A stretch of DNA of 64,000 nucleotides from Capillidium heterosporum (Eukaryota; Entomophthoromycota; Entomophthoromycetes; Entomophthorales; Capillidiaceae), in the NCBI GenBank assembly GCA_016630905.1, contig WBMQ01000002.1:1116001-1180000 (forward strand). The letters run 5' to 3'. The translations under genes were made by a program, and so were the position numbers. Position 1 is the first letter of the stretch. Every line of letters begins with the position of its first letter. The notes under the pieces are model-generated. The model searched no databases. It was not told the DNA's origin and worked only from the letters and a program-made list of their open reading frames with translations. This document shows, one piece after another, positions 1 through 64,000 of the stretch.

Positions 1-639
1 AAATGAATAGTGAGCAATTTCAAGCCTATATCGAAACTAACTAGTAATTTCTACTAGTATATATAATCATAACCTAATGAAATATAGCCTCCAAGTATAT
101 TTTAAAACCTAGGGCCTCCGTTTATAACCTTATCAATCACAATGAGCCTTGAAGGAACTGACCTGAAACTGAATCCATTCCATATAGTTAGTTATACCTC
201 TACTCTACATAGCTCTATATAAATGTACTGTCTTGAAATCAATCGACACATCAAAGTATAACTACTTTTCCAAGATTAAATAAGTGAATAGTAGCATCTG
301 TACAGACATTACCTTTTAATATGTTAAAGTAGAGTGAAAATAGCGTTAAATATATTAATAACTTCAGTTTATTGGCGGTAATACTATACCCAAATCAAAA
401 GACTAACCCAAATTTGAAACAAAAATTTAAGTTTTGAAGTTGCAAAATTTCACTCAATTTTATATGACATTAGTAGAACTATAGGTCCTAAATATATATA
501 TATACGACTACATGCATAAAAATGGTTTTAAAGTTGTATATCATAACCAACTACCAACATCTCGTTTTATTAAAAAGTTTTGCCCATAGTTTTACCTTTA
601 CCGTTCTCAAGTTGCAAAAGTTTTACCTACCTGTCAATT
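1..639. other. AT-rich upstream spacer
   Basis: No gene is supported here. The stretch is AT-rich with short TA runs. An open frame beginning at 522 runs into the 5' end of the following gene in a different frame and looks like chance. The last part is the likely promoter and 5' leader of the 8-Cys protein that starts at 640. Confidence 0.6.
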
Positions 640-1398
640 ATGAAAATCAATATCTCTACCAACATATCCATATATTTCGTCTTAGTAGTAGCGGTATTAA
701 GTAACGGTGGTAGAGGCGAGCTTATCGGCGAGAACCTACCCCAAATTAACATCAACGGTATTAGCCAAATGAGCAACTATCCACAGAGCAATCAAGTCGT
801 CAATCAAAATAGTGTCGAAAAGAGCACTGATGAAAAGGTAAAGACCAACATAGAACCCATTCCGAAGCAGGAGGAAAAAGTCAAATCGGAACCAATCCAA
901 ATAAGCAAAGATAAAGACAGCTCTAAGGAGAAGGAGCCTCAAAAAGAGAAGGAGAAGGAAAAACCCAGAGAGAAGGAAACTTCAGAGCCAAGCGAAGTTC
1001 AAACTCCCACTAGTGACAAAGACCAAGAGACAACCCTAAAGTGCATACTAGAATCTGGGTGCAACACCGACCAAACTTGTATCAAACGATGTAGTTTACC
1101 CAAAATACCCCCTACCAACCTATTGAAGAACACAGCGTCCTGCCTAGGTAGATGTAACACGACTGAGACCAAACCTACCTCCATCTACAAAATGGAACTG
1201 TGTACCAGCAAGTGTGTCAAAGGTATCCTATTCGATCTCAACAAGAGCAAAGTCAAAAGTTCGAGTAACAGTACTGAAAGCAAAGTCAATCCTTACAAAC
1301 GATACCCCCTAACATCGTCAGCAGCCCAAGGTAAGTTTGGTGGAAATAGCGTTTGGGCTTGGTTAGTTGGGTTGTTGATGGTATTTTGGTTAGGCTAG
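640..1398 (+). CDS. Secreted 8-cysteine protein, probably GPI-anchored (copy 1)
   Basis: The frame is open from 580, but the ATG at 640 is chosen because it gives a classic signal peptide (MKINIS... then a hydrophobic run to about residue 20). The protein is about 252 aa. Next comes a long hydrophilic region rich in Lys, Glu and Ser (about residues 60-130), and then a compact domain with eight cysteines in the pattern C-x5-C-x5-C-x3-C-x16-C-x3-C-x15-C-x3-C. The C-terminus is a hydrophobic tail (WAWLVGLLMVFWLG) typical of a GPI-attachment signal. The same cysteine pattern occurs in the protein at 59263-59743, so the two are paralogues. I do not recognise the domain. A cell-wall or surface role is inferred only from the signal and tail. 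No introns or frame breaks were seen. Confidence 0.75.
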   Translation: MKINISTNISIYFVLVVAVLSNGGRGELIGENLPQININGISQMSNYPQSNQVVNQNSVEKSTDEKVKTNIEPIPKQEEKVKSEPIQISKDKDSSKEKEPQKEKEKEKPREKETSEPSEVQTPTSDKDQETTLKCILESGCNTDQTCIKRCSLPKIPPTNLLKNTASCLGRCNTTETKPTSIYKMELCTSKCVKGILFDLNKSKVKSSSNSTESKVNPYKRYPLTSSAAQGKFGGNSVWAWLVGLLMVFWLG

Positions 1399-4300
1399 GA
1401 CGAGGCTGCATTTTTCTATTGAACTTTCGATCAGTATACCCTTGCGCTTTAAAAGGCGTTTTGGAATGGATGTACACTTATATTTAATAAATTATCTGTT
1501 GCGTACGCTTTGAAACGGATACTTGTATAACTTTAGGATCTTTTCAAACACAGTTTACTAAAACTTTAAAGCTAATATACATATATATTTGATAATCTTA
1601 TGCAGAAACTGCGATTCAACTAACTTGAATCCGGAAAACTAATATCTAATTAGATTAACGGGATAGGTCCCTGCTAAAGAATATGCTTTTGTGAGATTGA
1701 GATATTATACGGAAAATTGAAAAGGCCTACGATCAACATGGATGAAGGTTGCAACTACCTATCCGTAGCTAAGAGGATTGAAAGACCAAGGAAAATTCTT
1801 GTTTCAATATACGATTCAAACCTATTAGGAATATATTCGAGGATTAAAGGTACGAGTGACGGCAACGTTAATACCACCATGTTTGTTAAAGTCGACGAGA
1901 TTTTCAAGATCTAATGCTACTGCAATAAATTTAAGGTGAAGGCAGATACCAGTAGATACACGATGATGGCCAACCTATTCAATGTGATCCACCTACAAAG
2001 TATTTGTATCGATTGCCGATAAAGTGGATTGCTTTGATGTAAGTCCTTTAGCCATCCTGATGATCATACATGTGGTCTGCCACTTCAAACCTAAAAAGTT
2101 AAACGCCTGTATTAACAATACAAGCGCCCTAGAAGTTAATTTCATGACGCTAAGGATAGGCTACCAATAGGTAGATGTATAGAATTGGTCCATCTAAACG
2201 ATATCCAAGTAGAAGAAAAAGTAAGTAAGCTATCGGTGGAAGCCTTCAAATGTTTTGATCCGTTCCATGCAATTTTAAGTGAGACTCTGTACTGAACTAT
2301 CTTAATCAGCCAGAAATACTAAAGCTCATAGTAGTTAGTATACATATATAATACATACCTTTTATATCCAAGGGCATTAAACATTATCACTACCATAAAG
2401 TTTAGTTGGAGTTGAATAAAATATGTAATAGATTCAACCTACATATCATCCACCATCCTAATTTTGATGAGTGTATTTCTACACAATGAGAATTGTAAAA
2501 ATGGGCTCTTCAATTCTGGTTTGATATCTCGAATTTTCAAACATTTAAGTTTGCATCTAGACCCATCCAGACATTTAAATGAAGAGCGAAAATTGAAGGT
2601 GCGGCTGTACTGGATAAATTGTATGAATTTGATATAGCCTTACCTTTTACCACGGCTACCATCTCTACTCTATTCCAAAGCCAAAATCGAAGCCTTTTAG
2701 CTATTTGGATAGTGACGATCTCGAGTTCAAACTTACCATGCTATATTCCGCTCACTATCTAAGTCTGTTTGCCAAAATTTGTCAGCCACTCTTCATTAAG
2801 CTGAGATTTGGCTTTATAGGTACTCTTAAGACACAGCTCGATTAACTTACCCAGCTCGTCAAACTCATCGATACTCACGTTTATGGGAAACTAAAGCCTC
2901 TTTAATGTTCTAATAGCCAAACGAAAATTTGAATTGGAAGGTAAAGGTAACTAACAGATCTGAATACAACATGAAAATAAACTATAACACTACATTGATT
3001 CAACTCTTCCAAATCTTTCCCAAAGCATAGCTAGAATCTATCAAAACCGACTTTTGATTTGAGGCCACTTATCACTCCAAACTTACTATAGAGTGTGGGT
3101 TAAAGTTGAGTAGCAATACCTTCTGTTACAGTAGTACTTACAAGTTCTACGCACTAAATTCCACTACCTTTTACTGCATAGGTGTAATATCCTGATCCTA
3201 TGGTAGAGATAAAGCTAGGAAGTTGGATTTTTTGAAAGCGGTTGTAAATTTTATTGAAGATTACAAACCTTACAACCTTCCAGCTGGTGAAACTTTACAT
3301 ATATGTAAATTTCTGGTCAATGTTGAAAGTTTAGATTTGAGTTGCTATACAGACTTCCTATAATATACTTAAAGAACGTTTTTTATCAGATAAATAACTT
3401 TTATAGCTTGAAATCGGATGGAAAAGTAAAAGTACATCTTTTATAAACAGTATTAAGTTTTTGGTAAAGGAAATATAATACTTATACATATATAGCTGCT
3501 ATATATGGATTACTTAATATAGATTTTGACTACAGGCTATTAGGAAGTGATATTTCTCTTAGATATCCAAAGCTAAGAGCAAACTCGATCACCTTGATTC
3601 AACGTGTCAGTCTCCAGCTGCATCAATAAGTTAACTGAATAAAGTTACTACTCTACATTTTCTCTTTTCTGAACCTGCGTACAAGTCATCGTAAATCATA
3701 TACTAAGCTGTCTACTCGTTTTATAAAGGCCTAAAAAGTGCAAATATCCCAAAAATTTTATAAACTAAAGTAGTATATATTTTACGGCTTCTACTTACAT
3801 ATATATTAGAATCAAAAATAATATATATATAGCTTTAAAGTATATTTGTTCCTTCTAACAAAGTTTTTGTAGGATACTGACTATCCTTGTACTCTATTCC
3901 ACCATTCAACTCCCCAATTTCGACTAGATTATCAAGAGTATAGAAATGAGCTCACTATCTTGAGTTCCTATGCTATAGGTTTCCTCTTAATTTGTTGTAG
4001 TAGTGGCAAATAGTGATATAAATATTCTAATCCAATAATAAAGCTATACAGTTGAAAGTCTCGACTAGTTCTAGAAAGTGTAATATTAAATATATATATG
4101 ATAAATACCAATTTTTATGTCGAACCAATAAGCTATACTATCGACATCAGCACCCGTTAAGCACTAACGTCTTGCTTAAAATGAATCCTAAAAGGTTTAA
4201 GATGTAGACTATCGGGTATAAGGAGCTACTTATGTTGGCTAAAGATTTATAAAATCGGTACATTCTAAGAATCAAGCTTTTGAGGAACTCCTGGGGTATT

Positions 4301-6991
4301 GCAGGACTTGTACCAGATTCAGTTGTTTAATATTGAGGTAACAGTTGAACTGTCATTCTCTCCTGACTTTAGGATTACTAAAATCGATATGAAAAGGCAG
4401 TATAAAACGGTGAAAATCATGACACATATGAGTAATATAAGCTTTAAGGAATATGTACCAACAAAACTTTTACTATATAAACCTAAAGCTACTAAAACAT
4501 TATAATGTTAAAGATAAGCAATACGTTTAGTAGAATGATTCTACATAAAACCTTTACAATGGTAGGAATAGCTTAGTAAAGTATTTTCAACTTGGAGTTG
4601 AACGACTTGTTTTAAAGAAAGATAAGCTATAGGTTTAAAGCAATAGTTATGTCAAAGAAGCAGTACAGCTGTAGATCAAAATCTCTATGAAAGGCTACAA
4701 AATCTTATATAGACCTTGTGTTTGTAAACAAAAAGTGGGATATAGTATGGCCGGTAGGATCGAAAAAGATTATCATTGCTTGAAGTTGGAGGTTTATCCT
4801 ACCCATCAAGCTTTTCTTGCAAAAAACTAATAGGTTGGCTGAGTACTAGTATAAACTTACAGATGTCAGTCATAATTAGGGGTGGCATTGTCGACAGTAC
4901 AATGTTGAGCTTGCTTATGTGCGATACAAATTAAATGAATCCTGCTGCCATTAACGAACTGATGGCTTCGATACTTTAGATGAACTAGCTGGAATCTACC
5001 AATAATTAAAATATCTGGAATATTAGATTTAATTTTATGGTAAATAGTTTTTTGTTACATATACGCCCATTTATATCCTAAATAGCCAGCTACACCTATC
5101 TATAGATATTGAAAATAAAAGTTATTGATCTTATTCCAAAAGATTTCGTAGTGAAAAGGCAGTAACCTGTAATATATTTGACTTAAATACGTCTAGCTTA
5201 AATAAAGCACTTGGTTAAATGTAAAAACACGACCAAAACTCAATGCTTTATTTCTATTTATATGGAGTTACTTACGAGTATCATATAGTCCACACGACAT
5301 ATTTTTCGCTATATAATGGATTTTATGCCAATAACTTGGGGATTCACACCCATAAGATTGAAGACTACTACCCTAGCTGCCTGACAATTGATCTCATTTT
5401 AACTATCAAGAGAACCTTCGTTTCTAATGGCTGGTTTTTGACATCTTGAAACCAGAAAAAGAAATGTACTCTAACCCCATATATTGAAATTGTGGTTATA
5501 CTAAGTAAATCTTCGAACACTTTGCCTCATTACATTTAAAAGTTAAAAGTAAATGAGGTAACATTTGCGACGTAGGTACAGATATATATATTTTAAAGAT
5601 TATTTCGATCTTGTACAAGGTATTCTGTGAAATTATATATAAGTAGAAATGATCATATATCGACTTGAAATACAATTTGACTAAGTCTTAAAAGGTAGAA
5701 CTTTGAACTATACAGTGGACACAATCGCATTATGTAAAGAGTATAAATTAGTTATCTGTAACAAAGATTCATTCTTCAAAATGTTCAATTCGACTGACGA
5801 AGACGACTATCTATCTCAAAAAACATATCGTTATTGGGGCATATGTTTTCTAGTACTATCGAAGATGTTGATAGTGAATCATTTATTTTCAACATCTACA
5901 TTTTAGATTCGTTTACTACATGTACTTTTAAACAGGTAGCCTGAGCTTTGTTGTTGACTACTATTCAGTTATAAATAACTGCCTGTCCAAACTTGATTTG
6001 GTTGAAATGAGTATACCAATAATATCCTAAAATGAAGCTTTTTACTCAAGTTAGATTTGATAAAAGTCAATAGTATGTTTATAAAATCACTAAGCTTTAT
6101 AAGCTAAATAATATCCTAGTAACATTAACTACCTTTTGACAATATATTTATTGGCTTTTAAGTGCAGTTTGAAGGACTATCTTTATTTTAGATCAAAGGA
6201 AATACTAGAGCTCTTATCTGAAAAACCAATAGTATTTATAAAATGGCTATAGCCTGATATATGTGGTCCTAAACAAAGATACTAGAACTCAACTAAAAAA
6301 TCAGAAGTCACTAATTCAAAGGCAGAACCTTACTCCTTGCAACCCAAGCTAGCTAACGTAAAGTATATCAAGTTTTACTTTATATTAATATTCCAAAAGT
6401 TATACTCAATAATAGTCTACGTAAAGCTTTAAACTTGAAATTTGTTGAATATAATTTTCAAATATTGACTCCTAAAGTGTTGGTATTCAGTATGAAGCAG
6501 CAGCCTGTTAGTGTTGCCAGGGAGTATTGGATCAAGTCCGTCTATCCAATTTAAAAGAATGGCTGGAAAATGACAATCCAATATACCTCAAGAGCGAAAG
6601 CCTTGTCTACGTGATATATACTCTCCTTTTATAAACCCAATTGTATCTAAGGAGAAGAATTCAAGAGTTAAGCTACTTGATATGAAGGACAATATTACAG
6701 TTTTAGATGAGTTGTAGTAAATTTGCAGTTCCGCAAATTTATCAAATTCAACTTCCTTGATTCGTACCAAATTTTGAAAATCCGAAAAAAATTTTAATTC
6801 AAGTTTGGTTTCGTCTCTGAATTCAAGCTAGCAGTTTCATAGAACTATTTATCATACAAACAGTAATACACTACATCTATTTTGATAATAATCTTTTATA
6901 CCTCATGCACAGTAATTAACTTTGACTTTATAGTTTTTAGACCGTTGGCCGAAAATACAGATTTTATATAGAGCCAGCCAACTAAATTGAA
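1399..6991. other. Gene-poor AT-rich region with possible decayed coding pieces
   Basis: No intact gene was found. Short open stretches occur at 1717-1914, 4299-4505, 5243-5449 and 5703-5906 on the plus strand. The piece at about 1730-1915 has coding-like composition, but stops follow in every frame and I cannot assign a family. The rest is AT-rich with TATATA runs. It may hold relics of one or more lost genes. Confidence 0.45.
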
Positions 6992-8131
6992 ATGTTTTTG
7001 AGCCACCTATCCAAGCAACTTAGAGTAGGGGCCATCTCCAACATCTCAACAAAAAGGTTGACCAACAACGTATTACTGCCTACTTTCACCACTGTATCAG
7101 CAAGTCATTTCTCTTCGATAACCAATCTAAGTTTAAAAACCAATGGCCAAGTCAACATTCCTCATTTAAAACCATCCATCTTAACCTGGTTGAATGGAGG
7201 CTCTCGTGGTAAGAAAGAGAAAGTCAAAACCCCCTTAGTTCGAACCGACGGTCAGTTCAAGACTTTTAAGCCTATAACTCCCGGTTTAAGGTTCCGTCGT
7301 ATGCCGTTGCGCGACCACCTCTACAAAGGTAAGCCTATCCGTGCCTTGACTATTGCCAAGCGTAAGAAGGGTGGCCGTAACAACTCAGGACGTATAACAG
7401 TCCGTCACCGTGGTGGTGGTCACCGTCAACGTATTCGTATAATCGATTTTGACCGCAGAGCAACTGGACCCTGTGAAGTTGTACGCCTGGAGTACGACCC
7501 TTTAAGGTCAGCCCACATTGCCTTGCTCAAGAATTTGGATACCACCGAACTTAGCTACATAGTTGCCCCTCAAGGTTTAGAGCCCGGTATGATTGTCGAG
7601 TCCTTTAGAACCCCCAAGGCTGAAACGCAAGAGTCCAAGGAGCAGGAATTCGATGGCATTACTCGCACCATCCCTGTCAACGTCGGCAACTGCATGCCCT
7701 TGAAGATGGTCCCAGTAGGTACTATCATCCACTGCATCGGTCTCAAAGCCAACGGTCCTGCTCAGATGGCAAGATCGGCCGGTACCTCTGCCCAACTCGT
7801 GGCCACTGGAGCTACCGGTTACGCCCAGATCCGTCTCGGTAGCGGTGAAATTCGTAAGGTACCTGTCGACGCCATTGCTACTATAGGTAAGGTGTCCAAC
7901 CCCAACCACCAGCACCGTGTCTTAGGTAAGGCCGGTGCTCGACGTAGATTGGGTTGGAGACCTTCGGTACGTGGTATGGCTATGAACCCCAACGACCATC
8001 CCCACGGTGGTGGTAGAGGTAAGTCCAAGGGTAACCGTCAGCCCACTTCGCCATGGGGTGTCTTGGCTAAGGGTGGTAAGACCCGGACGCGACCCAACCC
8101 CATGGTTGTCAAAGCCCGTCCCAGAAGATAA
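6992..8131 (+). CDS. RML2: Mitochondrial large-subunit ribosomal protein uL2m
   Basis: A single-exon frame of 379 aa. The first roughly 75 residues are basic, Ser/Thr-rich and poor in acid, as expected for a mitochondrial import sequence. The L2 core follows: basic motif GRNNSGRITVRHRGGGHRQR around residues 128-147, then the C-terminal domain with GMAMNPNDHPHGGG around residues 328-341, which contains the histidine near the peptidyl-transferase centre known from L2 proteins. The run SPWGVLAKGGKTRTR near the end is typical of bacterial and mitochondrial L2 rather than cytosolic uL2. Role: 23S-like rRNA binding and peptidyl-transferase assembly in mitoribosomes. It is intact, with no introns and no frame break. 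A small convergent ORF ends 30 bp downstream. Confidence 0.95.
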   Translation: MFLSHLSKQLRVGAISNISTKRLTNNVLLPTFTTVSASHFSSITNLSLKTNGQVNIPHLKPSILTWLNGGSRGKKEKVKTPLVRTDGQFKTFKPITPGLRFRRMPLRDHLYKGKPIRALTIAKRKKGGRNNSGRITVRHRGGGHRQRIRIIDFDRRATGPCEVVRLEYDPLRSAHIALLKNLDTTELSYIVAPQGLEPGMIVESFRTPKAETQESKEQEFDGITRTIPVNVGNCMPLKMVPVGTIIHCIGLKANGPAQMARSAGTSAQLVATGATGYAQIRLGSGEIRKVPVDAIATIGKVSNPNHQHRVLGKAGARRRLGWRPSVRGMAMNPNDHPHGGGRGKSKGNRQPTSPWGVLAKGGKTRTRPNPMVVKARPRR

Positions 8132-8161
8132 AATTTCAATCCTTTGCTTCCGATGTTTGCT

Positions 8162-8431
8162 TTATTTTTTGAGGATGTTGTCTAGACGTTTCAAGTGTTG
8201 CGTTTTTGGTAGCTTATACTCCTGTCCTGGTACTTGGAAGTTTGGTTTAGGTGGGATTTTTGAAATAAATGTCGAAGTTTTTATTTGTATATTTTGTAGT
8301 CTAAATATAAAACTGCTTGTTGATGCTATATCGAATATAAGCTCTGTTTGTTGCCTGGTTTCTATTCTATTTATAAATGAATTTGGTTTGTAATCCATCG
8401 GTTTTTGATATGTAAAAACCATAAAAACCAT
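8162..8431 (-). CDS. Small hypothetical protein, about 89 aa
   Basis: An open frame on the minus strand ends 30 bp from the end of the uL2m gene. The frame extends upstream to 8449 without ATG; the ATG at 8431 (or 8422) is the likely start. The product is basic, with a coding-like C-terminus (FISKIPPKPNFQVPGQEYKL). No family was recognised. The convergent tight spacing and protein-like composition argue for a real gene, but a 3'-UTR chance ORF cannot be excluded. Confidence 0.4.
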   Translation of the reverse strand: MVFMVFTYQKPMDYKPNSFINRIETRQQTELIFDIASTSSFIFRLQNIQIKTSTFISKIPPKPNFQVPGQEYKLPKTQHLKRLDNILKK

Positions 8432-8740
8432 AAACTCCGCTATATTCAAAAATAAAGAACTTGCTATTTGCTATCAAGTATTGAATCCCTCCATCTTCTG
8501 TTGCCATTTTAAGGTTTTGGTGGTGTCCTCTTGGACCGAGCATTTCAAATAGTACTATAACAAAGGGAGACTCTGTGCCTGTTTACATAATAAAACTGTG
8601 CTATATTTATATTGAAAAGTAAAGTTGCTTTGATTAGTTCAAAATCCTGTAACCTAGACCTTCAAATAAAACTGATAAATACCACTTCACCCTAAAGTCA
8701 GCCTTTCCTCGCCTAAATCAGAACCAACTCAAGCAAGTAT
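8432..8740. other. Spacer between the small ORF and the phosphatase
   Basis: AT-rich spacer. It probably contains the promoters of the minus-strand small ORF and of the plus-strand phosphatase. No further gene was seen. Confidence 0.5.
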
Positions 8741-9496
<756 letters not shown>

Positions 9497-9553
9497 ATAT
9501 TTATAAATATATTTAGTAACCCGTGTTTTATTCGATGTATGTAGTATACCAAG

Positions 9554-10286
9554 TTAGTCTAATATACTGTCGATTTCATCTAATACTTCATCTTGTCCTT
9601 TATCATTCTCGTTTAGCTTTGACACCGAGCTTAAGTTTTTATCAATATTTGTATTGGCATGGGTTTCTATACCCGACAGAGAACTTTCAGCGTCTTCGAT
9701 AGGTTCTAGTATATATCAATAAGCTATATAATTTAAAAATATACCTTCTAATTTGGGATATTTAACGAGATCTTTAGTGAAATCTCTCAACTCGAAATCT
9801 TGTGAAATTAAACTGAATATTTTTGGTTCATAGTATTGTCCATCTGTTTTAAAAGGTTCTGTAAATATCAAAGTTAATTTGTGATTTGGTAAAGTAAATA
9901 AGTAGTTACTTGGTTCTAAATGATGGAATTGCAGTTTCATATCTGCAAAACCCACCTTAGCATTGCGAAGTTTTAAGACGCCTAAAGCATCCTGCTCATT
10001 TTTAAAAGTTATTTGCCCGGCCTGTTTAGAGATTGAAGAACTTTTATGCTAGAGTATCCATTAAAAATGTTAAATTTATAAAGTTCAAGCTTACTCTAAA
10101 ATGTTTGAAGGCAACAATAGGTCCTTTCAATTGGAAGTATTGGAAGATATCTTGAACTTCATGTTGGCTGTTTAGCTCTCTATTTACTTTGTATCCTATA
10201 CAATATCCCAATGTCTTGTTGGCTAAACCAGGTAGATTCTGTTTGGTTAGATTTGTTGTCGAGTTGAGAAGTCTTGTGTTTAGCAT
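9554..10286 (-). CDS. Unknown 206-aa protein, RRM-like fold possible
   Basis: Three exons on the minus strand (10286-10095, 10021-9745, 9705-9554) separated by introns of 73 and 39 nt; phases close to 206 aa. The first part begins with a basic, Ser/Thr- and Asn-rich stretch that could be a mitochondrial leader. The middle (about residues 28-95) has an alternation of hydrophobic strands and a helix that resembles a divergent RRM (LGYCIGYKV..., then GQITFKNEQDALGVLKLRNA). The last 50 residues are acidic. I cannot assign a known family. It is divergent from PPIE with a 349-bp shared intergenic region. The gene is intact. Confidence 0.7.
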
Positions 10287-10635
10287 TGTTGTATCGTATC
10301 CAAAAAGTTTACAAATGTATCACTTGGTAGACCTTTAATTTGCGATACAAAGGTACTATAGGTCAAATTCAAAATTTTGGATATCCATCATGGGTATAAA
10401 ATTTATAGCGAATTAATATAGCAGAATTTACATGTTTGCTTCACTTATACCTTAACTCACATAAATTTGTGCAAGTGTATACTAATTTTAAGTGTAAAGT
10501 TTTCTCTCCAAAACTAATGCAAATAGAGCAACTTTATTTGCCAATAGTCCTACACATTTTTTACTCAGCCACCAGTTGACAACTCAACTACCTAAAGAAC
10601 CAAAAAGTTTATATCCTCCTATACCAAAAAGAAAC
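10287..10635. other. Divergent promoter region
   Basis: AT-rich intergenic DNA shared by the minus-strand 206-aa gene and the plus-strand PPIE gene. No clear TATA box or repeat was picked out. Confidence 0.5.
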
Positions 10636-11883
10636 ATGCTAAATACATCGGCAACCGAGAGGAAAGATTGTGTAATTTTCATAGGTAACTACATTTATAC
10701 CTTTCATAGTTATAATACAGTATAGGTGGTTTCGATGAAAATGTAGATAGTAGCATTTTACATTCCACTTTTTTACCCTTTGGTGAAATTGTCGAAGTTC
10801 AACTCCCAACCGACCCTTCAAAAGGCACGCATAAAGGCTTTGGTTTCGTAGAGTTTGAAGATCAACTCGATGCTAAGGAAGCTGTAGATAACTTACATTT
10901 ATCGGAACTTTTTGGAAAGGTTATCAAAGTTAGTGTCGCTAAGAATACCAAACTAGGCCAATATACTTCGAGAGCCGGTAAATATTATATTCAACATATT
11001 TTTAATCTATTTTTCCATCAACTGTTAGTTTGGACTGAAGATACTTGGTTAAAGAAGTACGGTAATAAAGAGCAAGATCAAGCTGAATTAGATACGGAAG
11101 TTAAAGAAGGCGAGGAAGCTAAAAAGTCCAAAGGTGAAGTCAAGAAACGTGTTGGTAACCCAAGGTAAAATTACTTGCAACACCTTCAGATTTAATATTT
11201 TTATAAAGGGTATTTTTAGATATAACTATTGGCGGAAATCAAGCTGGTCGTATAGTTATTTTATTGAGGGCAGATGTAGTACCAAAGACAGCAGAGTATT
11301 CAAATTTCATAATTCACCAATACTAAATTTTGAATTTTAGGAATTTCAGGGCATTGTAAGTAAACATATATATACATCTTATTAACAGCAATGCAAAGAT
11401 GTACGCATGAGAAAGGCTATGGGTTTAAGAAATCTATATTCCACAGAGTACCAGCTAACTTACTTTTACCAATACTTACTCTTTTTTAGATAATACCCGG
11501 ATTTATGTGCCAGGGTGGTGACTTTACCAACCATAACGGTACTGGTGGAAAGTCAATCTATGGCAACAAGTTTGAGGACGAAAACTTTAACTTGAAGCAC
11601 CAAGGTTTAGGTACGTTATCCATGGCCAACGCTGGACCCGGTACCAACGGTTCCCAGTTCTTCATCTGCACCGGTGCTACCCCTTGGTATTCTTTTTTAC
11701 ACCAAATTTATTAATCCTTTAATTATTGAATATGTCAACAGGTTAGATGGAAAGCATGTTGTATTTGGTCACGTTGAAGAAGGTTTAGATGTCGTACGAC
11801 TTATCGAGAAACAAGGGGATAAGAACAGCAAAGCCGGCAAACCGAAATCTAAAGTTACCATTGCCGACTGTGGTGAGCTTTAA
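10636..11883 (+). CDS. PPIE: RRM-cyclophilin peptidyl-prolyl isomerase (PPIE/Cyp33)
   Basis: Eight exons (10636-10684, 10726-10977, 11029-11164, 11209-11295, 11341-11355, 11399-11447, 11490-11686, 11742-11883) join to 308 aa; human PPIE is about 301 aa. An N-terminal RRM carries RNP2 VIFIGGF and RNP1 KGFGFVEF. A linker with [12 protein letters not shown] matches the PPIE signature, and a cyclophilin domain follows, containing [31 protein letters not shown] and [10 protein letters not shown], including the catalytic arginine in FHR. PPIE is a spliceosome-associated prolyl isomerase in the nucleus. Exon 5 is only 15 nt, placed because it alone supplies the conserved ENFRAL segment. No frame break was found. 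PPIE is absent from budding yeast, which helps to exclude that clade. Confidence 0.94.
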
Positions 11884-12510
11884 ATATTTTAAAAGTATAA
11901 TCTCTCTTTGCTGTGCTGTCAAAGCTTGTTTTACATTGCTGTTTATACAATAGTTCGCTTAGTTTATTTTAGAGACACATCTTATATACTTTTTGTGAAC
12001 CTGTTCGTTCCACCTAGTTGTTGCTATATCTAGGATCTCCCTTTCTCCAACATAAATTACTTTGGATTTGTTTTTTATTCTTTTTTGATGCATATTATAT
12101 ACAAATAAACTTTATTAACTGCTAGCCTCTTGTTTGTATTCATATTTAATTCCCTAGCATATACTGTTTGAATGAGATTTCTTGGCATTTATAAATATCC
12201 ACTAGTCTAAAGCTTTGATATAAAATAATGTGTTTACATTTCACTTGATACAAACCTAAATTTATAAAACCCTACTAATTCAAAGCTACTATCTAAACAT
12301 GAATATATCTTATATAACAGTTCGACTCTTTACATATAGAGTATTACACTATTATCATACATAGTATAAGCATTTTATTTTTTTAAATTGTACTAGATAT
12401 CAATATCTTTAAAGAAGAGTGATATAGAAACCTTTATATGTATCTGCAACTTCTGATGATAGAAACAAAAAGGTAGTAAGGGTTGACGGACTCATAAAAA
12501 GAGAAGCAAG
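11884..12510. other. Spacer before the tRNA gene
   Basis: AT-rich, no gene seen. The first part is the 3' region of PPIE. Confidence 0.5.
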
Positions 12511-12583
12511 TACCCCAGGCAGGACTCGAACCTGCAACCTCTGCCTTAGGAGGGCAACGTCTTATCCATTAGACTACAAGGGC
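12511..12583 (-). tRNA. tRNA-Arg (anticodon CCU)
   Basis: The minus strand folds as a 73-nt cloverleaf without an intron. The acceptor is GCCCUUG against CUGGGGU; the D stem is GUCU/AGAC; the anticodon stem is UUGCC/GGCAG around loop CUCCUAA, giving anticodon CCU (reads AGG). The T arm is GCAGG-UUCGAGU-CCUGC, and the discriminator base is A. It is close to the eukaryotic tRNA-Arg(CCU) consensus. The acceptor has one U-U mismatch (pair 6-67) and wobble pairs at 1-72 and 5-68. Confidence 0.93.
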
Positions 12584-13182
12584 TTACATATCCTGTGTTC
12601 AGAACTTCTGCTCAACTTTATAAAATTTTAAAATAGGGTTGTGAGAGATTTTCACCAGATTTTCTAAACCAACTCGATAAAGCTATTATATAATAGCTAT
12701 ATACTGATAAATTAAATAAAGCTGAATGCATATTTTTATTATCTTACATGTTGCGATGTTTAATATTAACATTTTTTTAAATATCACTATATAAAGCTTA
12801 TTGAAAGCAGCAAATCATTTATTTATTGTACTTTTGTTCAATCTTAGCACTCTATAATATGGCTTTACATTATTCAATTTGTATTTTCTAGCTTCCAATA
12901 TATATAAAACAAATAGCTGAAATACTTCCTTTCGTTTCTGAATTCTTGAAGGATTTCTAATTGAGTTTACTATCCCAAGTCATTGCAGTAATTCGAAACA
13001 AAGTGGTAGATGTCCATTTGGGATGAGAAATTTCCGATCAATAAAAATTAGTATGTGCACACTTAATTTGCCAACACTATCTTTACCCCCATCTCCCTTT
13101 AAACTTATTAAAGAGTTGAAATTCAAAAATTTCGATCAGTTCTAGAGAACAAAAAAATTGGGATTCTTTTTTGAAGCTGAAG
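12584..13182. other. Spacer between tRNA and YAR1
   Basis: AT-rich. No gene was seen; the right end is the likely YAR1 promoter and leader. Confidence 0.5.
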
Positions 13183-13720
13183 ATGGTTGATGTAGAAGTT
13201 CAAAAAGAATTTATCTTATGTGCCCGGTTCGGCGAGTTGGAGGACTTGAAGGAGTTGGCTGAAAAGTTTGGTGCTAGTCTATTTAGTTTTAAAAGTGAGA
13301 TGGGTGGCAACACTGCCCTACACATGGCCTCGGCAAACGGTCACTTAGGTAGGTTTGTAATTTTAATATTAGCTAATGATTCCTAGATGTTGTTGAATAT
13401 CTGACATCCAAACCTTTAGATGAAAAACTTATAGACATAAATGAGAGAAACGATGCTGGGAATACCGCTTTACATTGGGCAGCTTTAAACGGCTCTTTAC
13501 CAGTTGTCAAGCGACTCGTAGAAGTTGGTTCCGATGTCTTGGTAACAAATTTTTTTGAACATCTTTTAAATGTAATTAGCTAAAGAACAATCTTGGAAGA
13601 ACTGCTTTCTATCAAGCAAAGCAAGCTGGCCATGAAGAAGTAGCGGAGCTGTTGCTGGAGGCTATCGATAAAGCCGAAAATATAGATAAGGATGGTGAAG
13701 GTAATGCCGATGAACTCTAA
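13183..13720 (+). CDS. YAR1: Yar1-like ankyrin-repeat protein
   Basis: Three exons (13183-13348, 13387-13541, 13580-13720) with two 38-nt introns give 153 aa. The ATG at 13183 is the first in frame. Two clear ankyrin repeats carry the TALHMASANGHL and GNTALHWAALNGSLPVVK signatures (about residues 36-47 and 74-91), and a third partial repeat follows (LGRTAFYQAKQAGHEEVAEL). The order and spacing match yeast Yar1, a dedicated chaperone of ribosomal protein S3 (uS3) during nuclear import and 40S assembly. The acidic tail of yeast Yar1 is mostly missing here. The gene is intact. Confidence 0.85.
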
Positions 13721-14476
13721 TTGTAGTACAGTATGAGTTTTGGTTCTCTGTTAGGCTTTGGAGCGTTAACGAATTAGGAAAGTAATATATATACAAAATA
13801 AATACGATATAAAGTTTTGTATTTGCTTTTCAGATAATATACAGCGAAAAGATGTACATGGTTTTTATTATGGGGTATTAAATGGCTTAACGACAAATTT
13901 AAAGTATTGGTAATTGATGATTTAGTACCTTTTATAATTTGAAAGCTACTGATTGGAGGTGTTATATTTGTCTATTATGAAGCTGTGTTATTTGAACACA
14001 TAGCCTAGTATTTTACTCGCAGTTATATAAAATTTGATTCATAGGAAGTTTAATTGAATGATATATTTCTATTGTGTTATTTAATGTTGCCACTTTTAGT
14101 TAGTATTGTATCAAGGCTTAGTTAAGTGGATACCCATATTAAAGGTGTTAAGATAGAGGCAGAGTTTGCAAAACAACTAGTGAATTACATAAAGCACTCA
14201 ATGTAAAGTAGATAAAAGCTTACATTTATAAAATACATAACTAGCTCGGTGGAAGTGTCATTATGGCATTGGGGTTTTTACCTCCTCAAAACTATCAATG
14301 GAGACGATTCAACATTGACTAAAATTTAATTTAATACTACACTTAACACCCACATAAATAAAGAGAAAATATTGGAATTACTAGTTAGTTAAATTAATGT
14401 TTACTATATATAAGAAGATTGCTAGCAATCAAAAATATACTTGTTCATCTTATCCGTTTAGCATTATATGATAAGA
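13721..14476. other. Convergent spacer
   Basis: AT-rich 3' regions of YAR1 and the C2-domain gene. No further gene was seen. Confidence 0.5.
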
Positions 14477-14893
14477 TTAGCTACGACGTCTAAACGTGAA
14501 CTCCAAATACAAATCTCCGGATTTCTTTTGGTTATCGAATATAGGGAACCAAGCTAAAACATATTCATTAATAAAATTTGCATTTCATTCCTTACCATCC
14601 AGTTCACCAGCCTTGAATATGGGATCCAAGTTAATAGAGGCTTCACCAATAAAGTCATCTTTACCTACATCCTCATCATAACAAGATACCTTGAGCTGCG
14701 TTTGCTGGAAACTTTTGATGTCGAAGCTCAATGATTCGTTGAATTCAGGGTTAATACCGCCTCGGTTGACGGCCTTGGTCCTTTTGGTGACATCCCCCAA
14801 CCTAAACTTGATGTAGGGATCCTGCTTCTTAAATGTCTCACAGTTCTTCAAGTCCTTGCCAGCGACCGCTGTAATTTCCAACCTGCCCAGCAT
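14477..14893 (-). CDS. Small single C2-domain protein
   Basis: Two exons on the minus strand (14893-14596, 14553-14477; intron 42 nt) give 124 aa. The ATG at 14893 places the C2 domain right at the N-terminus: MLGRLEITAVAGKDLKN, then DPYIKFRLG, NPEFNESLSF and CYDEDVGKDDFIGEA. These carry the aspartates expected for calcium and phospholipid binding. The protein is the length of one C2 domain and nothing else. Likely role: calcium-dependent membrane binding. No specific orthologue is claimed. The gene is intact. Confidence 0.83.
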
Positions 14894-15670
14894 AATTCTG
14901 ATTAAAGTGTTGAATTGCACTTTGTAAGCTCAACCTTTATAATTTTCCAGGTTGTGGGGTTCACAAACCAGACAGCTGATGGATTGATATAGGAGGTTGT
15001 GATGTCATTAAGCTTCTTTTATTAGAGAAAATGGCCGAGAACTTTTGATGAAAAGTGATGATGACCAGAAAATTAAGAGCTGAGTCGAGATTTTGCAGAA
15101 ATGTAGTTTGTATACTAGTGATCCATTTGGTATGTAATTCAATTTGAGATAGTAAATATGTATATCGTGAAAAAGTATATAGCTACTATTGATGTGTTAT
15201 AATTTAGCCAAGATTGTCAAAAGTCTTATTAAACTACTATAGATTGAAACAAAGCCTATTTATAATATACTTATATGGAATTCAAAGTGATTCGAAATAG
15301 AGCCATATATATGGCATCGAGTACTAAATGAAGTTTCTTGGCTAGAAAGTATACATATGTGCATTTTAAAGAAACAGAGCTTTATAGCACTTTTTTAGTT
15401 AAACTTTGTATACTAAGATTGGAAAGTACTAGAAGATCCGATAATAGCTATTCCAATTTAAATGTCCAATTACTATAGTTGAAATTTATACTATAATGTA
15501 GTTAAATTGGAATTTAGATACCTGTGCTTAAAAAAGTTTCTTCCACCACAAAATCCAATAAAAATCACGTGTAAGAAATTTATTCTTAGAAACTAATAGG
15601 TTGCTGACTAACTACAAGAACTCTTTACATCGCACTATCGGTAGCAGGGTTGACGATAGCTTCAACAAGG
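14894..15670. other. Divergent spacer between C2 gene and MDM10
   Basis: AT-rich, no gene seen. It probably holds both promoters. Confidence 0.5.
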
Positions 15671-16997
15671 ATGAACAACTATATGGAGTACTGCCTGAAC
15701 CAGTACTTTGACAAAGTTGGCTGGAAGAAGGAACACTTTTACTCCAATTTATGTCAGTCGTCGATAGGTAGCTTCCAATTAAATTTCAACTAACATGTTT
15801 TAGACATCTTAGACTTTAGGATACCAAATGGCTTTCAATTGCATTTCGCTTTGAAGCCCAGTATGCAGACCAAGAGCAGTTTATCCATATCCAGCCTACC
15901 AGCAGTCAGCGGTTCTATCGGTTTCCTGTATACCTCGACTGAGTTCTTGGTACCCAACAACACCTTCATGCTCCACAACAAGCAGCAGGAGAATCTATAC
16001 TTAGGGCAAAGTGTACAAGCTAGATCCCTTTTCAGCAACCAACTTAAGGATGTCACTGTAAAGAGGCTAACTGAGTTGGAGGATATTCAACTTATACAGA
16101 TGGTTCAAGACAAGGAAGGTAAGCCAAAGGAAGAAAACAGTGCAACAAAGTCGGGAGTTTCGGGAATCAGTCGAGATTATTTGGCTTACGGGCATCTCTA
16201 TTTACCTAAACCCAAGATGGAGTACCTATTCAGTCAGCAGTTGAAGCCCAATTTACAGTACATAATTTCGGGTGTATCTTTACCCTACGACCCAGACAGT
16301 TCTCACGTAAATTGTTTAATTGACCCATCTAAGATAATATAGGTTTCATTGACTGTACAACATGAAACTAAAAACCAATGCAGCGAGTACAGCTTTACAT
16401 CCGATAACCAATTGGTAGGTTTAAGGACGTTATATAGACTATCTTCCCCAGTAAATCAACCCCAGTACTGCATCGGTGGTGAACTATACTATGCGACGAT
16501 GACTAAAGCGGGTGGAGGTAAATTTACATTTTTCCCATATTTTTAAACAATCCATTAAAGTGTCGTTGGGTTTACTACGACGGGACAGTGGACGATCTCC
16601 TAACTGACCTGACTATACTATGTAACCCAGTCATGGGGCACGTAGCACTTGCCTATACTGGCATGCTGACCCCACAACTCACCACATCGACCCGCTACGT
16701 CTTTAATTTTAATTCCTTGGAATCGGACTACGCCATGGGCCTGGAGTGGCGTAATCGGCACCAAGGACTTATAAAGTTTAGGTTCTCGTTGACCAAAGTA
16801 AGACTCTAGGTTTGCTTTTCCTTGCTAAATTTTAAATTTAGGGTGCCGCTGTCTTGTTCAGTGGGAACTATCGCCAACTTCATTTCTCTCTAGCTTTGAA
16901 CCTACCACTTTGGTCCAACCAAGTCCCCCAGTTTAACCAAGAGTCCAACAAGTTCGACCCAAGGACGTTGGGTATCCAACTCCAATACTTCTCTTAA
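15671..16997 (+). CDS. MDM10: Mdm10, mitochondrial outer-membrane beta-barrel (ERMES/SAM), one +1 break
   Basis: Five exons (15671-15767, 15804-16306, 16343-16517, 16561-16797, 16842-16997), introns 36-44 nt. The family signatures are present: N-terminal YFDKVGWKKEHFYSNL, LDFRIPNGFQLHF, the GGELYY segment, CNPVMGHVALAY, and the closing GIQLQYFS that gives the terminal barrel strand. Mdm10 links ER and mitochondria in ERMES and assists the SAM complex. Exon 4 starts in phase with the conserved GGVSLGL segment, but then meets TGA at 16605; the conserved LTILCNPVMGH continues in the +1 frame. One surplus base between about 16587 and 16605 explains it, and 388 aa result. Apart from this the gene looks fully maintained. 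Confidence 0.88.
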
Positions 16998-17166
16998 TTC
17001 ACGTAATACCGGTATAGTAGATTTCCATCTACTACTTTAAAAAGTTGTCCTCTAAAACGCAAAGTTATTTCGAGTGAGGAAGTTTTCATGTTATAGATTA
17101 AATTAACATCTAAAATCACTTTAACTTGTTGCAGTAAAATTTTACAAGTATATATCTTTATTGTCA

Positions 17167-20100
17167 TTATAGTTCATTAAGGCCGAGGGCAATGGGTTTC
17201 ATCAAGAAGCGACGGGTACCCAGCAAGTTGCTACCTGGTAGGTTAGGATCGGCAAGTATAGGCTCCTCAATTAAAGAGTAGCCTAAGCGGGTCAACTGGG
17301 TCGACCTCAAGAACCTATTAACATCGAAGATGGACATCTGTCGTGCCTAAATAAAAATAATTAATTCCTACTATCATTATATCAAGAATTACCTTAGCTT
17401 CGAATTCTTCAACTGGAATACGGATCTCCTTCTCCAACTCCTCATCAACGTTCACCTCCTGGTTGCTGGTGCCCTGCCGTTCCCTTATATTCTTGAGACC
17501 AAACAAATGGAGGGCATCTCGGGCCATCTTGTTGACAAGGCTGACGAGGCGAGCATAGTCGTCCCGATCCTTGTAGAGATACCTTCCGAACTTCTGAGTC
17601 AGAGCGCGTTTGACGCTGAGCTTCTGCGTGCTTACAAAGTGCTGTAGGAAGGTAGCCATGGCTAAGTCCAGATCCTTATGCAGTACCTGATCTCTAAGAT
17701 GCATCTTGGCATGGGCTTGGGCCATACGGATGATGGATTCGAGGTGACGTACCGTCATAGCCATACCACCAGCTCGGTAGGCTTCTTCCCTAAGCTCGGC
17801 GTACATGGAAGACAGCTTTTCTCGATCCAACTCGTGCAGCTGGGGTCTAATCTGATTGCGGGCATACCTCAAGTACCGTACGTAGTAAAGGCTGGCTAAT
17901 TGATTCGATGGCAAGTTCTCCCAATTCATCGTTGTTATGGCCGTTGGCCTGGGTAGCTTCTTGTAACTCTTGGCTAGCCATAGGATGAGATGCCTGGTGA
18001 GAGTCCAGGACGAAATTGGCCAGTTGGCCATCCAAAGTTGGATCTATGATGTCTCGAACCACGCATACACAATCAAATCGTGACAAGATGGGTTCGGTCA
18101 AATCCACATTCTGAGTAAGGGGAAGGGTGGGATTGTAGGTACCTCTAACTGGATTAGCAGCAGGCAATGACGGAGCATCGGGCCCTTAAACTAGTCACAA
18201 TGCCGGCTTTACTGATAGAGATGCTCTGCTGTTCCATAGCTTCGTGGATGGAGGTACGATCCTTCTCATTCATTTTATCAAATTCATCGATTAAACAGAC
18301 TCCCTGATCAGCAAGCACTAGAGCACCTCCCTCTAAAGTCCACTCTTTACTGGCTGGATCCTTGTGTACTGAGGCGGTTAAACCAACAGCCGAGGCTCCC
18401 TGACCGGTTGTATAGACACAGCGATGGGCGGTCTTTTCCGTATATTTGAGAAACTGGGATTTAGCACACCCAGGATCACCAATCAATAGAACGTTGATAT
18501 CTCCACGGATATGGTGCTTACCATTGACTACCTTTGAGGTGCCGCCGAACAGAGCTAAAGCAATGGCGGTCTTCAAGTCGGTATGACCGAAAATAGAAGG
18601 GGCGATAGAGTGAATGATGCGTCGGGCGATGTTTGGATCCTTGGCAAGTTGTTCCAACTCGACAAACTGCTCTTGAGTAATTTCTTCATCTTCATGCTCC
18701 AGGCTAGATGCCTGGATATGATTGGCCTCGATTGTGGTGGAAAACACGGGGAATCCATGCTTGTTGTTGAGGGCGATGTCTAAGTTGTTTTGGTAGATCC
18801 CAGTCACTGTAATCTCCTCACCAGGTCGGACAGTATCGACTAGATCCCACAACAAAATTACTTCACGGTATCGAGGTAAACGACCGGCAGGTACTGTACC
18901 GGGGGTCTCTTGCAAAGTGATCTTTTGGTAGTTACGGTAGACAGTCTAACGGAAAGTTAGATTTATAAAAATCGCTACTTTACCTGTTCACTACAGAAGG
19001 TGAAAGGACCTTTGGACTGACAGTTGGAACAGCTGGAGACCTTGACTTCGCTAGTTGAATTGGGTTCCTGGTAGAAAGGACCTAGTACGACAGAGCACTT
19101 GACGCACTGGTACTTTACATATTTGAGCTGGGGGAGTATGTTGCTACGTCTGTTAACTACTCCGGTAACTTTGATCAGAGAGTTGAGATGAGCATGGCGT
19201 AAGTTTCGTAACGAAGTATTGGTACGGCAGTTGGAGAATCGTACATGGATTTCTGAGTGAATGCGATCAAAGTTGGGGAATAGCTCCATCAGTCTACCAA
19301 AAACAACTTGGTCGAATAAAGGTAAGATGGATTTGGGAGAGCTAATTAGATAGTAGGCTAAGATGGCGTGCTCCTTTACAAGATCTCGGTAATCAATGAC
19401 TAGGGATTCCTCGTTGGCTAAAAGACATTTAGAGTAGAAGAACAGAAAAGCTTACAGCCACCAAGATTTTGAATAGCTTCGTAGTACTTGCGAGCACCGT
19501 TCTGGTCCACAAAGTTGGCTAAAAACATGGTGAATTTATTCTTTATGGAGTTTCGTACAGATTCAATTGAAAGGTATTCACTAATCTCTTTGCCTTTTAT
19601 GTTGTTCAATTCATCGATATCAATGTTTAGATCCTAAAAATTAGAAAGCAATTTTATATCAATTTACAATCGATTGCCTGTCTTCACGATACTCCCTAAC
19701 TTCCAACACGTTCCTACGACGCCGTCTAGATGGGTCAATAGGAGCAAGATCCTCATCTGTCTAGGTTAAAATTGAAATGCAAAGAATTTAAATATTACCA
19801 TTGTCAAGTAGGGCCCCAGGGCCTCTGTTTTCAGCACGGTCTCTGGCATTTAAAAAAGCTTCAGCGCGGCGACGTTCGACTGGGTCCATCATATTATACT
19901 CTTGATTATCCAATCCTTCTTCATCGTACCTGTCTAAAGCTTCGTTGCGTTGGTAATCACTAGTAAAATTAGCTTATTACAATTTTGTTATTTTACGCCT
20001 CTAAATCGGAGCCGAACAGATCTTCACCGTTATCATCGAGGTCAATTTGTTCTTCGAGTATGGCTTCTTCATCTTCCTCATCTTCAAAACCCTCAAAGTT

Positions 20101-20267
20101 TTCATTGTTTCCATCAGCTGTTGTATTCGTCTACAGGGCTGTTGTTGTTGCTATCTTGAGTGTCACGGCTGCGACGTCCACGGGTGCGTTTTCTCTCGTT
20201 GTTACTCTAGAAAGTAAATTATCAGCGTTGTTCCTCAACAGATGTATTTATTCTTAGAGCTTACCAT
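17167..20267 (-). CDS. MCM2: MCM2, subunit of the MCM2-7 replicative helicase, three +1 breaks
   Basis: Eight coding exons on the minus strand (20267-20265, 20206-19997, 19959-19799, 19756-19668, 19633-19456, 19417-18984, 18945-17393, 17346-17167). The first holds only the ATG. Features: a basic then acidic N-terminus; zinc finger CVKC...CSNC (exon 6); Walker A GDPGCAKS; Walker [18 protein letters not shown]; sensor-1 AANP; arginine finger SRFD; and the C-terminal winged-helix end. The N-terminal [19 protein letters not shown] assigns it to MCM2. The frame is broken three times by one surplus base: near 20116 (AGC TGA), at 18162 inside the invariant IAAANP motif, and near 17879 before YLRYARNQ. 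Skipping one base each time gives 934 aa, with all phases closing. Confidence 0.92.
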
Positions 20268-21009
20268 CTTCAAGTATTTGTTGGCTTTCTACCCTGGCTT
20301 TATTGATTTGTAAATTTACAATGACTAATCTCAAGTTGTCGAACAGGTTGAACTATTCAGTCTTCAGGCTTACAAAAGTACAGAAAACTTTTGAAGCTTG
20401 ATAAATAATCTTGGATAATTGGAGTTCGAAAATTTCAAAATTCATCATCTATTTTAGGCTTGTAGAATTTCCCAGCAAATCATAGAATAAGCTTCAAATG
20501 GACAATCTTTTGTTGACGTGTTGCTGGATAGGCGAAAGGATAATAGATCAAGAATACAGCTTTAATTTACATATTGCTTTTAACAGATAATGCCAAGCAT
20601 AGCAAATATTCTATATATTGAGCTATAATAAAGTTTTAATGTCTTTTCTTGGCAGTATTAGCAAAGCTCTACATCACCTTTCCTATCGAGTTTTAATACA
20701 AAATGCAAGAACTCCAGGATACTCTTTCTCTACATAATAAATTGACAAGCTTTGTAAATTAATATTTAAGGTATACATTTAAGTCCATAGTATTGTGTAT
20801 ACAAACCAGTAAATGCCTACTAGTATACTCACAGATTAATTAAGTTACATATCCGTGTTAGCATCAGTGAGTAGATATACTATAGGAATGTATGCTTATA
20901 AGCCAAATTTTATACATATTGCATTAAGCAGTTCTATTACTTTACTACAATAGGTTACGAATAAAGCTAGTATACATCTGACACATGTTATAGAAACTGC
21001 AGCAGAGCA
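20268..21009. other. Spacer upstream of MCM2
   Basis: AT-rich; contains the MCM2 promoter. No gene was seen. Confidence 0.5.
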
Positions 21010-22510
21010 CATAGCCAACTGTGAATCACCTAAAGGCTTGAAACAAAGATTCCTTTATCTCTAGAGGAAGCTTTCGCAGCAAATACAGGTTGCTTATAAA
21101 AAAGGGAATCTGTTCAAAATACTCGAGAGGTAAATGGCAGCAGATTCGTAGTCAATGCTCCATTTCAAATAAATGCTATCATGGCAGCACCCAAACTAGA
21201 AATTATATTATCTGTTAAAACAACTATATAGGAGATCGTAGCCATATCCTTAAATTCAATTGTTGATTGGTACATGTCAGTAATGATACATATCTCAAAG
21301 CCTTGTTAGTATTTCCGTGGTCATAACAAAGCTGCTCGATAAACTTGGGTGACAAGTAAGTATAGTGAAAGAAAGTCCAACGACATTTAAAAGACATCCA
21401 AACCATATTAGCGATTTCGTCTATTTAAATTTCTTTATAAGGAATCCTGATGGCACACTAGCAATGAATCACGAAGCTTGACAAAATCTATTGAAAAAGC
21501 AGCGTGTGCTTTCGCTATGTCCCTCAAAATAATAAGGTATGAAGGTGCATTCAACTTATCCTATTCTCAAACTTTAGGATCATTTGAACTATAGCTAGGA
21601 CCAAAACTTTTTTTGAAAGTTGCGCTTAGGAATCAGCAGATTAGAACTGCACTATGAAACCTTATATAAACAGACCCACTAACAGTAGTACCCTGACGAC
21701 AAGTATCAAAATCAATCTAAGACTGGCAGATTTCAAGGGTTCATAGATTACGATTGTAAAAGGGATTAGAGTCAAGGCCAAGCTAAGAGTCAAAGCAAAA
21801 GTCCAACTATATCAATTTCGGTCAGTGTTGATCAATTAAGGATTCACTTCTTCTGGGCACTGTTTTTACCTTTCCTAAATAGGCCAAAGAGAAGAGGAAA
21901 AGAAAGTAAAAGAGTCCCTACAACAAGTATAATGTACATCCAGTATCAACCCAAAGTTTCAACTTTGTTAATTAGAGGTATTGGTAGAAAAAGAGCAATA
22001 AACCCGGGAAGATACTAAAATGTAAATCCAAGGGCACGATTTTCGGCTACAGATGTATCGATAACCATTATCGTAGCTATTAAATGACTCCCAGTATTTC
22101 CAATATGATTTATGACAAATCCTACCGCATACATGAAGAAATTGGTCCTACTTATACTGATTATCAAGTTTCCTGCTACTGATATCGTGAAAGCTAGGAC
22201 CAAGACGTTCCCTCTCCCTATCATATCGGAAAATTTTGCCAATAGAGGTAAAATTAATGCACTGAAAATAATGGATGTAATTTTGGGGAATGCATTTTAA
22301 ACCAAAGGACTTGTGTTCATATAATATCAGCATATGTAGCAGGTGTAGTGCGTATATGATCGTGCCAAAGAAACCGCAATGTAACAACATATCACCAATT
22401 ATCAGTTTGGTGTTGAAATTCTATTTTTGTCTAATATTTCCTTGGTTGATTTCAACTGGGTTTATATTGAGGGTAACGCTTTCCTTTACTTTCACTCCTT
22501 AGATATCGTT
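21010..22510 (-). pseudogene. Decayed tandem copy of the siderophore-type MFS transporter
   Basis: The minus strand matches the intact transporter at 23347-24955 along most of its length but has stops and frame changes throughout. Recognisable pieces: AKFSDMIGRGNVLVLAF (near 22240), the following segment to ENRALGF near 22020, a central piece near 21700-21900, and the C-terminal part near 21030-21400 (QLVM-like end and YQST-type segment). Unlike the genes with single +1 breaks, defects here are many and of mixed kind. Likely a tandem duplicate that lost function. Confidence 0.8.
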
Positions 22511-23346
22511 TATTACCTTGCTCATCAAATCGTCGAAAACTTCGAAATACAAACAACTCGATCAATTTCTCTTACTTTTTGACTATATATATTGGTGGAA
22601 CATAGAATGAAAGATTCACTACTACTTTCGCTTGAAAATTATATTATCTATATTTGTATATATTTAAGAATGTCACTCAGTTTGTATCCAATTAAGTATC
22701 TTTTAGTTTGAAAAAGCTCATACTTAATTTATTGAAATTTATCACCAATATAAAGATTAATTAGTGAATAATCTTTATTTATATCTTTACTATCGCTGAG
22801 AATAGAATCGTACTTTCTGAACAAAATAAATTGCTCTATATCCTTCACTTATGAGCTGAGTATGCTTTAATACCCTATGTCCTCAGTTAATATAATTTTT
22901 CGAAACAGTGTCCAATTCATTTAACTACTAGACCAAATATTCTCAAGCTTGAAGTTGTAGCACAATTCTTTACTAAAAAGATACCAGCAGCTTTAATATA
23001 ACTAGTCTGCAATAATAAGGCCAAAAACATATATTATACTATCAAAATTTCACCATTTCAGCTCGAACAGTTTCAGCAATAATCATGTAGATTTATTAAA
23101 GTCTTTTATAAGCTATATTTATTTTTAAATACTATTATACTTTATATTTAGAGCTGCAAGTATATATAGAGATGTGTTTACAATTACATACTAGTACAAA
23201 GATAGCTTGCTAAATGGCATAGTTCTTTAATAGGAATAGAACTGAAAATTTAATAAAGGTATAAAGCCTTGATTTTAAAATAATATCATTAAATGCAAAA
23301 TAGCCATATTTAAATACTTTATTTGCTAATTATAATAATATATATA
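22511..23346. other. Spacer between MFS pseudogene and MFS gene
   Basis: AT-rich, no gene seen. The right end is the 3' region of the MFS gene. Confidence 0.5.
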
Positions 23347-24955
23347 TTAGTTTAACTTAAGTGGTTTTAAAAGTAGAGACATTAAAAAACCAACACAGGC
23401 TAAAGCGAGAGAAACGGAACACATAACCAACTGTGAATCACCTAAAGCTTGAAGCCAAAGCTCCTTTACATCCAGAGGAAGCTTTCGCAATAGATACAGG
23501 TCACTTAAAAGGAGGGGAACTTGATCGGTATATTGGGAAGGTAGATAGTGGAGTAGATTTTTGGATAAGGTTCCATTCCAAATGGCGGTTGCGATCGCAG
23601 CGCCTAAACTAGAGATAACATTGTCAATAAGCACAACTATGTAGGAGATCGTAGCGATATCTTTAAAGTCTACCGTTGATTGATACATAGCTACAATTAC
23701 ACAGGTTCCAAAGCCACCCCCAGCACCGAGGAAGGCCTCGGCGGTTATGATGAAAGCATCTGATGTACCGGGGTGACGAGCCTGGGATGGTCAAGGCAAG
23801 TCCAACCACATTCAAAATGCATCCAAGCCATATCAGAGATCTCGTCCACTTGAATTTTTTCATAAGTACTCCCGCAATTATCCCAGTTATGTACCACGAA
23901 ATTTGATAACTTCTATTGAGAATGGCGGCGTGAACTTCCGTTATATCTCTCGAGATGATGAGATAGGAGGTGAAGTACACCCAGTTAATGGTAGTTTCGA
24001 ACTTGAGTATAGTTTTGACAGCAATAACCACTAACAACGTTCGGTTCTGGAATATACGTCTAGGGATCAAAGGGTTGGAACTGTATTTGAACTCCCAAAT
24101 GAACAGACCTATCAACGTTACTGTCCCAACTACAAGCATGGAAATCAACTTGGGACTAGCAAAGCCCAAAGGCTCACGAATTACGATGGTAAAGGGAATT
24201 AGAATCAAAGCTAAGCTAAGGGTTAAAAGCAAAAGTCCTATGATATCGATTTCGGACAGTATCGACCAGCTGAAGGCTCGTTTTTCCCGAGTACTATGCT
24301 TACGCTCCCTAAATAGACCAAAGAGGAGGGGAGAGGAAAATACGATGGTTCCAACAGCAAGTATTATATAAACCCAGTACCAACCTAAAGCAACAGCCGG
24401 TTCAATAAGTGGAATAGCAAGAAAGATGGCGATGACGTTAGGTAGCCAATACAGCATGTAACCAAGGGCCCGGTTCTCTGTTATCAAAAGGTCAGCCAAA
24501 ATAATTGGAATCAAAAGGTCTCTCCCCGTATCACCTAACTTATTGATGACCGAACCAGCAGTATACATACTGAAGTCAGTTCTGCCGATACCGATGATTA
24601 AATTCCCTATTACTAAAAGTAAAAGGGCTAGTGTTAAAATGCTTCCCCTGCCAAATATATCAGAGAACTTTGCGTACAAAGGTAAGAAGAGGATACTAAA
24701 GATGATGGAGATGACTTCAGGGGTACCGTTTAGATCGAAGGATTTAAGGTCACCTAGGATTAACGTCTGCAGTGGGTAGATTATATAGGTTATCAAGCCG
24801 AAGAAGGTGCCGAATAAGATTACACCGCCGATTATCAAATAGATGTTGAGATTCCATTTCTGCTTGGTAGCTACTTCATCTTCGATTGGATCTAAGCTGT
24901 AGATGTCCTTTTCGATCGACTCCTCTACTACAGTATCGGTTGCTGCTTTTCTCAT
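23347..24955 (-). CDS. MFS transporter, siderophore-iron (Sit/Arn/Mir) type, one +1 break
   Basis: Single exon, about 535 aa once one base is skipped. The product has many hydrophobic helices after an acidic N-terminus. The MFS signature AKFSDIFGRG lies after the second helix. The C-terminal half has LGAAIATAIWNGTLSKNLL, matching the GxAIxxAIW segment known from fungal siderophore transporters. The frame changes near 23757-23774: upstream it reads to LTIPGSSP, while AFIITAEAFLGAGGGFG and everything after is one base shifted, consistent with a surplus base in a CCCC run or close by. Likely function: uptake or export of ferric siderophores at the plasma membrane. Substrate is unknown. Confidence 0.85.
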
Positions 24956-27900
24956 CAGGTTGTTAAAAGTTGGATGTGGAGATAAATGAATATTTTGTAT
25001 TTGTCTAGGTTTATATCACTTTTTGTATTTTGCAATTCGTTTACAATGGGCTCCCCTATGGTGTATTTAAAAGGCTCTATCCATCCAATAACCTTCTAAA
25101 TTAAGTTTGTTAAACTAGAATTTACATCACTCTTATAACTTTATCAGATAAAGTCATGTAGCAACTCAGGTTTTTCGGAAAAGGCTTCTATAAAAAGTCA
25201 GATTTCTGTATATAGCTACATTATATGTTCCTATTGTATAGACCTGAATTACATTTTTTAGGTTTATATAGATTGCGCCGTTTAAATAGAACAAAGGTTA
25301 ATAACGACTTATCAAGATAGGGTGCTCAAATATTACCATTTTTGATGGATCATTTAGATCTGATGGATGTTTTAATACATTTGAAATCTCGTTACCTTGC
25401 ATGCTCATATATAATTAGAAGCCTGTTAAAATCCGGGTAATCGTTTTAAGTCTTCTGAGGATCACTTCAACTATTACCCTTCCTTGGCTGAGTGTATCTG
25501 AGTAGATATTTCTAAGAAAAGTATAGGTATAGATTTTATTCAAGATGAGGTATGTAATCCTACTATTCAAGTAATTGAATGTCTTTATATAGGATTTTTA
25601 CGATTGAAATGGTAGATTGTTTTACTAGGTGAACTTTCATAATTTTTAAGGATCGAAAAAATTAAAGGCAGCTGTAAACTATATAGCATTGCTTAAAGTT
25701 GATGATTTTGTTAATTTTCTCCAACAGAAGTTTTAGATGTTGGACTCTTAGGATCCTTCAAATAGGATCACTGTAATAAATTGTAAACCATACCTTGTAT
25801 TCTATCTGAAAGCGCTTTCGGATAATTGAACAATGCAAATGTATCTATTATTACGTAAGAAAGGTTGCAAAAGCTGGATTGTATTCAAATTAACATTAAG
25901 CTTCTAAGGAATATTACACGCTGAAAGTTGATAAATTTATTCCCTTATTTGGAAAAGATTGGTTTTGGAATTTCGATAATAAAGTTTGATTTAGTTCAAC
26001 TATTTCAAGCCGTCACATTTCATTCGGATTTTTTCGATGGTCAATTTCCATTCAAATAGCTAGTAGTTAATATAATAGTAAGTTGAAACACTCTAGTTTT
26101 TATTTAATATATATGGGGTTGGTGAAAAAATATGAAGACGAATCCTTGGGTTATGGGTGTTAAGTAAATTGCAAAAATTGGCACTATCTCCCTACATATT
26201 AGCTTTTAATATATCTAAAAGAAATATCTTCGGATCACTGATATTTCAAACTACTAATTTTAAGCTTATAATATTTAAGATTATGGCATTAGTAGTTAAA
26301 GACTAAATTAATGTAAAAATATTACACTTATACTATAAACTTGTATGCTACATTTGGTTTAACTTACATTTGCCTTTCAAAACTGAACTTCATATTTATA
26401 ATAAATAGCACAATACAAAATATAATAAATAATAAAGCAGTTCATACTGGTAGTAGTTAATAGTTTATACTCAAAATAAAATATGTTTTTACACCTAAGC
26501 TATAAAAAATTATTACAGGCAGATTCAAAATATTTGAAATCAACACTGTTGCGGTATTTATAATCACAAAATACACTATAGATATAAAAGTGCAGTTATT
26601 AATGTTGAAGTAGTTACCAGCATCATGACAGTTATTTTAAACAGAAATAGACCACAGCACAACCTATTATCGTGAAATTCAAAGTTCCATCTATATTTCA
26701 GATGATTCTTATATGTTTTAAATTATTGAGTCTATTAGATTGAACAGCTAAAATTGAGGCTACTATGGTATCCTGAGGAAAAGTTTTAGATCTACTGCTA
26801 TGTATCTTTAGTAGCATTTATAGCTGGTATATATATATACTTGAGCTTATATTATTGAAGTTTTAAGGATGATAGTAATTTATAAGCTATCGAGTTTAAT
26901 CATACTACTTGTTGAAATAATCTAAATTTTGTTATCATTCTATTAAACAATATTTACGTTGGTTATTTAAACTATCAAAGTTAACTTGGTTAAATAATTT
27001 ATATTATATTTAATTGGCTTTAATATATATTAGGCTACCGAATTTTGAATCGAAGTATACAATTTAGTTCAGATTCTGAAGAACTATATTGATAAAAGCT
27101 TATGTACAGACTATAATTAAGATACCAATATAACCAGTTTATTAAACTTGAAAAGCTCATACAAGTTGCCAATTAGTTTATTTTTCCTCTTTTACCTTAT
27201 ATTTAAGTTCGAAGTTCAAGTATTTGATAACCATTGGCTTTAAAATTCATTGTTCCACTCCCAAACTCAATTAGACAGTGCATTCTATACAGCTAGTCAA
27301 CTGGATCTCATTTGAGTGTTTGTATATAGTATCCATTGAATATCTCATCTTAACCTTCCATCAAAGTGGCTTTTTCACAAGGAATGCTAGTTATTTATCA
27401 CAGAAATCTAACTAAAGTTCATCCATATATATACATTTTGCATTAAAATTTTTATCAGATAAAATTTTAAACCCTGAATATTAGATAATATCAAGGTATA
27501 TCAATATTAACGATAACAGCCTTTATCTGTAATTAATTATTCCTACTGCAACGAATTCTCCAGATTGCTTTTCAAGGTAGGCTTGATTATTCTCGGAGAA
27601 TGAGCTTAGTATTGATGAGTATGGTGGTTTCAACAAAATCAATGCTGTATTCGAGCGGAACTACAAGGTTTTATCTTTACACAATGCACTTCCAATTCAA
27701 GCTAAAGAGAACTGGACTTACCTACCAATCTGCATGACGGTTGGCTAATACGATAATAGGATATCCAAATTACATTCGTTCAAGCATGTGACTACCACAA
27801 AAATCAACACAAGTTTGCAAAAAGTCCAGCTTTGCTTTACATGCATTGGAAGTCGAGTCATAGGCTTGGACGTACTGTCCAAGAATTGATCAGGATCGGG

Positions 27901-28859
27901 TTTGAATAGGATCTCTTTCATCAAATTTGTCTTGAAAAACAATCGAAAAAGTTTTTATAGTAAGCTCAGCTTTCAATAAATTAAACTTTTATTCATTAAT
28001 ATCAAATATTCTTGGCCCATAGTGCATTTAATTTTGCAAACCTCATCCATATTGAAATGTCCACTATTCTCAAATTGTATATGTTAGAGGTATGTTGATC
28101 ACAGATTGCTCTAAAGCTTGGGAAGAAGCTTTTAAAGACAGATAATTTGAACAGGCTTCATAAATATACAAGGTTAGTTTTTCTTATATAATGCTTCTAT
28201 AAGAATATTAGGTTTATTACTCTATAAGAAAGGGATATGGCAAAAACTAACTATATTTGGATATTTCTATTCATTTTATGATGAGCTGGAGGGACTCGGT
28301 CACTATAGTTTTAGCTGAAGATCCTTCACCAGCCAAATTTCAAAGAATTTCAATAATAAACCCAGTTCCAGGTATTTTTCATCCTAGCCGTTATATTAGC
28401 AGCTATAATAGAATTGTTAAGCCTAGCAATATACAAATTTACCGCATCCAAAATTTTGAGATCCATGCCGACAGTATCTATAATCCCTAGCATAGTGGCT
28501 ATATTAATTGGAGTACTTAGTATCCAGTGCGTAGAAAAGTATATCTCATCACTGCTGTACAAGCACTATATGGAATAAAAAATCTGGAATTATTATATAT
28601 CGCAAGTAATATAACTTTTAAACGTGATTTTGTAGGTAAGTAGTAGTTATCGAGAATATTGATCAGACTCGAGATATCTTTACTAGGACTGACATGTGCC
28701 TTAAAGAACCGTTTTACAACCACAGTTCTAATAATTTGCAAAGTTCTTTGAAAACAATTTCGTAAATATTAAAAGCGAGGAATGAAAGAAGTACTGTAGA
28801 GTAGTTAGCTCAGCCTTCCAGAAGATTACATATCACCTTTATCAACAGACATGGTAGGA
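24956..28859. other. Long AT-rich gene-poor stretch
   Basis: No gene is supported. A few short ORFs (27745-27942 minus, 28257-28490 plus, 28350-28562 minus, 28517-28741 minus) look partly protein-like but have no recognisable motif. The right part may contain the 5' portion of the P450 relic that follows. Confidence 0.45.
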
Positions 28860-29497
28860 ATATGGCTGAAGCTATCGACAGAACTGATGAAACCACTAAC
28901 GTCAAACCCATTCTCAAAAACTTGATTTTGCATAGGTTGGGTAAAACTATATCTGGGGTGAATTTCAAAGCTAGTGTCAACCTGGATGACTCGTTGGTGA
29001 GTCTATACGCCCGATCAGTCAAAACCTCAACGTTGCTCATTTACTATATATTCCCTATCCTGGAAGTGTTACCCGTAATTTCAAAATCATAGATTTAGAA
29101 GAGCATTCAACAGTTCCATGACTTATTTCATGGTTTAATGGAGTGTAGGAGGAAGTAGTTGGCTGCATGGAAGAGTGATAATAATCAAGAAGGTAAAATG
29201 GATCCTCTGCTGGTGATAATCGAAACAACTGACACCTTGGATGCGGATGGGAATTCCATCCTAACTATCGAGGAGTTGATCGATAATGCTGTCGCGTTGT
29301 TCGTCTCTGGTTACAAAACTACCTCCAAAACTCTAACATACATAATCTTTCACTTGGTCACCAACCCTGACGTTCAAGATAAAATATGTAAAGAAAATTT
29401 AGCATCTATTGACAGTGGTAAGTCATCTATCAAAAATCAAGTTAGGAATACGACATACCTATCGGTAGGCATCCACAAATCTATGCATATAAACTAA
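28860..29497 (+). pseudogene. Cytochrome P450 relic
   Basis: Two open pieces (about 28862-29092 and 29159-29497) on the plus strand resemble the middle of a P450. The first has a GKTISGVNF segment followed by a Pro-rich helix region; then come QQFHDLFHGLMECRR-type residues across stop codons. The second has the I-helix ALFVSGYKTTSKTLTYII and the NPDVQDKI motif that follows it. The I-helix consensus AGxET appears as SGYKT, so the usual acidic residue is Lys. The K-helix ExxR and the heme-binding cysteine region are missing downstream. This is a broken fragment, not a working enzyme. Confidence 0.7.
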
Positions 29498-31727
29498 AAC
29501 ATACTAAATGTATCTCAACTGATGACCAAACCAATATAACTGAAATATGATAACCAAATTAAAGATCAAAATATACTGTTTATATTACATTTTCATATGT
29601 GCAATCTGAAAAAGTAGTAGGGCCTTAGTATCTTTGACTCTGATCGATTCCTAACTTGAAATGCTGCCACATCCAAAATTTTAATTGTCAGAGCTACCAT
29701 CAAGGGCTGACTCCCTTTCAATGAAGATTCATGGTTATGCATAGGTATGTAGTTTTCACTTTTGGAGCAAACTTTGGCACTTGTAGCTCTACTATAAAAG
29801 TATTGATTTTTTAATTTTCGATAGCCCCCATATAGACAAGGTAGGCAAGAAGCTTAGGGTCATCAACAATTCAGTAGGCTTTTCGAAGCCTAAAAATTTG
29901 GTCATCCATTTTGAAAGATTGTAATATAGAGCTTTTTTAAAATATATAGTGTATATTTTGCAGTTTACTAACGTGGATACTATATATACTTTTACTATTA
30001 AATCATTCAAATGGCTATAGAAACGCTGTGAAATATTGTTTATACAGTTTTTAATTCCACCGCCTTGAGATACTTTTTGCTTACACTTATAACATGAAGT
30101 ACAGCTAAATGAAGCAGATCTAAAAATTGTAGCTATATGATGTTTATATTTTGAATTTTCGATTGTACTGATTGAACTATTAAAAATAACTAGATAAGAG
30201 CTGCATTTTTGATGGTCACTAATTTGCTTTGTATTTGGTAGTAATATGATCCAAATTTCCTGTCCAAAAGCTTGAATTTAAATTTATAGTAATTAGTCAT
30301 ATAAAGCGGATTTGTGTAGTGATGAAGCTAAATTGCTACAGTTCAATTCAAATTTAGGAATGAAGGTAGGATTCCATAGTTGACCCTCAAAAAATACAAC
30401 CTATTTGTCGACAGGTGGGGTACCCTTTATTAGATTTGTAGTAGGATGAAGGGTAGAAAATCAGTCTTGCAAAATTTTACTGTTTTTGCATATCAAGTGA
30501 ACCCTTCCAACTTCCCATTGATTAAATTTTACTTTGGGTTATCTCGGTATCTCTACTGAGTAAATGAAAAACTAATGAGCGCTTCATATATACTTAATAT
30601 TTAATTTAGTCCCTGATGTGAATTTTCTTAGCAGTAGCGTATAGGGGGGCTATTCTAGAACTACTTCAATTAAATATGCAAAGCCAAATTAACGGGGAGG
30701 AGATTGGAGTTGAGAAAGTAGGAAGTTAGGGGTTGATGACATCGGTTTATTTAAGCGAAGCTCACGGTCAGTACTTCCTTTGTACTTTAGGTAATGGTTT
30801 GCCTTTATCATGTTTAGTATATCTGTACTTTGTACTTGATAAATTTAGTTTATCCTTACAGTATAAACTTTGTCAAAATCTATTGCATTCTGCCTACTAA
30901 ACTTTTAGTAAAGGAGTATACATATAAAACTTGCATCCTCAGAAAGTATACTCTATTCTACCTAGATGATAGCCTTATTTTGCTATGTCCGTTCAAATTA
31001 TTATACCACTAGTTTAGGCTAACATGCTTGTAACTAGTAACCAACCCTTGTCCACAAAGTGCTATATTCGATTGTTCGACCGAGATTTTAGTTGAAAATT
31101 AATCATACTTCCAGCCTTTGTATGCGCTTGAAACATTTTTACATGCCAGTGCCTTCACAAATGACAGATTTATAACAGAGTTGGTAATTCAGCCTGCACT
31201 TTTAAAAAATTGAATGAAAACCATAATGTTCGTCAACTTCATATTATTCGCTTTTAGACACTTTTATTTATACAATCATATAGTTAGATACCTATGTATA
31301 TCTACTATTTTATAGGAATCTGGACTCTGTCTTTATGTACGATGCAAATTGTCAACTAATCCAAAGTCTAAGGATCAACTACCTTTTCCGGTTAACAAAG
31401 ATAAAAATATCTCAGAACTGAAGCAAAATTGACTCTTAGACTTAATTAATTTTTTACTGTTTACATTTTTTCCTTTATACGATATAATATGTCTTAGAAT
31501 ATATATGAAAACTGAAGTATCCCTTAATATAGATTTAACGCTTTCGAACTCTGCTTAGGAGCAGTTTCATTAGGCCGTAGTCCAGCTACGATCATATATA
31601 AAGACACAAGCATACGCCCAAAAAAGCAGCTATCTCATCAAAACTTTAATTACCTAATCACCAAAAAGCTATACAGCGTTTTGGTATCCAATCCACCTCC
31701 ATATTTAATTAATCCAAGTTCATAGTT
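29498..31727. other. AT-rich spacer upstream of tyrosinase
   Basis: No gene seen. The last 150 bases hold the tyrosinase promoter. Confidence 0.5.
31593..31603 (+). promoter_or_regulatory. Probable TATA box of the tyrosinase gene
   Basis: CATATATAAAG lies about 125 bp upstream of the ATG at 31728. Similar elements stand before the carbonic anhydrase, 8-Cys and hydrolase B genes. Assigned by sequence likeness and position only. Confidence 0.5.
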
Positions 31728-33484
31728 ATGAAGTTTTTAAGCTCTATCCTATTGGTTGCCTTGCTCGGCATCACCGAACTAAATGCTCAATGCAGTCGAA
31801 CCTACGTACGTAAGGAAATCCGTCAGCTGTCGAGTGGCGAAATAAGTGCTTTCTTCAATGCCTGTAAAGAAGTTGCATTCGGGTACTGCTCCTACCAAAT
31901 ACGACCAGTTTGTAGGTACCCATCTCCAATACACCCCTGAAGCGCACGGTACCCCAGCCTTCCTAACCTGGCACCGATACTACCTGCGACAGTTTGAAAT
32001 CGCCTTACAGGCCATCGACCCTAGCGTAAGCTTACCCTACTGGAACTGGGCCTATGACTCGCAGGCTCCCGAGCTGAGTGGTGTTTTCACCAGTTCCTAC
32101 TTTGGTAACGGGGGTAGTGGCGGTTGTCTGAAGGATGGACAGTTTGCCAACTGGTCCTGCTACTACGACGAGAACAACAGTGCCAACCCACATTGCCTAC
32201 AACGTAGGTTTAATAGTGCCCCCAGGATTGGTGCCTTCTACAGCCCAGAAGCTTTACAGCAAATCATCTCTGGATCCAATAGCTACGACCAGTTCCATCA
32301 GCAGTTGGAGTATGCCCCTCACGCTGCCGTACACAATGGTATAGGTGGAGATATGTCTACCATGGCCAGTCCTAACGATCCCATCTTCTGGCTACACCAT
32401 GCCTTTATCGACAAGTTGTACTCGGACTGGCAGAACTTCAACCCCAGGAATGTCAACGACTACGGAGGTACCAACCCCAACGGTGCTAAAGCTACCTTGA
32501 ACGACATGCTGAATCCCTTCAATGTACGAGTCAGTGCAGCTATAAGTGCTAGTAGGTTGTGTTACACCTACTCTTCCGACGGTATTGACGTAACCAAACC
32601 TCCACCGGTTACTAACACGACTACTCCAACTCCAACCCCTCCAACTCCAACTCCTACCCCTACTCCATCGTCCAGTCGTAGCCGTAGCAGCACGCGAAGC
32701 TCCAGCAGTTCAAGCTCATCGGGTAGATCTCGATCGAGCTCCAACTCCAATAGCCGTACCCGTAGCACTTCGACTTCCGATGACGACGACAATTCTACTT
32801 CTACTTACACTTCCACCTCCACTACCAATTCGGTACCTAGTGGAAGCTATACCACTAAAGTCAGTATTAACATCACCATCGGAAACAACGTCGTTGTTAA
32901 TCCTGATACCCCGGTTGTAGCTCCTAATAGTGATGATCGTTACGATGACTCCAAGATCCGACTCCCCTATCCTATTCCCGACTACTGGACCAAGATGAAC
33001 AAACTTTCAGTTACTATCATGAAGCAGCAGGAGATTAAATTGGGCAAAGTTATCACTACCTACAACAAATTACCCAACTACCGTTCCCCCGTATGTTTGA
33101 GTAACCGTCCTGATCTAGCTTCCCACCTCAATATAAAGATTCGCAAGGGCAAAAATCCAGTTTTGAAACCTCTACCTGGTGCTCATCCCAATTATAAGCC
33201 AGATAACAGTAGCAACAATAGCGGTAACAACAATGATAACAATAACAACAGGCGGCGGCAATAACGATGATAATGACAATGGTAACTACTACAGTAGTAT
33301 CGATAGTGGTAACGACAATAACGGTGGATATCCCAGTAAACCTACCAAAGTGACTGATGGGTACTACCCTACTAAGCCTAGTAAGTATACTAGTGTTCAA
33401 GTTGGAGGTGACAATGGAAGATATCCAGTTATCAGTACTTCGAAGTGTGCCTACAAACCTACCAAACCTGTCCACCACTACTAA
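31728..33484 (+). CDS. Secreted tyrosinase (type-3 copper oxidase), two +1 breaks
   Basis: The ATG at 31728 gives a clean signal peptide (MKFLSSILLVALLGITELNA). The catalytic domain has the CuA histidines (LHS, PEAHGT, TWHRYY) and the CuB set (HAAVHN and FWLHHAFID), so both copper sites are complete. The enzyme would oxidise phenols to quinones outside the cell, for melanin or cuticle interactions. After it comes a linker of Pro-Thr repeats, a Ser/Arg-rich run, an Asp patch and an Asn/Gly/Tyr-rich tail. The frame changes twice by one surplus base: near 31863, between the signal-proximal part and the first CuA histidine, and near 33250 in the Asn-rich tail. With both skipped the protein is 584 aa. 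The second site could instead be the true stop (33264). Confidence 0.88.
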
Positions 33485-34339
33485 TGGAGTTTTAGGTTCT
33501 AATTAATAAATTATGTTTCTAAGTTTTTCATTCAATGTATTTTTTGTGTATTTTTAGGTATAGTTTAAAAATTTTAAGGAAACTATAGGTTGCTAATATA
33601 GATATTGTCATTGAAGGTTTGATTGTTCATGTAGGTTGAAGGGAGATAAGGAGGTCATCAAGTGTTATGGGAGTATGGATTTTGGATGTAAATTGGATAT
33701 ATCGCAAGCTGTTATATATTATATTGTCCAATTTAATAGGAATTTTAAAATAATAGATTTATAGCTGAATACGATAAGTAAATCCGATTAGGATAGAAGT
33801 GGATTCTATCGTACAGTTATTAAGTTTTGCATTGATTTAAACTTTGAATTTGCTCGAAATATCCTAGAACTTTACCAAGAAAATTTGCCTTTTATTTGAT
33901 GCCCTGTATAGCTTTTGAAGGGAGGAGCTGTTTTGCTAAGCTTTTTCAACCTATTATTTTTCTAGAGCACATAATGTGATATGATATTTTGAATACTTAC
34001 CGGCAATCCCTTAGAATGGTAACTAAATACTACAAACTTCAAGTGTTGTAGCTTCATAGAATTATATATTTCCTATTCACCTTCTATTTTTTAGCTTTTA
34101 CCATTCTTTAAGATTAATACAAACCATGAATATATTAACGAACATGCTCTTTAAAATCACATGTATTATATATTACTATATATACTGTATTGAATTAAAA
34201 AAGTCTCTTTTACAGAAATAGGAGGTTTGTGGATGGCTATTTTTGCTGAAATGTAGGTGAAACACCTGTCTTTTATATGACCGACGCTCTAAAGAACCCC
34301 TACTTCCACAAATACCTATACTACCAACACTATATGTTT
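33485..34339. other. Spacer after tyrosinase
   Basis: AT-rich, no gene seen. Confidence 0.5.
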
Positions 34340-35110
34340 TACAGATTTAGAGGATGTGTACGTGGACGAGGCACAACTAGTAGCAAACTACACTTTTACA
34401 ATGGAGTCGGAATTTAGAGGAACACTCGGGGATAGGATAAGTCGAAAAGGAATGTAGTAAAAATGGTAGCAAAAGTTCAACCTAAAAAGGTCAGGGAGAA
34501 GGCAGACTGCAACCTATTTCGATTCTCTTATAACGCTTACCCTGAATGGAATCATTGACTCCAATGGAAACTTCAATATTTATCCTCAAAATACGATTAT
34601 CTATAGTGGGTTTTACTCATTGACAAGCAACAAAGAGTACTTGATAAAGTCGAACCAAGAGTATCCGTACCTGATTGAAACTTATGGCTACCTGATAATA
34701 TATAGCTACAAGCACGATTCGTTCACTTTCAAGGGATCAGAAGGTTCTCATCGTTCTGACTATTTGACAGTGGTATATCAAGATAAGCTCTACATATTTG
34801 ATGGATAAAATAGCAATTTAGGTATATTGGCTGGTTTAAATCAGATACGCTATTGCGATATACTATTCGAGAAATGAAAAGCTTGAACACTAGTGAGGAT
34901 ATCTTAAACTCGTTACTAAAGGCAAGAATGTTGCATGATAACCATATGTTTTATTTTTACTTCAGAGGATGTAACTACACCAACAATCATTCAACCCACC
35001 AAAAGTATATCTACCGCCTCAGTTTAAATAGTCTTAGGGCGAGATAGGATTTACCCCTAAGCGATTTAAGGTTGCTTTATTCAACCACTAATGAGGTTTA
35101 TAGCTTTTAC
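34340..35110 (+). pseudogene. Kelch-like relic
   Basis: A chain of open pieces on the plus strand is interrupted by stops (for example after 34455, at 34806 and after 34880). The best piece, about 34530-34808, reads a beta-rich sequence ending in VVYQDKLYIFDG, close to the kelch-blade ending LYxxGG. It resembles the type of the intact kelch membrane protein at 44245, but I cannot show direct homology by eye. Read as a decayed gene. Confidence 0.4.
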
Positions 35111-35839
35111 TATATCACTTAACCAACATATCAGAATTGGTAGGATATCAATTCAATTACCCTATGGATTGACAAAAAGGATGTAGTATTATAACGTCGA
35201 TTGGACTTTTGAAAATACTCATCAAAGTTTTTTAATATACAAAACATATCTTTTACTTGAGATACTATCAATAGTACTGTTTATTGATTTCACTACCTCT
35301 AGAGTCATGCTGTACTTTAGCAACAGGTTTACTGATATAAAGACTATATAGGGCATTTTCCCCTCGATCTTCCTAGCAATCAGCTACTATAGGCCAACCC
35401 TACAATCGATATCTCAAATTCCTTTAACTTTGAATATGGATCTGAAGTCTGCTATTAGAAAACCAAATTAAAAAGGTATATATTTATGTTATCTTAAAGC
35501 CACTAATTGGTAGAAAGTATAATCTAGCTTTGCATCTTTAAAAATATAATTTATCTTTAATACAGCTATGCATGAAAAATAATAAGCATGTATTTTACTA
35601 TCTTATAAACGAATTTGATGTCGCTTATCAACTATATTATCAAATAGTTCAATAGTACAGATGCTGAGCTACAGTCACCACTACCATTGTAATCTAATGT
35701 TTCATGACAACTTTTCGCTTGAACCCCGGCTTTCTATTCTATAAATGACGTCATAAATTCAATTACAAAGATAGAAGCGAAGATTGGAGATAAAGCTTGA
35801 CCAAGCTGCTCATCCCAATCAGGTTTAGAAAATTTTCAG
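35111..35839. other. Spacer upstream of RTC5
   Basis: AT-rich, no gene seen. Confidence 0.5.
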
Positions 35840-37174
35840 ATGGGAACTTCGTCAAGCAAAGTCAACAATCAAGACAAGGTGCAACAACTACCTCAAGAGT
35901 ACCGGTACCAACTCGAGCTTCAACTTCAACACTTGAAAGATGGAAAATTCGTCAAGTTTGTAGAGAAAGGTAGTTCCCAACTTTTAAACGATACTTTAAT
36001 AGAAAGGTTGCAAGTTACCGATCAAGTCAATTATATCGACACGATAGTTTTGTTACATAGGGACCCTAACCAGCTCTTTTTAAAGCTGTTGGAAGGGTAT
36101 ACCTCGCTATTTAGTTTAGTTAAAGACATTGTAAAGATTTATTTAACTAGTTTAGAAAAATTTTACCAGGTAGAAAGTAACGAAGCTAGCTTAGATAGAG
36201 TTTGTTTATACATTTTGAAGGAAGGGGTTAAAGGCAATGAGCTAGATTATTCCCAATACCAGTCCAACTTGGAAGCCTTTATTGACGTAGTCAAAACTCA
36301 GACTAAGGACGCATCATTTGATAGATTCTACTTAAAGACCCCCAAGTTTAACAAGATTTTTATTTCGACTTTCGAGCTCCTCTTACTAAATATCGAGCCT
36401 TCTACCGATAATCTACCCAAAATGGTAAACGGAAAGCTAGATGTAGATACTTTATTCCTCCTAGTTGAAAATTTATCCAGTGACTGTCCTCAAGGAATGG
36501 AGACTGTTGTACGATTCAGAAAAGGACGGTAAGAGTTGGAACAAGTTTTTAAGTTCTGTTAAAAGTGTCAACTCCACCTTCACTTTGATCTACGAGAAGG
36601 ATACTTCCAACATCTTTGGCAACTTTTCCTATCTGCGGTGGAAGCTGTTCCCCAAATTCTATGGTGACGGTAAGGCGTTCCTGTTTTCAATTTGTCCGAC
36701 GTTGGACGTCTACTTTAGGAGTGGCTACAATGAGAACTACCAATATTTGAATGCTAGCGCGCAGACTTTACCCAACGGTACTATTTAAGCTGCTTTGATA
36801 TTGACATTTATACTTTATAATGCTAGGATTGGGGACTCGGTGGGCAACACGACTACTACGGATTATTTTTGGAGCAGGATTTCGAACATGGCCAATCTAT
36901 GGCCAACCCCTTATGTTCGACCTACAACTCCCCCCAGCTGAGTTCAGAGCCTCAATTCAAGATTGGAAGAGCACAAGGTAATATATTTATTAGAAACACA
37001 TTTTAAATGATGGTTTTATTTTTTTAAGTTTGGTGTGTAAGAGAGTTGGAAGAGGAAGATGAAAGTGGAAACCAGAAGTCGATATTGGATACTAACCCCG
37101 ATGCGGCTGCTATATTGGAGATGTCCAATCACAAGATGTATTCAAAGGAAGTAAGGGAGCCCAACTTGGACTAG
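35840..37174 (+). CDS. RTC5: Rtc5-like TLDc-domain protein, two +1 breaks
   Basis: Three exons (35840-36777, 36827-36977, 37029-37174). The start MGTSSSKV fits an N-myristoylation signal (Gly2, Ser6). An N-terminal helical region of about 200 aa precedes the TLDc domain, whose landmarks are EWRLLYDSEKDGKSW, the GLGLGGQHDYYGLFL core and FKIGRAQVWCV. TLDc proteins of this group (Oxr1, Rtc5) are known to bind and regulate the V-ATPase; Rtc5 is vacuolar. Two single surplus bases break the frame: between 36485 and 36500 just before the TLDc landmark, and in the GGGG run at 36831-36834 inside GLGLGGQHD. With both skipped the protein is 410 aa and splice phases close. Confidence 0.87.
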
Positions 37175-37236
37175 GTTAGGTGGAGGCTACTTTTGCAATC
37201 CAGTCGAGATAGTAAGCTATCAACTATAATCCATTG

Positions 37237-38400
37237 TTAGAACATTTGCATCATTTCAATAAAGCTTACTTCATCTTTTTCTACATCATTGTGGACTTTT
37301 TTAATTTCAAAAGCTAAATTAGTATCTTTAAAGGATAAATATTTACGTTCATGGAACCCGCCCTTAAAGCTTTTGAAGGTGAAGTTGGGGACGACCTTTT
37401 CGGTTTCCAATCTGTCAACCAAAGTTAAAGCAGCATTGTAGTCGGTCACCTCGTCTTTATCTCCATGCACTATCAACAGGTTGTCCACCTTTATATCTTT
37501 GTAACGGGAGTCAAGTAAAGCTTGGCCTTCTACAAATATGTCGGAAACTATTCCAAAAAGAATAAATTAATTGATTTTGATAAAAAATTACGCTCTTTTA
37601 TACTTGCGGATGTTAAATTGAGCTTATCCTCCTTGTGAATGAGAACTTGTTCTGGGTCATTGGTCAACTTTTCGCTATCTATAGATAGTACTATGAATAA
37701 ATTGACATAAATAAATGCCTCACCTAGGTTTAAGTTGTAAGGGATGGTTGGGAGGTAGTAGGAGATGAATTTTAAAATTCCAACAATTATAAAGTTGGGG
37801 GCCGTCCGCTCATGGACTTTCAGGCAGGTTGCTAATTTATGATTAAAAATATATATAAAAGGCTGTTTACATGAGGCTATCAACGCTTTAACTTTGTTGG
37901 AATTTGTACCGATGGCCATATAGCTTAGAGCGCCGGCTCCACCCTATTTCAAAATAAAAACAAATAAATATACGCATAATACAAAATAGGTACCCAACTA
38001 TGACCCATAAGTACTAGAGGAACATTCTCATTATACACTTTATCTATAAGTGTGTCGCAGTCTTTAATTAACCTTTGAAAACCTTTTCCATATCCAAAAT
38101 TGCCGTTCTTCAGTCCAGTTTCCCCATGGCCCGTTTGATCAAAACTATGAACGGCTATGCTTGCTTGAGTAAACTTATCGAACATGTAATTATAGCGGTT
38201 TATATGCTCTCCAAAACCGTGTATAAATACTAAGATTACTTTGGGAGTGCCTGAGGGCTATAGAATGTAAAAAATCGAAAGGGTTAGGGAGGTTAATTTG
38301 GCTGTAGATGAGAAAAGAAAGTATAATTTACCAACCAAGACTTTGTGTAGATTTGGTCCCCTTCGTCGTTGGTAAAATAATCTTTTGATGACTCGGTCAT
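37237..38400 (-). CDS. Alpha/beta hydrolase, monoacylglycerol-lipase-like (copy A)
   Basis: Six exons on the minus strand (38400-38332, 38257-37994, 37943-37871, 37831-37724, 37690-37592, 37547-37237) give 307 aa. Lid-free serine hydrolase fold: IHGFGEH oxyanion motif, SFDQTGHGETG, nucleophile elbow GHSWGG (split by intron 2 after the Trp), acid LIVHGDKDEVTD, and catalytic His in GGFHER. This order matches the monoglyceride lipase/Yju3 group that frees glycerol and fatty acid from monoacylglycerols. The elbow residue after Ser is Trp instead of the usual Met. The first three exon lengths (69, 264, 73) equal those of hydrolase B at 51045, so the two are paralogues. Intact. Confidence 0.9.
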
Positions 38401-38991
38401 TGAGTTTTAAATTGAGTATAGAAGGACAGATGCACTTGGTAAGTTGAAGAAGCTTGGATTGGAACTTGTTCTCAATATATGTAAACTTCTAGGGGGTGTT
38501 TCGGGTTTGATTACCTGGTCTAGTCAATTTTGGGGAATTTTTCAGTACATGTGTTAATTGGTTTAAATTTGCAGAAACTGTATAAATCTACAGTTTATTA
38601 GATTTAACAAGAAACCAGAGTGGAACTGATAATTGAACAGATGGTATCAAAAATTTCGTCACAAGCTAAATTTATTGTCCAATTGACTTCAACCACAAAC
38701 TAGACTTAAATCCGAAGTTAGACTGAGTTGTGATCAGTTTTTAAAGCGCTTATAAGATTCCAAAGGTTTGAGGACCTACCAACTGAGATCAACATCCTTT
38801 TATAAGAAGCAAAAGAGATTTAATTTGAACAGTTTTAACGACATCCCCTTCCAGCTCAGTTCAAGTATACAATCCCAAAGCCCAGGCATCAGTACAATTT
38901 AACTTTGAAGCAACTTTGAAAGTCGATTGTATCTTAAATTCCAACTGTGCATTAATTAGTTAATTGGTAGGGATATAAAGTTCAACTAGCT

Positions 38992-41540
38992 ATGCGACTG
39001 ATAGTTTACTGGTGCCTTAAGTACCGCATTTACGGCTGCCGTACTGTACTCGGCATTCTTTGGTCCTTCCCAACAACACTTTTTTATAGCCGCTATACAA
39101 CTCTCCAACTCTTCTGCACCCCTTATGGTAGTTTTCTTATCCCCATCTGGTTTTAATTTTTATGTCTAGATTTTATTGAACTTTGGTATTTTCTGTACGT
39201 TGATGTTGGGGAAGTTACTTCAAACCATCTTCTTCGGACCTCTAAGGATGATAGAGGTTGAACATCTCTACGAGCGATCTTGGTTCGCTGTGACGGAGAC
39301 CTGCTTGGCTATGACTATATTTAGGGATGAGTTTGACACGCCATTTATTATAATGTTTACGACCTTGTTATTCATCAAAGTCTTTCATTGGCTGTGTCAG
39401 GATCGGGTCGACTTTGTAAGTGCTTTGGTTTGAATCAAGTTAATTTATAAAACGTAGATGGAGCAATCATTGCAAATCCCACTGCTGTTTCATGTGAGAA
39501 TGGTGACCCTTATGACGTGCTTATTATTCCTGGATTCGTTCCTCGTTTTTTACGCCTATAAGTATGCGGCACCTACATCTAGTATGCTCCTCGTGTTTGG
39601 ATTTGAGGTATTTTTATTCTAAAGCCACATATCCTAAGTTTTAAAAGTACGCCATATTGGCAACTGTACTACTGGCTACTTTTTCAAAGTATATCATCAA
39701 TGTTGTCGACTCCCGCTCAGAGGATACTTGGGAGAACAAGTCAAACTATATTTTCTACCTGGAGCTGGTCACTGGTAACTACTTATCAATATTCTTTGAT
39801 TTATTTTTGGTTTAGATTTCAGCAAGCTAGTCATCTATGTCATATTTTTTGTTATTGTACTGTCTCTGTACAGCATCCCACTACACATTATTCGCGACAT
39901 CTATGTTACCTTACGGTCCTTCCTCCAGAAGTGTGCTGATCTGATGCGTCGACGCCAAGCGACTCGTAACATGAACGAGAGCTACCCTGACGCCAGTCCT
40001 GAGGAACTGGAGCGGATGACAGATCCCACTTGTATAATCTGTAGGGAGGAGATGCGCCACCGAGACTGACAGCCAACCCCAACCAACCACGGGAAGGTAG
40101 AGGACCCGTCACCTCTGAGACTCCCAAGAAACTGCCCTGTGGCCACATCTTCCATCTGGCCTGCCTACGCAGTTGGCTAGAACGCCAACAGAGTTGTCCT
40201 ACCTGTAGATCTCCCGTTATTACCCAGGAACCACCAGCACCCGCCGCTCAGCAACAGCCACCTCAACCACTCCGCAACCCATTCCAAGCTCAACCTCCTC
40301 ACTTTCAACAACAAGAAAGGGTTGATCCTAACGGCAATCAACCGCTCGCTGGGTTCCAAGCCCCTAATCCAAACCAGCCTCCCACTTCCGACGGTAACGC
40401 GAATCCAATACAACACAACCATTTCACAGATAGCACACATGAACTGCAGCATGATGGTACACCACATTCCCACCACCAGCAGCCTTTCCACAGTCCCTAC
40501 TTTTGATTCGACGTCTCCTCCCAACCGACTGCCTTCTATCATCCCATTCAACTCCCATACCTCGGTAAGCATGGCAACGATGCCTACCCGACCTCGATCC
40601 CCCAATTCAGATATTCGTTCTCGCTATTCCTCCTCTTCTTTCGCTTACTCAACCGAGTCCGCGACCCAATTTGGCAATTCGGTTGCTGAGGCAGACAGGG
40701 CGGCGTTGATCCAGCAGATTCAAGCCATCGGTCAAGCTCAGATGAACCGAGAGAATGCTGAACGTGTTCTTGAGGAGATGTTGGCGCGCATTGACAGTCG
40801 AAGTTCACGACCTAGCCAGGACCATGACGCTAGTCTCAGGTTTAGGGGTGGAAATCAACCAATTTTCCAGGGTCGTAATGTAGGACCGTCTACTGGTACC
40901 AGTTTCGGAAACTTTGGGCCTTCCTTTGGCCGTACTCCCAACATAGGTTCTTCGACTGGTACCAGTACTAGTTCCAATCTCCCAAACTTTAGACCTTCCT
41001 TTGGAGCCAATTCTAACATGAGATCTTCGACCGGCGCTGATCTTTTTGGATCGTCCACTGGTAACAGTACCAGCACCGGCTACCGGCTTTGAAAACTTTA
41101 GGCCTTCTGATGGTTCCAGCCCCAACTTTGGATCATCCACGAGCGTCAGTGCTGGTACCAATCTTTTTGGATCATCCACGGATACTGGTACTACTACTGG
41201 TTTTGGAAACTTCAAACCTTCCTTTGGATCTTCGACTGGTTTCAAATTCGGCTCCAGTTCCAGTACTGACCCTAACTTGGCTTCGAGTGGGACTATAAAG
41301 CACTGGACCCAAGATGATAAGACAGTCCATTCCAGCCGCCTTCCTACACTCTCCGACATGTCCATTGGCGCCAATGCCAACCTCAACCCTAGTACAACAT
41401 CCCCTGATTCAATTAAGAATCCATCTGATGACCCAACTCCAGAAAACCAATCTAACCAAGGGGATGAGGATTTTGTCACTGTGGAGGATGCAGAGGATGA
41501 TGACGATTATCCAATTGGTATAAAGAGGAAAATGGGTTAA
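38992..41540 (+). CDS. HRD1: Hrd1-type ER E3 ubiquitin ligase, several frame breaks
   Basis: Five exons (38992-39127, 39170-39415, 39458-39607, 39648-39774, 39816-41540). The start MRLIVY, the signature EVEHLYERSWFAVTET, and DRVDF are Hrd1 hallmarks, with about six membrane helices. A RING-H2 domain has CIICREEM, then LPCGHIFHLACLRSWLERQQ and CPTC. Hrd1 ubiquitinates ER-associated degradation clients. The long tail is Gln/Pro-rich, then has repeats of Ser-Thr-Gly with FGNF/PSFG units, then is acidic. The frame changes by one surplus base near 39010 (codon 7), 40498-40504 and 41081, and by net +2 (or -1) between 40067 and 40097 within the RING insert. With these corrected the product is about 792 aa. 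Confidence 0.9.
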
Positions 41541-42208
41541 CAGGAGGTTAAAAAACTGTGGAAGAAGTTTGCTTTTTTACTAGTTAAGATAAGATGTTTA
41601 TGCTACAATGTCATTAAAGAAGCCTATTTGGTTATCGTTGTATGTTTGATAATTTATAGCTTAAATAGTATAAAGTATGTATTTTTCTTAATTTAGGGTT
41701 TTTACTTAATCTGATAATTGATTGAATTTGTCTGCTATCCTACCTGACATTTCCAAAAGACTTTATTGATTTAGATATCAATACAACGATATAAACAAAA
41801 ATATCAAAGTCGATTACTTGGAATTAGCTGAAGGTTCCTTTATTAGCTGCTAACACACCTATATATTTATATTGCTCGACAACTCCTCAATTCAAAAATT
41901 GAAGACCAAGCATTTCAACCCCAACTGATTCCTATTCCCAACCAACTGTAAAGTTGGACCAGGATAGCCGAAATTTATATATAGTCTATCCTTTTCTAGA
42001 CATTACTTTCTCACATAAAATTAAATGAAAGCCGGTATATCATATTAGATTGTTTAGTAAAAATATGAAGAGTATGTAACATCGAGGCCATCTCATCAAA
42101 TCAAAGTTAGTAAAGTCTGGTATTGTTAATTAACCCGGCTCTGATTGCATACTCCTCTTTATCCGCCTCTGACATCTCAGTTGGAGGATTTAGCCCATCT
42201 ATTAAAAT
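41541..42208. other. Convergent spacer
   Basis: AT-rich 3' regions of the Hrd1 and GPCR genes; no gene seen. Confidence 0.5.
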
Positions 42209-43313
42209 TTAGTGTAGAGTCAACGGAGAAATTTTACTCTGGTCATGGCTTTCATCTTGAAAATCATAAGGTACCAGCTGGTTGCCCTCCTTGATGCATT
42301 GTAATAGGGCGATATGAAAGGTAGGGTCCAATAAGAACGCAATACAGTTGAACGTACCGATTAAAGCTTCGACGATTAGTTAATAATGTACTAAAACTTA
42401 CCGTTCCCGAACCCTGACCACAACTTCAGTATATCACTATCATAGCCAAATAAAGTCGTAATACTTCGCACTACAAATCCACTTAGGCATATGAAACAGG
42501 TCAGTGGGTAGAATGTACTGCAAATGATTAATTTTAAACAGATACAACATTTACATCCTTGAAATTAATTTCTTGATAAACCGGATCTGTTGGGCTGCTT
42601 CGTTGGAAGTACTCCCTTCTGAGTCTAAAGTGTTAGGTGTTATGTCACTAATTCGCTTTGATAGCTTCAAAATAACTAGGAAAGAGACAACCCCACAGTA
42701 CATCATAGTTATCAACAATATGCTATTCAACAGCAATTGGTTCAAAAGCTGCTGTTGGGGGTGGTCTTTTCTTATATAGCAGTGCCCAAACTCATCGATT
42801 CCAAAAACCTTCAGTTCTAAAACCAATAAGTTATATTAATGGGAGTATAGCTTACCGTAGGGTGGTACTGATAATATGAGGGATAAACCTAATGACCCAG
42901 CCCAGTAGAGAATCTCCCACCTAATATTGAATGGCCTTTTCTGTAGAAATACCAGGTGTAGGTTGATGGATATACATATGTTTAGGAAGCAGTACAGCTG
43001 TCTACCAAACATTCTAGAGAAACCTATGAATTCGCAGCAGAATCCTGGTTTAGAAGTGGCGTAGTAGTTTCCAATCATGTGATTGAAGAGATCCGTCAAA
43101 GCTACCCCAGTTTGCAGTCGAAGGCTTATACGATTTACGAACTCGCGTTTGTAACAGACTATATAGTTGAGTATAGGATAGTAAGTAAAGCTTACATAGG
43201 ATCGCCATCATCATAAGAGGTATCATTGATAGAAACAAACTTATATTTCCCAAGTGTGGAACGACGTCTTTGAATAGTAGGATTGTTGTGCTTGGAGCTT
43301 GTGCTTCGGCCAT
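42209..43313 (-). CDS. Seven-helix receptor, cAMP-receptor-like GPCR
   Basis: Five exons on the minus strand (43313-43196, 43158-42856, 42816-42555, 42517-42402, 42366-42209), the last intron only 35 nt; 318 aa. Seven hydrophobic segments follow a short N-terminus. Landmarks: TDLFNHMIGNYY, GFCCEFIGFSRMFGRQLYC and CFLNICISINLHLVF for helices 2-3, a polar loop between helices 5 and 6, and FNCIAFLLDPTF in helix 7. This arrangement resembles class E (slime-mould cAMP receptor) and related fungal receptors. Ligand unknown. A decayed copy lies at 46065-46960. The gene is intact. Confidence 0.75.
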
Positions 43314-44244
43314 GTTGGTAAGGTGTTTGGAATTGATGGTAAGTAAAGCAAGAACTCATGATGGTTTGAGACAGTTCTTTCAAGATGCGATTGATTTTTG
43401 GTGAACAGGTGACTGCAGCTTTAACTTATCCTTCGGATATTTAGATTATTAGAGCCAATAAAAGCAAAGTAGATAAGATATTGTTCGTGGCGAACTTGTT
43501 CGATCAACCTAAAAGTCTAAATTGGAAATGCTAGCATTCACTTGAGTAAACTACTTGGCTAATATAGCTGTGTAAATTTTACTTTATCTGAGTTTGTTTG
43601 ATATTAGGCTTATAGTTTTCTGATTTAGCTTAGTTTATACAAAATGAAACTATCAAGTCCAATATATTTTTATATCTCCGACAAGGAAACTCAGTGTCCT
43701 TTTTACATCACATCGACAACTACTGCAAATAAACAACTACTAAACTGACTACATCCTTATATATCACCGTATCTACGAACTTTTAATAAACCATCCTTGA
43801 ACAGCATATTTATAGCTTTTCAACTAGAAATTTCTATAAACTGCTGTGGTACTTACCTAAAAATGAATTATAAAGTCTAAAACAAACGTAAAGTTGGTTA
43901 GTCCTACTGTATATGCCAAAACACGGCATATTGAACATCATCAGAGAATTTCAAATTCAAATGGCATAAATGTCAATTCCACAAGCTATAAACGCTGATA
44001 TGTTCCGAAATATATATTGTTATTTGTATATTCGATTGCCAAACTTTATCCAAGATTCCTGAACACAGCACTCCAAGATTGGCAAAGTTTCATTAAGTTG
44101 AAACCTAGCACGTCGAAACTATAAATATTTTTAGAAAGCTTCAAAGGCATATAGAACCATCACTGTCATCTTTCAAAAACCTATTTATACTGGAGCTTGG
44201 CATACCAGTCCGAATTATTTTCTCAGATTTTAAGAGCTTCAATA
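43314..44244. other. Divergent spacer between GPCR and kelch gene
   Basis: AT-rich. A TATA-like CTATAAATA stands near 44119, about 125 bp before the kelch ATG. No gene seen. Confidence 0.45.
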
Positions 44245-45673
44245 ATGTCCTTCAAGCTTTCTTTATTTATATTGACGACTCTGTTCCAGGTATACATCAG
44301 CCAAATCCTGTATGGAGGTGGATGTGGCATAGTTAGCAACAAAATGTACTATTTAGGCGGCAAATTGAATGAGCAGGACAACTATCACATCTATCAACTT
44401 AACTTGGAGCAAGGTTTCTCCCTAAACCAAGACCAGACTTACGACGTATACAGTGAGATGACGGTAAAGCCTTCTTTATATCCTAATGTAGTAAGTAGAG
44501 GCTCCTTGTACGAAGACATCTACTACCTAGGCGGCATAGGATCCAATCAAACCAACAACTTTTACTTCTTCAACACAATCAACAAGAAGTTTACTTTGGA
44601 TTCTAAGAGCAGTTCGCGGGAAATATTACAGTTGGCAACCTTTTTACGGAACCCCCAGGACCAAGATAAGTTCATCATGTACGGTGGTACCAACGACTCG
44701 ACACAAGCGCTTACTCCCAATTTCAACATTCCAGTTCGAATTGACAACGATACCAAAGACAAAATCTCCATCTACTCCATGTCGCAACGCAGTTGGACTG
44801 ACCAACCTTTAGACCAGCCCTTTTCCAACTCAAGGTACGACCACAGTGCTTCTATTATACGTAACCAACTGGTTCCTAGTTGGTGGTCAGTATCAGAATG
44901 GAACTATGGTGCCTATGGACCAAATTACTTTGATCGACCTCAAAAGCTTTCAAGTTACTAATGTGGTAGCTAGTGGCGACATACCCAAGTCTAGGATTGG
45001 CTCTACGTTAGTATCTATCAACCAAGAGACTAACTTAGTACTTACAGGAGGGTCCTTGGACTTAGATTTGAAGACGTTCGGCCAGACTGTTTATATATTG
45101 GATACCATAACCTACCAGTGGTACAAAATCAACAAGAATACCGATGTCACCCAGACGGTTGGGTATAGAAGTTGCTGTTTGAATTACAACGGGTACATCA
45201 TCTACGCTACTGGATATAAGAACGACATCAACAATAAGAGATTCGTCAACGTTATGGATAGTTCCACTTTCAACTTTTTGAAGTACTTTCCCGGTTCTAA
45301 GGAGAAATCCAACTCCAATCAATTGCCAGTATGGGCCATAATCGTCATTGTGGTTGCTTCCTTGGCACTTTTAGGCATTGCTATTTACTTTTCAGTTATC
45401 TTCATACGATGTAGGAGGGCTAAGAAGAATCTTAATGAAAAGAACTTGGAGTTTATTGAGCCTATCAATCAAGTTGACTTGATAACGGACGATATCAAGT
45501 GGGATGACAATCAGTTTTCAACTAATTACGAGAACCACCTGTTTAGCTTAGATTCCAACACCGTCATCATAGAGAATAGACAGCTGAACTATAGGAGTCA
45601 TGGTAACGGAAACGACAGCTCCAGCCAGAGTAAGAGGAATTCAGATGGGAGTACCCATACGATTGTCAATTGA
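44245..45673 (+). CDS. Type I membrane kelch-repeat protein, one +1 break
   Basis: The ATG at 44245 gives a signal peptide (MSFKLSLFILTTLFQVYIS). An ectodomain of kelch-like blades follows (GGGCGIVSNKMYYLGGK, YYLGGIGSN, MYGGTND, FLVGGQYQNG and others), then one membrane helix (WAIIVIVVASLALLGIAIYF, about residues 362-381) followed by a basic stop-transfer RCRRAKK and a cytoplasmic tail of about 85 aa. A beta-propeller with a transmembrane anchor suggests a surface or secretory-pathway adhesion or receptor role; no orthologue is recognised. The frame changes by one surplus base at 44866-44875, in the blade that reads FLVGGQYQNG; skipping it gives 475 aa. Confidence 0.83.
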
Positions 45674-46064
45674 ATCGAGTTTGATATGATATTTGAGGGT
45701 TGGAACCTATATTTAAATTATTATAGCCTTATATGAAGCGTTATAGAAGTAGTATTGCATTTATTAAAAGTTTAATTCTAAAGTAGTAGGTGATTCCATA
45801 TTATTTATTTCAAATGTACATCCAATAGCAAGTTTCTTCTGCTTAATTTAAGTATAATGTGTACAAACCAATAGTCAACCTGTTTTATAACTTGCGTATA
45901 TGGCCACGAACTCTTTACAGATTTGATTTATGACCCAGTTTGAACAAAGAGTGCAAAATTTAATCTAGTAGTTCCCTATATAGATTTAACAGCATATTTC
46001 TATCCGTTATTCCACTAATTATATATATATACTATGTAGTTTTATAGTACCCTACTATACTTTC
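45674..46064. other. Spacer between kelch gene and GPCR pseudogene
   Basis: AT-rich. The first exon of the GPCR pseudogene would be expected here but was not found. Confidence 0.45.
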
Positions 46065-46960
46065 ATTTAGTTTACTACAAGCATGGGTTTATCAACCGTA
46101 TCAGCCTACACCTATAAACTGAGATAACTTTAATCGATCTATTCAACCACATTGTAGGAAACTACTACACTAAGATACCTGTTGGATTTATTTGCGATCT
46201 CAGAGTTCTCTAAGGTATTTGGTAGACAGTTATACTGCTTCCTGAACATATCCATAGCCGTCGACTTGCACTTGGTATTCTTAAAGAATAAAGCTTTCGA
46301 CTCCAGTAAGAGTCGTTTTACTGGTTTGAATCGATTGGTTTGTCCCTCACACTATCGTGTTCTTATAGTAACTAAATTTGTAGTACTCAGCTATTTTAGA
46401 TTAGAGCTTTCGGCAAGAGTAGATTTGACTTTTGCTACATAAGTAAGGATTTCTTCCAATATAAGTTACTGAATCTGTTCCTATTGGTTATTGATTTGTT
46501 GATAACTATGATATACTGCTCCGTCATAGCTATGTTAGTTTTGTCCAAGCTGCAGCGCAAAACCTACGCCGTAGCACCAACTACCATCAGCTCAAGCGAG
46601 GAAGAGAAAAGCGGTATATCGAAATATTTTCAATTCAACAGTAAACTCATATTGAGAATGTATCAACTTTTTTATCTGTTGTCAGTTTTTAACACTCTTT
46701 ATTTCATATTCTGCCTCGTCAACTTAAATGAGTTTGTCGTTCGAAGTTTGGCCAGCTTGGCTAACTACAACAGTGATTTACTGAAGGCAGGTCAGGATTT
46801 GAAAACGGTAGGGTTTATAGTATCTCACTGAACTAACTTTTGAAACTTCAATCGGTACGTTCAACTGTATCGCCTTCCTACTGGACCCTACTTTCCACAT
46901 GGCTTTAACTCAGTACTTATTGAAGGAAACTAATTAGTACCTTTTATCTTCTACAATGAG
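46065..46960 (+). pseudogene. Decayed copy of the cAMP-receptor-like GPCR
   Basis: It matches the intact receptor at 42209-43313 over exons 2 to 5: DLFNHIVGNYY, VFGRQLYCFLNISIAVDLHLVF, LLITMIYCSVIAMLVLSK, EFVVRSL and FNCIAFLLDPTF are all visible. Defects are mixed: an in-frame TAA where the intact copy has CAA (near 46115), a shift near 46185 (25 nt where the intact copy has 27), a net loss near 46310, and further trouble near 46415. Exon 1 is not seen. This is a normal pseudogene, in contrast to the single +1 breaks elsewhere. Confidence 0.8.
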
Positions 46961-48084
46961 AATTTTAAATGAAAGAAGGGTTTACAAAGAATTATTTCAA
47001 TAAATCGATACCAAAGAGTATAGGAAGAAGGCAGTATTGGTGAAGCAGAGTAGAATCTTCTAACCTATAAACAATTCAATAGCTTATTTATACATTTGAT
47101 CTTAATACTTATGTTTAGGCTGTATATTTTTGGAATTGACGGAGTTGCCATTGAAGTTCAAATCATTTATAAATATTATCGGAGGCCTTAGTTCGTATTC
47201 TATTGAATATAGCGAATGTACTATATTAGATTTATCTGTTGTAAGTTTAGCTTTATGAATTTTATAGATGAAAGCGTCTGTTTATAATATTAATAGATCA
47301 AATATATAATTTTAATGAAAATAGCCTCCTTTTACTTACGATATGACATCCAATCTCTATTTATTTGAATATGGATGATGTGTAACAAATATATTCTTTC
47401 TAGCTAAGCTTTTAAACGGAAAATTATGTTTTCCTTACTATTCAATCTATTCATCTAAACCTTTGAATATACATCGCTCTATAGATTCCAAGATATGCTA
47501 TTGCAATTTAATTGGAAATGAGTAAAGCTTACAATCTTATTAGACTTTATTATATATAGTTGTCATATCTATACAAGCTTTATATAATTCAAAATAGTAG
47601 ATTATTTTTTATCACCAAAAGAATAATTTTTTGCCAACCTTGCGACACTTGTATAAGTTTAAATTTGCATAGGCTTCAAATATACCAGGCCCCCATCTAT
47701 TTTCACAGTATACTTACGTCCTAGTAAATCTTAAGTCTTTGATAGCAATTTGACAGAATGAGGGGTTATCTATTATAAATACACTATACATAAAGAATAT
47801 ACTATAATTTTACATAAAAACAGAAAATATATTTAAACGTCAAAATATCAAAGTATAAACTATACGGTATATATATTGGTATATAAACTCCCAAACTTTT
47901 ATAGGGTAGATTATCTTCTTTTACCTTCCTATCCATGGGTTAGAAATGGGACGGGTAACGCTCAGATGGTTGGTTGGAAAGGTGACGATGGCGAGAAATA
48001 GGAGGAGGAGTAGGAGAACGCGAGGTAGTAGAAGATAAAGAAGAGTACCCAAAACCCATTTATCAAGAACTCTAGGTGAGGAGC
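46961..48084. other. AT-rich spacer before eIF4E
   Basis: No gene seen; the right part (about 47900-48084) is the 3' region of eIF4E. Confidence 0.5.
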
Positions 48085-49007
48085 TTAGAGTTGGAGACGG
48101 TTGTTACGGTCGGCCCCTTTACCAGCATCGCTGTGGGGCTGGAACTCCATAACATACTTGGAATTTAAATCTATGGAGGCTCTAAACTTTTGACTATAAC
48201 CGAAAGAAAATAAGCAGTTAGTATACATTTGACTAAAAAAGGTACCCAAGAGCCATCAGCTTTTCTTGATTGTCTATTGAACGGGTCCATAATGATAACC
48301 TGAAGAAGGATTTACGGGCTGAAACGACTACTCCACAGATCTCTTCTGGGTAAGGAGAAGCTTCTCCTATGCAGTACAGCAACTAAGAAATGGTAAGTAC
48401 CAGGTACCAATGACAAATTTAGATAAATTGACGCTAAAAGAAGATAAAGATATAAAATAAACCCTTACCGAGTATAACCAGTAGTTGTCAATAACCCCTA
48501 ACTCCTTTCCAATTCCTACCTGGAAAGTCCAACGACCCCCATGCTCGTTGTTCTTATCCTCCCAAGCCGGTCTAATACCTTCCCGAAATAAATGGAAGTT
48601 AGAGTTGGTTGATAATCTTGAAGCTACATTGACGTTATTGTAGGTTCTAAAATTAAAAGTGAAATAGAAATATCAAGTTAGTTTACATTAGTTTTTAAGC
48701 ATAAAATTTACCCCCAGAAATCTTCCACCGTGTCAAAGGTAATAACGGGGTTCAAATTTTGAGTCCACTGTTTCTGGGAAGTCTTCTTAGCTTGGGAGTC
48801 GTACCACAACGTCCACTTACTTTCCAATGGATGCTTGATGTTGTAGTTGATGGGGTCGGTAAAAACGGTCTTGACATCTTCAGTTGGTAGGTCCATCTCG
48901 AAACTTGGCTCCTTATTACCTACTTCCTCCTGGGCTACCTTTTCCAAAGATTCCAAGCCGGCACCTTTACCGTTAACAGTCGCTTCTTTTTCTATTAGCT
49001 CACTCAT
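48085..49007 (-). CDS. EIF4E: Translation initiation factor eIF4E
   Basis: Four exons on the minus strand (49007-48712, 48646-48469, 48382-48246, 48193-48085) encode 239 aa. After an acidic N-terminal extension of about 55 aa the core begins HPLESKWTLWYDS; cap-sandwich tryptophans are found in VEDFWGTYNN and in the PAWEDKNNEHGGRWTF segment, which also carries the conserved Glu. It binds the mRNA 5' cap and eIF4G. A small gene ends 108 bp upstream on the same strand. Intact, all phases close. Confidence 0.92.
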
Positions 49008-49115
49008 AGTTTCAGCTTTAGTTTTGTTGAATTAGAAGTAGTGGAATGCTTAACAACCTCTAATGGCTTCTACTAATGCTTCCTTATTTTTATATTTTAA
49101 GATAAGGAATCTATT

Positions 49116-49515
49116 CTAGTGTTGAGGAACTTTAAACTTTGAACCAATGATATGTGGTCTCTGGAGTTTAAAGTAGTTTATGACGTGAATTTGGAGAGGT
49201 TGTACAAGAAAAAGTTTTTTAGGTAGGTATAGCAAGAAAACTTTTTAAAAGGCATTTTCAACAACAGCGGTTTAGGAATAGAAAGCCTATGGGTAGGTTA
49301 CCTTTACTGAATCTACAAGCTTTAACTACAGCCACTGCACTATATCCAAAACCCAACATCGCTATAATGTGGGGGTAGAAACCCTTTAAATTTAAAGGGA
49401 TGTCGAATATTACATCTCCAGGTTCTTGACATTCTGTGTAAACTATGGCACCTATGTCTAATAAGTTTCGTTTCAATAGCTCGATGTATTGGGTTTCAAT
49501 CATTTGTATAGACAT
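49116..49515 (-). CDS. Unknown 112-aa protein
   Basis: Two exons on the minus strand (49515-49302, 49240-49116), intron 61 nt, phases close to 112 aa. The N-terminus MSIQMIETQYIELLKRNLLD is helical; a hydrophobic, Gly-containing segment follows (HIIAMLGFGYSAVAVVKACRF); the end is basic (IIGSKFKVPQH). I do not recognise it. Size and features would suit a small membrane or mitochondrial protein. It is the upstream same-strand neighbour of eIF4E. Confidence 0.55.
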
Positions 49516-50125
49516 GTGTAAGACAATGGTTTAATTCGATTTGCAGGATATATATGGATAGCGCTTTTTGAAAGCCACCAATTTCATGACGTCAGAATAC
49601 ATATAACGATAGTAGAATCATTGAAGTTTATAAGCTCACATACGAAATGTTTTAGATTGGCCTATTGGTATTTAAAAAGCGTATCCTATATAGTGATGGT
49701 GTACGATATCCAAATGTCAGGCTTTCATCCAACAATCTAGAAAGAGATTCCTTGTGTCAGAACTGTAGGAAAAAGCGTAGTTTGAAGCTCAATTTCGCAA
49801 ATATTTAATTAATATATAACTCATTGAAACATAGCATAGACATATATATTCAACCATAAGTTTTAAATCTGATGTTTAAATATCGGCAGTATTTCATTGC
49901 TTACGTAGCCTTAGAGACTGACATGGATGCGAGCTTTAGAATCTACATATAGTCTAAGATCAATGACTAGACTATAATTTAATAGTACTCTTTAAGCTGT
50001 AGTTTTGAATCAACTTTGATTTATTGACGAGAAAAATTGCATTTATGAATATAAAAGTTTATCGTATATAGCTAATCCAATCTAGATCTTAATCAACGTG
50101 CCAAATAAAAGGTGTCTTATTGGCC
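49516..50125. other. Spacer
   Basis: AT-rich, no gene seen. Confidence 0.5.
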
Positions 50126-50507
50126 ATGAATCAAAACCCACTATTTACCTCCCATCTCTTCAACGAAACCTCTACTCTACCAAGCTCTCAATCTAAACAG
50201 CCAAGAACTACTATTCATCCCAGCTTACTATCCTCCATAAAACTTTATCGCTTTACAAGGAGATTGTTAAAACATAAGTCAAGTCTAGGAGCAAATGTAT
50301 AGTGAGGATAAAAGGGATTCCACAGATAAAGATTCTAGAAGTTGGAATACCGATGCTAGATCAATAAGGTTCTACGTTCCGATATTCCCTTTAAACTTAA
50401 GGGCAACTAGGTTTCACAGCAGGAAAAAGTCTTACCATATCGCATATTACTATTTTAACAGCGACTTTTTGCCTTTATACAGACAGTTGTCCTTATCAAT
50501 CTTGTAA
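50126..50507 (+). CDS. Candidate small protein with one possible +1 break
   Basis: Two overlapping open frames (50126-50302 and 50295-50507) differ by one base in the +1 direction, the same relation seen in well-identified genes here. Joined near 50295-50300 they would give about 126 aa, Ser/Thr/Lys-rich with a basic middle and an aromatic C-terminal third. No homology is recognised, so this is a weak call; each piece might also be chance. Confidence 0.3.
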
Positions 50508-51044
50508 AACATAAAGGATGGTAATTACACGAAACAGAAACTTGGAAATTTGAAGCTTTTATCTATAATATAGGAAAAGCAATACTATATTTAAAACGTT
50601 GCCATTTTTGAGTTCATGTAGTGTCGATAAATGTATGGGTAAATAGAAGCGTAGTGTTATATATTCTATTACTTGCCAATTTACCCCACTAACTCGCACA
50701 TGAACAGAGGTTGGCAATATAGTGGACCTAAAATCTCAAGGATCCATTCAAATTTACCCTATTACATTGGTTAAAACCTTTACCCATGCAACTATACTCG
50801 TAAACTATAAGTTAAAGCCAGTTTAGGGTTCGATTTTGCAAATGTCTTTGGAGTATCGGCCCATTAATTTAGATCTGAGTAAAGGGTCAACAAATGTGTA
50901 AGATACTTTGTCGAAACTTTTAATATAAAACTTATTAAATTTTGCTATTTAGATCAAAATTCTATAAAGGGGACATAGAAAGTATATATAAGGGCCAATG
51001 TAATCTCAATAGCACCGATATACATTACTATCAGCTACACCACC
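50508..51044. other. Spacer with hydrolase B promoter
   Basis: AT-rich; no gene seen. Holds a TATA-like element near the right end. Confidence 0.5.
50983..50992 (+). promoter_or_regulatory. Probable TATA box of hydrolase B
   Basis: TATATATAAG lies about 60 bp upstream of the ATG at 51045. Assigned by sequence and position only. Confidence 0.45.
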
Positions 51045-52317
51045 ATGTGTAACGTAACCGAAAGGTACTACGAGAATGAATTGGGCGAACACATATTTAC
51101 CAAAGTTTGGAAGGTAAGTTTATACTTTCCAAATATGCAGCACTAAAACAACAGCTACAATCTAGCCCCAGTTCGATAAAGAGATCGATTTGATATTTTT
51201 ACATGGGTTCGGTGAACACATGGACCGCTACAACAATTTGTTCAATCAATTTACCAACTGCGGTATAACCGTCTTTAGTTTTGACCAATCGGGTCATGGC
51301 AACACCGGGTTCAAGAACAATTCCATCGGAGTTGGCAACGGGTTCAACAGCTTGCTGAAGGACTGTGACGATATAGTCAATCGCACTTACAAGGAGGGTA
51401 GGAACCTGATCCTTATGGGCCATAGCTGGGTACCGTTGTTTTGCTGGGTTATTGGATTAATAATTTTACCTTAGGGTGGTACAGTGGTTTTAAATTACAT
51501 GGCTTTAGGCATGTTCCGACACAAAGTTTTCGCCGTTATTGTAGCATGTAATCTTTAGATATTGCATCAATGTCCGTACTAATAGTTTGATTATAGCACC
51601 CAGTTTAAGCATATACAAAAATGCACCGACTATGATCAAGCTAGGATTGATCAAAGTGATGGCTAACTTCTATCCCAACATGCCTTACAACTTGAACTTA
51701 GGTAGCATATAACTACAACTACAATTAACCTGTTATTCGAAATTTAGATAGTAGGAAGCTAATGAACGATGAGATAGAAGTCATCAAACATAAGAATGAT
51801 CCTTTGATCCTACAGACGACTACTATCAAAGAAGGTATCATAAAAATACCTCAATATTATAGTAACCTATATACCAGTTATAGACCTTAATACGGAGGGC
51901 AGGAACTTATTAGAGTACCGGTACCTTAAGATCAAAGCTAAGAACATGTTGATTGTCCATGGCGATAACGACAAGTTCTCCAACTTCGAGACGACCCAAC
52001 TTTTAGTACGCAAATTACGAAATTTGAACTTGATTCGAAACTTCAACTTCAACTTGGTGAGAAATGGATCTCATGAACGTAATCACCTTTACAATCTTTA
52101 TACACCTATTAACTTCCTTTTCATTATAGTACATAACGATAAATCCAAGGATGAAGTAAGGAAAATGCAATTAAATATGCATGCTAACATTTGTGTATAG
52201 ATAATCAGCTATTACTTGGATTGGATCTTCAAAGTTAACCTAAAGTTTGACAAGACTTCCAGCTACTATAGCTTCGATTCGGCTAGTGTCATTTCTACCA
52301 CCAATACTCTAAGTTGA
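51045..52317 (+). CDS. Alpha/beta hydrolase, monoacylglycerol-lipase-like (copy B)
   Basis: Seven exons (51045-51113, 51166-51429, 51475-51547, 51597-51701, 51748-51834, 51884-52155, 52201-52317) give 328 aa. Same motifs as copy A: LHGFGEH, SFDQSGHGNTG, nucleophile elbow GHSWGG split by an intron, LIVHGDNDKFS with the acid residue, and the His in GSHERN. An apparent in-frame stop at 52198 is resolved by a 45-nt intron (GTAAGG...TGTATAG), after which SYYLDWIF and a Ser-rich tail follow; copy A lacks this tail. Exons 1 to 3 have the same lengths as copy A. Likely releases fatty acids from monoacylglycerol or related esters. Intact. Confidence 0.9.
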
Positions 52318-53136
52318 AAGTGCTATCCAGTTTATCTAATATTCCAAGCACCTACCTAAAACTTTACCTGTTTGTTTACCTGTCTTTCCAATTTAATAAT
52401 GTTCATCTATGTTTCTTACTCAAATAAACTCTAATCATTCTTATACTGCAAATGGCATGGTTTATCAATTAAAATTTGAGCATTCTTCAAATTTTATTTA
52501 AGCTAGTTTTATACTTGGAGTAGGTAGTATTTATTAATAATTATTGGCATTTTTTAATAATTATTCATAATTAATATATATTATTAACTGGTACCTTGAC
52601 AGTTTGGTTCAGTATTTGATGCTAAGGCTTTATTGTCCAATTTATCTCCTTTCTCAAGCCTTGATATTATATCACATCCATAAATTTGAAAACACTTGAG
52701 AAATGGATAATTTATAAAGGGAGAATTGACTAATGTCTATACATATCACCAGTGTCAATGTGAAGGTCGGTATCATGTACATTATTTCGGCCCTAGGTAT
52801 TGGCTAGCTTCCTTTTAGTGCACCTAATTAACAAGCTATCAAAAAACCATTTATCATACAGCTTGATAAGTCCATTTAGTTATATAAATATCTAACTCGG
52901 CTTTCACAAATTTTGGCCTACAAATTTACTTTAGTTATTGTGCATATACCTGAAAAATTAAAAACTATCCATTTTATATTACCAAACTTATTTCAAGTTC
53001 CTGAATCTTGGATCTCGAAAAACCAATTTATTACAAACACTAATAAATAATTCAAATTGCTTATTAGGTGCATTTTACAAATTCAATATATTCTTGTAAA
53101 ATTTATTTTAACAACGTGTTAGTAGCGAACATCAGT
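52318..53136. other. Convergent spacer
   Basis: AT-rich 3' regions of hydrolase B and carbonic anhydrase 1; no gene seen. Confidence 0.5.
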
Positions 53137-53946
53137 TCATTTAGTGCTGGAACAAGTGTCGTATTTGACACCCAATTTGTGGTAAGAGGTAATTTTCTGG
53201 ATGGGTCGACTGTTCCTATGAGTTAGAACTGAAGCCAGGACTTTGAACTGACGTCTGGAGATTGTTAGCACCTTGGTAGATACGGTCCAATGGACATTTT
53301 CTGAGCAGGGTGGAGTAGTCAATGATCCCAAGTAAGACCAAGATGACTTGAAGTAGTCGACTTCTTTGACCAAGGATCCTAACTTCAGCTTGCTCAAAGT
53401 GGCTGTACTTCCTGGAGTAGTTAGCTTGCTAATGACCTTGGAGTCAATGTCAAATAGACTGCTAGTTCGGATGGAGTGCTTTTTTTCCTTAAATAGAATG
53501 CCGAATACTTGGTTTTGAGTCCCTTCTTGATTGCTAAATACAAAATGGGCTTCTACGGCAAAGTACTTGCCGTCGATTGTGTGCTCGGAAGGGACATGAA
53601 TATGGAACTGCTTCAAGTCATACTTGGTACAGTTCAAGCCTATAAACTGCAGATTTAAAGGAGTTAGATCGACTTGGATGGAATGTCCATTATTAGTTAT
53701 GTTGAGGTTGAGATCCTCCTTGTTGGTCCAACTTTCTCCTAATAATTTGCCGTTGAAGTTAATGATGCCTTCGTTCTTGGTTAAAGCTATAGGAGACTGT
53801 CGATTACCTTTGCACGCTGAATATGTCGGTGATATTTCGGCCCAATGCTGAGGACTCTGTTGCCCTTCGTAACTCCACGCTAAATCAGCGGCGCGATTCC
53901 AGCTGAAAAGTAAGTAGGTAACCAAAGTTGAAACTTTTAGGTGCAT
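53137..53946 (-). CDS. Secreted alpha-carbonic anhydrase 1 (intact)
   Basis: Single exon, 269 aa, starting with a signal peptide (MHLKVSTLVTYLLFSW). Alpha-class landmarks: WSYEGQQSPQHWAE, two zinc histidines in QFHIHVPSEHTIDG, the third in EAHFVFSNQ, the active-site Thr in LTTPPCSENVHW, and a pair of cysteines that can form the usual disulphide. It would hydrate CO2 to bicarbonate outside the cell or in the secretory pathway. It is one of a tandem pair with the gene at 55572-56383 and serves as the frame reference for that copy. The stop is TGA. Confidence 0.93.
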   Translation of the reverse strand: MHLKVSTLVTYLLFSWNRAADLAWSYEGQQSPQHWAEISPTYSACKGNRQSPIALTKNEGIINFNGKLLGESWTNKEDLNLNITNNGHSIQVDLTPLNLQFIGLNCTKYDLKQFHIHVPSEHTIDGKYFAVEAHFVFSNQEGTQNQVFGILFKEKKHSIRTSSLFDIDSKVISKLTTPGSTATLSKLKLGSLVKEVDYFKSSWSYLGSLTTPPCSENVHWTVSTKVLTISRRQFKVLASVLTHRNSRPIQKITSYHKLGVKYDTCSSTK

Positions 53947-55571
53947 TACAGTCGAGTGAAGTAAATATTTAAATTTCCTTCGAGATATTTATATACAAAT
54001 TCAAGTAGAGGATCTCTTGCCTGCTTTTATAGTTTGTAGTTCCGCTTTATAAATGGGAAATAACATTTTCGCCATATGGGTCCGATACCAGAACTTTACA
54101 AATAAACACGGGAACTGGACAATCAATTTAATTAGCTTTCTGCGTCTCTATCTTCTACTGCTTTCAAAAGTCCATTACTGGATTGCAACCAGAGTGTAAA
54201 ATTTTACTAATTGCTATTTTACCTTGTAAAGCCTATACAATTGGATAGTTTACCCAACCATTCTTTGAAACCTGGTAGGCACTTTCAGTGCCCACTTGTG
54301 AAAATTGCAAAGATCCATCTACTAAAAGGGGTGTATTCGAGATCCGTAAATTCAATACCTGTGTCCTTACCTAAGGATCGACTCCTAAAACTTATATAAA
54401 TCTACTTGGTAATTAATGATAGCAGTTTGTAGTGAAAAATACGGAATACAAATATATTGATGACGGAACCAACAATATTCATTACTAATTCCGTTGTATT
54501 ATTAAATCCAAAAGATAGAACCTACGGCTATTAATTGAAGTGATGTGATAGGAACAAGCTTTTAGATAACCTGGAAAACAAGATTTAATACTTATATAGT
54601 TCTAAATGTCAATAAGGCATTCAAAGACTTTAATATTTAGCTACAAACCTAAAAAATAGAATCATTTAACTTGGGTAAATATACTCAGATAGAAATCAAA
54701 CGATTAATTTCAACTCAACTTACATCGAGGTGATCGTACTTTGCGTCATTGAAGTTAGAATGGTGCTATGCAAACTTAAAGCAGACGCTATATTTAAATG
54801 GCTTTCATTATATTTTTTCACGATCTACAGCATTATTTCAAGTCTTTGGAGCAATATCTTTAACACCGTTTCCTTTACTGGTCAGTACTTTAACAGTTTA
54901 GTTCGATATTGGACTTTAGTATCCCATTATCCCGACATTGTTTTCTTTTTTGAATTCTGGTTTTAGATACAGGCCCATATATGCTGCATTTTAGTTTTAC
55001 TAACCTTAATATTATCTAATACCAGCTTTCCTTAGCCACGCTCTACCTTCAAGAAATGGATAGCTTTATAGACTAAAGAAAAACAAAGAGTATCTATGAC
55101 GCTTTCAAAATCAAGAAAGGAGTTGATACCATCGATAGTGTCTCAAAATGAAGAGTTAGTTAGCTCTTCTTTTGTGTACCCCCTGTGTAAGCTATCTTGA
55201 ACCTTTTATAGTACGGTTTGACAAGCTTATCTGATTAAATATGATGCTGGCTCGGCTTCCATTGAGTTTAGACTTTAAAAAACTACAGCTTTTGTAACTA
55301 TATACTACTCTGATTTTATTTAATGAGTAATTTTACCATATAAATTTATATTCCAAAAATACTATTAAATAAAATTAGAATAGTATCTGGAAAAATAACA
55401 TTGCCTATTTGGTATATAAAATTATTCCAAGTTCCCGAACCTTGGAATTCAGAATGTCAATATATTGAACACTTTAAAGTGGAGAATCCAAATTTATAGT
55501 ATAAGCTTTTTACATATTTGTTACACCCTTGAAAATACTGATTCAATACCAAATTAGTAGCGAATGTCAGT
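53947..55571. other. Spacer between carbonic anhydrase copies, part of the duplicated unit
   Basis: AT-rich with no gene supported. The part near 54100-54300 resembles 56500-56700 upstream of copy 2 (for example the shared stretch ATACAATTGGATAGTTTACC), so the duplication included flanking DNA. A short ORF at 54730-54966 is hydrophobic but has no known motif. Confidence 0.55.
53986..53994 (-). promoter_or_regulatory. Probable TATA box of carbonic anhydrase 1
   Basis: On the minus strand TATATAAAT stands about 40 bp upstream of the ATG at 53946. The second copy has TATATAAAAG at the corresponding place. Confidence 0.5.
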
Positions 55572-56383
55572 TTATTTAGTTTTGGGACAGGCATCGTACT
55601 TAATACCCAGCTTATGGTTAGAGGTGGTCTTATGTACAGGTCTACTGCTCTTATGGTGCAAAGCCTTTGAGATAACTTTGAAGCTGGGCCTTGGAGATGG
55701 TCAGTACCTTGGTAGATATGATCCAATGGAACGTTTTCTGAGCAGGGTGGAGTAGTCAACGATCCCAAGTAAGACCAAGACGACTTGAAATAATTAACAT
55801 CTTTGGCTAAAGTTCCTAAATTCAGCTTGTGCAAGGTTGTCGTACTTCCGGCGTTAGCTATTTTTCTCATGACTTTGGAATCGATATCGAACAAACTACT
55901 GGTTCGGATGGGGTGTTTGTCTTTCTTAAATAAGATGGCGAAAACTTGCTTCTGAGTCCCATCTTGATTGCTAAATACGAAGTGGGCTTCTACAGCAAAA
56001 TGCTTACCATCGATTGTATGTTCGGAAGGAGAATGGATGTGATACTGCTTTAAGTTAAACCTTGTACAGTTCAAACCTATAAACTGTAAATTTAAGGGAG
56101 TTAGATCGACTTTGAAGGAATGGCTATTGTTGGTTATATTGAGGTGCAGGTCCTTCTTGTTGGTCCAATATTCGCCAAGGAGTTTATTTTTGAAGTCGAT
56201 GACACCTTCCTTCTTAGTCAAAGCTATGGGAGACTGTTGGCTCCCTTTACATGCTGAGTAAGTTGGTGATAGGTCGGCCCAGTGCCCAGGGCCCTTTTGT
56301 CCTTCGTAGCTCCATGCTGAATCGGCTGCGTGGTTCCAACTGAAAAGCAAGCAGGTAAGTAAGATCGAAGGTTTCAAATACAT
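55572..56383 (-). CDS. Secreted alpha-carbonic anhydrase 2, two +1 breaks
   Basis: Tandem paralogue of copy 1. The ATG at 56383 starts the signal peptide (MYLKPSILLTCLLFSW). All three zinc histidines (QYHIHSPSEHTIDG, EAHFVFSNQ) and LTTPPCSENV are present. Right after SENV one surplus base (55729-55732) throws the reading off, and a second near 55662 does so again. Skipping both restores the conserved Trp after SENV, then STKVLTIS, HHKSSRP and NHKLGIKYDACPKTK, and gives exactly 269 aa, the length of copy 1. Without this the frame runs past the proper end to 55457 with a foreign tail. It may be a young pseudogene, but the surplus-base pattern is the same as in unrelated genes here. Confidence 0.85.
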
Positions 56384-56420
56384 TGTTGTCAAGCAAAGTG
56401 AAGTTTTGGGCTACCCAAGA

Positions 56421-56430
56421 CTTTTATATA
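56421..56430 (-). promoter_or_regulatory. Probable TATA box of carbonic anhydrase 2
   Basis: On the minus strand TATATAAAAG stands about 40 bp upstream of the ATG at 56383, matching the position in copy 1. Confidence 0.5.
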
Positions 56431-59177
56431 CGAATTTGAATAGATTACAATTTAGCTATTTTTAATTTTGGCTGGTAAATAAAATAGTAACATTTACTTT
56501 TTGAGCCCAACACCAGAATTTTACGAATGGGCTGGGGAACCGACCATACCAATTTTAGCTTTTCTGCGCCTCAATCTTAGTATTTAAAAGGCTGGTTACT
56601 CATCATCCACCAAAGTGTAAAGTTGTACTAATAACCAATTTACCTAGTAAAGCTTATACAATTGGATAGTTTACCTTAATCACCCTTTGTAAAATCTATC
56701 TGCTGAAGAGCTATATTTGAAATCCATATCTTTAATTTTTATTGCAATTGCCTTGAGTTCTGATTCTTGAAGCTTATATAGGTAGTGATGGGAACTAAAA
56801 TGTAGGGAATACATATATATTGATAGAAAACCAGCAGCATTTACCGCTACTTTTGTTACACATCAAATCCTTAAGATACGACCTACTTTACTAGTTGGAG
56901 TTACGCAATCGGAATAAATCCCAATTAGGAATTTTCACTTATAAATTGGAATTGAAATGGTTACTGCATATGGAAGTAATCCTATTAGACTTCGTCTCAC
57001 AGGTACTGACAGGATAAAGCCAAGCTATGTTAAACCTCTATAGGCATCTGTGTGGTAAAACTACTGGCCATTGGTAGTATAAGAAGACTCAAGCTATAAA
57101 CTTGACATACAGGTGAAATATCGACTCAGAAGCAAAAATGACACTATTTTTTAAACAAAGATCAACTCTTGAGCCGAACATTCTGATATTTTTATAAAAA
57201 ATTCCTTATTAGCTTTTCTTATAGTAAACAATCGTATCACGATCAATTAAAGATCGGAAATATATATTTCATCAGAAATTTCTGGAAATAACTCATGAGT
57301 TGATAGCACATTTGTATACTTGAAAACCGAATCTTAAATTTGAAAATTTTCAGTTTGTTGTGGCTGTTAGGAATTTAGCCTAAACTTTGATTTGAAGATT
57401 TGATTGCTGAAAATTCAAATATATTTTCAAAGGAAAAATAAATATATATACCGGAATCCTCGATATACTTTGAGTAAGCACAATAATTAGGTTTCAACTC
57501 TTTACTTGAAAGCCTTTGATCCAAGGGGAAAATAGCAAGGTAGTTCTATATTGAGTACTAATACTATTATAAAAAAAGAAGCGCCTTTCTACAGCACTCC
57601 ATATATATACATTTTATTAAATGAAAGGAGTATTTTAATTATATATTGAAATCACATGTACTATTGGGATAATTGATCACACCGTATTGAAAAATGAAAT
57701 TTTATCTATACATTTAATCATCATCATAAGCATATACTAGTCATGAAGAGCTGTAGCTATATTTAAATTCCTCCACAAATATTATTCAACAATTATGTAT
57801 TAGGCTTATGAATATCTGAGTGCTACATAACTGATAGCGCCTAGTAGCATTATGTAGGTGCAATATATGCGTAATATAAGCTTATAATTTTTGATTTTGA
57901 CTCTAGAGCTAGAAAATAAAATCATCAGGCAGTATGTATAGAAAATAGAAAGGGGGTGCTAAAGGAGAGGGTGGTGCAGATATGTAGATATGTTTAAATG
58001 AAAAACCAAAACGCTGTATATTTCAACTTGTAATAAACTGGTATTGATAAAGTATTTACCCAATATTAGAGTTGAGAGACACCTGCTTTCCAACTAGAAA
58101 GGATATCGTCATCCAGGATAAGATCGATTAAAAGGGCAAGTAATATTATAGTGTTGAATAATCATCCCTATATTGATACCTTTATATATAGCCTTACTCA
58201 TTTCATTACATTACAACTTTCTGTTTTCAATACTCCATCTCCTGTGTTAGCTGCAGAACTAAATCTATTTTACTCTTTTCTATTGAATAGTATCATCCTA
58301 CTTTAAAGATTTTACAGGGCCTAGCTTCCAGTATCATCACAAATAGACACCAGCTTGGCTATTGATCATAGTTGGGACATCATCTATATAAGCCTTTTTA
58401 GGCAACTGTACTTGAACTTGAGCCACATTCTAACAAATACTTCAATTGAACTTGGCAACGATACTTTTGGTGTATTCTGCTTCTAAAAACGCAGTCTACT
58501 TTGACTAAAATTTGGTATTCTGTAGTTGAGTCCTTTACTCAGATTTAGGCCTAAAGACCTAAGTTTAGTATAGTATAAACTAATAGCTCGGACTTGGCAT
58601 GTCTATTTCCTGTAGCCAAAGGCTGCGCAGGCCTGATTGGTTTTAAATATATTCAATATATGAACTTAGGCTTGGCATGTGAGCTGTCTCACCTTAAATA
58701 AGTCACATAACATATTCCAAATATCGAAAAAAGTAACTAATCGATTCATCCACCTTCAGCTTTTAGTGGACCTGTCATGACTATATGGGCTTCAGCTTAA
58801 AAGTTTTGAGACCGTAACGAACCAGCTTTAATGTATTTTACCAAGTAGGCGCATCTTACGACGGTGTTCAACATCTTTTGAAAGGAATGTACGGCTTAAT
58901 TACTCTAAAATGGATAAATTAAAATGTCCAAGTTGTAGACAGAAATTTCATAATTACCGCTTGATCAAGATCCAACAAAATTTTCCAAAGAAATTCATTT
59001 CAAGTAAATATGAAATCGTTTCCTAATTTGGAAATTCCATCCAATTTCTTACATTAAAAATAGATTTTTGAATCCAAATCAAGACTTAACTATGTCATGC
59101 TGCAATTGATATCCCTAAGTGGCAAACCTGCAGCTTCTAGAAAGAGTCATGAATTTATTTTATCCCGCTTCTCCAAA

Positions 59178-59186
59178 CTATATAAG
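59178..59186 (+). promoter_or_regulatory. Probable TATA box of 8-Cys protein 2
   Basis: ACTATATAAG-type sequence about 80 bp upstream of the ATG at 59263. Assigned by sequence and position only. Confidence 0.5.
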
Positions 59187-59262
59187 ATGGACTTTTGTCT
59201 TTTACTAAGGCTCATCTTTATATTCTGTATCATAACAACTCGTTGTAATTAATCCAAACATA

Positions 59263-59743
59263 ATGAAATTCGCTACCGTTATCGCCACCTCCATCCTAGC
59301 TCTTGCTGTCAACGCCCAAGGTTCCGCTAGTACCAGCACTGACCCCCAACCTTCCCAATCCCTGTCCCCTAACCAGCAGTGTGCCGTCGACAAGAAGTGC
59401 ATGGGCGACTTGGCCTGTCTAGCCGCCTGTAACAACGTCCCCAACCCCGACGGTGCCCAGGTCGAAAAGACTAGAGCTTGCGTAGCTGCCTGCGACAACA
59501 CTAAGCCCATCGCTGAATACTCTGACTGTACCCAAAAGTGTATCGCCGGTATCTACTTGGACCACCCCAACTCGGGTGGTAACGGCAACAGCAACTCTAC
59601 CGACGGTAAGAATGGTACCAATGGTGCCGGAGGTAAGAACGGCACCGGCGGTAAGACTTCCTGACTCCACTTCTTTGTTGACTCAGTCTATGACTGGTAT
59701 CTTCGTTGTCGCTGCCACTATCGTCGCCTACTCTTCCCTCTAA
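59263..59743 (+). CDS. Secreted 8-cysteine protein, probably GPI-anchored (copy 2), one +1 break
   Basis: Signal peptide MKFATVIATSILALAVNAQ, then a compact domain with eight cysteines in the pattern C-x5-C-x5-C-x3-C-x16-C-x3-C-x11-C-x3-C, the same as the protein at 640-1398 except for one loop. A Gly/Asn/Lys linker follows. In the ATG frame a TGA at 59662-59664 ends the protein at GGKTS. Skipping one base there, reading continues DSTSLLTQSMTG and then a hydrophobic tail (IFVVAATIVAYSSL) to TAA at 59743, giving 159 aa and a GPI-signal-like end as in copy 1. GC-rich codons suggest high expression. The function of the domain is unknown. Confidence 0.82.
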
Positions 59744-60611
59744 ATTTGTATAATAACTAATTAAAAATTTATCTAATTTGCTCAAGTGTACTTGGTACTT
59801 TATTTCTATTATTTGATATGTGACATTTAGCTTCATTTTTACTATAAGTATCTTAGTATAGGAATATCGAAAGATGGGGGAGCTTTTCATCTATGGGACT
59901 CAATCGCTCCTTCATCTTTTCCAACCAATTTTTCAGCCTTTTGTCTTTCACTATTTTGAGCTCATGACTGCTGAGGGCCAGGCAGAATTCCTTAGCCAAT
60001 ATATGAGTTGGCGCCTCTCAAACCTTTAGTTTTAGGATAAATTAAAATTTTCACCAGATTCGGCTATTTTTTCGATTAGATTTTGGAGATGGATTTGAGA
60101 GATTATTGCTTCAATCCAAAGCTGAAGATATTGATAGGATATCTCATAAATTTTTGGAGTCAAGGCATCAAGAATCGTATATGATAGGAGATTGGAATGA
60201 CTTATACCTACTTTTGCTTGGTAGTCGTCTGGAAAGGATCGAAAGAGAATTCTAAGTTCTAAAAATAGCTAACTACACCTGTTCTCTATACTCTCTTTTT
60301 CATCACAGTTGGTAATCGTTGTAATAGTACAGATTTAGGCCCAGGTTTGCAGGTTGTGGAAACCTGGATATCCTTTATCAGTAGATAAATACCTATAAAT
60401 TATCGAAACAAACGCTATATGAATTATGAAAACACTTTCGAGTTTTGAGAAAGAAAAAACCATTATAAACATAACTTTATACAGTCTATAATAAGAAAGC
60501 TATCATACATTTTTAAGATATAGTCAAGGATATGTAAGTCAAAATACTAAAAAGTACTTGTTTTATTTATGTACTAGCATCAAAATTCAAAACATATAAA
60601 CTATCCCCAAT
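59744..60611. other. Convergent spacer
   Basis: AT-rich 3' regions of 8-Cys protein 2 and the Sec7 gene; no gene seen. Confidence 0.5.
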
Positions 60612-63600
60612 TCAAAGTTTGAAAACCTTAGTCCCAACCTTTAGCAAGAAGTTCTGTGCTTCTTTGTGGACGTCGTTCCGATCGGTAGTTATAGTTTGGA
60701 CTACCCTTGTGTAAAATTCAGGGTAAAAGTTTCTCCAAACTATCGTACCGAACCTTATCTTCCTCCATATCTTCGTCCTTGATCCAACAGGGTATACTGG
60801 TAATATCTCGAAGTACCTGGCATACGAGGTGGGCCCAGTTGCCAATTTCCCGCTTGAGTGGAGGAGGTTGCTCGTTGATGAGGGACGTAAACTTATCAAG
60901 GATCAAAAAACACTCCTTGGAAATCTCTAGGAATAGTGGAGTAGCTTGTGTTAGTAAAGGATTCTTGATACCAACGGTTTGGATGTCGTAGTCGTCGCCA
61001 AAAGTCGTGTAAAGCAAAAATGCGACCTGGAGATAGGTAGATCTGGCTGAAGACTCCTGGCGAATGAGGTGGGGAAGTTGGTTGACATAACCTTGGACCC
61101 ACAGGTAGTTGCGGAGGACTTGGTCAGCGTTGAACTTCTTTGCAAACTGGGCTGATCCTAAAAGCAGCTCGAGCCACCTCCTGCAGACGTAGGGAGGTAG
61201 TGTCATGAGTATGGGCTTACTGTTAGGTTCAGCTTGGCCTTCGGTACCTTCAGTGTACAGGAGTATATCCTTTACCGATTGGAGTAGAGAAAGGTGGATA
61301 CTACATTTAAAAAGTTCGGATGGGATATCCACGTCGTGCTTGAAGAGGGTACTATCCTTTGTCACGGTACCGTTAACTGGTGCAGGGGCTGCAGAAGGTG
61401 CTGGTGTATCTAAACTAATTTTTCCATTTTCGGGCTCCAAGTTTGTTGGATGGTGTGTGATCTCAGCCTCACCTTCTTCGACCGGCTCTTCAGGCTCGTA
61501 ATGTCCATTGGTAGCTTCTATAGTATCTAATGGTTCTTGAGTATCGACATTGATATCTTCGTTCTCAGTCGTAACGCTAATGACTTGGCTCTCCTTATCA
61601 ACCTCGACTGAAGCTTCTTGGGTAGGCTCAGGTAGTATAGTAAACAGTGCTTCTGGAGTGGAAATTTCAAACAGATCGGTCAAAGAACGTGTAACAAGGG
61701 CCCACATTTCATCGTCGAACTTTCTATAGTTGTCTATTATTATAGACTTGTACAAAGATAGACAATGACGGGTCAGATTGTCGTTACGGTGGTGGACCAA
61801 CATGCTGGTGATAAGCTGGAACATCCTCTCAACGAATTCGATGTTGGAGGACAGATCAGCGTAGAACTCTTCGAACAGGCTGATGAGGAGGGACATGGCC
61901 TTGAACCAGTTATCGGCCCCTGGACCTTTCTTGTCGGTGTTACCTCGGATATCGTCAAAGATGGGGATAAGTACGCTGCGAAGGACCATATTCCAAAATT
62001 GATGGTGGAATCGGGTGCCCGACTTTCGGAGCGTCTCAAATAGCAACGTAAGTGCCTCGTCTCTCAAAGAGTCGTAGTGGGCATCAATGACCACCTTGGA
62101 GAAACCAGATAGGACAGGGAACCACTTGTGGTACAGCGGATCGTAGTTCGAAGCTTCTACCTCACCATTTTCCAAGGGTTCAGTCGATCCTTCACCTAGA
62201 AAAGGCTCAACACTCTTTTGCATAAGGTTTATAGCCTCAGTAGCTATATCCTTACTTACCTTGTTAATACCAAAGGCCACCATGCAGTTGATCCCATCTA
62301 TAAAGGCCGTGCCCAGGAGGTCGAAATGATCCTCAAAAACGTTTCGGGCCAGTTTGAAAGAAGTAGATAAGATGGAGAGGGAAGGTTGGTAGCTGGAAAG
62401 GTAACTCAAAACGGTAAACACCGACTTCCAACCTGATTTGATGTTAGATGCCCTCGAGTTGATCATTTGTGCCAAGGACTGCAATACCAGATCCTGCATA
62501 CCAGGGGTATGGTTGTGTCGCGCGATGTGTTCGAACGGCTTCAAGAACTCATGCTGAGTATTGAAATGAGACAGTTCCTCTCGGTCGACGAACTTCATAC
62601 TCAATTGACGCAAGGAATCCACAGCTAATGCTGCTACACTGTGATCTTCATGACATCCCACCGTGTTGAAATAGGGCCGCAAGATCTTCCAAATAGGCGT
62701 CCATTCTAGACGGATTCGGGTCATGTTGTAGTAAGTGATCTCGACAATCTTCTGTAGACTGAAGGTTCGGGGACGTCCCGGGTAGATCTCCTCGACTTCT
62801 TGAAGGGATACGTTACAGAGTGCTCGGTAGAAGTGGACGATGGACATACCACTGAAAGATACACTATTGTTGAAGATTTTGTCCACCTTGACGAGGGTTT
62901 CCTGGGTACGGAGCTCCTGGAGTAGGTCACCGATGACAGGTTGACCTCGTAGCTGGGATAGGAGGTTCAGATCTTGGGTTAAGGATAGAGGAGCACCGGT
63001 TACCCGACGCGGGGAAGACGTAACTAGGCCGTCCATAGTCAAAGATTTACGACTCTCGGATCGAGGCTTTTCGACGTAACTGCTGCTGATCGGTTGGTCG
63101 GATTGGTCCCCAAAGAAGTGAAGTTGCTCCATTCTTGAGATAGCTTCCAGAACGAGCTCCCACGATTCATCGAGATACTCTCCGTACAAATGAGCGATGT
63201 TGATCAAAGACTGGGTGCATGCAATATGCTTTGGTCGAAGGGCTTCAACTTTGTTGATGGAAGTAAACTTAATCAGCGATGAGATGAAGGCATTGCGTTC
63301 AATTTCCATAAAGTACATGCTGCTTATGTGGATGGCCCCTGAGAAACCTTCGATGCATAGTTTGACTGATTCACTAGCAAGGTTACCGTCAGGAGTCGAG
63401 TCATGGACATCAACAATCTCTTCGAATATACGGCTGAATGCTGCGATGATGGGGTACCATGCTACTGCGAACATGGGCTTAACGTGGTCAGTGTGTGTTG
63501 CACTGAGAAACATGGAGTTCATAGTTTGGGAGTCGGTTCCTTGGAAAAGAGAGAGCAGCTTCTTCTGCAAGAAGGCGGCCTCTTGGTGGTACCTAATTAG

Positions 63601-64000
63601 GCGCTCCTTGGGATCTGACGCGTCGTTGGCGAAATGCTCTTCCTCCATTACGATTTCAGAGTTGGCAATGTCATCGAAAACAGCTGCAAGGAAGCTTTCA
63701 TCAAGATCCTTCCCATTGTTGATCCCCTTGTTGTTCTTGATAAACATGGTTAGGTCCATCCTATTTTTGACCTGGGTGCTGTGCTGATCGGTATTTAGCA
63801 TCATAACCGAGAAAGCCAGAACGTAGGCAGTGTCTGCACTTTCAAATGCATCCGGGTTGGTCTCACAGTATCGATCGGCGAACTTTTCCAAGATACGATC
63901 GATTTGCTGGGCTTCCCGTGGGAGACGGAAGGACTGAAGGAAGGAACGCAAAGCTGAAACGAAGGGTTTGTTGCTAAAGTCGAACTGATCTACAAAGGCG
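60612..64000 (-). CDS. SEC7: Sec7/BIG-type Arf guanine-nucleotide exchange factor, 3' part, one +1 break
   Basis: The open frame enters from the right edge, so the 5' part is missing. It begins in the end of the Sec7 domain (FVDQFDFSNKPFVSALRSFL, then FRLPREAQQIDRILEKFADR and VLAFSVMMLNTDQH). The long helical region typical of large Arf-GEFs follows, including FLKPFEHIARHNHTPGMQD and INSRASNIKSGWKSVF, which match BIG/Sec7 proteins rather than the Gea/GBF group. It activates Arf GTPases at the trans-Golgi. No intron is seen over 3.3 kb. Near the end the frame meets TGA at 60720; YPEFYTRVVQTITTD and the last 38 aa continue in the +1 frame (site 60720-60727) to TGA at 60612. Confidence 0.9.

Follow-up and report, generated by a model that had tools for sequence, protein, structure and literature searches.

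Single-base frame breaks that run strongly in one direction interrupt otherwise readable genes in the genome assembly of Capillidium heterosporum, a fungus close to Neoconidiobolus; the pattern is most probably an artefact of assembly and not a sign that genes are read in a new way. We consider it likely that the breaks arose when both alleles of synonymous SNPs were written into a merged consensus. This reading has its observed basis in the one-way bias itself, in the synonymous transition pairs found at junctions pinned by homologs, and in the presence of an allelic contig in the assembly.

With regard to direction, an HMM that charges equal cost both ways called 35 +1 breaks and 8 -1 breaks in 341,011 bases from 41 stretches (a count that still holds the small overlaps L017/L020 and L034/C23b). 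The excess in one direction asserted in the first-pass annotation of this DNA thus exceeds chance (binomial p = 4e-5). In the window, by which we mean the whole 64,000-nucleotide stretch under analysis, the symmetric HMM gave 9–10 +1 and 1–2 -1 breaks depending on the penalty, having given seven and none at the first settings. The +1 bias extends beyond the window, where split Pfam domains lean in the same direction (tallied without decayed HSP70-like copies, intron-compatible pairs and one ambiguous myosin pair on C2). Two of the eight -1 calls read by eye as introns (C23b 16730 and C12b 34666), and by the same kind of reading the third codon letter is apparently missing at the readable -1 sites. 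The sites in the window are as follows.

16600..16608, + strand: MDM10, +1 switch (three-frame reading; the HMM explained the gene without a shift)
17876..17882, - strand: MCM2, +1, Arg codon in which a transversion pair of letters is synonymous (pinned by 29 MCM2 homologs, margin 3)
18162..18164, - strand: MCM2, +1, Ala codon with its wobble letter doubled (pinned by 29 MCM2 homologs, margin 3)
20108..20124, - strand: MCM2 N-terminal region, +1, not pinned (open frames, HMM)
23765..23785, - strand: MFS transporter, +1, not pinned (three-frame view; a divergent paralog puts the junction at 23778, without a synonymous pair)
31860..31866, + strand: tyrosinase, +1, weakly pinned (three-frame view, HMM; homolog margin 0.5)
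33240..33256, + strand: Asn/Gly-rich tyrosinase tail, +1 (HMM)
36478..36500, + strand: RTC5, +1 (three-frame view, HMM)
36826..36842, + strand: RTC5, +1 directly past a probable intron end (three-frame view, HMM)
39005..39015, + strand: HRD1 start region, +1 (three-frame view)
40055..40070, + strand: HRD1, -1, codon lacking its third letter by eye (HMM)
40494..40508, + strand: HRD1 tail, +1, low complexity (three-frame view)
41074..41086, + strand: HRD1 tail, +1, low complexity (three-frame view, HMM)
44860..44880, + strand: kelch protein, +1 (three-frame view; the HMM chose a 34-base intron instead)
55680..55686, - strand: carbonic anhydrase 2, second +1, the sole well-pinned site without a synonymous pair (one paralog)
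55728..55731, - strand: carbonic anhydrase 2, first +1, Val codon holding a synonymous letter pair at a run boundary (intact paralog at 53137-53988)
59655..59666, + strand: 8-Cys protein, +1 near the C-terminus (three-frame view, HMM)
60712..60728, - strand: SEC7 C-terminal region, +1 (three-frame view)

The breaks that had been noted in these genes are present and strongly one-way, but the accompanying statement that no gene needs a clear single-base gain fails, as HRD1 has a -1 (or +2) break near 40067. Three-frame views bear out a switch to frame +1 with continuing protein at the surplus bases of MCM2 (18162 and 17879), MFS (23770), tyrosinase (31863) and RTC5 (36492), as well as at HRD1 39010, kelch 44870, SEC7 60720 and the two breaks of carbonic anhydrase 2, the second of which sits better at 55683 than at the 55662 originally proposed (the reference being one paralog). 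At MDM10 16605 the frame switch can be seen by eye, but the HMM closed the gene with another intron. At positions 20116, 33250, 40500, 41081 and 59662 the encoded protein is unconserved or of low complexity, and the breaks are read from open frames only. The break at RTC5 36832 comes after a probable intron end. An HMM call at 40180 reads by eye as a misplaced 40500.

The letters at the breaks were read by scoring 22 junctions against homologs, 15 of which were well pinned (margin at least 2); the seven with a margin below 2 belong to MCM4, kinase L061, chitin synthase a and d, SEN1, CHD and tyrosinase. MFS (whose paralog is too divergent to pin the junction), L060 and L063 were left out for want of homologs; no usable PDB homolog was found for the MED14 and HSP110-like pieces; and rows that were duplicates (L033, of L032) or overlaps (L004, L006 and L008) were dropped. 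At 14 of the 15 well-pinned junctions, dropping either of two neighbouring letters yields the same amino acid (p about 3e-5 versus random insertion), and at 13 of the 15 the two letters form a transition pair (p about 4e-7 versus random insertion). Relaxing the margin to at least 1 gives synonymous pairs at 18/20 and transitions at 16/20, and the first pinned set had given 10/13 and 8/13. The corresponding simulated frequencies of synonymous and transition pairs are 0.407 and 0.233 for random insertion, 0.402 and 0.249 for run lengthening, and 0.505 and 0.275 for codon-boundary skipping. The well-pinned sites thus look like allelic alternatives, with the same protein whichever letter is dropped and a SNP-like spectrum.

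Heterozygosity is visible in the assembly itself. The 53-kb contig C17 is allelic to C4, and the 2 kb compared in this one aligned pair hold 8 SNPs, 7 of them transitions, and no single-base indels; judged by this single pair, the isolate is heterozygous and its assembly only partly phased. For MCM2, no haplotig turned up in the assembly.

Allele doubling could account for these features in the following way. If the isolate is heterozygous, whether as a diploid or through two nuclear haplotypes, and if the assembly consists for the most part of an unphased long-read consensus in which haplotypes were merged, then the alleles of some heterozygous SNPs may have come to lie in separate alignment columns, so that both letters would be emitted and the sequence would gain a base (+1); in rarer cases both would be left out, giving a -1. 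Because the SNPs tolerated in exons are mostly synonymous transitions, the surplus letter would stand next to the letter of the other allele, for the most part in wobble position, and the break would run in one direction. We infer that a given read has just one of the two letters, as well as the involvement of a long-read technology and of a responsible software step. Haplotype merging by a long-read assembler, early FALCON, has been reported to give indels (Korlach et al. 2017, PMC5632298), with spurious indels at haplotype-differing nucleotides in merged regions and harm to gene models as here; the portion of that report on which we draw gives no letter-level fingerprint of the kind described above. 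Truncated frames are likewise described for Trypanosoma brucei, whose diploid genome had been assembled in collapsed form (Cosentino et al. 2021, PMC8445201); there, indel errors and broken frames arose from allelic variants and were corrected by phasing. The part of that account used here ties the errors to variants close by and to differences in repeat length, whereas ours are mostly single synonymous pairs. If the breaks are an artefact of this kind, a chromosome-scale assembly contains numerous spurious frame breaks, which harm its gene models and might pass for translational recoding, and a +1 excess of adjacent synonymous transition letters, together with -1 sites lacking a third codon letter, would allow such artefacts to be recognised in unphased assemblies without recourse to reads.

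Several observations count against allele doubling. One is the excess of C/T over A/G pairs, which stands at 12:1 at pinned sites against an opportunity of 61:39 in sampled codons (P = 0.016) or 68:32 locally (P = 0.047). Another is that a fixed general SNP mixture is slightly worse than random insertion over all 51 sites (-201.6 versus -201.1); it likewise brings no gain over 42 sites, and is better only in the homolog-informed subset. With 51 or 42 sites alike, only C-T pairs are supported. In favour of allele doubling, for the 22 homolog-informed sites the mixture weights are 0.66 for C-T, 0.10 for A-G, 0.08 for T-C and 0.16 for random insertion; the mixture beats random insertion by 9.3 nats and synonymous transitions carry 0.84 of the sites. 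A further point against it concerns the inserted letter, which, inferred on the coding strand of 42 sites, is C at 0.88 (bootstrap 0.62-1.0) and G at 0.12; the gain is 7.0 nats, compared with 5.3 in the best of 30 SNP-doubling simulations, which were run without homologs. As every transition pair contains exactly one of C and G, a fixed surplus letter cannot by itself discriminate between models. Codon usage alone was weak for placing junctions (P = 0.044 versus random) and became discriminating only once letter order was added: the 35 HMM events, taken without homology, favour doublings whose letters follow the alphabet (P = 0.0013 versus random insertion), with 0/4000 for the reverse order, which speaks for allele doubling. 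As a noncoding control tRNAs say little; the 63 scored among 2727 candidates were all full length, and 14 lie in the analysed DNA.

Ordinary insertion-type consensus errors, tied to run length or context in an unpolished long-read assembly and owing nothing to heterozygosity, are an unlikely source of the breaks. The one-way insertions, the unbeaten showing of random insertion over 51 sites and the inference of C as the one inserted letter suit them, and a lengthened run fits 11 of the 15 pinned sites; pure run lengthening, however, fits 13 sites less well than random insertion does and adds nothing to the mixture at the 22 homolog-informed ones, and random insertion predicts synonymous transition pairs at about 0.23 against the 13/15 seen. 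Among the three explanations that the first-pass annotation had listed, the analysis favours insertion-biased assembly error, now specified as doubling of allelic letters, and lends no support to Euplotes-like frameshifting.

Programmed +1 ribosomal frameshifting in many genes would skip one base, often a U after a codon ending in C, and we regard it as improbable. It would mean that an entomophthoralean fungus puts up with, and makes use of, many +1 sites in housekeeping genes such as HSP70, MCM2, MCM6, chitin synthase, SNF1 and SEC7, with coding strands in either orientation. We know of no multi-gene, one-direction frameshifting in fungi, so that this would be the first; were the surplus bases real, they would reveal a new recoding system in fungi with the C-T excess over A-G pairs as its signature. 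The breaks are indeed one-way and in essential genes, coding-strand C-T pairs dominate in genes on both strands, and C-T-purine contexts show a 2.6-fold enrichment relative to random. The single slippery motif NNC-T-R, derived from the first sites pinned by eye, is nevertheless ruled out as sole signal: it predicts 0.085 against 0.043 seen (0/4000 simulations), and carbonic anhydrase, MCM2 17879 and HSP70 L058 and L059 are pinned exceptions, so that not all sites have the C-ending codon followed by T and a purine. A frame-0 stop, at which Euplotes-type shifts occur, stands at 1 of the 15 well-pinned junctions (L065), nearly all surplus letters belong to synonymous, mostly transition, pairs, and the chitin synthases of E. 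muscae and N. thromboides run on through the junctions at 21153 and 21963. As far as the parts of the Euplotes reports drawn on here extend (PMC4759687, PMC5011710), the likeness lies in many genes, one direction and a surplus base, whereas here most junctions lack a stop, no signal is shared, the letters pair synonymously and some sites are -1.

The antizyme +1 frameshift site is UCC-UGA. A few sites here resemble it, with TCC-TGA in frame 0 at 59662, at C2b 8835 and in the chitin synthase at C23b 22184, but these three are absent from the well-pinned set, and other codons stand at most sites.

Removal of a single base from mRNA, by editing or a splicing-like step, is highly improbable: it would fit one-way surplus letters on the coding strand, but not the A/G and other pairs or the -1 sites, the sequence analysis gave no positive evidence for it, and to our knowledge fungi have no such machinery. 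Nor can the genes plausibly be decayed copies in which the indels are true; decayed HSP70-like copies riddled with stops do occur in the genome, but show both signs (10 and 9, hand count), whereas the canonical HSP70, MCM2, MCM6 and chitin synthase genes, their mostly +1 shifts aside, are intact.

Three-frame views show frame switches at the sites named by the first-pass annotation, which had claimed seventeen +1 breaks (one surplus base in the coding frame each) in ten genes at 16605..60727; about a third of these sites lie in low-complexity protein. We parsed the DNA with a hidden Markov model (HMM) with coding, intron, one-base gain and one-base loss states, in which both directions cost the same. 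The parse of the window, where GT...AG introns of about 34-80 bases were common, gave 9-10 +1 against 1-2 -1 events, varying with the penalty, and 341,011 bases in 41 stretches gave 35 against 8 (p = 4e-5). The one-direction claim thus held under equal costs and the annotation's observation was largely right, but -1 sites (one base missing) nonetheless exist, such as HRD1 40067. Of the eight -1 calls, inspection showed two, at C23b 16730 and C12b 34666, to be introns, and three (HRD1 40067, C23b 22929 in a chitin synthase, and site L020) look like codons that lost their third letter; the other three carry neither assignment. At L064, a -1 site, a Pro codon seems from the three frames to lack its last letter, but scoring with homologs of a different chitin synthase class preferred another placement.

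Counting by direction across the genome, a check that the annotation had proposed, bore out the asymmetry. In a hand tally of Pfam matches split without intron room, with the sign taken as (nucleotide gap - 3 x profile gap) modulo 3, canonical genes gave 11 +1 and 1 -1:

+1: MCM2, MCM6, one polo-like kinase, five HSP70 junctions, one CHD-like remodeller, one myosin, one chitin synthase
-1: one chitin synthase on contig C7

Decayed HSP70-like copies gave both signs (10 and 9, hand count), and the one-way pattern is therefore mainly one of otherwise intact genes. Several divergent HSP70-like copies, rich in stops and in frame changes of either sign, lie at C2:407355-408918 and C2:441571-442989 (handle G000), with more of the kind at C44:657948-659344, C44:670521-671735, C44:699166-700034 and C32:697713-698856; the family has apparently expanded, and these members seem to be decaying. 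The chaperonin Pfam gaps checked fit introns instead of frame breaks, and one further Pfam match listing yielded no clear domain split. ABC and AAA profile searches, with 19/92 and 19/87 candidates scored, carry little weight.

To place the surplus letter, each base was removed in turn and the resulting peptide scored against 29 MCM2 proteins, 14 chitin synthases, PDB homologs and in-genome paralogs. Among the 13 junctions pinned initially, 10 pairs were synonymous (dropping either letter gives the same amino acid) and 8 were transitions. In an enlarged set of 22, synonymous pairs made up 14/15 and transitions 13/15 of sites leading by a score margin of at least 2, and 18/20 and 16/20 at a margin of at least 1. 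Simulated random insertion into the genome's own genes gave synonymous and transition fractions of 0.407 and 0.233, run lengthening 0.402 and 0.249, and codon-boundary skipping 0.505 and 0.275. The 15 well-pinned sites are:

MCM2: Ala, Arg; MCM6: Ala
chitin synthases: Asp, Phe, Thr
SNF1: Asp; SEC7: Leu; carbonic anhydrase: Val
HSP70: Pro (twice), Gln, Asp
one secreted protease
exception: second carbonic anhydrase site, no synonymous pair

Exon differences between two haplotypes are mostly synonymous transitions. Because the pinned pairs are mostly of this kind too, the best-supported and quite probable cause of the one-way breaks is allele doubling, an artefact of assembling a heterozygous genome without phasing. 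The consensus step would assign the two alleles to different columns; output of both letters would give +1 and output of neither -1. The 29.5-Mb assembly (44 contigs, up to 3.2 Mb among those listed with length; the window is on C12) contains both haplotypes of at least one region: over 2 kb, C17:46501-48500 and C4:1427601-1429600 differ by 8 SNPs (7 transitions) and one 15-base gap, with no single-base indels. C17, a 53-kb contig near-identical to part of C4 over the 2 kb compared, is by its sequence probably an allelic contig remaining in the assembly. Excerpts of Korlach et al. (PMC5632298) concern indels in a haplotype-merged long-read assembly, and those of Cosentino et al. (PMC8445201), on a collapsed trypanosome assembly, attribute some of its truncated reading frames to indel errors and variants between alleles. 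Among 35 HMM events taken without homology, doublings in alphabetical letter order were preferred (P = 0.0013 versus random; letter-order effect, P = 0.013; reverse order, 0/4000), plausibly a consensus tie-break. Carbonic anhydrase 55730 and HSP70 L059, each adjoining a run, have the opposite order, so alphabetical order is a tendency only.

Letter composition weakens allele doubling. C/T outnumber A/G pairs 12 to 1 at pinned sites (P = 0.016 with sampled codon usage, 0.047 with local windows). In a 42-site mixture C-T pairs were the sole supported class, the inserted letter being named as C, and the gain exceeded that of every one of 30 SNP-doubling simulations. Adding nine sites (51) left support with C-T pairs (0.33); the fit of a general SNP mixture was slightly worse than that of random insertion (-201.6 versus -201.1). 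The 22 homolog-informed sites assigned 0.84 to synonymous transitions (C-T 0.66, A-G 0.10, T-C 0.08), a gain of 9.3 nats; unpinned sites, some probably misplaced, may dilute the doubling signal. These 51- and 22-site results made us slightly less confident of allele doubling and marginally readier to entertain +1 frameshifting. Consensus errors of other kinds are an unlikely cause. Frameshifting is more improbable still: C-T-purine contexts hold 0.043 of placement weight (random 0.017, allele doubling 0.034) versus 0.085 for a pure signal, a frame-0 stop occurs at 1/15 pinned junctions, and Entomophthora muscae and Neoconidiobolus thromboides chitin synthases run gapless through the C23b 21153 and 21963 junctions. 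Search listings restricted to open-licence papers named no such frameshifting in this fungal group. All remaining explanations together are minor.

Mitochondrial ribosomal protein L2 (6986-8131) is 83% identical to that of N. thromboides at 83% query coverage, and E. muscae L2 is third among the matches (70%), which marks the organism as an entomophthoralean fungus. Although N. thromboides FSU 785 ranks first and second for L2 and chitin synthase, it does not appear among the 120 best MCM2 homologs; the MCM2 model of that genome may be absent, broken or outside the search's length limits. Secreted, alpha-type carbonic anhydrases form a tandem pair (52984-54254 and 55418-56675), one intact and the other with two +1 breaks. 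A degraded MFS transporter copy (21005-21956) shares 69% DNA identity with its counterpart gene (23417-24390), interrupted by gaps of widely varying length. Elsewhere, five tRNA-Lys(CTT) genes of alternating orientation lie inside 4 kb (within C43:1140001-1150000), and two inverted protein kinase genes 6 kb apart (C23:2888494 and C23:2894322) share 99.6% identity across 1.6 kb, with one single-base gap.
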